Shown here: positions 1 through 64,000 of the stretch, piece by piece
How the letters are laid out: every line of letters begins with the position of its first letter
Position numbering within the stretch: the stretch's first letter is position 1
Origin: Sipunculus nudus
Lineage: Eukaryota; Annelida; Sipuncula; Golfingiida; Sipunculidae
Direction of reading: 5' to 3'
Assembly: GCA_026874595.1 (NCBI GenBank)
Contig: CM049306.1
Location: 2,866,019 to 2,930,018, forward strand
DNA length: 64,000 nt
Position numbers and translations under genes: made by a program
The notes under the pieces: generated by a model
What the model was told of the DNA's origin: nothing
The model's input: the letters and a program-made list of their open reading frames with translations, nothing else
The model's database searches: none

Positions 1-1070
1 CATACATTGCACCGGAAGCTTACACAAGGAGTAAATTGAAATAGATTAAAACACGGTTCAAGTACATACCGAGTTCTCATGAGAACATAATATTACATAA
101 TTCATAGCACTACGGTGGACATGCATATTTCTATGAAACTACTGAATAGTACATTGTAATGAAAATTGTACATTAAGACAAATATAATCCCTGAATGACG
201 AATTGTTAATACATCAGAATCAAATCAGAATAAAATATACATATGCAATATCTTAACATATTCTATGAAAGAATATTTACAACAGTGTCCGTGTCGTCAT
301 TGATCCGTGTTACGTTTTTATTCTTGTCGGCAACAGACTGCTACAGTGTCCCTTTCGTCAATTATCTGCTCAGCGTGTTCCAAACTCTCTCGCTTATCAC
401 GTTCTGTCTACGGTTCATCATGTTCTTGAAGTTCGTGGGAGGACTTGGTTGGACTTGACCCCTGCCCAAGGACACCGTAGGAGGACGTGAATGAACATGG
501 GTGGTCGTGAGGGGTCCAAGATCCCTTTGAAATGTTCAAAACGAACGGGACAGAATGTGGCCACTGATATGGAGATGTGCACTTCTGGCAACCTTGATGG
601 AACTGATTTCGCGTGTCAAACGAGAAGTGCGTGGTCTTGCTAATCCTCTTGTAGACCCATAACGTTGTCCATAACCGTAAGATGTCGTAGGAAAACATGG
701 GTTAACGTGGTTACCGTGATGCTGCCGTGTAACTGCCGTAACTAGGTGAACGTGGATATCCGTGATAGTACTGTGGCCAGAACTTGGCTGACGTTGAGAA
801 CGGGCTCTCTCTACGTCTTCTACAGTAAATCACTTTTTAATGTAGGAGAACGTTGTGATAATCGTAGTAATACCGTAGCAGTATCGTAGATGTTCGTGAA
901 ATAACGCGAGAAGAATGGCCCAGTGACGTCACGAGGAAAGGTGTTCAATTCAAGTCGCCCTGGCTAACAGGCACTCGTTTCCAGCACTTAGATGGCTTAG
1001 AAACCGTAAACTCATTGAGTATGGACGATTTACAGGTTATAAAAGAATTTTATAACTGGTATATCGCCCA
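1..1070. other. No gene seen; CGT-rich degenerate phrases
   Basis: No supportable gene. From about 280 to 910 the plus strand is studded with short phrases of the type ACCGTAGGA, AACGTGG, GTCGTGAGG and GACGTTGAG at irregular spacing of about 8-14 bases. This looks like a very old, degenerate simple repeat. Short open frames here have no recognisable domain. Confidence 0.4.
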
Positions 1071-1074
1071 TACT

Positions 1075-3465
1075 CCCATACGGGAGTAGCCATTCTGTGT
1101 TCATACAAAACCTGGATATCACAGGTCGCTCACGGAAGTAGCCATTCCACGTTCACACTAAACCTGGATGTAACAGGTCGCTCACGGGAGTAGCCATTCT
1201 GCGTTCACAAAAAACCTGGATATCACAGGTCGCTTACGGGAGGTAGCCATTCTGCGTTTACACTTAACCTGGATGTAACAGGTCGCTCACGTGAGTAGCC
1301 ATTCTGCGTTCACACAATACGTGGATATCACAGGTCGCTCACGGAAGTAGCCATTCTACGTTCACACTAAACCTGGATGTAACAGGTCGCTCACGTGAGT
1401 AGCCATTCGGCGTTCACACAAAACCTGGATATCACAGGTCGCTTACCGGAGTAGCCATTCTGCGTTTACACTAAACCTGGATGTAACAGGTCGCTTACGG
1501 GAGTAGCCATTCTGCGTTTACACTAAACCTGGATGTAACAGGTCGCTCACGGAAGTAGCCATTCTGTGTTCACACAAAACCTGGATATAACAGGTCGCTC
1601 ACGGAAGTAGCCATTCTGTGTTCACACGAAATCTTGATATCACAGGTCGCTCACGGAAGTAGCCATTCTACGTACACACTAAACCTGGATGTAACAGGTC
1701 GCTCACGGGAGTAGCCATTCTGTGTTCACACAATACCTGGATATCACAGGTCGCTCACGGAAGTAGCCATTCTGTGTTCACACAAAACCTGGATATCACA
1801 GGTCGCTTACGGGAGTAGCCATTCTGCGTTTACACTAAACCTGGATGCAACAGGTCGCTCACGGGAGCAGCCATTCTGTGTTCACACAAAACCTGGATGT
1901 AACAGGTCGCTCACGGAAGTAGCCATTCTGTGTTCACACAAAACCTGGATATTACAGGTCGCTCACGGAAGTAGCCATTCTGTGTTCACACAAAACCTGG
2001 ATATCACAGGTCGCTCACGGAAGTAGCCATTCTGTGTTCACACAAAACCTGGATATCACAGGTCGCTCGCGGAAGTAGCCATTCTACGTACACACTAAAC
2101 CTGGATGTAACAGGTCGCTCACGGGAGTAGCCATTCTGTGTTCACAGAAAAAATTGGATTTCACAGGTCGCTCACGGAAGTAGCCATTCTGTGTTCACAC
2201 AAAACCTGGATGTAACAGGTCGCTCACGGGAGTAACCATTCTGTGTTCACACAAAACCTGGATGTAACAGGTCGCTCACGGAAGTAGCCATTCTACGTAC
2301 ACACTAAACCTGGATGTAACAGGTCGCTCACGGGAGTAGCCATTCTGTGTTCACACAAAACCTGGATATCACAGGTCGCTCACGGAAGTAGCCATTCTGT
2401 GTTCACACAAAACCTGGATATCACAGGTCGCTTACGGGAGTAGCCATTCTGCGTTTACACTAAACCTGGATGCAACAGGTCGCTCACGGGAGCAGCCATT
2501 CTGTGTTCACACAAAACATGGATGTAACAGGTCGCTCACGGGAGCAGCCATTCTGCGTTTACACAAAACCTGGATGTAACAGGTCGCTCACGGAAGTAGC
2601 CATTCTGCGTTTACACAAAACCTGGATGTAACAGGTCGCTCACGGAAGTAGCCATTCTGTGTTCACACAAAACCTGGATGTAACAGGTCGCTCACGGGAG
2701 CAGCCATTCCACGTACACACTAAACCTGGATGACACAGGTCGCTCACGGGAGTAGCCATTCTACGTTCACACTAAACCTGGATGTAACAGGTCGCTCACG
2801 GGAGTAGCCATTCTGCGTTCACACTAAACCTGGATATCACAGGTCGCTTACGGGAGTAGCCATTCTGCGTTAACACTAAACCTGGATGTAACAGGTCGCT
2901 CACGGAAGTAGCCATTCTGTGTTCACACAAAACCTGGATGTAACAGGTCGCTCACGGGAGCAGCCATTCCACGTACACACTAAACCTGGATGACACAGGT
3001 CGCTCACGGGAGTAGCCATTCTACGTTCACACTAAACCTGGATGTAACAGGTCGCTCACGGGAGTAGCCATTCTGCGTTCACACTAAACCTGGATATCAC
3101 AGGTCGCTTACGGGAGTAGCCATTCTGCGTTAACACTAAACCTGGATGTAACAGGTCGCTCATGGGAGTAGCCATTCCGCGTTTACACTAAACCTGGATG
3201 TAACAGGTTGCTTAGGGGAGTAGCCATTCTACGTACACACTAAACCTGGATATCACAGGTCGCTTACGGGAGTAGCCATTCTGCGTTAACACTAAACCTG
3301 GATATCACAGGTCGCTTACGGGAGTAGCCATTCTGCGTTAACACTAAACCTGGATGTAACAGGTCGCTCATGGGAGTAGCCATTCCGCGTTAACACTAAA
3401 CCTGGATGTAACAGGTCGCTCACGATAGTAGCCATCCTGCATACACACAAATCCTAGATTTCACA
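1075..3465 (+). repeat. 52-bp tandem array, about 46 copies
   Basis: Head-to-tail units contain ACAGGTCGCTCACGG, GTAGCCATTCTG and CACACTAAACCTGGAT. Two main variants alternate (GGATATCACAGGT and GGATGTAACAGGT). The former can fold as ACCTG-GATATCA-CAGGT. Higher-order copies are visible: about 2701-2908 recurs 260 bp later (five units), and 1741-1890 recurs about 625 bp later (twelve units). There are no unique spacers, so it is not a CRISPR array. Both edges decay. Confidence 0.97.
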
Positions 3466-5269
3466 TGTGACATAACATGTGATAACCAATATTTATCATT
3501 TGAAAAACGATCTAACGGACTCATGTTATCCAAAGCAGCTCATATATATTTACATACATTTACATTTAAAGATACAAATAATCTCGCAGGTGATTTGTGT
3601 TATAATAGTCTTATAAATGAGCACCATATAGCTCATGTAATATTTTCCCCACACGTATGTTTAGTACTGAGTACTGTCACACCACTGGTGATTGCGCTCT
3701 TTTCACAGCGCTTTACCTATAGGCCTACTACCTATATCGTAAGCGCTGTTTGTTTTGACCTCGTATCCTGAATCGCTACACTAGAGGGGAGCACTGTATT
3801 TTGGTCCATTCAGATGAGACCCAGTGCTAGAAGACACGACCTCTATGATTGGCTGATATGGTCACATGATTAATAAATAGCAAATATAAATGTTGTTTGC
3901 AACATTTTTAGGGGTTGCAGGGGCCATTGTGTATGAGCTAGACCACAAACTTATTCAATAAATAGTTGTGGTCCTCTTGACTGCGTGTAAATAATGCCCG
4001 ATATGCGACACACAACTGATGCGACAAGGAATCTACATAATTATCAGGCCGCGTTGCTGGCAAGACGGTTTACCAGCCAAGCGAGGATTACACGGAGCAA
4101 CTGTTGTGACATTTGTTTTCAGTGACAGCGCATCCCCCTGGCATCCGTTCGAATTGGCCATAGTCTGTGGCACAGGCTCAGAGAGAATGGCCCGACACGT
4201 GATAGCAGGGTATGACCGTTTTAATTTTTGGTTTGTTTGAACTGATTCTGTCATAGTATTTCTAAGAACATTGGAGATACGAAGACTTTATTATAAATGG
4301 GGATTCAAGCGCCTGTGGTCTGAATGTCATAATTGAATCGGTCGATGATGTGAGAACGCAGAGGGAGCAATTAAAATTCGACTATTTTTTACTAAGAGTA
4401 ACCACTTGAGTGCACTTAAAGCGCACTTGAAGCGCAGCTATGGGCGGAGCCATGATGCCTGACGAGTGTTTGGTAACTGGCTTTTGGTTGGCTGCCAGAC
4501 AACGACTCACCACCCGGTGTTCAAGTGTATCATTAATACAGATGGTCACAACATACAACTGGTTCTTACTGCGGTATAACTGTTAAACGTCCGTAAAACA
4601 CAATTCACGTGCCGCACACCGAATGTTCCTGTAGAACCCTGAATCAACGGCTCCGTCAGCTGCAGTCTACTGTAGCCCTCCAGTTACCGGACACCGAACA
4701 AACGCACTCTCTAGCGACATTCAGCACCATCACAGTTTCGCGTCAAGACAAAGTCCCCTTGTCTGTTCCTGGGAGCGCACACCATCACAAGAATGCCCGT
4801 CCTCCGGCAAACAACATAACTGTCTCTGAAGTACTTTACATTTCGATTATCAACAAGGGGGCCTCCCTCAAACGTAGTCTGTCAATAACTACTAACGTGA
4901 TCGGCCGGTTGGACTGCTGAAGTACGCTCAGGTGAAGCTACACTAACAAAGCGCTCCGGCTCTTCTGAAGATACCTGGGTTTCACGCCTTATATGAGACT
5001 CCCGCTAGACGTCTCCGCAAATCAGCACGTCCATCCACAATGTCCGTTGTCAACACACATTAACTTAACGTCCCCAGGAGGGTTTCGATGTAAAAATATC
5101 CTAAGAAAATTCGCAGACAAGACGTCGCCTATCAGACACAGTTCCTATGGAGACCGTCATACAAGATCGGTTCCCACGAGTCTATGCTGAATAAACATGA
5201 ACATCAAAGAAGAATGCAGGTGGCGTATACTGATGGCGAAACTGCTTTTAAGTCCTCTGGTGACAAGTA
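3466..5269. other. Single-copy-looking intergenic DNA, no recognised gene
   Basis: No family could be recognised on either strand. A 103-codon open frame at 4609-4920 (+) has no visible domain and low-complexity composition. An imperfect hairpin lies near 3941-3973, with GACCACAA at the left edge and TTGTGGTC at the right. Confidence 0.4.
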
Positions 5270-5735
5270 CTAAATGTATGCCCAGATTACCAAGAAATAG
5301 ATTATGTTCATATTACTTTGTACTAAATGCATGTTCAGTTCACTTTGTAATACATGTATGCTCTGGCTACTGAGTACTACATGTATATTTAGTTTACTGA
5401 GTACCACATGTACGTTCCGTGTACTGAGTACTACATGAATGTAAAGATTTCTGAGTACTACATGTATGTTCAGTTTAATTAGTACTAGATGTATGTTCCG
5501 TTTACTGTGTACTACACGTATATTCAGTTTACTGTGTATTTCAGGTATGTTCCGTTTACTGAGTACTACATGTATGTTCAGATTACGGAGTACTACATCT
5601 ATGTTCAGTTTAATTAGTATTAGACTTATGTTCAGTTTACTGTGTACTCAATGTATGTTCAGTTCACTGCATACTACATGTATGTTTAGTTTAATGTGTA
5701 CATCATGTATGTTTAGTTTACTGAGTACTAAGTCG
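5270..5735 (+). repeat. 27-bp degenerate tandem array, about 17 copies
   Basis: The unit core is GAGTACTACATGTATGTTCA followed by GTTTACT. Because 27 is a multiple of three, one frame (5466-5786) stays open and would read as nine-residue MFSLLST-type repeats. I treat that as a by-product of the period, not a gene. Copies diverge strongly at the left end. Confidence 0.9.
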
Positions 5736-6435
5736 GTTGCTGGATCTCGATGGATGCTGATAAGCCCACATCCCTCCCACATTTAACATCAGGTAAACAG
5801 AGCATCATCTTGCAGTCCCCAATCTATAATTCGTGGTAACACGTTGAGCAATTATACGTCCTCAAGAAATGAATGGAATAACGCAGTCAAACGGATTAAC
5901 AATATTGGGCTTGATCGAGTGCGGCACACCCCCTGATGACGTCATGCAGACCTCGCACAGTAAAGTCTATTTTAAGATCCTGGTTTCACATAAACAATTT
6001 ATGACGTCTCATAGGCGGTGAACCATGGCTTATGGTTTAATTGTTTCAAATTTACAGAAATAATAGCCTAGACTGGTCATGGTGGTACCTGGCGTTACTG
6101 TCTGCGGTATATTCAACGTGTCTTTCCTTGGTCTGTGGTTGACAGCTCTGTCAGTGCCAGGTCTAACGTTAACAATTACTAGTGTTTTGACAGCGGCCAG
6201 TTTGTGTAAACCATAACATTTTACTACTTCAGATCTGTGGTTAATGTTGTTGTTTATATTTTTTCAGGCCTTTGGATTAGGAACTCATAGTGTTTTGTTC
6301 TTTCACAGTTACGGGGAGTAACTTACTATTATATTTACCGCCGCTCGCACGTGATTAACAACACGCTAGAGCCAGGTTCACAGTTACTAGTGTACGTGGT
6401 CACTAGGCCAGTTCTGTGGTTTATAGGGTTATTAC
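5736..6435. other. Spacer between tandem arrays, nothing recognised
   Basis: No gene, element end or array could be supported. The last 60 bases contain a partial copy of the following 64-bp unit. Confidence 0.4.
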
Positions 6436-8448
6436 TGTTATCACAGAGTCAAGGATTCAGTAAGCGGTGTACAGGTTTGTTTGTAAAGGTCAACTGTTAA
6501 CCTATCTCAGAGACATGGCTTCAGTAAGCGGTGTACAGGTTTGTTTGTAAAGGTCAACTGTTAACCTATCTCAGAGACATGGCTTCAGTAAGCGATGTAC
6601 ATGTTTGTTTGTAAAGGTCAACTGTTAACCTTTCACAGAGACATGGCTTCAGTAAACGGTGTACAGGTTTGTTTATAAAGGTCAACTGTTAACCTGTCAC
6701 AGAGACATGGCTTCAGTAAGCGGTGTACAGGTTTGTTTATAAAGGTCAACTGTTAACCTGTCACAGAGACATGGCTTCAGTAAGCGGTGTACAGGTTTGT
6801 TTATAAAGGTCCACTGTTAACCTGTCACAGAGACATGGCTTCAGTAAGCGGTGTACAGGTTTGTTTGTAAAGGTCAACTGTTAACCTATCACAGAGACAT
6901 GGCTTCAGTAAGCGGTGGACAGGTTTGTTTGTAAAGGTCAACTGTTAACCTATCACAGAGACATGGCTTCAGTAAACGGTGTACAGGTTTGTTTGTAAAG
7001 GTCCACTGTTAACCTGTCACAGAGACATAGCTCCAGTAAGCGGTGGACAGGTTTGTTTGTAAAGGTCAACTGTTAACCTATCACAGAGACATGGCTACAG
7101 TAAGCGGTGGACAGGTTTGTTTGTAAAGGTCAACTGTTAACCTATCACAGAGACATGGCTTCAGTAAACGGTGTACAGGTTTGTTTGTAAAGGTCAACTG
7201 TTAACCTGTCACAGAGACATAGCTCCAGTAAGCGGTGGACAGGTTTGTTTGTAAAGGTCAACTGTTAACCTATCACAGAGACATGGCTTCAGTAAACGGT
7301 GTACAGGTTTGTTTGTAAAGGTCAACTGTAAACCTATCTCAGAGACCTGGCTTCAATAAGAAGTGTACAGGTTTGTTTGTAAAGGTCAACTGTTAACCTA
7401 TCACAGAGACATGGCTTCAGTAAACGGTGTACAGGTTTGTTTATAAAGGTCAACTGTTAACCTGTCACAGAGACATGGCTGCAGTAAGCGGTGTACAGGT
7501 TTGTTTGTAAAGGTCAACTGTTAACCTATCACAGAGACATGGCTTCAGTAAACGGTGTACAGGTTTGTTTATAAAGGTCAACTGTTAACCTGTCACAGAG
7601 ACATGGCTTCAGTAAGCGGTGTACAGGTTTGTTTGTAAAGGTCAACTGTTAACCTATCACAGAGACATGGCTTCAGTAAGCGGTATACAGGTTTGTTTAT
7701 AAAGGTCAACAGTTAACCTATCACAGAGACATGGCTTCAGTAAACGGTGTACAGGTTTGTTTATAAAGGTCAACTGTTAACCTGTCACAGAGACATGGCT
7801 TCAGTAAGCGGTGTACAGGTTTGTTTGTAAAGGTCAACTGTTAACCTATCACATAGACATGGCTTAAGTAAGCGGTGTACAGGTTTGTTTGTAAAGGTCA
7901 ACTGTTAACCTGTCACAGAGACATGGCTTCAGTAAGCGGTGTAAAGGTTTGTTTATAAAGGTCAACTGTTAACCTGTCACAGAGACATGGCTTCAGTAAA
8001 CGGTGTACAGGTTTGTTTGTAAAGGTCAACTGTTAACCTATCACAGAGACATGGCTTCAGTAAACGGTGTACAGGTTTGTTTGTAAAGGTCAACTGTTAA
8101 CCTATCACAGAGACATGGCTTCAGTAAGCGGTATACAGGTTTGTTTGTAAAGGTCAACTGTTAACCTTTCACAGAGACATGGCTTCAGTAAACGGTGTAC
8201 AGGTTTGTTTATAAAGGTCAACTGTTAACCTGTCACAGAGACATGGCTTCAGTAAAGGGTGTACAGGTTTGTTTATAAAGGTCAACTGTTTACCTGTCAC
8301 AGAGACATGGCTTCAGTAAGCGGTGTACAGGTTTGTTTATAAAGGTCAACTGTTTACCTATCACGGAGACATGGCTTCAGTAAGGGCTGAACAGTTTTTT
8401 TTTATAAAGGTCAACTGTAAACCTATCACAGAGACATGGCTTCAGTAG
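6436..8448 (+). repeat. 64-bp tandem array, about 31 copies
   Basis: Units contain AGAGACATGGCTTCAGTAAG, GGTGTACAGGTTTGTTTGTA and AGGTCAACTGTTAACCT. The last is a near-palindrome (AGGTcAAC-T-GTTaACCT). Unit length is constant at 64 bp apart from small indels. Variation is mostly at a few positions (TGTAC/GGAC, TTTGTA/TTATA, CTATCAC/CTGTCAC), so the array has been homogenised. Confidence 0.97.
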
Positions 8449-8520
8449 GCTTGCTCCTCTCATCCGTGACATGCCACCACCGATCACGAATGACTGGATC
8501 TCTAATCGTCACTCAATCGT

Positions 8521-8551
<31 letters not shown>

Positions 8552-8552
8552 G
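8521..8552 (+). repeat. (GT)n followed by an 18-base G run
   Basis: Seven GT dinucleotides followed by 18 consecutive G. This is a likely replication and sequencing slippage site, and the opposite strand is poly-C. Similar poly-C or poly-G tracts occur near 25151, 25186, 35889 and 51391. Confidence 0.9.
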
Positions 8553-10920
8553 CTGGCAGCTCCATGTTTATCCAACAGCCATCGCTTGTTAATCAATCCC
8601 AGCGTGATATGTCTCCCTGGAATTTACCCTCCTTTGACCACGGATGAATAAACCCACATCAGACTGGGGCTCTTATTTAAGCCATATTTTGGGCTCTTAA
8701 ATGGGCTGTATACATTTCACGAATTTCATACAATTCATGATATATATAATGTCATTAGATGTGTAAATGATAGAAACATCGGAGTCAGAGGGGATTTGGT
8801 CATTCTTTCCAGCCCTTAAACTCATTACCTATAAAACACAGTGCTGCTCTGGATCAAAGATATAACAGGTACAGGCCTGTATCAAGCCACCGCCCACCAA
8901 GGTTAGAGCCTTGAGAGCCTTTATTGCTATATCTATCACATTTTATAAAACAATCATAGGCGGATCCAGAGGGGGACACAGGGAGCACGTAACCCCCCCC
9001 CCTTCCTTTAGGGTTCGTCATTGTATTAATTTTCATATTTTAGTTTTTTTTTGCCGTCTTACATACTTCATACAGCCTGTCATCTAAATTTCCCCATGGA
9101 TGATACCAGGGATAATTTTTATCTCAAGCTGTCTCACATCCTTATTCTCTCACAGTAACTCCACTCTTTGTTTCAAGAGGACCCAAGCGATACAGGTGAC
9201 TGAAAACGCAATTTGGTTAATGGACGGTCAGACGTTAAAGGCTGCATTACCCCATACCTTTACGAATGGATATGCTCCCTCTCCCAAGCTATTGATAACT
9301 ATTGCTTGTACATATATGTCTACATTGTAAGTCAGGCACACGCTATGGTCGGTTTACTTGCATATACAATAAAATATAATTCAGAGTGTTCTGAAAATTT
9401 TGCCATTTTATTTTCATGTAATTTGGGCAGTTACACATATTTCGGCAAGGCTAAGTTTATACTTTAAAGGGCATATTCTTTTTGGCGTATTTTTGACCCA
9501 TTGTACGGATAGTTCATGACCAGGTGAATGAAGGGGCTGGAAGGAATATTTACATGCAAATTCAAAGAAAAGAAAACTTGCAAAGTTGCAGCATGGTCAA
9601 GTCAGTGGTAGCTGTCATACATGTACAGACTGGGTAGTATGAAGATGAATTAAGGATCTTTTCGCAGTTTGTTAGACCCCGACAAGGTTTGCACAAATTT
9701 GGGTAAAGGAATGATAATGCAATAAACGAAATGTTGTTCAACAAATCTTTCATTTCATTTCAGGATTGCGATCTCTCTGTTCTATATTCTGTGTACATAA
9801 CCTTTCCCTGCCGCTTTGATTCGAGAATGTATGTGTTGAAATGTTAAAATTATATTTGTCGTATGTGTGAAGATTCAGTAACGACGATTTGAATATATAA
9901 CGCATTAGTAACGATTCAATAATTATAATTTACATTTGTAGGATGTGTAAAGATTTAACAGCAGCTATGATTTACATTGTGTTCGGTATAACTAATTCTG
10001 AAATGTTTTAATTGTTAGGTCATTGTGAGATAGGTGGAACTTCATTTAATTTAAGGTGTTAATATGTTTAACAGTTATTTCAATGGAGTATTTTTTACAA
10101 TTAAAATGTTTCAGGGATTCATAGCTATTGCCATGGACGCTAAATATTTATTGATACAAAGTTAGTTTACTTTAATAGCATTTGTATTTGAAGGATCTCA
10201 AAATAATTACATGCCATGTATTAAATTTTAACTTTGCTGCTAAGCGAGATATATTGAGTTTAAGCAAAGTTATTTTGAATTCACTAATTCAAGATTTTAA
10301 ATTAATTTAAGATTTGAATACCCATTCATCGCACATTTTCTTTCACAAATGCGACAAGGAGACTGAAGAAATGACATTATTTTTGAATGAAATATTAGAC
10401 GTTCCATATGAATGGAGATGCTGAACGAAATATGTAAAAATTATATCCATGCATGTGGCATTTGTGCTCTTTCTATAGCAAAAATTCTGGATCCGCCACT
10501 GATAATTTCTCAGGTACTCCACGAGCGCGGCAGGCTTTACTAGAGTTAATATAAGACGAATACCCGCCCAAAACCTGAAGGACGTCACCACTATAAAGAG
10601 CCCCAAAATATTATCTGACTTCATCATTAAGGACCGCTGTGGAGAGAACAAGGAGAATACGTGATTTTCATGTTTTTTTACATGTTTGAGGCTCCTTAGT
10701 GTTTAAATCCATGCAATCATTGCCTGGCGAAGGTTAAGACATTCATTCGGAAGCCGGTCAACTCTAAAAATATACAAGGTACACCAGTATGCGCTGTGAG
10801 AATAATCCTTAAGTGAAGGCTAACAAACGAATTGATATGGGAAAAACATAAGTAACAGGTAAAATAATGGGAAGTAGCCACGTAGGCGCCTGTTAACCAC
10901 TGCGGATTCAACACAAGATA
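8553..10920. other. AT-rich intergenic DNA with possible hAT-like ends
   Basis: No gene recognised. GGCGGATCCAGA at about 8959-8970 (+) and its inverted match at about 10488-10499, part of CAGTGGCGGATCCAGAA on the minus strand, resemble terminal repeats of known hAT elements and could bound a 1.5 kb non-autonomous element. The bases just outside do not form a matching 8-bp duplication, so the two ends may belong to different insertions. Confidence 0.35.
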
Positions 10921-11018
10921 GACTGTCTATGACAGACCTGACGTGAAGACAAAACAAGATAATATTAACCACAGTCCTCACGCGGGGACAAGACGAGAAC
11001 TCACGGGGAGACAAGTCT

Positions 11019-11095
11019 AGACTGGTACCCTGCTCTATTATGGCACCGCTGCTATAGGCCAATCATAGAGACGGGCGTACAACGCCATCTTATGT
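11019..11095 (+). repeat. Left copy of an inverted repeat pair
   Basis: This segment (ACTGGTACCCTGCTCTATTA ... GGGCGTACAACGCCATCTTA) is the approximate reverse complement of about 14158-14225. Two copies of the 39-bp repeat found at 14.2-14.9 kb lie immediately to its left (about 10925-11010). Confidence 0.75.
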
Positions 11096-12130
11096 TCTCT
11101 TGGCAGACTGGTACCAACTCCAGTATATTTTATATATGATAAATATAAGCATTTCGTTTGCTCAAAGAAGTTACCAAAAGTTGGCTGTATACTAAATGTA
11201 ACATTAATGATTAGATTAATAGATATTAATAATAAATCACTGCTACGTACAGTGGAAAATCAAAGATTCAGTATATCGTATTATCTATGCATCCATCATT
11301 TAATTTTTGTGCAACAACTCATTCTTCAATATTTGAAAACTAGAAAAAACTAAAGAAATTTATTTTATAAGAAATATTGACGGATAATCATCCAGGATCG
11401 CGTGAACGTCTAGCCATGACAACATGACACTCAGGCCTTCGGAAAAAAACTGATAGGGCCTGGAGTCATGATGGCAGTCACAACAGAACGCCCATTCTAA
11501 GGGTCGGATCAAAATATTTGCTGTCTGGTATTATTTGGCATCACAGACTTATATAGTCGTATTATATGTGCTAAATATCGAAGAATAAATGTTGTTACAC
11601 AAAAATAATTACAATTATTACCTCCTTTCATCACTGTGGCACCGATTCACGTGAAGCAGTACTTCTCATTCAAAACTAAATGTGTCATGGCGCGGTCGTG
11701 TATGTAAACTTGGAAGTCGGAAGCCGGAAGGCGGAAACCAACGAAAGCAGTTTAAAGCATATACAAAATGCTAACGTTTCAATACCGTTTTGTTTTTTCC
11801 ATGATAAAATAAGATCTTTTTTTATCATTCTATGAAGGATTATAGTTATCCATTGTTTAATCTGAACGTTATGGAAGATTTTGTGCTCGGAGCCATCTCG
11901 GAAGTCAGTCAGAAGTGCTTGGATGTTATCCAATCTGTATAACTCGGAAGTCACAGAGACGCACTGTGCGCAAAATGCAGTTTCATTATAATTATAGTTG
12001 CATGCATATATTATATTGCTTATGCATGATTCTGCTTTTAATGAGTGTATAATGCAATACATGATACATAATCGGAAAACTATAAGTTCTTATTGTTTAT
12101 TTGTAAATTTAATATATATCTATATATATA

Positions 12131-12167
<37 letters not shown>

Positions 12168-14157
12168 TCGGTGTTATTATCGAGTAAAGTGTGATAACGG
12201 AAATACTTCCTCTCTCATTATACTAGTATATATTTGGATGCTCTCTCAGTGGAGTAAATCACCAATTTATGAATTGGAAAGTAATAAATATAATAATGAA
12301 ATTGCTAGGGAATAAAAAAAAAGGAATCTGGAAAAGAAATGAAAATTAAGAGATATTACGTCTGAACGGGCTTGCGCCCTCTATGGATGCACCACTGAAT
12401 AATAAATATGGTATGATTAACCCATGTACGGCATTAAAAATACAGTTATAAATTACGATGTCATTCAAAATAAAATATATTGTAATATATTTTCAATACG
12501 TTGAACAAATATGAAAATTCAATATATCCCAGAAATCGCTGGAACAAACATACATGTATCATATGCAAAACGAAATGTCTTTCAATATGTTACAGTTCAA
12601 CGATATTTAAAAAAAAATGTTACATTTATAGCTTAGAAAAGGGATACAACATTCCAGATAATATATATCATACTAATACATGTATTATTATAAAATCTGA
12701 TCGATTTACGAATTTAAGCAAATATTTTTTTAAAACTAAAATTAATTCTTTTTCAAGTTTTTGACTCTTTCTTTCAAACTTTATCAATCTCGATATTTAT
12801 ATTATATTAATTTCACTCCTGATGTTTCAACATCACATTTCAACTTCAAATATATGGATATTTATTAATATATTAAAGTATGTTTGCAACTGATTGCATC
12901 CCTTCAACTTCATATTACTGTACGATTACAAGGATCTCGATAAGAAATTACAATTTTGTTTACATAATATATATATAAATGCAACCGGACCATGAAATGC
13001 ATGTAAAATAATATTTGGCATAAAAAGTATTACATAATAGATAAGAGTCTAAGAGATTCATAATCCTGATGAATTTTTTTTTGGTCAATGGAAGAGGAAA
13101 AATGTTTCTCAATTTATACATAAAAAATAAAATATTTTGTTCGAAACAACTTGTAAAAACATTAACTGGACGGTTTTTTGGTTCTGTCAAATTTTCTGTT
13201 TAAGTCTCTATGATATTATCAGGGTGATTTTAATAGGGGCACATGTATAAAATATTATCAAAACCTTTATTTTTTCATGTTTCCATCAATATAAAATGCG
13301 GTAACAGCGTAAAATATTGATGAGTTAAAATAATCTTGTTTTACAAAATGAAATAAATATCAATATAATATATTATTAAAAAAAACAGCATCATGAATGT
13401 TACAAAACAGATTGAATTTATGAAAAATACATGATACTGAAAAAACTGAAAATGTTTGACACGTTTGCTGACAATTTGATGACCAGTGCATTTGCCATTA
13501 CTGGCTTCCGAGTTTTACACATTTGGACCATATCCGGGCATTTCCGAGCAAAAAATAGTCATTATCTTCGGATGGATAATTTTGATTATTTTACATGGTG
13601 ATAGAAAAGACCTTATTCTATCAATAAAAATAAAAAGGTTATATCCATTGATGTAGTAGCATTTTAATTATGCTTCGATCATTGCTTTAAAAAAAAGTCC
13701 TTGCTTCCGACTTCGGACTTCCGAGTTTTACACATAGCCGTTTGGAAATCCCCTTCCGGAAGTTATGATTCTCCCGCTGACAGACGTAGGAGACGAGTTT
13801 TTCGAGTAAAACCAGCCTAGGAATTAAAAACTGCTGCACGTTTACACGTAAGTCGACCGTGGATGTAATAATTATTATTTTCCCCAACAGAATAACGTCA
13901 CTTTTTGTCTTAACTCAGTAAAATGACAGTTCGAGAAGTGGATGAAAATGAAAAAGTAGTGTCAGAAATGGCGTGCACATCTGCACATACTAGAATTGAT
14001 GCGAACCCAATAGCTTGTACTGTCACCCCATCGTCTTCAGTTCATCTAAAATCGACGTTTGGGGTGACAAGCTGTCGCTAGTGAACGTCCGGTATGAGCG
14101 TACAAACTGAAGATGGAACCAGTCTATAGGTAAGTCAGTAGTTGCAACTGGGAGTAC
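11096..14157. other. AT-rich interval between inverted repeats
   Basis: No gene recognised. It includes a second, shorter inverted match: CGGAAGTCCGAAGTCGGAAG-like sequence at 13700-13735 (minus) against about 11695-11735 (plus). The two pairs suggest a folded or composite mobile element of about 3.1 kb, but the ends and target duplication are not clear. Confidence 0.35.
12113..12166. repeat. (TA)n microsatellite
   Basis: Alternating TATATA with a few C interruptions in the first half. The short open frames crossing it are artefacts of the repeat. Confidence 0.9.
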
Positions 14158-14225
14158 TTAAGATGGCGTTGTACGCCTGTCTCTATGCTTGGCTGAGGGC
14201 CATTATAGAGCAGGGAACCAGTCTA
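14158..14225 (-). repeat. Right copy of an inverted repeat pair
   Basis: Reverse-complement partner of 11019-11095, sharing GGCGTACAACGCCATCTTA on the minus strand. It abuts the 39-bp tandem array. Confidence 0.75.
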
Positions 14226-14868
14226 AGACAAGACCAGATAATATCAACAACAGACCTGACGCGGGGACAAGACAAGATAATATTCACCACAGACCTGACG
14301 TGAAGACAAAACAAGGTGATATTAACCACAGACCTCACGCGGGGACAAGTCGAGAACTCACGGGGAGACAAGACAAGATAATATTAACAAGACAAGAAAA
14401 TATTAACAACAGACCTGATGCGGGGTCAAGACAAAATAATATTAACTACAGACCTGACGTGGAGACAAAACAAAGTAATATTAACTACAGACCTGACGCG
14501 GAGACAAAACAATATAATATTAACCACAGACCTGACGCGGAGACAAAACAAGATAATATTAACCACAGACCTAACGTGGAGACAAAACAAAGTAATATTA
14601 ACCACAGACCTAACGTGGAGACAAGACAAGATAATATTAACCACAGACCTGACGAGGAGACATAACAAAATAATATTAACCACAGACAACACGCGGGGAC
14701 AAGACGAGAACTCACAGGGAGACAAGACAATATAATATTAACCACAGACGTGGAGACAAACAAAGAAATATAAACCACAGAACTGACGTGGAGACAAAAC
14801 AAAGTAATATTAACCACAGATCTGAAACGGAGACAAAACAAGATAATATTAACCACAGACCTCACGGT
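14226..14868 (+). repeat. 39-bp tandem array, about 16 copies
   Basis: The unit contains ATATTAACCACAGACCTGAC and GGAGACAAAACAA. As 39 is divisible by three, several frames remain open on both strands (for example 14189-14665), giving 13-residue repeats; these are not taken as genes. Variant units carry GGGGACAAG and a longer CGAGAACTCACGGGGAGAC insertion. Confidence 0.93.
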
Positions 14869-16839
14869 TGTTACGTGCACGCAGATTTCAACTGTTTACA
14901 AAGAGGCTAAAACGCGTGCGGCAATGGGTGCGGACGGTCTATAAATGAACATAAATCTTGCAAATATCTTCTTATACCTTTTATATTATCACACCCTCAT
15001 AGCCAAAGACAATTACAGGTTCTTTTACAATTAAACCCAATTAGTTTGAATGAAAGATTCATATATTTCCTGAGTGCATATATTCTTTTTCATTTCCGCA
15101 TCATGGACATTACTGGTGTTTTTCAATAAAACCTGACCTTGACCTTGATGCATGATATGAACCTTTCCTGGCCTTAAAACTATCACCAAAAGCTTTAGCA
15201 AACTAAATTTAGATTGAAATGACCCTTTTAATGCGCTTCTATTTTACGTTTCTGCAAAACACATGCTATATCATGACGATTATTACTTTTTTCTTCCAAG
15301 TTTGACTTTGACCTTGACCTTTATGCATGATATGTACTTTTTATGACCTTAGGAGTACGTACCACCAAATGCATGGGCAATCCACAGTTAGTTAGAATTG
15401 ACAACTTAAAATGCATTTCTATATGTAATTTTCATGCAAAAACCATGCCATCTCATGGCGATTGTTGCTTTTTCTCTTTCAAGTTTTACCTTGACATTAC
15501 AGCATGATATATATCATTTTGACCTCGGACGTATCACCAAAAGAATTGGCAGCCTAATGTCGAATGTAAATAATACTTGAGATATGTTTTTATAACATTT
15601 GGTTGAAACAAATGCCATATCATAGCGATTTTGGCTTTTTATCTGCAAAATTTGACATTGACCTTGACCTAATACAGGAAGTGTACCATTTATGACCTCA
15701 GACGTGTCACCAAATGAACGGGCATCCTAATGTTAGATGGAAATGACACCTTAAATGTGTTTCTATGTCATTTAGTTATGGAATTATGGCTATTTAAATA
15801 TTTTACCCCTTATAATGGCGGCCATCTTAGATTTGGGGTGAAAATGACACTTTGCCATGGGTGGAATCGGGTGGGATTTTTATTTGTGCACTAAGACACC
15901 ATCAGTGAATCCATTTCAGGTGAGAAACCTTTGATAACATTTTTGTCCAACCTCAATTGATAAAAATTGTTCATTGATAAGCGTCAGTTCTGATGAAACA
16001 GTTGGACTTCAGTTATCCCAGTATCATCAAGAAAACATTAAACAGATAAATCAAAGAAATAAAATAAATCTTCAGAACAGTGGTATACACAGAAATAACA
16101 TTTTGGACCCGCTTAAACCTTGTATTAAATTATGAAAAAGGGATAAACAGTAAAAGTTAAGAGTATTGAGGAGCATGCACGGAGAATGTTTACGATTGAT
16201 TGATTGACAGGTTGATGACAAGGTTATTCGGTATTGCTCCGCCTACTACTACAGTGCGACTCCTTCACGTTAACAAACTTCTGTGGGCGGCCGGTGAGGG
16301 ATCAAGTACACTGAAGACTGCTTGACGTATCCGGCTACACATGCACTCACTTGTCCGCCATCACTTTTTAGCTGTCTCCTTCACTACTATAAGTGGGTAT
16401 GATGAGGCCACAATCCTTACTTTCATGACGTCAAAACATTAAGGATCTTAATTGACGATATTTGCGTCACAGGTCACATTATATGCCTAAAGAAAAAAAA
16501 ATAGAAAAACAAAGGCAAGTCTGATCAGGTTGTGACCCTGGGTGACCCCTGTGGCTCTGTCTGCTTTCCATGCTACAGTACCTAGTGTTATGTCTCCAGA
16601 AAACTGCAGTATATGACCAGATATCTTGTTCACTGTTTTCACATTCCAAAATTTAATAAGTAATATATTGGAGAAGTTGTATGGGAAGGACGGTATCCAT
16701 ATCTGTAATGACAAGGGGTCCTGAGGAGTCGTGTTTTCACAACTTCACTCCCCCCCCCCTCCCTCCCAGTAGCTACTCAACCTGATCTGAACGATACAGT
16801 TAAATATAACAGGGTCTTCTAATATACTTAAAATATATG
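14869..16839. repeat. About 175-180-bp diverged tandem units, then unassigned DNA
   Basis: From about 15060 to 15790 four diverged units each contain TGACCTTGACCTT or a close variant, GCATGATAT, a TCACCAAA segment and a CATGCCATATCATGGCGA-like segment. The TGACCT repeats resemble nuclear-receptor half-sites (AGGTCA on the other strand), but the whole unit repeats, so this is probably mobile-element interior. Nothing was recognised in the remainder. Confidence 0.6.
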
Positions 16840-19800
16840 TTTTTAGCTCAGCTAACTATAAGTCATCTGAGCTATAGTCGTGGTCCATTGTCCGTCCGTC
16901 TGTCTGTCCGTCCGTCCGTCCGTTAGACTGGCACGTTTCGACACCGTTGGACCTACGAATCTGAAATTCGCCATACAGTTAGATGTCCCCAAAATCTCCT
17001 ACCATGCCAAAAATTGGGTCAATAGGACTTCGTTCCTTCGCGATATAAAGGAAAAAACTCAATTTTTTATTAGAAATGTATTTTCACACTTCAGGACTGC
17101 CTAATATCAAAACCACTCATCTGGTTTTCTTCATATTTACCATAAATATTCCTCTATATAGTTTCTATGTACATGCCAGATATTAAGTCAGTATTTTATA
17201 ATTTAAAAAAGTTATGGGCCCAAACATAATGGACTTTGTAAAAAAATCAGGAAGATATTTGGTCACTTAAGACCAAAAGTGTTAAAGGTAGGGACTTTTT
17301 ACCAGTAATACAACTTTAATTAATCAAAATTTAATTGTATACCAAAAATTAGATCAAAATCTGTTAAATTTTTTTAAATATTGGCAAAAATATAAAATTG
17401 GTACCTTAAATTTTGCCCAACTTTGGCCACGGCACGTTTTTTTCCTGTAAGTACTGTAGATTTAATTTTCACAGCATGTATACATAATGATTTAACCTGT
17501 TAAAATCTGAAATTTGAAAATAAAAGCTGCAAAATAAGGCTAGTTATTGAATTTTTTTGGAGGCTCTTGTTGTATTCCCTTACATTGTAAAGCAGTCCAC
17601 TTTGATGACTGTAGGTCATTCAGTGCACATCTCTATGCTCCCCAGGCTGTTGGCATAATTTTAGATGTCCCCAAAATCTCCTACCATACCGAAAATTGGG
17701 TCATTAGGACTTCGTTCCTTCGAGATATTAAGGAAAAAAAACCTCCGTTTTCCATAAAAAAAGCCATTGTTACACTTCAAAGCTGCCTAATATCAAAACC
17801 ACTGATCTGTTTTTGATTGTATTTAGTATTCACATTCTTTTATACATTTTCTATGAACATACCAAAAATTAGGTCAGTATTGGGTATTATTTTGAAGTTA
17901 TGGGCCAAAACATAATGCAATTTTTTAAAAAATCAGGAAATATATTTACTCACCTAACATGAAAATTGCTGAACCTACAGACTTTTTTTCAGGAATATAT
18001 TTTCATTTAATCAAGATTCAATTGTTTACCCAAAATTAGATCTGAATTTTGCAAATTTTTCAAGTTATTAGCATAAATATATAATCAATACCTTAAATTT
18101 TGTCCAACTTTAGCACTGTTGATCTAATTTTCACAGCATATATACATAAGGATTTAATCTTTTAAAATCTGAAATTTCAAAGAAATGGATTGGAAAGAAT
18201 AGCTTTTATTCATGTTTTCATACACCATGTCAAGTGTTGTTTACATCTAGCCCACCTAGCAGTACAGCCTTCACTTGCATTATGTAACCCACCCCAGTCA
18301 GCTTGCCTTGGGTCAGCTTGGCCACTACCATCAGGCTTCCCCTCTGCCCTGCACCCCCCCCCCCCCCGATGGTGCATAAACTAGATGAATGTTATTATTT
18401 TCTGTATTTGATTCATTCTTATTCTAGGCTATGCTACATTTTAGATTTTGTATTGTACCACCAGGGTTACAATGATTAAAGTGTACATTTAATTGTGTCA
18501 TTTAAAAGTTTTACATTTTAACAGTTTTAACAGTTACCACATTTAAAAGTGGTGTATTGCTATGAAAGTGTGGATGTTCATGAGATAAGTAATTTCTTAC
18601 TTCAGAGGAGTAAAATCTTCACCAGGTGTGAAAATGACTATTAATTCCAGTAATAAATTAAAACTGGGATAGTAATTAGCACAATGATATTGATGCATTG
18701 TGTGTATACTTTATTTGAAAAGATGTTTTATTTTATCAAATTTACTGAATCTTTTATTTTATTTTGGTGAATAAAATTAAGCATGTACTGAAAACCAATG
18801 TGCAAAACTTTTTAATAGTGATTCAAGGAATATTCTTGTTGATGCCATGTTGTGGCATTATTTTCTTTTAAATTCAGTTTAAACATTTATGATTTAAAAA
18901 TAATAAAATATGTGTATGCATAATATGACCCAATATGAGCTACACTCTGGATATATAATGATTGCAACTTTTGCAACAATTCTAAAATTTTAACTTATAT
19001 TTTCAGTTTTTTTTATTAAAAATTTATAAAACCTGTAAATAAAAAAATGATTCAGATAAAAACTTCTTAATGGAAAAAGTTGATATGCTTAAAAAAATAG
19101 GATTATATATAAACTTAAATGCATTATTCCCTTGAAAGTGAAATAAAGGTATTAGTCAATTCTGTCCACTTGCCTGTCCATCTGTAAATTTTCATATGCA
19201 TTACAGTATCTCAAAACTTTTACTGTTTTTCTTCATGACAGTCTTGTCAGAGTATTAGTTTGCAATCATATATTTAGGACTTTACTATAACCAAGTAGGA
19301 GGGCCCCTTTCCTCTTAGCTTTTCATATTCTTATATAAATGAAAAACATTACAATAGCCTTCGTGCTGCCCTCACTTTTCCCTTCTCCGAACCCCATCCC
19401 AAAGTCAGCCTCAGTAAGCAAGAACAAGATGAATCAGATATATTCATACTTTAATATTTTGTATAACTGTTCGTCCATAGGTACCTATGTACATGCCAGA
19501 AATTATGTCAATATTGTGTAATATGTAGACATAGTGGGCATCACAATAATGTACCTTGTCAAGACTAAAGAGATATTGTGTCATACAGTCACAAATTCAT
19601 AAATTACTTCATCAGCATAGTTAATCATAACATCATATCTGTCAAATTGAAAGCCTGCAGACTACCATACACTTTAGATCCTTCAACAAATAGCCTTATC
19701 ATCATTCTACTACTGCTTATTACTGCTGTCATTGCATTCATATTTGCTCAAATATATCACAATTTTCAACCCCTCCTAAATAAATAAAAAATAAACCACT

Positions 19801-19998
19801 ATATTTGACTCTATTAATCCATCAGTCAGGTAATTTCATTTATCATTTACTCACATATTACATTACGTTCCTTTATAATAGCCCAACATGTCCATGATAT
19901 TCATAAGCTTTATCGATTGATATAGTATCACAGTGGAGAAACATTTATAGTCCAATCACGATCAGCTGAGCGCCGTGATCCATGGGTCCCTTGTTTTT
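16840..19998 (-). mobile_element. Family A element, copy A1 (Helentron/HINE-like)
   Basis: Read on the minus strand, the element starts near 19998 with ACAAGGGACCCATGGATCAC and CGCTCAGCTGA. It ends near 16840 with the hairpin AGCTCAGATGACT...GCTGAGCT (16845-16873) followed by AAAA. The start and end share inverted GCTCAGCTGA, with a change in this copy at the 3' end. Two internal units about 680 bp apart are similar (TTAGATGTCCCCAAAATCTC at 16979 and 17661). A GTCC-rich tract (16890-16922) lies next to the 3' hairpin. No coding potential. The class is inferred from architecture. Confidence 0.7.
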
Positions 19999-21928
19999 AT
20001 CTGCCTCCAAATTTCATAATTTAAAAGTTTAATTCCATATGTGTTAAAATTTAATCTACAGTGCTTACGGAAACAATTACAGAGAAGGCAAAAATATTTG
20101 ATTTCTCAATCATCTAGTCTGCTGCAATTTTTTTAAAAATAATTTTATAAATTTATTATCTGATTCTCAATTTTTTTAAATCTTCATAATGTATCCCATT
20201 GTGTCCAGTGCCTTAGAGTGGATTAAACAGTGCATTTGGCACTTAAATAATATACTTAAATAAATGAAATAATATTTAAGGTAGTGCTTTTACAATTCAT
20301 CTAATAAGCTGAAATAATACAAAATTCTCATATAATTTCTTGTATACACGTCCATGGCGCGGTACTCATCCGGCTTCCCGTCATGATATTATGTAATTTT
20401 CACTATATAGGTACGTGTAATGGACTTTCCGCAACAGGACTTTGCCAACCTGTAGGTTCACAATTCTACAAGGCGGCATCAAGTCTAATTAGGTAAAACA
20501 AACAGAATCAAAATCAGTCGAAAAATATCAGAAGAGATTATCAAATAAGAGATATTTTTCATTTGAAAAAAAAACTTGAATAAATTTGCTCAAACATGAT
20601 ATAAAATAAACAGAATAAAGTCGGCCAAGAAATAAAGCAAAGAAATATTTCTTGTCACTTTGAAAAAGGTTTGAATTAATAAATTTGCATAATTAATGAT
20701 TTTAAAATTCGGTATATAACTTTCAAAGCCCACACCTTGCCTTATCAGATGAAATAAACAAAATCAAAATCGGTCAAGAAATAAAGCAAAAGAAGCATTT
20801 GGTCAATTGCGGACGGACGCTGAACAGACGGTCGGACAGACGCCGCATGGCAATGGCATAAGTCCATCGGAACTATATGGACTCTCTTGCTTCATCAGAT
20901 CGGATATAAAGCGAGTAAACTTCTTCCCTGCCCTTCAGACTGTACATTATGTTCTGGTCCATATAGACAGGTCGTGGTCAGATATTAGAATAAACATTCT
21001 GCCCCCCCCCCCACCACCAAAATATTTCTACACAACTCAATTATCCTGATTATATAAGATTATTAAATCTGACCAACAGTAGACTCTTGCAGCTGAGCAT
21101 TCAAACTATACTTATGACTGAATAAGATCTAACGAAATTTCTTGAAAACAAAAGTACAACACTGACCTAGATTAACCTGTTAAAAGTATCATTGGTTGTA
21201 AATTAAATGTAAGGTTGCCCCCCTCCTAATAAAACCCTGCTTTTACTTCTCGGGTGGACAATGGTCTCAGACCGCTTTTCACAGTATAGTCATGCAGGGA
21301 GATACCCGATGTAGGTGTGCTTTTGGGTATGATTACAATATTATTACATTATACGATAAAGGGTGGTCTTTTTAGATCATGAATCAAGGTGAAACATATA
21401 CTGACTTGTAATATGTGTGATTTCTGACTGTATTATGTATGATTTCTGTTTCTGGCATGAAAGATTTCTGTGACGTAAAATAACTGTGATATGGTTAACG
21501 TTTCTGAAGCTATATATACGCGCGCGCACAAAGTCATATGCACCACACGGGCAGTGTTGGTGGCATTTCTATTTGTGCAGAAGGGAAATGATTTCATCAC
21601 GGGTATTGAACGACTGTCCTATAGGGCATGATTGTTCATCATGGGGTATCCGAGTATCACAAATCTTTTTTTTTTTTGCCTACGGGAATCATTGATTCAT
21701 TAATTATCAAATCCCTATTTAAAGGAATAAGTATATTAAAAATAAGTGACCGTTTGTCATTTGTGGGCCCAAGGAAATGACGAATCGTGTTGTTTAAACA
21801 AAACATTCTTTAACATCATAATATTTGTGTATATATCATTGAATGAATGTCATTTTACTCTGCTTTAGCTGTATAATATAGTTAACGATCTACTCTAATT
21901 AAGTGCACGAATAAGACACATCTGGGGG
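19999..21928. mobile_element. Remnant of another hairpin-ended element, ending about 20886, plus unassigned DNA
   Basis: From about 20470 three related units contain an AAACAGAATCAAAATCAGTC-like segment. They are followed by a GGAC/GACA-rich tract (20808-20845) and a hairpin AGTCCAT (20861-20867) / ATGGACT (20877-20883). The order units, GGAC tract, 3' hairpin is the same as in families A and C. I could not place its 5' end. Nothing recognised from about 20890 to 21928 beyond a C run and a CGCGCG stretch. Confidence 0.45.
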
Positions 21929-23198
21929 TAACTAGAATACGGGTAGTCGACAAGCGACTACGTGTATCCGCCAAAATCGGAGTAGGGCGGGAGAAGTGAG
22001 GCATGGATTGAGTGGCAAGGGAAATAGAGTTACACGTGTTACAATCTGCCACTAGACATGATTGTAGGTGGCGCCACCTGTTATTTGAACAATAAACTAT
22101 CCAAGATATATACAAAATATATATGCAAAATTTCAGGTGGGAAAGTCAAACCACTGCAGAGATGATTTTATCCCACAGCAGACAAACAGATGGACGCTGT
22201 GCAAAAATGGCTGCACCATACACCATTTTTGTGTATGTTATAAAGCTATCCAAGGGCTACATTTGTGTAATTTTTTTTCCTGATTGGTCGAACGAGTCCG
22301 GAGATATAAGCATTAATGTCTGCAGCGTGAACGTGAATGTAGGTGGCGCCACCTGTCATAAAATCAAGAAAGCTATCCAGGATGTATACGCATGCCGAAT
22401 TACAGTTAATATGGTCAAACCATTGCAGATGGATTTTTGTGTATGTTATAAAGCTATCCAAGGGCTACATATGTGTAAATTTTTTTTCCTGATTGGTCGA
22501 ACGAGTCCGGAGATATAAGCATGGTTGTCTACAACGTGTACAAACGGTTCCCGAGATATGAGCTTGGATGTCTGCAGCGTAAACGTGAATGTAGGTGGCG
22601 CCACCTGTCATAAAATCAAGAAAGCTATGCGGGATGTATACGCATGCAAAATTTCAGGTGGAAAAGTCAACCCACTGCAGAGATAATGAGTGATTTTAAC
22701 CCAAGGCAGACAAACAGATGGACGCTGTGCAAAAATGGCTGCAGGTGGCGCCACCATTTTTGTGTACGTTATAAAGCTATCCAAGGGCCACATTTGTGTA
22801 AATTTTTTTCCTGATTGGTCAAACGGTTCCCGAGATATGAGCTTGGATGTCTGCATCGTGAACGTGAATGTAGGTGGCGCCACCTGTCATAAAATCAAGA
22901 AAGCTATCCCGGATGTATACGCATGCCGAATTTCAGGTGAATTAGTCAAACCACAGCAGAGATATGAGTGATTTTAACAGACGAAACAGACGCACAAACG
23001 GACGCTGGGCAGAGATGAAAGGTCAGAGGTCAAGGCCATTTGGTTAGGCACCAGTTTACATGTGACCCGATAATTGGTGTAAGTTTTGGAAAAATCCGTT
23101 CAGTAGTCTCAGAGGAGTTCTCCGGAAACGAACGCGGCGGCGGCGGAACCTGGTCAAAAACATAGTATCCGCAAAACTTCGTTTAGGCGGATACAATT
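21929..23198 (+). mobile_element. Family C element, copy C1 (Helentron/HINE-like)
   Basis: It starts AACTAGAATACGG with the hairpin GTAGTCG-acaag-CGACTAC (21943-21961) and then TGTATCCGCC (21963-21972). It ends with AACATAGTATCCGC ... GCGGATACAA, an 8-bp perfect stem (23165-23172 with 23187-23194) whose outer arm is the inverse of TGTATCCGCC. Interior units carry GGTGGCGCCACC at 22067, 22342, 22593, 22743 and 22873 and a GAGATATGAGC phrase. Open frames inside are short and shared by all units, so not genes. Confidence 0.75.
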
Positions 23199-26100
23199 AA
23201 AAAATAAGCGTTCTGATTTTTTTTTTACACGGAGATCTTAAATTTCGAGATTTATATAGTATCACTTAAAATGTTTTGGTAAATATATACTGCATAAATA
23301 AATATCGTAGTTCCTTTTATAACTTTCCAATAGTCTGAATATACCTAATGTTTCATATGGATCTGTCATGTTGTTGGAAAGAATACACATTAGAAATCTG
23401 AGCAGGTCCCTTTAAGGATGGTTAATATATTTTTTAAATATGATTTTGGGCACGGCCAATCTGACCTCCGACTAACTGTGTCCGAGCCAAGCCTAAGCTG
23501 CTATCTTTATGATATTAAATAACGTTATACGTCCTAACAACTACTTTGAACAGAGGCATGGTGCTTCAGCCTCTATCTAGGTATTCATTCTTCTATTATC
23601 TATATGACACCTTTCGGCAAGTTAAGGAAGCAAGAAAACCAGTAAAGACGTTTTAAGAGCGTAACGGCCAGGGCATTTGTAATTGTTCGACTAAGCAAGC
23701 AAATCATGTCGCGCGGAGAGAGCGTTACAAGGTCCTCGGGGCTCGTCCATCAGCATATCGTGTGTGAGTGACAACAGAGACTAAAATAAACACATGAAAA
23801 ATGTAGGGCTTTGACTTCCCTACAAGGTGAGTAACCTCTGTTGGCCTGCCTATTACATTAAGCTTCCATTTCTATGCCAATATAATATATATATGTGTGT
23901 GTGTGGCTTCCCTGTAGTTTGTGGTAACTACAATGTTCTTTTTATTCGACGAATTTTTTTACACAAATCAATATAAAAATCACAATTTTAAAGCTGTACA
24001 CCTATACATCAAAATTTGGAGCTGTATTGGCTGTAAATATGAGACCCCATGCCTTGTCCTTCTATCGCAAAGAAACCTATAGCTATCATTAAAAAAATTC
24101 AGTGAAATGAACAAGCATCCGTGGTTGCTATTCACTATAACGCCAAATAAAGCACTTTAATAAATACAAAATCACAGCAGTTTGTTTCAGCGAGTACTGC
24201 TCGCCGCCAAAACTAAATCAATTACGGACGTTTCTGGAAACAATAGTATCTCCGGCAACCGACTTGACCAGACAAGGCGCGCTGTTTAGAACTAAAACCG
24301 ACGTGCAGGGACTTTGTGAAGGACCAACATCCGGTCATCATCGTCTTCTTCACATCTTTACCTGGCCACAAACGTCTAAAAACAGCCATAGGACGTGCAG
24401 CGACGGGAGATTAGCGGAACTGTCGTACTCCACAGCCGGGTAAAGTGGAGTTATGTATGGACGCGCTGCCTCATCACTTGTTACAAGAACAGTTTATTCT
24501 GAGGAAAACCTGACCAGGTCGGCTGATTTAAATAATTAAAACCAAGGCAGCTAGTCTCCTGGCTCATAAATTTACAAATATATACAATCTCATCTTGTTT
24601 TTCATGTTCGCGAGTCACTTTTTTAACAGTGTAAACATACATTTGTTATTTACAAACAGATGTATACGTTAATGAAAATGGTATAAACGGTTTCCTTGAT
24701 ATGTCTGTCTTTCAACACAAATCATTCAAATATAAAAAGACAGATTTAATGTTAATATTATATTTCAACATACAAATAAACAACAGGGTCTGGTGTATAA
24801 TTATGTTCAAATATAAAACATGCAGTTGGTATTTCCTAGAGCTGCAGAGTAGCTTTGTATCTTTATGTAAATTCTAGATATCTAAAATCAAGCAGAGCTC
24901 TTGTTGCCCCATCACTGAAATCTGTAAAACCTAACAGGTTGATTAACCAACGGACAATGGTCAGAACTAACAGACAGACAAACAGACAGAGTGACAGTAA
25001 TCTGATACCTAAGAACAAGTGTAGCAATGTAAGAATACATGTGCCTTGTTTGTTTGATGTGAAAACGTCACAGGAACAATCTACAGGCATTTGCCTAATC
25101 CATCTAAAAATAAAAACCCTCGCTTAAAGAATCTCCTGACAAACGATCAACCCCCCCCCCCCTTATGACAGAGGACAAATCCCCATCCCCCCCCCCCCCC
25201 CACCCCTGTGTCATAACTCCAACTACATATCTTGGCGAAACAGAAATTCTGCTCTCTTTCCCCAACACTTTTCTTTTATTTTAATTTAAATTTTTAATTA
25301 AATCACCTCCAGTTACAGAAATGAAACAACTTCTATAGGCCAGCAAATAGATTTAAGACAACTTCATGAGGCAACTGACGCATAACAATTACCATACCCT
25401 TTATTTGATCAAAATTCACGTTTCTCAAAGATCAAGAAAATCAGAAACTGTCATCTTAAAAATTTTGAGTTTTATTCCCCAAAAAGAGAGGGGAACAAGG
25501 GTACTTGTCCTGACTAATAAAAATATGGAAACCACTTGAGACAAGGCACATGTTAGAATATGATAAATTATTTAGCTACTAATGACCTTTGAGAAGGCCG
25601 CAAAAATCGTCTTTATCAAGAGTATTTGGTATACATACTCTGAGACATTTCTGTACACCTGTTCTCACTTACATAATCCTGGTTTACCTTGTTGATATGA
25701 CTGATAATATCAGAACACTGAAATGACTGAAAGGTTTCATACAGATCCAAAACCAGAAAACATGTACATGAAGTACTTGCCATGCAATATGATCATTAAT
25801 ACTGTTATTGTGTCAGCAGAAAAAACAACTATAATAAATGTACTACATATATGAAATAACCTGTAGTACAGGTCCTGTACTATGTAGAATATTCTTTATA
25901 CAACATTATCACAACCAAGCTGAAAGATCACAGCGCAGTCAATATCACAATGTGTTCCTCCTTTGGAAAAGGTAATACTCTGCAGAACACTGATCTGTTT
26001 AAAAACATCTATACATGTCCGGTTTATTTTCATTATCTCTTGCTTGCAGCCTAATTATCATCACATGTACATGGAGTTTTATTTACAATATACACATATC

Positions 26101-27290
26101 ACAGCTACTGTCCTAGTGTAATACAGCACCAAATAGTGGAATGCTCACATCTCACATACCCAGTTTCCCTCATCTCTCATATCCTCAACATAACCTACTT
26201 GAAAGTTCAGGTGGCGTGAACAATAAAAATAATATGATTTGTACATTTCCCTATAAAGCTTCAAGGCAGCAAAACCACTGATAAATACAAGGAAAGCTAT
26301 CCTCTTAATAGATAAAATATTAAGTAGCTTTAATTTCATTATTTAATCCTGTAGGTTTGTTATCTGCTAGTACAAATCAAAACCCTTAGGAAATTCACAA
26401 ACAGGGAGGGTTACACACAAAATCATCCTTGCTGGTATAAAAAAATATGAATAGATATAAAAAGTAAACATTCTTCCAAGTAAAAGAAAGATTCATGATA
26501 CAATAACAGGTTGTAGAAAAGCTACCCATCATACAGCATCAACGCACTGCATTATCACACTCCGGTTAACATGGACGGAATAGAAAATGAAAAGATATCA
26601 ATAAATCACTTGGCACAGTACAACAGACCAGCTGATGATCAGTGGCCCAATTCACAAGAAACACACAGGTCCCTAACCAACTTATAACTATCACCACATA
26701 CAGAATCACGCTACCCATGATAAATACCTGTTTCAGGGCAACCTTGACCATATAAGGTCACAGAAAAAAACAAATGTTTAGCCAGAAAGAAAATGATACT
26801 TTTGAATTTGACCTAAGAATAAAAATAAACTTACCTTGACCTTTTCTCTTTGCACATTTTATCAAATGATTGACAAGCTTTGTGTCTGGCTTTGGCTAAG
26901 ATGTTCTGCTTAATTTGATTCTGATGTTATTTATATAGATGATTTCAGTGAAGACAGGGATTGACACTAAATAAATCTCCCACTCATGAGGTGACTATTT
27001 ATCGTGAGGGCAACTTGACCTGATGTCTGAACTTTCCCCCTGGGCTACTGATATGTTAGGCCATGTCCTTGACATGTTGTAATAAATGAAAACAAATAAT
27101 AAATTAATCATGTACAGACTTATGACCTTTGAAAGTAAACCACCAAACACCCCAAAAAGGTCACAAAACAGATTTGTATTATAATTTTAGTTTATAAATA
27201 GAAACAATATAACTTTAAGGACTACTTGCTTTAACCAGAAGACTGGTGAATTTTTGGCTTCACTTGTCCTCTGGGCAAGTGGTAATTTTC
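23199..27290. other. Low-repeat interval downstream of the FAM184A-like gene
   Basis: No gene recognised on either strand. It contains a short GT repeat near 23893, long C runs at about 25151 and 25186, and a CTTGTTACAAG palindrome near 24479. The part from about 25300 to 27290 lacks the element ends and palindromes seen elsewhere, so some of it may be transcribed 3'UTR of the minus-strand gene. Confidence 0.4.
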
Positions 27291-27296
27291 TTTAAT
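27291..27296 (-). promoter_or_regulatory. Candidate poly(A) signal ATTAAA for the FAM184A-like gene
   Basis: ATTAAA on the minus strand about 275 bases after the stop codon. Canonical AATAAA on this strand occurs at 26078-26083, which would give a 1.5 kb 3'UTR. The intervening DNA is relatively free of recognised repeats, so either is possible. Confidence 0.25.
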
Positions 27297-27569
27297 GTTG
27301 GCCCTTAATGTCTGCTTTTAACTGATAAATGCAACGTTAGAATGGAATGATAAGTTTTTTTCATATTGTGCAAATGATGACAACAATTTTAACAAAAAAA
27401 AAAAACAATGCTTTTAGATTAAAAAACTGATAATAGCTGTTTCCAATGTATAAATAAGAAAGGAGGGTCTCACAAGCTGTCAAGTTAAAGAAATTGTTAA
27501 CAGTAAATATGTACCACATTGTATTAAACAAAACTTTGGCAAGTCAATGTTTCCATGGCACCACTGTGT

Positions 27570-27704
27570 TCACCTGACAAACTTCTTCATTGGAGGGAGT
27601 GGGTTGTTGGGATTGATTCTCTCGTGGTGTATCGGTGAGCCAGGCAGCGGGTTTAGTCGGGTACCAACGTTCAGGGATGGAGCACTCTGGTTTTTACCTT
27701 TCTT
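27570..27704 (-). CDS. FAM184A: FAM184A-like terminal exon with stop
   Basis: 44 codons plus TGA (27572-27570): KKGKNQSAPSLNVGTRLNP, then LPGSPIHH, then a PNNPLPPMKKFVR end. The acceptor TTTCAACAG is good. The basic start and the RLNPLPGSPIH core match the vertebrate tail in style; the tail here appears shorter than in vertebrates, which extend further. It is probably a disordered region outside the coiled coil. Confidence 0.92.
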   Translation of the reverse strand, partial: KKGKNQSAPSLNVGTRLNPLPGSPIHHERINPNNPLPPMKKFVR

Positions 27705-30700
27705 CTGTTGAAATAAAATTCAAATAAACTAAATCAATACAAAAATTAAATTCAGAAAATTTGCTGCTAAAAAAGCTCTTACTGAATGTTTGATTCTTAT
27801 GGAATCATGTTGAGCATACCTACAGTAAAGTTAATACATCACATTCAGCCACTCTACTGTGGAAGTATTTGTGTCATCATATGAATGTTCACTTGTGATT
27901 ATTACTGTTCAATTTGACTTAGTGTTGTAGTCAGCCAGTAGGTGGCAGCACCAGCTAGCAACTTCATGATCTGAGGTTCATGAGCCTACCTTGACCACAA
28001 GTGGGTTGAGAAGGCCAACTTGAGGATTTGCGTTGAAGACCTTGTTAAAGTTTGTCTCTCTGTTCACTAGCTCCATCTGGTAGTACTTCTTCTCATCCTG
28101 TAACATGAAAGACATCTCCTATAAGTTACACCTCAACAAAATCAAATATAATTTGGAGTATGTGTAAATAAAGATATAAAGGTGCAAAATTTAATCAGCT
28201 GACATGGACATGTTTTGTTTTAAAAAATACGGCAGAAAAATTTCCTTATTGAAGATGACTATTTTAGGATTCATTTTAGAGTTTTAAACAGCTGTCAGAA
28301 GCTTATATGCCTACAGGTCACCTTACACATAAGCAATGTCATCAGTTACCACTGGTCCTCACTGGATCAAATCTAAAATCCAACTATATTAAGTGAAACT
28401 GGATGGTATCAAGATTGTCATATTTTTCAGGAACAAAGACAACAGTCAAAATTTTCCTATCCATTCTTTTACCTTTTCTGTTTAATGTTAATTATATTGT
28501 TTATTCAGTTTTCTGTTCATTATATTATATACACTCAAGTCCACTTTGTGTCATATCGGTTAATAGAAAATCCCGTTTATTGTCACATAAATCGGAAATC
28601 CCAAACCATTTCCTCTATATACAATGGTAAATATGACCCTTTAATATCACTGAATATTGTCAAAATCCTGTTTATTGTCATGCTTGGAACCCTTGGCAGT
28701 AATACCAGTTCACAGTTAATATCACATAAACAAGGGACCCATGGGTCACGGCGCTCAGCTGTTATACATGATAAAAAATATGATTTGGGAAAGAGGCACA
28801 TGCTTGTTTTGTGTGGTAATAAATATAAGCTTTATTATGAGTTGTTGGTGTTTAGCTTATGTATGATTTTGATAGTATCTTTGGAGACAGGGGAGAGGAT
28901 TGATTTCATTTATTTTATTAACAAATGGAGTGCTATTGTCACACAGATTTTGACATGGCCATATAACTTATAAGCAGAACATATAATACAAGAGTTTAAC
29001 TATTTATTAAAATTAAATAACAAATATTGTGCCAATATAATTTTTATGAAAAAAACAAACAAGAAAATCATATGATTTTTTAAAATTAACTAGAATACGG
29101 GTAGTTGACAAGCGACTACATGTATCCGCCTAAATCAGAGTGGAACGGGTGAAGTGAGGCATGGATTGAGTGGCAAGGGGAAATAGAGTGAAGTGTTGCA
29201 TATTAGCATGGATGTCTGCAGCCAAATGGTGTATGTAGGTTGCGCCACCTACCACAAAATCCAGAAAGCCATCCAAGTTGTATACATATGCAAAATTTGA
29301 GGCAGATAAGTCAAAACACTATATGTTTATGAGTGATTTTAGCCCGTGGCAGACAAACAGATGGAGGCTGTGCACAAATGGTTGGAGGTGGCGCCACCAG
29401 TTTTGCGTATGATAAGGAGCTATGTGAGAACTATACACATGCAAAACTTTGGCCCAATCGGTCAATCGGTTCCCAAGATATGAGCTTGGATGTCTGCTGC
29501 ATAAACTAGAATGCAGGTTGCGCCACCTGTAATAAAATCAAGAGAGCTGTCGGGGATGTATAAACCTGCAAAATTTCAGGCAGATATGTCAAACCACTGC
29601 CGAGATATGAGTGATTTTATCCCATGGCAGACAAACAGACGAGAGCTGTGCAAAAATGGCTGCAGGTGGCGCCACCAGTTTTGCATATGATAAAGAGCTA
29701 TGTGAGATCTATACACATGCAAACTTTTGGCCCAATCAGTCAAACAGTTCCTGAGATATGAGCTTGGATGTCTGCAGTGTAAACGTGAATGTAGGTGGCG
29801 CCACCTGTCATAAAATCAGAAAAGCTATCCAGGATGTATACGCATGCCGAATTTCAGGTGAATTAGTCAAGTCACTGCAGAGATATGAGTGATTATAACC
29901 CAAGGCAGACAAACAGATGGACACTGTGCAAACATGGTTGCAGGTGGCGCCACCATTTTTTGTGTATGTTATAAAGCTCTCCAAGGGCTACATTTGAGCA
30001 AAAAAATTTTCCTGATCGGTCAAACGGTTCCCGAGATATGAGCTTGGATGTCTGCTTGGATGAATTTCGTAAAATTCCGCCCAGCGGTTACAGAGGAGTT
30101 CTCCGGACACCTACGCGGCGGTGGCGTGCAGCTGAAAACATAGTATCTGCAAAACTCTGTTTTGGCAGATACAAATATAACTGAAATGATTATTGAAATA
30201 ATATTATATCATATATTCATGAATGCATTCATTAATACATTTTGAAAGTATCTGCACTGGTATTCAAATACTTTCATTTTTACCTGAATTCCCATTCTTA
30301 TGCAATAAAATTTTTTAATGCAGTACATATTCATATTCGTATTCAAATACATTTGCAAAGCATTCGCACCATGTCTAGTATTTATTCAGTTTTAGCCAAA
30401 CAAAGATGTTGAGATTCCAGAAAATACAAAATTCACAAATTTAAATAATGATCATAAGTACCTGGTTTTATGGCTTTTATTTATATTAAAAAAAATAAAT
30501 GTAATATATTCACTTTGGACTACTTTCACATCAATCTACACACTAGACACAGTAGGAATCTAGATTAATATTATCAACTGCATCTTTGTCTATCATTAAT
30601 TTCCTTCATATGATCCCTAATTATTATTAATGAATAATATTATTTATTTTTTTATCATTAAAATTTCACTGAAAAATACCATAGGTGACTGCATGGTGTT

Positions 30701-33700
30701 ATTTGGAATAACATTGACATTGACATTCTATCCATCCATACAAGATTCTTACATCATCAGTAACTGCAAGTTAATTTTCTGTTACTCGTCAACTAACAAA
30801 TTCCTTTTCTATTAATTTTTCTTTAATTTGTTATAAAAAAAACCAATACAAAAATATTAATTTATTGTTATGTTGTTTCTCAAAACAGCTACTAGATGAG
30901 TTGGGTTGGACACCTGGATCAACTGTGGCTGGGCATTAGCTGCCTGGCTGCCCCAGTGTATGCTTCGCTCAAGCATGCATAATCTGATGAAAGGTCAACA
31001 AGGTCAACATACAGGTGACTGAAGAGGGGCTGGATTAAGCCTGGGTCTGACATGGTCTCATAAAAACATTAATAAAAGCTACAATATTTGGCCAATTTCT
31101 TTCAGCTTTCTAAACTACAAAGATGAAATCCTTATGTGTGCATGATATGAAAATTATATCAACAGTGCTCTCAGGAAACAAACCTGCCATGGTCAAAGTT
31201 GGGCAAAATTTAAGGTACTAATTTTATATTTACTAGCAATTACCTGTGCTACGCAGTTTTGGGCGAGCATTTAGTTCTGATGTCAAATAGCTTATCATAG
31301 ATGAAAGTCTTGGTTGTAACCGTCATAGGATCTCTTTGAATCTGAAATTTGGTATAAGTATTCTGTTTTTGAGTTGGCCTTGTGTCCGAGTCTGGATGAC
31401 TTGGACGAATATGTTCCTGTAGAATGGTGGAATATCTTCTGACAAACCCAGAGCATATGTATGATGAAAACCATGACAATCCGTAATGTCCAGAGGAGAT
31501 ACGGAAGACCACACAAATCGCGTTCCGCTATTAATATATAGATTCATTATATGCATGGTGTTATGCATAAAACTAAATGAAGCCAAGCGATTGGCCGGAG
31601 AATTTTCGAAGAAGTGATAAATAAAGTCATTTTATATGAAAATATATTATGCTGAACATCGCCATTTAAAGTTGCCCTCCGACCCCGTCAATCCGCCAGT
31701 AAAGGAACCTGTTATCTTGCATGGGACGTGTTCTCGATAATTGCATTCCCGTTATCAGGCACAAAAACTGAGCACTCACATGGTCGGGCAATTCCGCTGC
31801 GCAAAAGTTCGTGGTAGCATTATATTATATGGTACATATAAAGGTTGTATATATTTTTTAAATATCACGCACTCCCAAGGACCTTTCCTGTTTGAAAGCT
31901 AAGCCAATGTTTTCCGGTGAGACAATCACTGCATTCAGGCAGTGTGTAAAACTCGGACCCCACGGACTCCGGATCCCGGACCCCAAGAAAAAAATTGGTA
32001 ATTCTGAAACTTTCATGGTAATTTATCCAGATATTTTAGCATAAACGTATTAAAGACATATTTAATATTATGTTTGGTTAAAAATTAGTAGAAATAGTCT
32101 GATTTGCACAAAAAATTGATAATTAACAGTTACGGACCCTGGCGCACGGACCTCACGTACTACACTGACCCCGTTTACTTGTTGTTTTACCATTTCTTTA
32201 GTACATATTTTCACATCACGTTTAACCATAACACCCATGTGATTAATTATTGTGTTATTATTTGTATTTTTACATTTTTATGTCTCAGTTTTTATTCATA
32301 ATTTTATATATGCTATTTATTACATTTGTGTAGCGTTTTAAAAAGTACAATAATTAAACACATTTACAAAATCATTATTTTGGAACCTATAGTTGCTTGA
32401 AATGCAAGTAATCAACATTTCCTTTCGGTTTTTATATTATTGCCAGCTTTAGATTGCATGGTTGGTATGAATGGAACACGAAACCTGTTGTGATGTGGAA
32501 GAGCTCGGAATTATCAGTCTCGGGTCCGCAACAACTGTTAGTGCACATCAAATAAATTTCCCCCAGTATAAAATTGTCATTTATAATAAAACATAAAAAT
32601 TATATTTAGTATGTGACATGAGAGCTATTTTATTCCTCTTTCAGTCATAAATAAAAAAATATGAGCGGTGGTTACTGTCCGTCAAAATGGAACAGTCAGC
32701 AAAGTCAAGTTAAATGAGGTCCATCTTCATCGGAAGGTTTTTGTTAACTTAAATCTTTCAATGAATCGGTCATTTTCAAAGCTGCAACATTTAGGGACTT
32801 TGCTCTGTTTTTTCATCAGCAATAGTGGTTTTAATCGGTTTAAATGATGAAAAATGAGGAAATTGGTTTTCGGGGTCCGGGGACCGTGGGGTCCAGGTTT
32901 TACACACTGCCCTGCAATCACTTACGTTCGGAAAATTTTCATTCTTTAAAAGATCCCCCTTTTAAGCATTCTCCTCTTGTGCACAATAGACCTTTTTGCT
33001 GCGCGGAGGTTGCCTTTTGAGAAGGGATCACCAATGCGGATTATTTCGGGCCAGTCACCACGAAATGTTAGAAAACCCCAGATAGGGCCCCCGGAGTAAA
33101 ACTCTGTCCCGCCATCACACACCCTATGGCCATTGTGTTACCGGGCCCAAAGACACAAAGAAAAGAGGCGCCCATGGGGGAGCAAATATTAAAATTATTA
33201 ATTATGCAGGTAATACGCAAATATTGCAAATAAAAGGGGGCGGAATATCTTCGGACAAACCCAGAGCATATGTATGTCGAAAATCACAGCAATCCGTACG
33301 GCGGTATCAGAGGAGATACGGAAAATCACAAAAATCGCCTTATGCTATTAATATATAGATACAAATAACTTATAAAATCTGAAAATTCAGAACTGATTTT
33401 TGGTATTCAATTGAATCTTGATTAAATAATGTTACATCCCTGACAAAAAATCTCTAGCTTCAGCAATCCACTTGTTAAGGGAGTAAATATATTTCTTGAT
33501 TTTTTAAAAAGTGTTTGGGCCCATAACTTAAAACAATTACGCAATACTGACATCATTTCTGGCATGTGCAATGTATAGAAAAATATGTATATTATATATA
33601 TGATCAAAGTCAGATCAGTGGTTTTGATATGAGCAAGTCTTACAGTGTAACAATGCGTTTTTAATGGAAAAATGAAGTTTTTCATTAATATTTCGAATGA

Positions 33701-36700
33701 ATTAAGTCCAAGTGATCAAATTCTTGGCATGATAGGGGATTTTGCAGACATCTAACTGTATGCTAAATTTAAGGAACTTAGAGCTGAAGCTGGGGAGCTG
33801 AGCTCTAGCAAACTGCATAACACTAGCTTGATGTAAACTTGATGTGACATGGTGCTTGAAAACTTGAATAAAATCTACAGTTTTTCATGAACTGGTTTCA
33901 ATTTTTTGGTGTAAACAGACAAAATGCTAACAAAAACATGCTGTGAAAATTAAATCCACAGTACTTACAGGAAAAAAACATGCCATGGTCAAACTTGGGT
34001 AAAATTTAAGGTACCAATTTTATATTTTTGCCAATATTTAAAAAAATTTAACAGATTTTGATCTAATTTTTGGTATACAATTAAATTTTGATCAATTAAA
34101 GTTGTATTACTGAAAAAAAGTCCCTACCTTTAACACTTTTGGTCTTAAGTGACCAAATATCTTTCCTGATTTTTTTATGTTTGGGCCTATAACTTTTTTA
34201 AATTAAATAATACTGACTTAATTTCTGGCATGAACATAGGAACTATATAGAGAAATATTTATGGTAAATATGAAGAAAACCAGATGAGTGGTTTTGATAT
34301 AAGGCAGTCCTGAAGTGGGAAAATAGATTTCTAATAAAAAATTGAGGTTTTTCCTTAATATCTCGAAGGAACAAAGTCCTATTGACCCAATTTTTGGCAT
34401 GGTAGGAGATTTTGGGGACATCTAACTGTATAGCGAATTTCAGATTTGTAGGTCCAATGGTGTCGAAACGTGCCAGTCGGACGGACGGACATCCGGACAG
34501 ACGACGGACAATGGACCACGACTATAGCTCAGATGACTTATAGTCAGCTGAGCTAAAAATCACCGACACAAAGATCAAAGAGGCTAAGAGCCTGTAATTG
34601 GTCAGGTGTATGAAACGATTTCCTCTCCCTCCTGTGCGCTGCAGGCAATTGCAGTGATGCATGCAGGTTACTCACCAGCACTTATTTACCGGCATATTAA
34701 TGTCTTAAGAAACTATGATCACTGCGTTTCTTCGTTCATTAACAAGGGCAATGTTTGCGATCACATGCCATACATGATGAACTCCTGACTTACACCCCAG
34801 TGACTTTTTGCCAAATGATATGAAGCACTAGCTGTTCACAGTGTTTACGGCTGGATATCCCCTTGAAGGTTCCACGAAAAGCTGGAGGTTTTGAGACCAC
34901 TGGAAGCAATACCCGATCCAAAACCTCAATTGCCGTGAAACTTAACAATCGTTTGACAATGCCAACTGCCCGAAAATGCATTCCTATCATAAAGACGATC
35001 ATGGAATTTTCAGTCATGAATAAAACATCCAGAAAATATGATGCAAGTGTCGGAAAGTGCAAGAATTATCTAGTAAAACAGTTTGCAGTCGCATAACGTT
35101 ATAACTGTGCCGCATATTTTCAGACATCTGACCTCGTGACCAAGACGCTACGTCACTTTCTGTTGGCAAATCAGATTTTGGTCAGTTATTGTTACATGCG
35201 GCACAAAAATTACAGGAAATAAATTTTCAGGTGCGCATAAATGTAATTTGAAATGCTAGTGTGCAATAAAAATATTAATAAACGGTTCAGTTTCCTTTTT
35301 ATTGAGGATTTATTTAATTTCATGTGAGACATAGCGCTTATTCTATGAAGCAAAATGACATCAATGTTGAAGCCTGTATAATGTCACATCCTGGTTATTA
35401 TGATAATTTAAGCATGTACCACCGACATGACAATAAACAGACTCAACTGTATTCTGTGTCCTGTTAATAACATTATCCTTTCTGTTTCCTGTTCATTATA
35501 TCATATACTCTGTTTCCTGTTCATTATATTATATATTCTGTTTCCTGTTCATCACATTATCCTTTCTGTTTCCTGGTCATAATATCATATTTCTGTGTCC
35601 TTTTCATTACATCATATATTCTGTTTCCTGTTCATTATATTTTATATTCTGTTTTCTGTTCATTATCAAATATTCTGTTTCCTGTTCATTATATTTTATA
35701 TTTTGTTTCCTGTTCATTATATTATATTGGTCATAATATCATATTTTATATTATCCTATCTGTTTCCTGTTCATTATATTATATATTCTGTTTCCTGTTC
35801 ATGATTATGAAAAAAGCCAAATTTGTGTTAACTGATAAAAGAAATTACCTAAAAGCTAGAATTTCTTAGTATATCTAGACAATTAATCCCCCCCCCCCCC
35901 CCCCGTCTTTAAAAATAGGCCCCCTATATTCAGCAGCATATACTGACACTTGGCAAGCAATGGTGGTTTCTTCCATCTTTCAACATGAGAAACAATATTT
36001 TTCACCAAATATGGGATATATTTAATGTCAAGGCCACTCTCACATAGCTATCCACAACAGATACACCTGCCAAAATTTCAGGCTGATATATCCATCCACT
36101 CCTCAGATATAAGCCTTTTTTTATAAAAAAAAAAGCAAATAGATGGATGGAAGCCACCCAAAGACAACTGCAGATGGCACCACCAGTCTTGAATACAAGA
36201 TGGAGGTATCCAAGATTGATGGACATGCACAATTTCAGGCCAATACGGCAAAACACTTCTGAGAAAATTGCATTTATTTATTCTATGACAACGGGAAGGT
36301 AAGTGGCGCCACTTGTCTGGTCTACAAGAAAACTCTCCAAGATGTATGTACATGCCAAATTTCAGACCAACTCACTGAACTAATCCAGAGATATGAGCAG
36401 TTTTCTTTTTCTTTCTTTTTTTATATAAAATTTAATCAGACAAAACATATACAATATACAATACCAATACATATACTCAGAAAACATTACAAAAAACATT
36501 ACATTTCACCTAAAGAAAATGTACGGATGGATGCCACACAAAAACAATTGCAGATGGCACATCCAGTCTTCAATAAAAAATGGAGGTATCCAAGGTCTAT
36601 GGACTTGCACAATTTCAGGCCAATAGGCCAAATCGTTTCTGAGAAAAGGACATTTATTTATTCTATGGAAACGGGAAGGTATGTGGTGCCACCTGCCTGG

Positions 36701-39700
36701 TCTATGAGAAAACTCTCCAAGATGTATGTACATGCCAAATTTCAGACCAATACATTGAGACACTCCTGAAATATGAGCAATTTTTCCCTTAAGCAAATGT
36801 TCAAATGGACACCACACAAAAACGATTACAGATGGCATCACCATTCTTGAATGCAAGATGCAGGTATCCAAGATCAATGGACATGCACAATTTTTTTTTA
36901 CTTATTATGCTCACAGAATTGTCAAGTTGCATTGACTTATAATGCTCACAGTACTGTGAAAGTGCAATGATTGGGTATTTAAAGGCATGAAAATAAGGAA
37001 AGGACAGAAGGTGGCACCACCTGTATTCTGCAGAAGACAAAGCTACCCAAGATCACCAGTCACTTTGATTTCTGGACCAATCCATACATTCCTTATTGAG
37101 ATATTAATGATTTTGTGTGATTTCACCATATATGACAATATTCAAGGTCAAAGCCACTCATAGGAGAGGTCATGACCCAAATTTAAATATACATGATCCC
37201 ATAACCCATGTCTATGTATATGTATAATATGAAAGAAATCTGTCCATTAGTTTTATACTTGTAATGCTCACAGTACAGTGTTGAAATTATTTGGGTATTA
37301 AACGGCAGGAAAACAAGAAAAGGATACCAGATGGCATCACAAAATTTTTGGTACATGACAACACCATCAAAGATCTTCGTTCAAGTTGATTTTTGGATAA
37401 AACCATGCAAGATTTCTTGAGATATTTAAGAATTTGTGTGATTTTTCCTCCAAAATGGATCTATTATTTCAAGGTCACTCTTGTCGTAAAGGTTATGACC
37501 CCATTTTAAAAAGGCTCTATTATTTCAAGGTCAATCTTGTCGTAAAGGTTATGACCCGATTTTAAAAAGGCCTCATCCTTTCATCCATATTTATGTACAT
37601 GTCAAATTTGGTAAAGATCCTTGAAATATTTTGTTTGAGTTATGTCACCTGAATGAAATCTCTGTGGCAGCAGCGGCTGCATGACCGTGCCTAAACCAAA
37701 GCATATTGACTTTGTCTTATGATACAATAACTGAGATTCTTCATGAACAACATATCACAAGAATTTTAGTTTTAACTCTACTCACCAGAAGGCGCTGCAT
37801 AAGCTCCTGGTTGTCAAGTAATGCTTTTTCCACTTGAGCAATGCGTTCCAAATCTTCTGGACGAGAATCACGATTACGATACCTGTCCTCAGCTTCCTCC
37901 AGCCTACACAACACCAACAAAATGAAGGAAATGAAATATAGTGACATGTTAAATATATTTAATATCTACACATGTCAGCTATACTTTATGTCTGATCATA
38001 GTGCAGGTACAGTTATACCTACACATGTCAGCTGTACTTTATTCCTGATCATGGTGCAGGTACAGTTATACCTACACATGTCAGCTGTACTTTGTGCCTG
38101 ATCATGGTGCAGGTACAGTTATACCTACACATGTCAGCTATACTTTATGTCTGATCATGGTGCAGGTACAGTTATACCTACAAATGTCAGCTATACTTTA
38201 TGTCTGATCATGGTGCAGGTACAGTTATACCTACACATGTCAGTTATACTTTATGTCTGATCATGGTGCAGGTACAGTTATACCTACACATGTCAGCTAT
38301 ACTTTATGTCTGATCATGGTGCAGGTACAGTTATACCTACACATGTCAGCTATACTTTATGTCTGATCATGGTGCAGGTACAGTTATACCTACAAATGTC
38401 AGATATACTTTATGTCTGATCATGTTGAGGTACAGTTATACCTACACATGTCAGCTATACTTTATGTCTGATCATGGTGCAATTAAGTTAAACCTACACA
38501 TGTCCGCTATACTTTATGTCTGATCATGGTGCAGGTACTGTTAACCTACACATGTCGGCTATACTTTATGTCTGATCATGGTGCAGGTACAGTTTTACCT
38601 ACACATGTTGGCTATACTTTATGTCTGATCATGGTGCAGGTACTGTTATACCTACACATGTCCGCTATACTTTATGTCTGATCATGGTGCAGGTACTGTT
38701 AACCTACACATGTCGGCTATACTTTATGTCTGATCATGGTGCAGGAACAGTTATACCTACACATGTCAGCTATACTTTATGTCTGATCATGGTGCAGGTA
38801 CAGTTATACCTACACATGTCAGCTATAGTTTGAGTCTGATCATGGTGCAGGTAAAGTTATACCTACACATGTCAGCTATACTTTATGTCTGATCATGGTG
38901 CAGGTACAGTTAAACCTACACATGTCAGCTATACTTTATGCCTGATCATGGTGCAGGTACAGTTATACCTAAACATGTCAGCTATACTTTATCCCTGATC
39001 ATGGTGCAGGTACAGTTATACCTACACATGTCAGCTATACTTTATGTCTGATCATGGTGCAGGTACAGTTATACCTACACATGTCAGCTATACTTTATGT
39101 CTGATCATGGTGCAGGTACAGTTATACCTACACATGTCAGCTATACTTTATGCCTGATCATGGTGCAGGTACAGTTATACCTACGCATATCAGCTATACT
39201 TTATGCCTGATCATGGTGCAGGTACAGTTATACCTACACATGTCAGCTATACTTTATGCCTGATCATGGTGCAGGTACAGTTATACCTACAAATGTCAGC
39301 TATACTTTATGTCTGATAATGGTGCAGGTACAGTTATACCTACACATGTCAGTTATACTTTATGTCTGATCATGGTGCAGGTACAGTTATACCTACACAT
39401 GTCAGATATACTTTATGTCTGATCATGTTGAGGTACAGTTATACCTACACATGTCAGCTATACTTTGTCTGATCATGGTGCAGGTACAGTTATACCTACA
39501 CATGTCAGCTATACTTTACGTCTGATCATGGTGCAGGTACAGTTATACCTACACATGTCAACTATACTTTACGTCTGATCATGGTGCAGGAACAGTTATA
39601 CCTACACATGTCAGCTATACTTTATGTCTGATCATGGTGCAGGTACAGTTATACCTACACATGTCAGCTATACTTTATGTCTGATCATGGTGCAGGTACA

Positions 39701-42700
39701 GTTATACCTACACATGTCAGCTATACTTTATGCCTGATCAGGGTGCAGGTACAGTTATACCTACACGTCAGCTATACTTTATGCCTGATCATGGTGCAGG
39801 TACAGTTATACCTACACGTCAGCTATACTTTATGCCTGATCAGGGTGCAGGTACAGTTATACCTACACATGTCAGCTATACTTTATGCCTGATCATGGTG
39901 CAGGTACAGTTATACCTACACATGTCAGCTACACTTTATGCCTGATCATGGTGCAGGTACAGTTATACCTACAAATGTCAGCTATACTTTATGCCTGATC
40001 ATGTTGAGGTACAGTTATACCTACACATGTCAGCTATACTTTATGCCTGATCATGGTGCAGGTACAGTTATACCTACACGTCAGCTATACTTTATGCCTG
40101 ATCATGGTGCAGGTACAGTTATACCTACACATGTCAGCTATACTTTACGTCTGATCATGGTGCAGGAACAGTTATACCTACACATGTCAGCTATACTTTA
40201 TGTCTGATCATGGTGCAGGTACAGTTATACCTACACATGTCAGCTATACTTTATGCCTGATCATGGTGCAGGTACAGTTATACCTACACATGTCAGCTAT
40301 ACTTTATGCCTGATCACGGTGCAGGTACAGTTATACCTACGCATGTCAGCTATACTTTATGCCTGATCATGGTGCAGGTACAATTATACCTACACATGTC
40401 AGCTATACTTTATGCCTGATCATGGTGCAGGTACAGTTATACCTACACATGTCAGCTATACTTTATGCCTGATCATGGTGCAGGTACAGTTATACCTACA
40501 CATGTCAGCTATACTTTATGCCTGATCATGGTGCAGGTACAGTTATACCTACACATGCCAGCTATACTTTATGCCTGATCATGGTGCAGGTACAGTTATA
40601 CCTACACATGTCAGCTATACTTTATGCCTGATCATGGTGCAGGTACAGTTATACCTACACATGTCAGCTATACTTTATGCCTGATCATGGTTCAGGTACA
40701 GTTATACCTACACATGTCAGCTATACTTTATGCCTGATCATGGTGCAGGTACAGTTATACCTACGCATGTCAGCTATACTTTATGCCTGATCATGGTGCA
40801 GGTACAATTATACCTACACATGTCAGCTATACTTTATGCCTGATCATGGTGCAGGTACAGTTATACCTACACATGTCAGCTATACTTTATGCCTGATCAT
40901 GGTGCAGGTACAGTTATACCTACACATGTCAGCTATACTTTATGCCTGATCATGGTGCAGGTACAGTTATACCTACACATGCCAGCTATACTTTATGCCT
41001 GATCATGGTGCAGGTACAGTTATACCTACACATGTCAGCTATACTTTATGCCTGATCATGGTGCAGGTACAGTTATACCTACACATGTCAGCTATACTTT
41101 ATGCCTGATCATGGTGCAGGTACAGTTATACCTACACATGTCAGCTATACTTTATGTCTGATCATGGTGCAGGTACAGTTATACCTACACATGTCAGCAA
41201 TTCTTAATTTGAGCAAAATTACCAAGGAAGGTTAAGTTTGGTGTCAGCTAAATGGTAGAAAATAACCAGCACACAGTCATCATGAAATCCCTGGAGTTTG
41301 ATGAATTCCTCTGTGTATACTATGAAACCCACTGAGTCACTAGAGATTATTTTCACTGACTATCTGTAAGGCTGATAGCCTCAGCCTTGTTGAAGTTTGA
41401 TATATTCTACTCTTTACAGTATGAAATGTGCTGATGCTTTAGACAGTAATGGTTCCTGACATGATCTGTGGATGTATAAGGTAGAAATTTGTTACTGACA
41501 TGATCTGTAGGGCTGATATCTTGCCTCTGAATATGATACATTCTACTTTAAACAGTATGAAATGCACTGCTGTTTTAGACAGTAATGGTTCTGGACGTGA
41601 TCTGTAGAGGTATTAGACAGTAATTTGTTATTGACATGATCTGTAGATGTATTAGACAGTAATTTGTTACTGAAATTATCTGTAGCTGTATTAGACAGTA
41701 ATTTGTTACTGACATGATCTGTAAGGCTGATATCTTGTCTTTCAGCATCTCCTGGGCTTCGTTGAACTGTGCTAGATTTTCCTGGCTCTCCTTCATGAAA
41801 TGTGCCTGCAGCTCCTCCATGCTCGCCTTGTGCTGCTCTCTAAGCTTCTGCTCCTGCTGTCTGTAACAGTCAACATCACAACACATAAACAGCCATGAAG
41901 CAGGGACAATCTGCAGGAGACTTTATTGACACAAGATTACCAGCCAGTAACACTGTGTAATTACATTACTGGTGAATCTATATACAGCAATGTCAGGAAA
42001 ATGATTCCATGAAAAATCAGGTTTCTGTGGTTCAACTGATTTAGGCTTGGATAATTTTAACAAGGCCTACAGGCCTAATGCGAACCTGTGCATTGGGAAA
42101 TACACCAGGTATAATGCCTCATGCTAGACCATTACTTCTCATTTATTGAACAATGCAAGTACTTAACATTTTGAATAAGAAACAATTACACAAACATCAC
42201 TGCTGAAATTCTGGCATTGGTGCACACAACACAAAAATGATTGTAGCTGGCACCACCAGTCTTGTATACAACAAAGCTATCAGAAATATATACATATGCC
42301 CAATTTCAGACTGATACATCAAACACATCCTGAGAAATAAGCAGGCAAATATCATTGTAGGTGGCACCACCAGTCTTGTATACAACAAAGCTATTTGATA
42401 TGTATAAATATGCCCAATTTAAAGCTGATATATCAAATTCCTCTGTAGAAATAAGCAGGCACATGCACTGTGCAAAAGTCATTGTAGGTGGTGACATCTG
42501 TCTTGTAAACAAGAAATCCATCAAAGACACATGGACAGGTCAAAATATCAGGCCAATACATCAAACTGACCTTCAAGAGTCTGATGCATGGGGCTGACCA
42601 GGCTTAGGTGAGAAAGGCAGTTGCCCCGAATGAACTGTGACAAATTTGCTAGCTCAGGCTACTGTACTGAGTGAACTCATGACCTGCACCTGGCTAGACT

Positions 42701-45700
42701 GAGTGAACTTTTGACCTGTACCTGGTGGGACTAAGTGAACTCTTGGCCTGTTGCATAATCTGGCATAGTCCACAGTCTGCCAAAGCTATAAATAGATCCA
42801 GGCTGAACTTTGGTGCCAAATCTGATGCAGTGGGCAGTCTACCAACGCTATAAATAGAATGCAGCTACTGCACTGAGTGAACTCCTGACCTATACCTGGC
42901 TGCACTGAGTGCAGTCTGCCAAAGCTATAAATAGATCCTGACTGACATTTGGCCTGTTGTCAAATCTGAAATAGTAGCCACATCATTGCATAAGCTCACA
43001 GACTGGCTCCACATACAGCCCTGAGGGGCATGACACCCATGAGGTGATCTATTGCTACCCATGAGCTGATCACATGCTGCCCATGAGGTGTTCACTTGAC
43101 ACCCATGCGGTGATCACACGCCTTGTGCTTGGCTGCACTGATTGAACTCTTGACCTATATCTGGCTGCACTGAATGAGCTCTTGATCTGTTGCCAAATCT
43201 GAAACAGTTGGCAGTTTCTCTACCTATTTAAAAGATAGAGACACAATCTTTGCCTGTTGGTAAATCTGTTTACACATACTGAATGACTTTGGGAAATTTG
43301 AAAATGCTTTTTTTTAAAGCTGACATATTCATAAACTTTTTACCAAAAATATCCATAATAATCAAAGATGCAGTCCTTTCATTGTTAAAGGTCCAATAAT
43401 TCTGCCAAAAATCATTTAAGTAAACTTGAACAAAGGCCACCTAAGATTAATTTTTGTGCAATGTTATAGAAGTTATAATTGATACAACAATTTTAAGAAG
43501 AACACCATTGCAGTCCTCAGTTTGAAATAGACATAATAATGGCCATAAGACCAACTTAAGCTCTTCACAACTCAACCAAAAATCAACAAACTCAATCTAT
43601 TCTTGTATGATTGAAAGAACCATGTCCTAGGATAATTCTTTTGAAAAATTGAATGATTCAACTTGACAGTTTCATCATAAACATTATAAGCTGAAAGAGG
43701 CTAAAATTATGAGATTTTGCCCATAAGAAACAGGTCAATGTAGGTGGCACCAAAAAATCCGCAACTTCAAATATGAGTCATGTGACAAACATTTGCACAA
43801 TAATTGGTAATGCTAGGTTCTGTTATTTCTGAGATTTCTATGTCAGTATGCTTACTTGGCCAAATGACTAAGTTCAAATTCGTGTAACTCGGCCAAAATT
43901 CACCCAAATTTAACCATTTGAACAAACTTGAGAGAGATGGTATCAGAGATTATTTCTGTGAAATATTGAACAATTTGGCTTGACCGTTTTAGAGAAGATT
44001 TTTAAAAGATTTTTTAGCTTTTTCTCTATAAAATCTAAGAAAATGCAGAGTTTTACAGATGGCTAATATTTTGCATTAAATTTCATGATGCTAGCTCCAG
44101 CTGTTTTTGAGATAGTATGGGTTATTGCACAGATGACAGAAGCTGGACGCCCAAACACCATCACATTAGCTAACAGGTTCGCTAAAAATTACTACAGATG
44201 TATACTGAATGCAAAATTATAATACAGATACATCTCACTGATGGTAAATTCTTGAAATAAGTAGTGTATGGATACTAATTATTTATAATCCATGTACAGC
44301 CGTCTTTATATACCTACAGAGAGCTGTATACCTGTAATTGTAAACATTGCCTGGCATGAGGAATATCTAAAATCATAAATCAACATTTTTTAAAAGCTTT
44401 TAAAAAACATTCTTGTCAATATTAATTATATATAACCTGAAATCTAAATGTTTAATGGCATGATGTAACCAATGCTGATAAACTGGTGCCAGGCTAGATG
44501 TATATGCTGCACACAGCTAACATATATGGCAAATGACTCAATTCAATCTTTATAATTCAGCCAAAATTCATTCTTTGGAACCATAAAAGACAATTATTTT
44601 AAGAATTATTCAGGGGATTATTCTTGTAAAATATTAAACAAATTAGCCTCAGTGGTATCAGTCGAAAAATGTTTTGCAGGTTTATAACTCATATAGGAAA
44701 ATACAGAAAAATGGCTAAGTTAAGCTTCCCATAACTTGGCCAAAATTCACTGAACCAAAACCATTTGAACAAATTTGAATTATGACATGATGGTAATGTT
44801 TATTGTACAGAGACAAAGTTTCAACAGTTGTAACAAGTGACCCAGGGGTCATGACGCTCAGCTGACCAGGAAGACATTGACAAAAGTAATTTTATCATCT
44901 GAATGTCAAATTTGAATGAAATACTTTTTCAAAACTTGACCTTTTGTATAAAATCATCCAATATTCATTGGGGTACTATGGAGCTCTGTAGCATGAAGGA
45001 TATGGGTAACAGACACCTATTTTCAAGGTTTACAAGATGACTTTTCAGGGGTCTCCCAGCATGTCAAAAAATAAAATTCTAGGTCCAGTTATTATGATTT
45101 GTGCCTTGTTAACAGATGACCAAATGTTTATTCTGGGGGGTATTTCATAGCCGCATAGGATGAAGGATATGGGTAACAGAGATGTAATTTCAGGTGCACA
45201 AGGAGACTTTTCAGGGGCCTTCCAGCATATCAAGAAAGGAGATTCTAGGTCAATTCATTATGATTTGTGCTCTGTTAACAGATTACCAAATCTTTATTCT
45301 CGGAGCCATAGCATTCCATAGATTTCCAAAGAGACTTTCCAAAGGCCTCCCTGCATGTCAAGAAAGAAGATTCTAGGTCCAGTCATTATGATTTGTGCCC
45401 TGTTAATATATGACCAAATCTTTATTCTGGGGGGTACTTCGGAGCCCCATAGCTCACAGAATATGGGTAACAGGGACCTTATTTCGGGTTTCCATGTAGA
45501 CCTTTTATGGGCTTCCCTGGAGGTGAGGACAGAAGATTCTAGGTACAGTCATTATGATTTGTGCCCTGTTTACAGATGACCAAATGTTTAAAGATCACAA
45601 AAGTAGAGAAAAAAAATCATAAAAAATAAAAAAAATATAGCTGGTGCCACCAATCTCCAGAAATTGATGAAACACTCCATGATCAATATCCATGCAAAGA

Positions 45701-48700
45701 ATCATGGTGATTAATGCATTAACTGTTCAGATACTTGAGCTTTTGTATTAAATTTTGCATTATTCTGGGGGGGTTCTTCAGAACCCCATAGCTCGAAGAA
45801 TATAGGTCACAGTGACCTAATTTCAGGTTTACAAGGAGAATTTCCATAGACCTCCCAGGATGTCAAGTAAGAAGATTCCAGGTCTAGCGGTTACGATTTG
45901 TGCCCTGTTAACAGACAGACGCCTGGATGGCCGGACGGACGACGGACAAAAGGTGATCCCTATAGCTCAGATGACTTTCAGTCAGCTGAGCTAAAAATTG
46001 AAAAAATACAGGTGGCGCCACCAGAATGCAGAAACTGATGAAACATTTCATGATCAATATCCATGCAAAGAATCATGGTGATCAATATAATAATTGTTCA
46101 GATACTTGAGCTTTTGTATCAAATTTTCCATTATTCTGGGGGGTACTTCGGAGCCCCATAGCTCAGAGGTTATGGGCAACAGAGACCTAATTTCAAGTTT
46201 TTAAGGAGACTTTTCATGGGCCTCTCAGCATGTCAAGAGAGAAGATTCTAGGTCCAGTTGTTACAATTTGTGCCATGTTTACAGATGACCGCACCTTATG
46301 AGGTCTCAAAAATAGAGAAAAAAATTTTTAAAAATAAAAAAAATACAGGTGGCGCCACCATACTGCAGAAACTGATGACACATTCCATGATCAATATCCA
46401 TGCAAAGAATCATGGTGATCACTGCAATAGTTGTTTAGATACTTGAGCTTTTGTATCAAATTTTGCATTATTCTGGGGGGTACTTCGGAGCCCCCCATAG
46501 CTCAAAGGTTATGGGTAACAGAGACCTAATTTCAGGTTACCAAAAAGACTTTTCATGGGCCTCCCTGCATGTCAAGAGAGAAGATTCTAGGTGTAGGCGT
46601 TACGATTTGTGCCCTGTTAACAGATGGCCGCATCTTAAGAGGTCTCAAAAATAGAGAAAAATATTGGTAAAAATTGAAAAAAATACAGGTGGCGCCACCA
46701 GTCTGCAGAAACTGATGAAACACTCCATGATCAATATCCATGCAAAAAATCATGATGATCAATGCATTAGTTGTTCAGATACTTGAGCTTTTGTATCAAA
46801 TTTTCCATTATTCTGGGGGGTACTTCGGAACCCCATAGCTCGAAGAATATAGGTCACAGTGACCTAATTTCAGGTTTACAAGGAGAATTTCCATAGACCT
46901 CCCAGGATGTCAAGTACGAAGATTCCAGGTCTAGCGGTTACGATTTGTGCCCTGTTAACAGACAGACGCCTGGATGGCCGGACGGACGACGGACAAAAGG
47001 TGATCCCTATAGCTCAGATGACTTTCAGTCAGCTGAGCTAAAAATTGAAAAAATACAGGTGGCGCCACCAGAATGCAGAAACTGATGAAACATTTCATGA
47101 TCAATATCCATGCAAAGAATCATGGTGATCAATATAATAATTGTTCAGATACTTGAGCTTTTGTATCAAATTTTCCATTATTCTGGGGGGTACTTCGGAG
47201 CCCCATAGCTCAGAGGTTATGGGTAACAGAGACCTAATTTCAAGTTTTTAAGGAGACTTTTCATGGGCCTCTCAGCATGTTAAGAGAGAAGATTCTAGGT
47301 CCAGTTGTTACGATTTGTGCCATGTTAACAGATGACCGCATCTTATGAGGTCTCAAAAATAGAGAAAAAAATTCTTAAAAATAAAAAAAATACAGGTAGC
47401 GCCACCATACTGCAGAAACTGATGACACATTCCATGATCAATATCCATGCAAAGAATCATGGTGATCACTGCAATAGTTGTTTAGATACTTGAGCTTTTG
47501 TATCAAATTTTCCATTATTCTGGGGGGTACTTCGGAGCCCCATAGCTCAAAGGTTATGGGTAACAGAGACCTAATTTCAGGTAACCAAAGAGACTTTTTA
47601 TGGGCCTCCCTGCATGTCAAGAGAGAAGATTCTTGGTGTAGGCGTTACGATTTGTGCCCTGTTAACAGATGGCCGCATCTTAAGAGGTCTCAAAAATAGA
47701 GAAAAATATTGGTAAAAATTGAAAAAATACAGGTGGCGCCACCAGTCTGCAGAAACTGATGAAACACTCCATGATCAATATCCATGCAAAAAATCATGAT
47801 AATCAATGAATTAGTTGTTCAGATACTTGAGCTTTTGTATCAAATTTTCCATTATTCTGGGGGGTACTTCGGAACCCCATAGCTCAAAGAATATAGGTCA
47901 CAGTGACCTAATTTCAGGTTTACAAGGAGAATTTCCATAGACCTCCCAGGATGTCGAGTAAGAAGATTCCAGTTCTAGCGGTTACGATTTGTGCCCTGTA
48001 AACGGACAGACGGCCGGACGGCCGGACGGACGACAGACAAAAGGTGATCCCTATAGCTCAGATGACTTACAGTCAGCTGAGCTAATAAAAAACACATAGG
48101 TTTAGAAAATAAGTTTATTTCTGAACAATAAATAAAACACATGAAACATATGATCATGTGTCAGTTTCGTCAGATCGTTTTCATGTTTAATTGAAAAAAA
48201 TATATATAAACATACATAGTACAATGATACTATAGTTCATGTTTCATTCGCTATATATGATACCACTAAGAAGTGGGTAGTATCAATGCATGGTGAGTTG
48301 TTGTATTTCCAATCGACTGATAGGATCGCTAGTTAAAATGAATATTACCCGGCTTTCGACGGACATGTAATCACGTGAATCTGGACATTGCGGACAGCGG
48401 AATTAGAATTATCGGGTCATAGCGGGCGGCGTGTCACCTGATTTTGATCGGTTCAGTTTTTAATTAAACTACAAATACATTAACTTTGAAGTGCCAAGGA
48501 CAGCCAGCCCATGTTGTCAGCTGTGCTTGTTTATCGCACCTGCCAAGGCTTAACTCAATGGCTCAAAGACCGAATGTTGTCGCTGAGCAGTTCATAAACT
48601 TAACACGGAGTCAAACATACTTGGTTGATATTACACCTTCAAAGGATTAATCTAAGCTAATTACTCATGAAACCAGGGTGCGTTTATGCCCCGTCAAGCG

Positions 48701-51700
48701 TGCTGTCAGCACTCGCACGACGGTCCCCCATTTCAATACATCAATTGTGCGCGCTGATCCGTGGATGATCCACTAAACGCTGAAAACGATCTCCATGAGT
48801 AAGTGTCCATCCAGATTCTTACTCAGGTGTCCGCTCATGACAGGGTTTGCAACCAAATATGACTGTCCCTGTCCGGGTTCAGCAGGTGTCCGCTCAAGAC
48901 AGGAAAGTTTTAAAGGGAAAAGGGTCGGGACATTGGCTTTTATGTCCATACATTGAAGGTGTCCGCTCGTCATGGTGTCCCCTCACGGCGGGTACTGGTG
49001 TATATATTAATGATCTTAGGGTAACTTTGGTTGTGAAACGTTCTTATAAGGCCTTTGTAAAGGATGTATGAATTTGTTTATCATGTTTATAAACATAACA
49101 ATGTTGACAAACAGGAAAAACATGTAACCTATATATATAATGTAAGGTGGTAGGTTGTATATATGCGGAGGTAGAAAGGTCACGAGTTGCAAAATGCTAT
49201 TTGCAAAGCTCTGGCTTATCTGACTTTCTGCCAGATGCCTTTGTTTTGATCATTTTGGCGGGCCCCCACATATTATAAACACGTTGATATAAACGAAACA
49301 AGCAGCCTGTGTGCGGTGATATCTAATTTTCTGGTCTATTTTTATAAAGGCTCCAGGGATTACCTTTAGTTTATAAAGGTCAGATAGTTGATTGGGCCCC
49401 TTTAATTCTGTTGGTGTACCCTGTGTACTTTACAATGGACATACTTGAGTTTCCTGTTAGCCTCACTCTGGACTCTGAGGGTCTCTTTGCTTTTGGCTTC
49501 AATTTCATCAGTAAGATCATCGATGCCATGCTGCAGCTTCCGTATCTCCTCCTCAAGGGTCAGTGAGTGCATCTGTCGGTGTCGGACCGCCTCCTCCAAC
49601 TCTGCAACCTTCATCCCATGTTCTGCTTCCTGTAGAAAACAAGTGACCCATGGGTCATGACGCTCAGCTGAATGGGAAGAGATTTGCAAAAGGAAATTTT
49701 ATCATCTGAATGGTAGTATATACCCATTCAACTGAAGCATCAAACAGATTAACCAACAGGCCAAGATTGTGTCTGTATTTATATATCTCAAAAATAGAGA
49801 AAAAAATGTGTAAAAAATACAGGTGGCGCCACCAGTCTGCAGAAACTAATAAAAAGACTTAATGGTCAATATGCATGCAAAGAATCATGGTGATCTCTGC
49901 ATTAGTTGTTCAGATACTTCAGCTTTTGTATCAAATTTTCCATTATTCTGAGGGATACTTCGGAGTCCTATAGCTTGAAGGATACGGGTAACAGAGACCT
50001 AATTTCAGGTTTCCACAGACACTTTTTATTCTAGGGGGGGTAATTGGGAGCCCCACAGCTCGAAGGATATGGGTAACAGAGACCTAATTTCAGGTTTCCA
50101 TGGAGACATTTCATAAGTCTCTCAATGTGTCAAGAATGAAGATTCTAGGTCCAGTCTTTACAATTTGTGCCACGTTAACAGACGGCAGCATCCTTAAAGG
50201 TCTCAAAAATAGAGAAAACAATTCATAAAGAATTGAAAAATACAGGAGGCGCAACCAGTCTGCAGAAACTGATGAAACACTCCATAATCAATATCCATGC
50301 AAAGAATCATTGTGATCTCTGCATTAGTTGTTAAGATACTTCATCTTTTGTATCAAATTTTTCATTATTCTGAGGGATACTTCGGAGTCCTATAGCTTGA
50401 AGGATATGGGAAACAGAGACCTAATTTCAGGTTTTCACAGACACTTTTCATGGGCCTCCTTGCATGACAAGAATGAAGATTCTAGGTCCAGTTTTTACGA
50501 TTTGTACCCTGTTGACAGATAACCTATTCTTTAAAGGTCTCAAAAATAGAGAAAAAAATTGGTAAAAATTTGAAAAAAATAGTGGTGGCACACCCAGTCT
50601 GCAGAAACTGATGGAACACCTCATGATCAATATGTATGCCAAAAACCATGACCATCAGTGTTGTAGTTATTGAGATACTGCAGTTTTTGTATCAATTTTT
50701 TTTATTATTATGGTGGGTATGTTGGAGCCATACAGCTTAAAGGATATGGGTAACAGAGACCTAATTTCAGGTGTCCATGGAGGCTTTTCATGGGTTTCCC
50801 TGTGTGTCAAAAATGAAGATTCTAGGTAATGTTGTTATGATTTTGGCCCTGTTAACAGATGTTCATATCTTTAAAGGACTCAAAAATAGAGAAAAAAATT
50901 GTAAAAAAAGCTGAACAAATACAGGTGGTGCCACCGGTCTGCAGAAACTGATGAAACACTCCATGATCAATATCCATGCAAACAATTATGGTGATCTCTG
51001 CATTAGTTGTTCAGATATTTCAGTTTTGTATCAAATTTTCCATTATTCTGAGCTGTACTTTGGAGTGCCATAGCTCAAAGGATATGGGTAACAGAGACCT
51101 AATTTAAGGTTTCCATAGAGACTTTTCATAGGTCTCTCACTGTGTCAAGACTGAAGATTCTAGGTCCAGTTATACAATTTGTGACCTGTTAACAGATGTT
51201 CACATTTTTAAAGGTCTCAAAAATAGAAAAAAACTATTCGTAAGTAAACGAAAAATACACATGGCGCCACCATTCTGCAGAAACTGATGAATCACTTCTT
51301 AATCAATATGTATGCCGAAAATCATGACCATCAGTGTTGTAGTTATTGAGATGTTGCAGTTTGTTTTTATCAAATTTTTCATTATTCTGGGGGGGGGGGG
51401 GGGTAATTGGGAGCCCCACAGCTCAAATGATATTGGAAACAGAGACCTTATTTCAGGTTTCCATGGAGACTTATCATAGGTCTCTCAATGTGTCAAGAAT
51501 GAAGATTCTAGGTCCAGTCTTAAGGATTTGTGCCCTGTTAACAGATGTTCACATTTTTAAAGACCTCAAAAACAGAGAAAACAATTTGTAAAGAATCGAA
51601 AAATACAGGTGGCGCCACCAGTCTGCAGGAACTGATGGAACATCTCATGATCAATATGTATGCCGCAAATCAAGACCATCAGTGTTGTAGTTAATGCGAT

Positions 51701-54700
51701 ATTGAAGTTTTTGTATGAAATTTTTGTCTATTTTCGGGGGTATTTGGGGCCCCATAGCTCAAAAGATATGGGTAAAAGAGACCTAATTTCATGTTTCCAA
51801 GGAGATTTTTTATGGACCTCTCAGAATCTCAAGTTACAAGATTCTAGGTCCAGTGGTTAGGATTTGTGCCTGGTTAACGGACAGACGGACAGACGGACGA
51901 CAGACAAAGAGTGAACCCTATAGCTCAGATGACTTACAGTCAGCTGGGCTAATAAAATAAAGTGCTCTACTAGTGACTTGTGGTGATGCATTAAATACCT
52001 CAGCACATCCCCTTCCTCTGTTGTCTCACTCACTCCAGAAACTTATCTACAAATCTCCCTCTGTCACTCAATATACAAATCTACATTTCTCCCTCCGTCA
52101 CTCCATATACTTAACCACATTTCTCCCTCTGTCACTTCATGTACTTATCTTCACATTTCCCTCTTTCACACCATATACTTATCTATGTCTCCCTCTGTCT
52201 CTCCCTTCATGCACTTATCTACATTCCTCCCTCATGTCACTCCATATACCGTAAAATCTCCACTTAAAACAGCACTTCTGATTAAAACCGCACCCAGACT
52301 TCGCCGAAATTCCAGGTGAGACATCGCGAGGGGCTCAAATACTAAGAACCCCCCTTTAAAACCGCACCAACTTTCCCTACGGAATGATTTGACAAAAGAC
52401 ACAATCAAGCTATCATCTAGAAATGAACACGCGTAGGTTGCGACTCAGCCATTCCTGTCCACTTTTAAATTCCTTGGGCATTTTATTTAAACACATAACA
52501 CTTTTTTGCAGGGTCACCCAAGCACGAAGTTTGGGAAGACGTAAGGGCGGGTGAACCTCTGCCTGTTTATACAGATTTTATATTCCGTGCCGTATTCTTG
52601 TTTGCTACTGAATTGTCAATATATTTTGAAAACTAGATGTGTCGGAACGACATGAATGCCCCCGCCTGGGGCAAATTAGAAACATTTGTTTAATTTGGAA
52701 AAATTTTTTTAAGTTCAGGAGGTGTCTATGGTCAAAAGTAGTTCAACAAGGGCAAAATGCAAACTCGATCTGTTACGGGTCATTATCAAGCAACACACCA
52801 AAAATCAGGCCAGTATCTGCAGGCACTGTGAAAAAAGTCCATACATGTGCATTTTCCATAAAAATTTCTGTTGTTCATGTTGAGGAGCCGTAAAACAATC
52901 AAAAGTAGGTCAACCGGGATGAAACGCAAACTCGATCTGTAACTGTCATTATCTGCCCACACACCAAAAATCAGGCCAATATCTGCAGACATTGTGAAAA
53001 AAAGTCCGTACAACTGTTTGATTTCGGAAGGACGGACATGGGTAAAACTATATGCCCCGGCCAATTGTGGCGGGGGCATAAAAATTTTTGATGAAAATTT
53101 CATTTTCTGGAATTACTCGGAAGATTCAAATCATTTTCATACCGGTTACTTCGGTATTATCATCGTCACATCGTACGTTGGCATCGCTCCATGTCACAAT
53201 TTACTGGCGCGTTTGAAAACATCACTGGTCAACTTAACTAAATATCAAGTAACTGCAGTTACCTTGTCGATATACGCACGTACAGGAAACAACACTTGAT
53301 AACGGGTGATTTTAAGGTGAAATTAAAGTGGCCAGTCGGTGTAAGCAAGTTTTTTTTCCTGAAGAAAGTTTCCGTGTGGGGAGCCATTTTGTCAAGGCAG
53401 TGTTCACGCAAGGCACGCTGGGACGAAATAGGTGGCTGTTCTGTTTACCACCCACCGCTTACAGCCGTTCAAAATATTCTCAGCAGAATACCGGGGCGTT
53501 TCAGCACATGGCGGCACTCAAACTTGATTTTAAAACGATCGTCTGCCATTGTGTGACTCCTTACGATGTCAGCTTTTTATTCATTTTATGTTTTGAACAA
53601 ATAATCATTGCTAAATAATGCCGCCAATGGGTTTAAAGTAGGCTTTCATTTCAATTTTGCTTGACCATGCCCAACGAAGTGGGCCGCTGTGTGTTACAGC
53701 AGGGTTGTTGTAAACGTATTATTTGGTGACAATTACCAAAATTTTATAACAAGTTATATATCACACGAAAACTAATCAGCAATATTTAATTTATAAATAA
53801 CAAATAATTGTAAATAATACATTTACACACGGCTCCCATGCATGAGAGACTGCTGCTAAGAACGGCCTTCGAAAGTTGCAATATTATCGCCCACTCGCCG
53901 GCCCCAAAACGATGTCTGTCAGGAAGATATTCAGGAAACCCTTCCAGTATAAACCGCACAGTGCTTTAAGGAAATAAACCTGATTTCAAGGTTTTGAATT
54001 TCTTGATTAAACCGCTGTTTTAAGTGGAGATTTTACGGTAACTACACGTGTCCCATTGTCTCTGATGAGTTCAGGTAAACAGCCTGCTACTTGATACAGA
54101 GTAACTCATCACTATATTACCTTCTGTCTTGCCAGCTCCATTGCCCGCTCCAGCTCCATGCGCGCTGCCTGCATCATCTCTGCATGAGATCGGGTCTGTT
54201 GCTCCAGCTCGACGCCGTGCATCCTCTGCAATTCGTTCTTCAGGGAGTCTGTCACATAAAGCAAATCCAAACACTAAAGCCAGGCAATTGATCAATTTTA
54301 TAGGTATTGAGACAAAATGTAGGAATTTATAAGAATTTTCAACAAAAATATATTGAAAATCTAGGAGTTTTCATTGCACAATCATGGTTTGCATGGTCAT
54401 GCTACCCCACAGCAGCTTTATATGGTCTGTGTTAAATGGCTGCACTTGTATGAATGCATCACTTAAATGGACAGATCTGCAAAAGGACTGAAAATATTCA
54501 ATAATAATCTGTTTATATAACAATAACTAGATATTTCTTGGTACCGCAGGTGCCATAATATCCCCAGACAATTAATCCCCCCCCCCCTTTAAGAAAAGGC
54601 CCCCAATCTTCAGCAACAATTAATATCAGACCACTCATAGAAAAGGTTAATCACCCCAATTTCAATATAAATCATCCCCTAATCCATGTCTATGTATTTG

Positions 54701-57008
54701 CATAATATGAAAGAAATCTGTCCATTAGTTTTTGACTTATAATGCTCACAGTACTGTAAAGTAGCAATGATGGGGTATTAAACGGCACAAAAACAAGTAA
54801 AAGAATACCAGGTTGCGCTACCAGTTTCCGGTACACGACAACACTATCCAAGATCTTCGGTCAAGTTGATTTTTGGACCAATCCATGCACCCCTTATCGA
54901 GATATTAATGATTTTGTGTAATTTTCACCATATATGGCAATATTCAAAGTCAAGGCCACTCTCATAGGAAAGGTCATGACCCCAGTTTAAATAAACATCA
55001 TCCCATAACCCATGTCTATGTATATGCATGATGAGAAAGAAATCTGTCCATTAGTTTTTGACTTACAATGCTCACAGTACTGTAAAGTAGCAATGATGGG
55101 GTATTAAACGGAACGAAAACAAGTAAAAGAATAACAGGTGGTGCCACCTGTTTCCGGTACATGACAATACTATCCAAGATCTTTGGTTAAGTTGATTTTT
55201 GGACCAATCCATGCATCCCTTATCGAGATATTAATGATTTTGTGTGATTTTCACCATATATGGCAATATTCAAGGTCAAGGCCACTCTCATAGGAAAGGT
55301 CATGACCCCAATTTAAATAAACATCATCCCATAACCCATATCTATGATATGCATAATATAAAAGAAATCTGTCCATTAGTTTTTGACTTATAATGCTCAC
55401 AGTACTGTCAAGTGGCAATTTTTGGGGTATTAAAAGGCAGGATAACAAGTAAGGAATAAAAGGTGGTGCCACCAGTTTTGGAACATGACAACCCTATCCA
55501 TGATCTTCCATCAACTTGATTTTGGGATCAATCCATGCAAGATTTCTTGAGATATTTAAGAATCTGTGTGATTTTCCCCCAAAACTGGATCTTTCAAGGT
55601 CAAGGACACTCTCCTAATAAAAGTCATGACCTCATTTTAAATAGGCATCGTCCTCTCAACCATATCTATATATATAGTAAGTTTGGTTAAGATCCGTGAA
55701 ATATTTTTGAGTTATCGCCCCAACAAGATTTATATGAAAACATAGTATCCCCGACTTTGTCTGGGAATACAATAATTCAGTATTACAATTATATTGGAAA
55801 TATAATTGGGCAGTGAAAAAATATTGAAAAATATAGCGTATTGCTGGAATTGCTAAAAGCTGGAAAATAGAGAAAAATCATATGAGATGATTTTTTTTCA
55901 TAGTAGAATATAGAAAATATGTGGAGTTGGAGATTACAATTATGTCATGATCTAAGAGCTTGTGCATTATCTGTTTTTGTCAACTGCATGGTGTCATTCT
56001 GGAAATCAAACTTAGGCAAGATATTTTATTGTTATCACAGCGACATCACAAAGTAGCCTAGTGACCCATGACCTTATTAATATGCGTGGATATTGCCCAT
56101 AATCAAATTCGGGCAAGATGATCTGTTGGTAACTAGTTATGGTGAGTTTTGTGAAAAAAATATCAAAACTCTGGTAAGTTATTGCGGCAGCAATAAAAGT
56201 TTACGGATGGACAGACAGGCAGATGGATGGACAGACAGTGGGTATACCATAATACTCCCCCCTTAAGACGGGTGTATAAAAAACATGAAGTCACACAATT
56301 TTATGAGCATCATAAATTTATATTCCATGGAATAGCCCACTCTGCCACTTACTGTACTCATTTCATACTCATTTAATTGCCCTTGCTTGATGGAGTCAGT
56401 ATGTTAATACTAACCTAATTATCATAGAAAAGGATATCCACAATTTTTAGAATTTTCAAGAATTTTTCAAATGTTATCAATGAGACAAATTAAAGATTTT
56501 TCCATTTTTCTTTTTGTCTATTCCGCAATATCCTACAGAAATCTAGTTTACAGAAATAATGATCTTTGTTATCAGTTAAATCATGCCATACTCCTCAAGG
56601 TCGTCAGTCATCTAGAAGATCTTTTCAAGGAATCTTCCAAAATAAGCTAAATTCAAGTATTTCAAGGTCTTAAGCACTTTAAAGCATTAAGATTACTTTA
56701 AAAATTTCATGGAGTTTAAAGTCAGTGGGAAAACCCTGTATTTTGGCCTGCAGACAGTAGTCAACATGAGTATGGGAATATTATCATCTGTTAATATCTG
56801 ATATCTACGATAAAAACAACTTGTTGAACACTGACAATGTATCAGCATATTTACCCATCTTCTCAACATGTTTCTGTCTGAGTGCTTCCAGTTCTTCAAC
56901 TTTGGTTCTCTCTGCTGCATCTTTTAAACTTTCTACAGTGATTTTGTGGGCTTTGGTCTGGGCCTGTATTTCCTCCATGTGGCGCTCTTGCAATCGTTTT
57001 TCCAAATC
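27570..57008 (-). CDS. FAM184A: FAM184A-like coiled-coil gene, 3' part (seven joined exons)
   Basis: Seven minus-strand exons (154, 128, 185, 147, 118, 108 and 135 bp) splice in compatible phases into 325 codons ending in TGA, with GT and AG at every junction. The product is a long charged coiled coil followed by a short proline/asparagine-rich tail. Landmarks agree with my knowledge of vertebrate FAM184A: AARMELERA, an AQFNEAQEMLKDKISALQ stretch, NRDSRPEDLE, YYQMELVNRETNFNKVFN, NPLV, and a tail with RLNPLPGSPIH. Family members are about 1,000 residues, so roughly the C-terminal third is here and the N-terminal FAM184 domain lies beyond the window. The molecular function of the family is poorly known and I infer none. 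Vertebrates have A and B paralogues; an invertebrate copy may be the single pre-duplication gene. Introns are repeat-filled. Confidence 0.93.
27990..28097 (-). CDS. FAM184A: FAM184A-like exon 6 of window (most conserved block)
   Basis: A 108-bp, phase 0 to phase 0 exon of 36 codons: DEKKYYQMELVNRETNFNK then VFNANPQVGLLNPLVVK. The acceptor is TTACAG and the donor GTAGGC. The LVNRETNFNKVFN sequence followed by an NPL motif is the clearest match to vertebrate FAM184A and fixes the identity of the gene. A short 285-bp intron separates it from the last exon. Confidence 0.95.
29088..30175 (+). mobile_element. Family C element, copy C2
   Basis: Same ends as C1: AACTAGAATACGG, hairpin GTAGTTG-acaag-CGACTAC (one G-T wobble), then TGTATCCGCC (29121-29130). 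The 3' stem is GTATCTGC (30143-30150) with GCAGATAC (30165-30172). The 3' stem differs from C1 at one base on each arm, preserving pairing. GGTGGCGCCACC occurs at 29397, 29665, 29793 and 29943. It lies inside family A copy A2. Confidence 0.75.
31237..33365 (+). mobile_element. Family F element nested in A2
   Basis: It starts ACTAGCAATTACCTGTGCTA with a small hairpin CTGTG-cta-CGCAG and ends with GCTATTAATATATAGATA (about 33345-33365). A very similar end-type block (GACAAACCCAGAGCATATGT to CTATTAATATATAGAT) also occurs internally at 31439-31547. Such starts and AATATATAG ends are familiar from Helitron-like elements in other invertebrates, from general knowledge. The middle is occupied by the MITE at 31931-32914. 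No coding capacity was identified. Confidence 0.5.
31931..32914. mobile_element. hAT-like non-autonomous element (MITE) with 8-bp target duplication
   Basis: The terminal inverted repeats share GGCAGTGTGTAAAA and GGACCCCACGG; the right end reads CAGGGCAGTGTGTAAAAC on the minus strand. The identical octamer CAATCACT flanks both sides (31923-31930 and 32915-32922). An 8-bp duplication with a CAG-type terminus is the hAT signature. The 984-bp interior has no transposase-like frame. The left end has a few extra bases (GCATT) before CAGG. Confidence 0.75.
34606..35096 (+). pseudogene. Possible decayed Tc1/mariner-like transposase fragment
   Basis: Frame 34606-34788 reads AIAVMHAGYSPALIYRHINV then NYDHCVSSFINKGNVCDHMP, which has the spacing of a Tc1/mariner N-terminal helix-turn-helix (a SPALIYR-type turn, a VY-like helix, then a GNV linker). 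Frame 34863-35096 (KVPRKAGGFE, then TSIAVKLNNRLTMPTARK) could be the second helix-turn-helix. The two are separated by a stop and about 75 bases. No catalytic triad is visible. Inverted TGTGCCGCAT motifs lie at about 35108 and 35195. The similarity is by eye only. Confidence 0.3.
35097..35457. other. Spacer, nothing recognised beyond a small inverted repeat
   Basis: Contains TGTGCCGCAT near 35108 and ATGCGGCACA near 35195, an inverted pair that might be the edge of the preceding transposon relic. No gene seen. Confidence 0.35.
35458..35806 (+). repeat. About 30-bp tandem array
   Basis: Units contain CTGTTTCCTGTTCATTATAT with variable AT-rich tails, about 11-12 copies. Frame-open stretches here are low-complexity artefacts. 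The array lies in a FAM184A-like intron. Confidence 0.9.
35855..37732 (+). mobile_element. Family D element, decayed copy D2
   Basis: It starts CTAGAATTTCTTAGTATATC with AGACAATTAATCCCCCC and ends GCATATTGACTTTGTCTTAT with GATACAATA, aligning to the ends of D1 (54525-55773), but the 5' hairpin has decayed. Internal units carry AGTGGCGCCACT (36302-36313), a changed but still perfect palindrome, and AATTTCAGGCCAATA. About 36400-36520 looks like foreign AT-rich DNA. It ends 55 bp from an exon. Confidence 0.55.
37786..37903 (-). CDS. FAM184A: FAM184A-like exon 5 of window
   Basis: One base plus 39 codons: LEEAEDRYRNRDSRPEDLE through DNQELMQRLL. The acceptor is TTGTGTAG and the donor GTGAGT (near-ideal). 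The RNRDSRPEDLE motif is a strong FAM184 signature. The upstream intron (37904-41713) is largely a 53-bp tandem array, and a decayed family D element ends about 55 bp into the downstream intron. Confidence 0.94.
37965..41200 (+). repeat. 53-bp intronic tandem array, about 60 copies
   Basis: The unit contains CTGATCATGGTGCAGGTACA, AGGTACAGTTATACCT and ACACATGTCAGCTATACTTT. Copies are nearly identical, varying at GTC/GCC before TGATC and at a few 3-base deletions. The segment with CAATTATACC and ACATGCCAGC recurs exactly 424 bp later (eight units: 40381 with 40805, 40557 with 40981), so there has been recent multi-unit duplication. It fills most of the intron between exons 41860-41714 and 37903-37786. 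Confidence 0.97.
41201..42058. other. Intron flanks around exon 4
   Basis: Apart from the coding exon at 41714-41860 this holds short intronic repeats of the GACATGATCTGTAG type (four or five copies, about 41455-41725), on the downstream side of the exon. No other gene. Confidence 0.5.
41714..41860 (-). CDS. FAM184A: FAM184A-like exon 4 of window
   Basis: One base completes a Lys codon, then 48 codons (QQEQKLREQHKASMEE to KISALQI), then two bases. The acceptor is GTTACAG. I chose the donor AT|GTCAGT because it is the only nearby GT that keeps frame with the next exon (giving Met) and because the block AQFNEAQEMLKDKISALQ followed by a hydrophobic residue matches the family. The DNA just downstream in the intron contains four short repeats of the type GACATGATCTGTA. 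Confidence 0.9.
42059..44785 (+). mobile_element. Family B element, copy B1
   Basis: It starts CAAGGCCTACAGGCCTAATG, with a small palindrome AGGCC-taca-GGCCT, then GCGAACCTGTG (42080-42090). An inverted end (AACAGGTTCGC then TAAAAAT) is seen at about 44172-44190. Homology with copy B2 continues to about 44785. The interior includes TGGCACCACCAGTCTTGTAT units and about 37-bp CTGAGTGAACTCTTGACCTG repeats (42650-43230). No coding frames of note. Confidence 0.65.
44832..48090 (+). mobile_element. Family A-ended element, copy A4, with three tandem 3' ends
   Basis: It starts AACAAGTGACCCAGGGGTCA then GACGCTCAGCTGA and ends with the 29-nt hairpin at 48055-48083 followed by AATAAAA. The same 3' hairpin with its upstream GGAC-rich tract also occurs at about 45964-45992 and 47011-47039, a spacing of about 1,045 bp. 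Each large unit holds about three 340-bp subunits (GGGGGGTACTTCGGAGCCCC, GAGACCTAATTTCAGG, ACAGGTGGCGCCACCAGTCT, CCATGCAAAGAATCATGG). Subunits 46138 and 47185 are nearly identical. Short frames inside are by-products. Confidence 0.7.
48091..49444. other. Intron sequence, no element assigned
   Basis: No gene other than the flanking exons. Three copies of a GGTGTCCGCTC phrase occur at about 48827, 48890 and 48958, which may be an old transposon edge. Otherwise nothing recognised. Confidence 0.35.
49445..49629 (-). CDS. FAM184A: FAM184A-like exon 3 of window
   Basis: 61 codons plus two bases, from EAEHGMKVAELEEAV to SEANRKL, with the strong donor GTATGT. It starts in phase 0 after TTTTCTACAG. 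Content is typical coiled coil (EEEIRKLQHGIDDLTDEIEAKSKE). The upstream acceptor is unusual in context: the terminus of a family A repeat, with its palindrome TGACCCATGGGTCA at 49644-49657, lies within about ten bases of the acceptor AG, so the pyrimidine tract is at or inside the repeat edge. Confidence 0.92.
49638..51957 (+). mobile_element. Family A-ended element, copy A5
   Basis: It starts AACAAGTGACCCATGGGTCA (perfect 14-bp palindrome TGACCCATGGGTCA at 49644-49657), then GACGCTCAGCTGA. It ends at the hairpin 51922-51950 and AATAAAAT. About six 330-bp subunits like those in A4 are present, more diverged; GGTGGCGCCACC survives at 49822 and 51608. A G run sits at about 51391. The 5' end is immediately next to a FAM184A-like exon acceptor. 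Confidence 0.7.
51958..52248 (+). repeat. About 35-bp CT-rich tandem array
   Basis: Five or six copies of units containing TCTCCCTCTGTCACT and CATATACTTATCTAC (52040-52248). It is interrupted on the right by the TA-flanked element at 52249. Confidence 0.8.
52249..54038. mobile_element. Tc1/mariner/pogo-like non-autonomous element with TA duplication
   Basis: A 25-bp perfect terminal inverted repeat (52249-52273 and 54014-54038, beginning CCGTAAAATCTCC) is flanked on each side by TA. TA target duplications are the signature of the Tc1/mariner superfamily, and the subterminal AAAACCGCACC repeats recall pogo/Tigger elements. No intact transposase was seen; frames at 53296-53618 (+) show no DDE motif. 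A complete family E element (52631-53084) is inserted inside. Confidence 0.75.
52631..53084 (+). mobile_element. Family E element, compact and complete (Helentron/HINE-like)
   Basis: It starts AACTAGATGTGTCGGAACGA with hairpin TGTCG-gaa-CGACA (52640-52652), then ATGCCCCCGCC (52656-52666). It ends AACTATATGCCCC ... GGCGGGGGCAT, where GGCGGGGGCAT (53069-53079) is the exact 11-bp inverse of the 5' segment and also pairs with ATGCCCC (53052-53058) as a 3' hairpin. Two internal units about 165 bp apart share CAAACTCGATCTGT and CACACCAAAAATCAGGCCA. It is only 454 bp, the clearest example of the shared architecture. Confidence 0.8.
54121..54248 (-). CDS. FAM184A: FAM184A-like exon 2 of window
   Basis: The acceptor GTGACAG precedes the exon and the donor GTAATA follows AAG. 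Two bases complete the Asp codon from the upstream exon, then 42 codons read SLKNELQRMHGVELEQQ through AARMELERAMELARQK. The AARMELERA block is a recognisable FAM184A signature from memory of the family. It ends in phase 0. The exon lies just outside a Tc1/pogo-like element that ends at 54038, about 80 bp into the following intron. Confidence 0.9.
54525..55773 (+). mobile_element. Family D element, copy D1 (Helentron/HINE-like)
   Basis: It starts AACTAGATATTTC with hairpin TGGTACC-gca-GGTGCCA (54539-54555, one G-T wobble), then TATCCCCAGACAA (54559-54571). The 3' end carries TTGTCTGGGAATA (55757-55769), the inverse of that segment at 12 of 13 bases, as the outer arm of a GTATCCCC / GGGAATAC hairpin. 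About four internal units of about 320 bp carry AAGAAATCTGTCCATTAG and ACTTATAATGCTCACAGTAC. One palindrome is GGTGGTGCCACC. Confidence 0.75.
55774..56854. other. Intron with a further 3'-end remnant near 56280
   Basis: GGATGGACAGACAGG-type sequence at about 56212-56240 is followed by an ATACTCCC (56252-56259) / GGGTGTAT (56270-56277) hairpin and AAA. This is the same order as in the complete elements, but no matching 5' end was found. The rest is unassigned AT-rich intron. Confidence 0.4.
56855..57008 (-). CDS. FAM184A: FAM184A-like exon 1 of window (coiled coil)
   Basis: This is the most 5' exon seen: 51 codons plus one base, starting DLEKRLQERHMEEIQ and ending KHVEKM. The 3' splice site is TATAG just above 57008 and the donor is GTAAAT below 56855. 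It begins in phase 0 and ends after the first base of a codon, which combines with AC from the next exon to give Asp. The peptide is rich in Glu, Lys, Gln and Arg with leucines at heptad-like spacing, as expected for the FAM184 rod. I found no further exon between here and 64000, so the upstream intron exceeds 7 kb. Confidence 0.88.
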
Positions 57009-57086
57009 CTATACATTGAAAAAGAAACTGGGATGTTATTCAGTGCAAGATCTATTCATTATAAACAGTCAATCATTCAGGTAAAA

Positions 57087-60000
57087 ACAAGGGACCCATG
57101 GGTCATGGCGCTCAGCTGTTATATATGATAAAAAATATGATTTGGGAATGAGGCACATGGTGGTTTTGTGTGGTAATAAATATAAGCTGTATTAGGAGTT
57201 GTTGGTGTTTAGCTTATGTATGATTTTGATAGTATCTTTGGAGACAGGGAAGAGGATTGATTTCATTTATTTTATTAACAAATGGAGTGCTATTGTCACA
57301 CAGATTTTGACTTGGCCATATAACTTATAAGCAGCACATATAATAAAAGAGTTTAACTATTTACTAAAATTTAATCAAAAATATTGTGCCAATATAATTT
57401 TTATTAAAAACAAGGCCTACAGGCCTAATGCGAACTTGTGCATTGGGAAATACACCAGTTATAATGCCTCAATGCTGGACCATTACTTTTCATGTATATG
57501 AACTTTGCAAGTACTAAACATTTTGGATAAGAAACAATTACACAAACATCACTGCTAAAATTCTGGCATAGGTGCACACAACACTAAAAAGATTGTAGCT
57601 GGCACCACCAGTCTTGTATACAACGAAGCTATCAGAGATATATACATAAGCCCAATTTCAGACTGATATATCAAACCCCTCCTGAGAAAAATGTGTGCAA
57701 AAGTCATGGTAGGTGGCGACACCTGTCTTGTGAGCGAGAAAGCCATCAAAGACACAGACAGGTCAAAATATAAGGCCAATACATCAAACTTACCTTGAGT
57801 CTGATGCATGGGGCTGACCAGGCTTAGGTGAGAAAGGCTGTTGCCCCGAGTGAACTGTGACAAATTGCTTGCTCAGACTACTGTACTGAGTGAACTCATG
57901 ACCTGCACCTGGCTAGACTGAGTGAACTTTTGACCTGTACCTGGCTGCATTGAGTGAACTCTTGACCTGTTGCATAATCTGACACAGTTGGCAGTCGGCC
58001 AAAGCTATAAATAGAATGCAGCTACTGCACTGAGTAAACTCCTGGCCCATACCCGGCTGCACTGAATGAACTCTTGACCTGTTGCCTAATCTGATACAGT
58101 TGGCAGTCTGCCAAAGCTATAAATAGATTCAGACTGACCTCTAGCCTGTTGCCAAATCTGAAATAGCAGCCACACCATTACATAAGCTCATGCAGGGGCC
58201 CTGCCCTGAGGGGCTTGACACCCATGAAGTGATCACATGGTGCCCATGAGGTGTTAACATGTCACCCATGAGGTGATCACATGCCATGTGCTTGGCTGCA
58301 CTGATTGAACTCTTGACCTATATCTGGCTGCACTGAATGAACTCTTGATCTGTTCCCAAATCTGAAACAGTTGGCAGTTTCTCAAACTATTTAAAGATAC
58401 AGATTCAATCTTGGCCTGTTGGTATATCTGTTAACACATACTGAAAGACTTTGGTTAAAATTTCTTTTTTCAAACTGACATATTCATAAACTTTTTATCA
58501 AAATATCTAGAATAATAAAAGATGCAGTACTTTCATTGTTAAAGGTCCAATAGTTCTGCCAAAAATCATTCTAGTAAACTTGAACAAAGGCCACCTAAGA
58601 ATAATTTTTGTGCAATGTTACAGAAGATATAATTGAAATAATAATTTTGTAGAAGAACACTATTGCAGTCCTCAGTTTGAATAAGCTTTTCACAACTCAA
58701 CCAAAAATCAACAAACTCAGTATATTCTGATATGATTGATGTCCTAGGATAATTCTTTTGAAAAATTGAACAATTCAACTTGACAACTTTTAAAATATTG
58801 TCAGCTTTTTCCTTATAAAATCTAAGTAAATGCAGATAGCAAAAAAATAAGCTGAATCCCATAAAATTTGAAATGTGACAGATTATTGCATAAAATCTGG
58901 GAATGGTAGCTCCTGCTATTCCTGAGAAATTATGGATTAATATACAGATGACCAATGACCCCCGTACAAAAAGAGGTCAATTCAGGTGGCGCCACCAATA
59001 CCTAAATTTCATATATGACTCATGTGACCAACACTGGCAAAAAATTTGGTGATGATAGCTCTGGCTGTTTCTGAGACTGTCATTTTAGTATGCTTTTTTG
59101 GACAGATGACTAAGTTCAACTTCCTGAACAAAATTGAGGGAGATGGTATAAAAGATTATTTCTGTGAAATATTGAGCAATTTGCCTTGAGTGTTTCGGAG
59201 GAGAAGATTTTTAAAGGTTTTTTTAGCTTTTTCTCTATAAAATTTAAGAAAATTTTCAGATGGCTAATTTTTTTGCATTAAATTTCATGATGCTAGCTCC
59301 AATCATTTTCAAAATAGTATGGGTAAACGTACAGAAGACAAACGCCGCCACACCATCACATTAGTTCACAGTTCACTAAAAATTAATACAGATGCATATT
59401 GAATGCAAAATTGTAATACAGATACATCTCACTGATGGCAAAATCTTGAATTAATTTGACTATGGATACCAATCATTTATAATCCATGTACAGCCGTCTT
59501 TATATACCCACAGAGAGCTGTATAGCTGTGATTGTAAACATTGCCTGGCATGAGGAATATCTAAAAATCATAAATCTACATTTTTTAAAAGCTTTTAAAA
59601 AACATTCTTGTCAATATTAACCATAGATAACCTGAAATCTAAATGTCTAGAGGCATGATGTAATAAATGCTGATAAACTGGTGCCAGTCTAGATGTATCT
59701 AGATATATCTGTGTATCTGCTTCACACAGCTTACATATATGGTAAAATGACTCAATTGAACCTTTATAATTCAGCCAAAATTCATTCTTTGGAACCATAA
59801 AAGACAATAATTATAAGAATTATTCAGGGGATTATTCTTGTAAAATATTAAACAAATTGGCCTCAGTAGGGTCAGTCAAAAAAAAATTTACAGGTTTATA
59901 ACTCATATGGGAAAATACAGCAAAATGGCTAAGTTAAGCTTCCCATAACTCAGCCAAAAATCACTGAACCAAAACCATTTGAACAAACTTGAATTATCAA

Positions 60001-62350
60001 CATCTAAGGATAATTAATGTGTGAGATTTAAGAATTTGGCCTAGTGGTTTTTGAGGAGAAGATCTTTGTAGCCACTGAGCTAAAATGGGCTGTTACAGCA
60101 TATGACTAAATTCAGCTTCCCATAACTCAACCAAAAGTCACTGAACTTAAGACCATTTGAACAAATTTCAGAAAGCACTACCCTAGGATCATTTCTGTGT
60201 GATATAAAACAATTTGGCCATATGGTTTCAGAGAAGAAGTTTTTTGTAGCCTTCAGTATGATACGGGCACTGATGACCCCCGTACAAAAAAGGTTGATGC
60301 AGGTGGCGCCACCAATACCTCAATTTCAGATATGTCTCATGTGAACAACATTGGCATAAAATTTGGTGATGATAGCTCCAGCCTTTTCTGAGATTGTAAT
60401 TTAGTATGCTTTTATGGACAGATGACTAAGTTCAACTTCCTGTAACTCGGCCAAAAATCACCGAACTTAAACCATTAGAACAAACTTGAGAAAGATTATT
60501 CCAGGAATCATTTCTGTGAAATATTGGATAATTTGGCTGAACAGAGAAGAAGATTTTTAAAGCTTCTTTAGCTTTTTCCCTATAAAATCTAAGAAAATGC
60601 AGTTAGCTGAAAAGTAAGCAAAATCCGATATAGTTTTTTAGATGACTAATATTTTGCATAAAATTTCGTGATGCTACCTCTTGCCGTTTTCAAGATAGTA
60701 TGGGTTAATGTACAGACGACGGATGACGCCACACCATCGCATAAGCTCACAGGTTCGCTAAAAATAATAAGAAAATCATATGAGTTTTTAAAATAAACTA
60801 CTATAATTTATTCCTAAAACAACCCTAACAATACAATACACTAAATCAATACAATTATACAGTAAAACAGTGGTATCACAACAAATCAATACAATCACAG
60901 AGAAAATAATGTATGTGCACAGTACCTGGATACCAACACCATCACAACGATAAGTCCTTTAAATGTAAAATCTCGGAGAATGACAGTCCAGAAAGTAAAC
61001 TGAAGTTCAAATGCATAAAATCCAGGAGAAAGTATTTGAAAAATCTATAATTGCCGCATTCGTCGGATAAGGTCCTGACACACGCCTCTGTGTCCGCTGG
61101 AATCTGCTCTGCTGTTCTCTCTCTGGTTCTAAAAAACAGCCTCTTTATATACCTTCACGTCCAAAGCCGAGAATTTTCAACTTCTCGAACAGTCCATAAG
61201 GACCCTACTATTTATATCTATTCCTTTTATTCCTAAAGTTAGGCCGTCACGAAGTGAAATTAATGTATATTTTGCATCTACAAGAAGATATTCATTTTAT
61301 CTGTACAGCGTTATTTGCTATGGTAACGAGTACTCGAGTCCGAGTCGGGTAATGCTTTTCGGGTACTCGAGTCCAAAATTTTGTACCAGTTTCAGCCCTA
61401 GATCAAAGTCAGATCAGTGGTTTTGATATGAGGCAGTCTTAAAGTGTACCAATGGGTTTTTAATAGAAAAATGAAGTTTTTCATTAATATCTCGAAGGAA
61501 TTAAGTCATAGTGACCAAATTCTTGGCATGGTAGGGGATTTTCGAGACATCTAACAGTATGCCAAATTTAAGGAACTTAGAGCTGAAGCTGGGGAGCTGA
61601 GCTCAAGCAAACTGCATAACACTAGCTTGATGTAAACAGTATGTGACATGGTGCTTGAAAACTTGAATTAAAACTACAGTTTTTGATCAACTGGTTTCAA
61701 ACTGATGTTGTTAACAGATAAAATGCTAACAAAAACATGCTTTGAAAATTAATTCCACAGCATTTACATGAAAAAACGTGCCATGGTCAAAGTTGGGCAA
61801 AATTTTTTATTTTTTATTTTTGCTAATATTTTAAAAATTTAAAAGATTTTGATCTAATTTTTGGGTATACAATTTAATTTTGATTAATAAAAGTTATATT
61901 ACTGGAAAAAAAGTGCTTAGCTTTAACAAAATTTGTGTTAAGCGATCAAATTTCGTTCCTGATTATATACAAAATGCATTATGTTTGGGCCCATAACTTT
62001 TTTAAATTATATAATACGGACCTAATTTCTGGCATGTACATAGGAACTATCTGGAGGATTGTTTATGGTAAATATGAGAAAAAACAGAAGATTGGTTTTG
62101 ATATTAGGCAGTCCTGAAGTGTGAAAATAGTTTTTTTAAAAAATTGAGGTTTTTCCTTAATTTCTCAAAGGAATGAAGTCGCAAAGACCCAGTTTTCCGC
62201 TTGGTAGGAGATCTTGGGGACATCTAACATTATGCCAAATTTTGGATTCCTAGGTCCTACAGTTTCAAAATGTGCCACATCTACGGACGGACAGACAGAC
62301 AGACGACCGACAATGAACCATAGTCATAGTTATAGTCAGCTGAGCTAAAA
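57087..62350 (+). mobile_element. Family A element, copy A3, split by family B copy B2
   Basis: The 5' end is ACAAGGGACCCATGGGTCAT with GACCCATGGGTC at 57093-57104, then GCTCAGCTG. The first 330 bp closely match A2. After B2 (57411-60765) it resumes with AAGAAAATCATATGAGTTTT, exactly as A2 continues at 29062. The 3' end is eroded: only TATAGTCAGCTGAGCTAAAA remains of the hairpin (about 62331-62350), preceded by a GACAGACAGAC tract. A region near 61390-62240 matches the A1/A2 interior. Confidence 0.65.
57411..60765 (+). mobile_element. Family B element, copy B2, nested in A3
   Basis: It starts CAAGGCCTACAGGCCTAATG, then GCGAACTTGTG (57430-57440), and ends CACAGGTTCGC (60748-60758) then TAAAAAT, the inverse of the 5' segment with one change. 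About 2.6 kb is collinear with B1 (42059-44785) in the same orientation. GGTGGCGCCACC at 58985 and 60302. The flanks join into sequence equivalent to A2 at 29040-29065, which serves as an unoccupied site. Confidence 0.7.
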
Positions 62351-62394
62351 AAGCTAACTATATAAACAATAACTCATCAAACAGCCTCTACTGT

Positions 62395-64000
62395 TACAGA
62401 CCTTGGCCTCCTCTACTTTACAGATGTAGCTACACATGTACCTACAGATGGGGACGGCCTCTGCTGTTACAGACCTTGGTTTCCTGTGGTTTACAGGTTT
62501 AGTTACAGGTGTACCTTCAGGTGGGGACAGCCTCTGTTGTTACAGACCTTGGCCTTGTCTACTTGACAGGTTTATTTACAGGTGTACCTTCAGGTGGGGA
62601 CAGCCTCTGCTGTTACAGACCTTGGCCTAGTCTACTTGACAGGTTTAGTTACAGGTAAACCTTCAGGTGGGGATAGCCTCTGCTGTTACAGACCTTGGCC
62701 TTGTCTACTTAACAGGTTTAGTTACAGGTGTACCTTCAGGTGGGGACAGCCTCTGCTGTTACAGACCTTGGCCTTGTCTTCTTTACAGGTTAGGTTACAG
62801 GTGAACCTTCAGGTGTGGCCAGCCTCTGCTGTTACAGACCTTGGCCTTGTCTACTTTACAGGTTTAGTTACAGGTGTACTTTCAGACGGGGACAACCTCT
62901 GCTGTTACAGACCTTGGCCTTGTCTACTTTACAGGTTTAGTTACAGGTGTACCTTCAGGCGGGGACAGCCTCTGCTGTTACAGACCTTGGTCTTGTCTAC
63001 TTTACAGGTTTAGTTACAGGTGTACCTTCAGATGCGGACAGCCTCTGCTGTTACAGACTTAAGCCTTGTCTACTTTACAGGTTTAGTTACAGGTGTACCT
63101 TCAGGTGGGGACAGCCTCTGCTGTTACAGACCTTGGCCTCCTCTACTTTACAGATGTAGCTACAGGTGTAACCTACAGATGGGGACAGCCTCTGGTGTTA
63201 CAGAATTTGGCCTCCTCTACTTTACAGATGTAGTAACAGGTGTACCTACAGATGGGGACAGCCTCTGCTGTGTCAGACCTTGGCCTCCTCTACTTTACAG
63301 ATGTAGCTACAGGTGTAACCTACAGATGGGGACAGCCTCTGCTGTTACAGACCTTGGCCTAGTCTACTTGACAGGTTTAGTTACAGGTAAACCTTCAGGT
63401 GGGGATAGCCTCTGCTGTTACAGACCTTGGCCTTGTCTACTTAACAGGTTTAGTTACAGGTGTACCTTCAGGTGGGGACAGCCTCTGCTGTTACAGACCT
63501 TGGCCTTGTCTTCTTTACAGGTTAGGTTACAGGTGAACCTTCAGGTGTGGCCAGCCTCTGCTGTTACAGACCTTGGCCTTGTCTACTTTACAGGTTTAGT
63601 TACAGGTGTACTTTCAGACGGGGACAACCTCTGCTGTTACAGACCTTGGCCTTGTCTACTTTACAGGTTTAGTTACAGGTGTACCTTCAGGCGGGGAAAG
63701 CCTCTGCTGTTACAGACCTTGGTCTTGTCTACTTTACAGGTTTAGTTACAGGTGTACCTTCAGATGCGGACAGCCTCTGCTGTTACAGACTTAAGCCTTG
63801 TCTACTTTACAGGTTTAGTTACAGGTGTACCTTCAGGTGGGGACAGCCTCTGCTGTTACAGACCTTGGCCTCCTCTACTTTACAGATGTAGCTACAGGTG
63901 TAACCTACAGATGGGGACAGCCTCTGGTGTTACAGAATTTGGCCTCCTCTACTTTACAGATGTAGTAACAGGTGTACCTACAGATGGGGACAGCCTCTGC
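62395..64000 (+). repeat. 73-bp tandem array with 732-bp higher-order repeat, runs off the window
   Basis: Units contain CTGTTACAGACCTTGGCCTT, GTCTACTTTACAGGTTTAGT and ACAGGTGTACCTTCAGGTGG, then GGGACAGCCTCTGC. A ten-unit block repeats at an exact 732-bp offset (for example 62621 with 63353, 62801 with 63533) with very few differences. As 73 is not a multiple of three, open frames cycle through all three phases and give long repetitive readings (for example 63020-63745), which I do not regard as a gene. It lies in or beyond the upstream intron of the FAM184A-like gene. Confidence 0.95.

Follow-up and report, generated by a model that had tools for sequence, protein, structure and literature searches.

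The closest described relatives of the repeat families reported here are the Helentron/HINE elements, DINE-1 among them, which, in the excerpts of Thomas et al. 2014 (PMC4067079) drawn on here, bear subTIRs at both ends, an inverted repeat by the 5' subTIR and a 3' palindrome, enter a T-rich target that stays unmodified, and occur as non-autonomous copies that outnumber the coding ones, with a Rep-helicase-endonuclease partner. Helitron2, in the excerpted text of Bao and Jurka 2013 (PMC3627910), has asymmetric terminal inverted repeats (ATIRs), the 5' one lying in a 5' hairpin and the 3' one directly upstream of a 3' hairpin, and inserts after Ts without duplication. In the Pacific oyster, Cg_HINE (excerpts of Vojvoda Zeljko et al. 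2020, PMC7492417) comprises many families in one genome, with satellite-like central repeats, an oligo-T target and a GTCC/GTCY-type microsatellite in the left part. These features recur in the families that we describe here, the endonuclease being a probable one in the partner of A, and the microsatellite being clear in F and shorter in A and E.

We analysed a stretch of 64,000 nucleotides of Sipunculus nudus DNA, called the window throughout, in which the end architecture common to the families is real and is that of the known Helitron2/Helentron (HINE, DINE-1-like) type. We are highly confident that families A to F are HINEs, rolling-circle transposons of Helentron type (Helitron2 group) that are non-autonomous. 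The families are further examples of a known element type, and it is the agreement in strand between insertions that is the unexpected part.

Families and their ends in the window

The elements and their parts are as follows.

16840..19995, plus strand: family F element (HINE), full length, with 5' end TTTTTAGCTCAGCTAACT... and an F-type 3' end
16890-16923: GTCC microsatellite in this family F element
21930..23196, minus strand: family C element C1; the low end is the 3' end (subTIR, palindrome, CTAGTT)
28729..34559, minus strand: family F element F1, split by nested C2
29088..30174, minus strand: family C element C2, inside F1
42059..44188, minus strand: family B element B1
44832..48088, minus strand: family A element A1, with one 3' end and three tandem 5' ends
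45955-45997, 47002-47044 and 48046-48088, minus strand: the tandem 5' ends of A1
49638..51955, minus strand: family A element A2
52631..53084, minus strand: family E element, inside a TIR repeat at about 52245-54045
54525..55772, minus strand: family D element
57086..62350, minus strand: family F element F2, split by nested B2, with its 5' subTIR at 62336-62345
57409..60764, minus strand: family B element B2, inside F2

The 5' end consists of a T-run and a subTIR of 10-13 nt that pairs with an adjacent inverted repeat in A, C, D and E, this hairpin being absent in B, and the 3' end consists of the inverted subTIR, a palindrome near the terminus, CTAG or CTTG, and then TT. The high end of element C1, with its T-run, subTIR and inverted repeat, is accordingly laid out as a 5' end. 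An earlier note on this DNA had read these ends the other way round: since the Rep frames described below read toward the palindrome-CTWGTT end, the AACWAG, palindrome and segment that it took for a start are the 3' end, and its "3' hairpin" is the 5' end. Family F, credited there only with a similar start, is complete, with three elements in the window recognised by their matched ends.

The 10-13 bp segments of families A to E were each found at an AACAAG/AACTAG-type start, just as had been claimed; within the element they return inverted without mismatch in A, C and E, but not in D and B. In D, the 13-mer is present once and its partner differs by 1 base, and in B the exact partner, at 60748, is part of the other copy (B2), while B1's own partner near 44180 and the start segment of B2 each carry 1 mismatch. 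We also searched the terminal 60 nt on either side of each element for exact inverted matches between the two, and compared the longest with 300 shuffles per element. The match was 11 nt in A1 (reached by 0/300 shuffles), 10 nt in B1 and in C1 (1/300 each), 9 nt in D (2/300) and 11 nt in E (1/300), against 7 nt in A2 (23/300), 6 nt in B2 (108/300) and 6 nt in C2 (141/300); pairs of random 60-nt stretches from the window gave at least 9 nt in 9/400 cases and at least 10 nt in 4/400. A2, B2 and C2 are not distinct by themselves, and it is the better copies, together with the genome, that carry the case.

Compared with its dinucleotide shuffles, the hairpin end folds more stably in A (z -4.4), C (-5.4), D (-2.3) and E (-3.9) and no more so in B (z 0.3), which agrees with the omission of B from the hairpin-bearing families in the earlier note. 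The palindromes at the CTWGTT end are weak by folding energy (z -0.1 to -2.0). When both strands of the window were scanned for CTWGTT directly after a stem of at least 6 bp, 10 sites came up, 7 of them family ends (shuffle mean 3.05 over 20 shuffles); the ends of C2, D and E were missed.

Central tandem repeats are present in A, B, C and D. The GTCC run of the left part reaches 8.5 units in F; close to the 5' end it measures 16 nt in A2 and 8 nt in both A1 and E. It is absent near the 5' end in B and absent throughout C and D. The window has 18 exact copies of the internal motif GGTGGCGCCACC, always within A, B or C elements; when up to 2 mismatches are allowed there are 37, of which 32 fall in A-D (mean in shuffled sequence 0.12, maximum 1). 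A literature search for this string listed one paper, which deals with a chitinase. Two exon peptides of the gene in the window, compared with Pfam and PDB, gave nothing convincing, and the 3' end of A2 sits within the apparent pyrimidine tract of a minus-strand splice acceptor.

The genome, of 1.43 Gb, has at least 7,364 exact 3' ends of A, 6,280 of B, 4,851 of C, 17 of D and 2,456 of E. Among the places listed, TT stands directly after CTWG in 97/100 for A, 93/100 for B, 99/100 for C and 15/17 for D. The paralogous empty sites of B2 show a run of T5-8 and no duplication beyond the Ts, so that insertion is T-rich and free of target-site duplication on the evidence of the TT flanks and of B2; a fixed-length duplication, which the earlier note had set down as evidence against its reading, was not seen at this one clean site. 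For E, whose insertion site is not clean, 6 of 40 scored host copies span the joint at 79-84% with a diverged middle, and the retrieved host copies with higher identity on both flanks have about 56-80 bp between the flanks that are absent from the filled site. Of 18 E copies taken as 701-bp pieces, the 5' end was located in 2, and hence no useful paired-flank set was obtained.

Rep-helicase coding partners and the class of the families

The search for an autonomous Rep/Helicase element with the same ends, proposed in the earlier note, succeeded for A and E: each has a Rep-helicase element, of 14.9 kb (A) and 12.0 kb (E), that bears the two ends of the passenger, with Rep and helicase domains and long frames, and the Helentron/HINE class is borne out by them. 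The C17 copy of the A coding element has a frame of 2,342 codons, with the A 5' end 6.8 kb upstream of this frame and the A-type 3' end about 1.0 kb downstream. When the C17 and C5 copies are compared, their identity sets in within 1 base of TTTTTA/GCTCAGCTGA and extends to CTTGTT. In these two copies no more than a few nt separate the 5' subTIR from the 5' terminus, and the boundaries of A agree between copies, against the concern that the true ends might lie elsewhere; a 5' subTIR also lies near the 5' terminus in B, C, D and E, the boundary mapped by copy comparison being that of A. AGTGCG flanks both sides of the C5 copy, is absent at the C17 copy, and was taken as chance.

Judging by domain matches, the A partner probably has an endonuclease: the C17 copy scores 22.0 bits for Exo_endo_phos, under the Pfam cut-off of 24.5, and a related C13 copy scores 34.5 bits for Exo_endo_phos_2, over the cut-off of 27.4. 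For the E partner, a helicase-side piece of 815 residues gave no endonuclease match. Another E-type Rep locus shares 98.6% identity with this partner across the 1,206 nt that lead to the 3' terminus, and the 5' boundary of the E coding element comes from one copy.

The 143 matches of the Rep search correspond to fewer loci, of which 28 were examined, 20 of them in a 2.6-3.2-kb stretch downstream of Rep. In 15 of the 28, Rep is followed at about 3.3-4.8 kb by the 3' end of a window family; in the other 13, four group 1 elements among them, no such end was found. The latter four (C11, C4, C13a and C8), which may yet be C or D partners, showed no window-family end in the 16 kb read for three and 32 kb for one, and no C or D partner was found among the 28. 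An F-type Rep element carries the F 3' end only, the F 5' end not being found within 12.5 kb upstream of its Rep frame. A candidate partner for B has a B-type end beside Rep C3:52151343; its upstream kilobase has no full-length second copy among 40 places scored, and the end could be that of a B passenger there by chance.

How far the families are related bears directly on their origin. The earlier note had called their sequences unrelated, and this needs correcting, given that A and F share the subTIR and A-D the GGTGGCGCCACC motif. Its view that all families come from a single ancestral passenger, with the ends held by selection while the rest drifted, would gain from this motif, from the 64-66% identity of B1 to C1 and C2 over about 240 nt, and from the nearly identical 34-nt 3' end of coding types A, F and a third type, "G" (83-88% identical between types), inside which 1.6 kb does not align. 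E, though, lacks the internal motif, and the Rep elements that the A and E passengers match at both ends are not the same, their lineages being 34% identical over 791 shared Rep-helicase columns (A vs. F, 65%). We therefore consider one radiation unlikely, and a structure kept in a single passenger line as its sequence turned over is not what A and E show, since the ends of each go with a Rep lineage of its own. We put the shared end structure down to a probable requirement of related enzymes in this group, and the difference between the A and E end sequences to the difference between their Rep lineages. In one genome, separate Rep lineages, one probably with an endonuclease and one in which none was detected, thus keep a single architecture side by side.

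An origin as MITE-like derivatives of a cut-and-paste TIR transposon, with ends that have decayed, is very improbable. The families recall MITEs in their high copy number and in the short inverted repeats close to either end, and the similar bivalve element Pearl was once classed as one (PMC7492417, in part), but the inverted repeats are asymmetric instead of symmetric and terminal, the clean B2 site shows no fixed-length duplication, TT follows the 3' end, and elements with both A or both E ends carry Rep and a PIF1 helicase. Equally improbable are canonical Helitron1 elements, defined by 5'-TC, CTRR-3' and insertion between A and T (PMC5148889, in part): C, D and E do have a 3' palindrome near a CTAG end, yet the 5' boundary of A is formed by a T-run and shows no TC at the subTIR, the 3' ends of A, B and F read CTTG and not CTRR, the end is followed by TT and not by a single T, and a subTIR and a 5' hairpin are present.

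For Helentron-type elements, published models suggest that a Rep-helicase acting in trans would nick the CTWG/TT and 5' T-run junctions and peel off one strand, that pairing of the 3' subTIR with the 5' subTIR would open the 5' hairpin and mark the end point, and that the strand would be joined into a T-tract without target duplication. The A1 array, with several 5' ends and one 3' end, would fit missed termination in rolling-circle replication.

Strand agreement between neighbouring insertions

The surprising part of the results is the strand agreement, which rests on one contig. On contig C1, up to 16.9 Mb, pairs of different families within 30 kb lie on the same strand in 204/233 cases, reached in 0/2,000 shuffles, and agreement between families drops to chance past about 300 kb; these data come from the first 100 listed places per pattern, and the lists reach different distances. 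A control TIR transposon (18 of its 100 listed places used, on contig C1 up to 35.6 Mb) shows no agreement with the families (15/33), and T9 tracts show a weak one (71/122). Within single families, same-strand neighbours were matched by 5 of 5,000 shuffles for A, 0 for B, 52 for E and 331 for C, the last not significant taken alone. In the window, the elements that sit among readable minus-strand exons are oriented sense to that gene in 7/7 cases.

The supply of T-tracts was rejected as the cause of orientation: outside masked stretches, the window has 126 tracts of T5+ vs. 139 of A5+, with a mask that left in most of the F1 and F2 bodies and the whole F element at 16840, and, with the T9 figure, T-tracts may make a weak contribution. 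At Rep loci elsewhere, some neighbouring ends are opposed in direction (H_C13b, L030), and at L024 and L028 the sole end is directed against Rep, so that outside contig C1 the effect may not hold.

Orientation effects have been described for IS200/IS605 and Tn7 (PMC5371812, in part), and among the titles found on Helitron/DINE-1 orientation none addresses Helentrons. It is conceivable, at somewhat less than even chances, that Helentron-type elements choose the strand that they enter; if this arises at insertion and not by later loss, the T-tracts that they enter would be ones left single-stranded on one strand, by transcription (the non-template strand) or at replication forks, and orientation would be a genome-wide record of their direction. 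Should strand agreement hold genome-wide, sequence alone could test where eukaryotic rolling-circle transposons find single-stranded targets, a question that the excerpts of the cited literature do not address for Helentrons.

Comparison with known systems

Set against the Helentron/HINE elements of the excerpted PMC4067079, the E partner here differs in having no detectable endonuclease, and the coding elements differ in having nearly the same 34-nt 3' end on unlike interiors. In the excerpted PMC3627910, Helitron2 has a RepHel without endonuclease, which the E partner resembles in that none was detected there; unlike Helitron2, family B here has no 5' hairpin and the A partner probably does have an endonuclease. 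The excerpts of PMC10294476 and PMC11136912 hold nothing further on coding partners. In contrast to the Cg_HINE families, which in the excerpted PMC7492417 are tied to no autonomous Helentron, A and E are here tied to one at both ends, and very abundant passengers with satellite-like repeats are in this way now connected to coding elements that share their ends.

Terminal architecture and polarity of the families

We found that repeat families A–F of the window, for which the earlier note proposed a radiation of Helentron-like passengers, are HINE families, two of which have coding elements. The end layout described there, namely AACAAG or AACTAG, a small palindrome and a segment of 10–13 nt (subTIR) returning inverted at the far end, is real, with the segments lying where they had been placed, and the inverted partner is exact in A, C and E, but one base off in D and within each B copy. 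The direction in which the elements were first read is nevertheless reversed, given that the coding elements have their Rep frames in the passenger direction, which fixes the opposite polarity. In element orientation, the 5′ end starts with Ts followed by the subTIR, and the 3′ end runs from the inverted subTIR through the palindrome to CTTG or CTAG (CTWG) and TT. In A, C, D and E, the 5′ subTIR forms a fold with its own inverted repeat (z −4.4, −5.4, −2.3 and −3.9, respectively), with no folding excess in B (z 0.3). The first A copy, A1, combines three 5′ ends with a single 3′ end, and each of the two A coding elements has a pair of 5′ ends.

The longest inverted end match was reached by 0–2 of 300 shuffles in copies A1, B1 and C1 and in D and E, and by 23, 108 and 141 of 300 in the second copies A2, B2 and C2, which, as old copies, are unconvincing by themselves; random pairs of window stretches gave an inverted match of at least 10 in 4 of 400 cases. 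Family F is complete in the window.

Family F elements in the window, all with matched ends
16840-19995, plus strand, F element
28729-34559, minus strand, F element (F1) with C2 inside
57086-62350, minus strand, F element (F2) with B2 inside; subTIR at 62336-62345

An end scan of the window gave three sites outside the known families, not above the shuffle yield, including a candidate extra family end at 41386 on the plus strand (AAGGCTGATAGCCTCAGCCTTGTT). The window also holds four long minisatellite arrays, at 1080-3459 (52 bp unit), 6439-8447 (64 bp), 37962-41205 (53 bp) and 62381-64000 (73 bp).

Genome-wide, the exact 3′ ends amount to at least 7,364 for A, 6,280 for B, 4,851 for C, 17 for D and 2,456 for E, all of them lower bounds because the patterns made extra base demands (a non-G at the fifteenth base past CTWG for A–D, and TT for E); reversed patterns gave 0 or 1 matches. 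Among the matches listed, TT directly follows CTWG in 97/100 (A), 93/100 (B), 99/100 (C) and 15/17 (D), and the third base past CTWG is T in 61/100, 57/100 and 50/100 for A, B and C.

The families had also been described as unrelated in sequence, which does not hold inside A–D, as these have in common the 12-nt palindrome GGTGGCGCCACC. It has 18 exact copies in the window (22067-60302), all within A, B or C elements, whose central tandem repeats contain it repeatedly; when up to two mismatches are allowed, it is also found in D, with 5 of 37 loose matches outside mapped elements, and even so it is absent from E in the window.

Coding elements with Rep and helicase

The PF14214 (Helitron_like_N) search listed 143 matches, seven of them in frames of more than 2,000 codons. 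We read 28 Rep loci, eight at 16 kb or more and 20 by a downstream window of 2.6–3.2 kb, and 15 of the 28 have a window-family 3′ end about 3.3–4.8 kb downstream of Rep, including one locus (L060) with two such ends in range, either or neither of which may be that of the Rep element. By chance, pattern counts predict an exact A–E end in about 2 of 100 same-strand 2.6-kb stretches, the real rate being somewhat higher, as the scan tolerated one subTIR mismatch. The autonomous Rep-helicase element with passenger ends, which the earlier note proposed to look for, was found with both ends for A and E.

Coding elements with both ends located
C17:35625477-35640366, minus strand, A coding element (end matches and copy comparison)
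C5:42907356-42923488, minus strand, A coding element (end matches and copy comparison)
C3:41766493-41778503, minus strand, E coding element (end matches)

Rep and PIF1 occur in both coding elements, together with a probable endonuclease in A; in E the coding is split over separate frames, and domain search of an 815-residue helicase-side piece detected no endonuclease. Over 791 shared columns, the Rep-helicase identity is 65% for A–F and 34% for A–E. The A-type central repeats lie on the 5′ side of the A coding element, with long matches at 74–89% identity, and the A passenger therefore resembles a shortened version of it.

Coding copies of the same type share 1.2–1.6 kb up to the terminus, which is the maximum length compared, whereas types A, F and G (the last a third type, with four loci identified by the 3′ end region) share with each other only about 34 nt at 83–88% identity, corresponding to the subTIR, the palindrome and CTWGTT. 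Between G and A, both arms of the palindrome changed in step (GACCCATGGGTC against GGCCCATGGGCC), with one pair broken in two of the four G copies. In four of the Rep-helicase elements, termed group 1 (C11:50385293, C4:36174940, C13:66180677 and C8:39040575), each longer than 16 kb, the ends were not located; the C13 copy, the sole one scanned, has OTU protease and endonuclease domains. Two Rep loci, L031 and L060, each contain a stretch of about 0.6 kb that bears an A-type 3′ end and starts exactly where the 3′ terminus of a different Helentron-type element lies. The two stretches are 79% identical over 651 nt, and the arrangement looks like the downstream addition of a second terminus.

Insertion sites and strand agreement

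The empty site of B2, seen in other F copies, is a run of T5–8, with nothing duplicated other than Ts. Element E lies within another repeat.

Host of E in the window
52245-54045, TIR repeat of about 1.8 kb, ends like ACCGTAAAATCTCCACTTAAAAC

Of 40 scored copies of this host, 6 can be aligned over the joint (79–84%, middle diverged), and several copies elsewhere with better-matching flanks have, where E sits, about 56–80 bp extra between two T-tracts compared with the filled site. Four of the 200 A and B places listed have a 3′ end that directly adjoins the T-run at the start of a different element, and thus the elements serve as targets for one another.

By matched ends, the window has ten minus-strand elements, at 21.9–62.35 kb, and a single plus-strand one, at 16.8–20.0 kb. 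Minus-strand open stretches at about 28.0, 41.8, 49.5, 54.2 and 56.9 kb, read by eye without a gene finder, look like exons of one long putative coiled-coil gene, which family searches did not confirm. Seven elements (F1, C2, B1, A1, A2, E and D) lie between these putative exons in the sense direction, and F2 with B2, also on the minus strand, lies past the last one. The 3′ end of A2 (49638-49671) adjoins an apparent minus-strand splice-acceptor pyrimidine tract, CTTGTTTTCTACAG, followed by an open stretch.

Strand agreement was scored from 400 listed places on contig C1, with one end of the contig (0.1–16.9 Mb) used for pairs. Of 233 pairs of elements from different families up to 30 kb apart, 204 share a strand, the pairs being non-independent and including nested ones, and farther apart the counts are 275/402 (30–100 kb), 657/1,062 (100–300 kb) and 1,661/3,214 (300–1,000 kb). 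None of 2,000 shuffles reached 204 (best 150), and 49 of 64 50-kb blocks with at least two families were unanimous, against 21.9 expected and a maximum of 35 in 2,000 simulations. Agreement persists when neighbours closer than 8 kb are excluded, with the closest element of another family, up to 30 kb away, on the same strand in 159 of 189 cases. Neighbour tests within single families gave a strong signal in A, B and E and no significant one in C. As controls within 30 kb, T9 tracts agreed weakly (71/122), and a segment from inside the TIR repeat showed no agreement (15/33). The distance scale would fit long genes. In summary, the families are ordinary in class and informative in detail.

Comparison with described Helentron-type elements

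In the model set out in PMC3627910, a Rep-helicase acting in trans would peel off one strand, and the two subTIRs would pair, so that the 5′ hairpin opens and the element end is marked. Our sequence comparisons show the putative cis parts and candidate enzymes of this model. A GTCC-type run lies 3′ of the 5′ end in F, where it is long, and in A and E, where it is short. It is a feature in common with oyster HINEs, for which a run of this type after the 5′ end is also described in PMC7492417.
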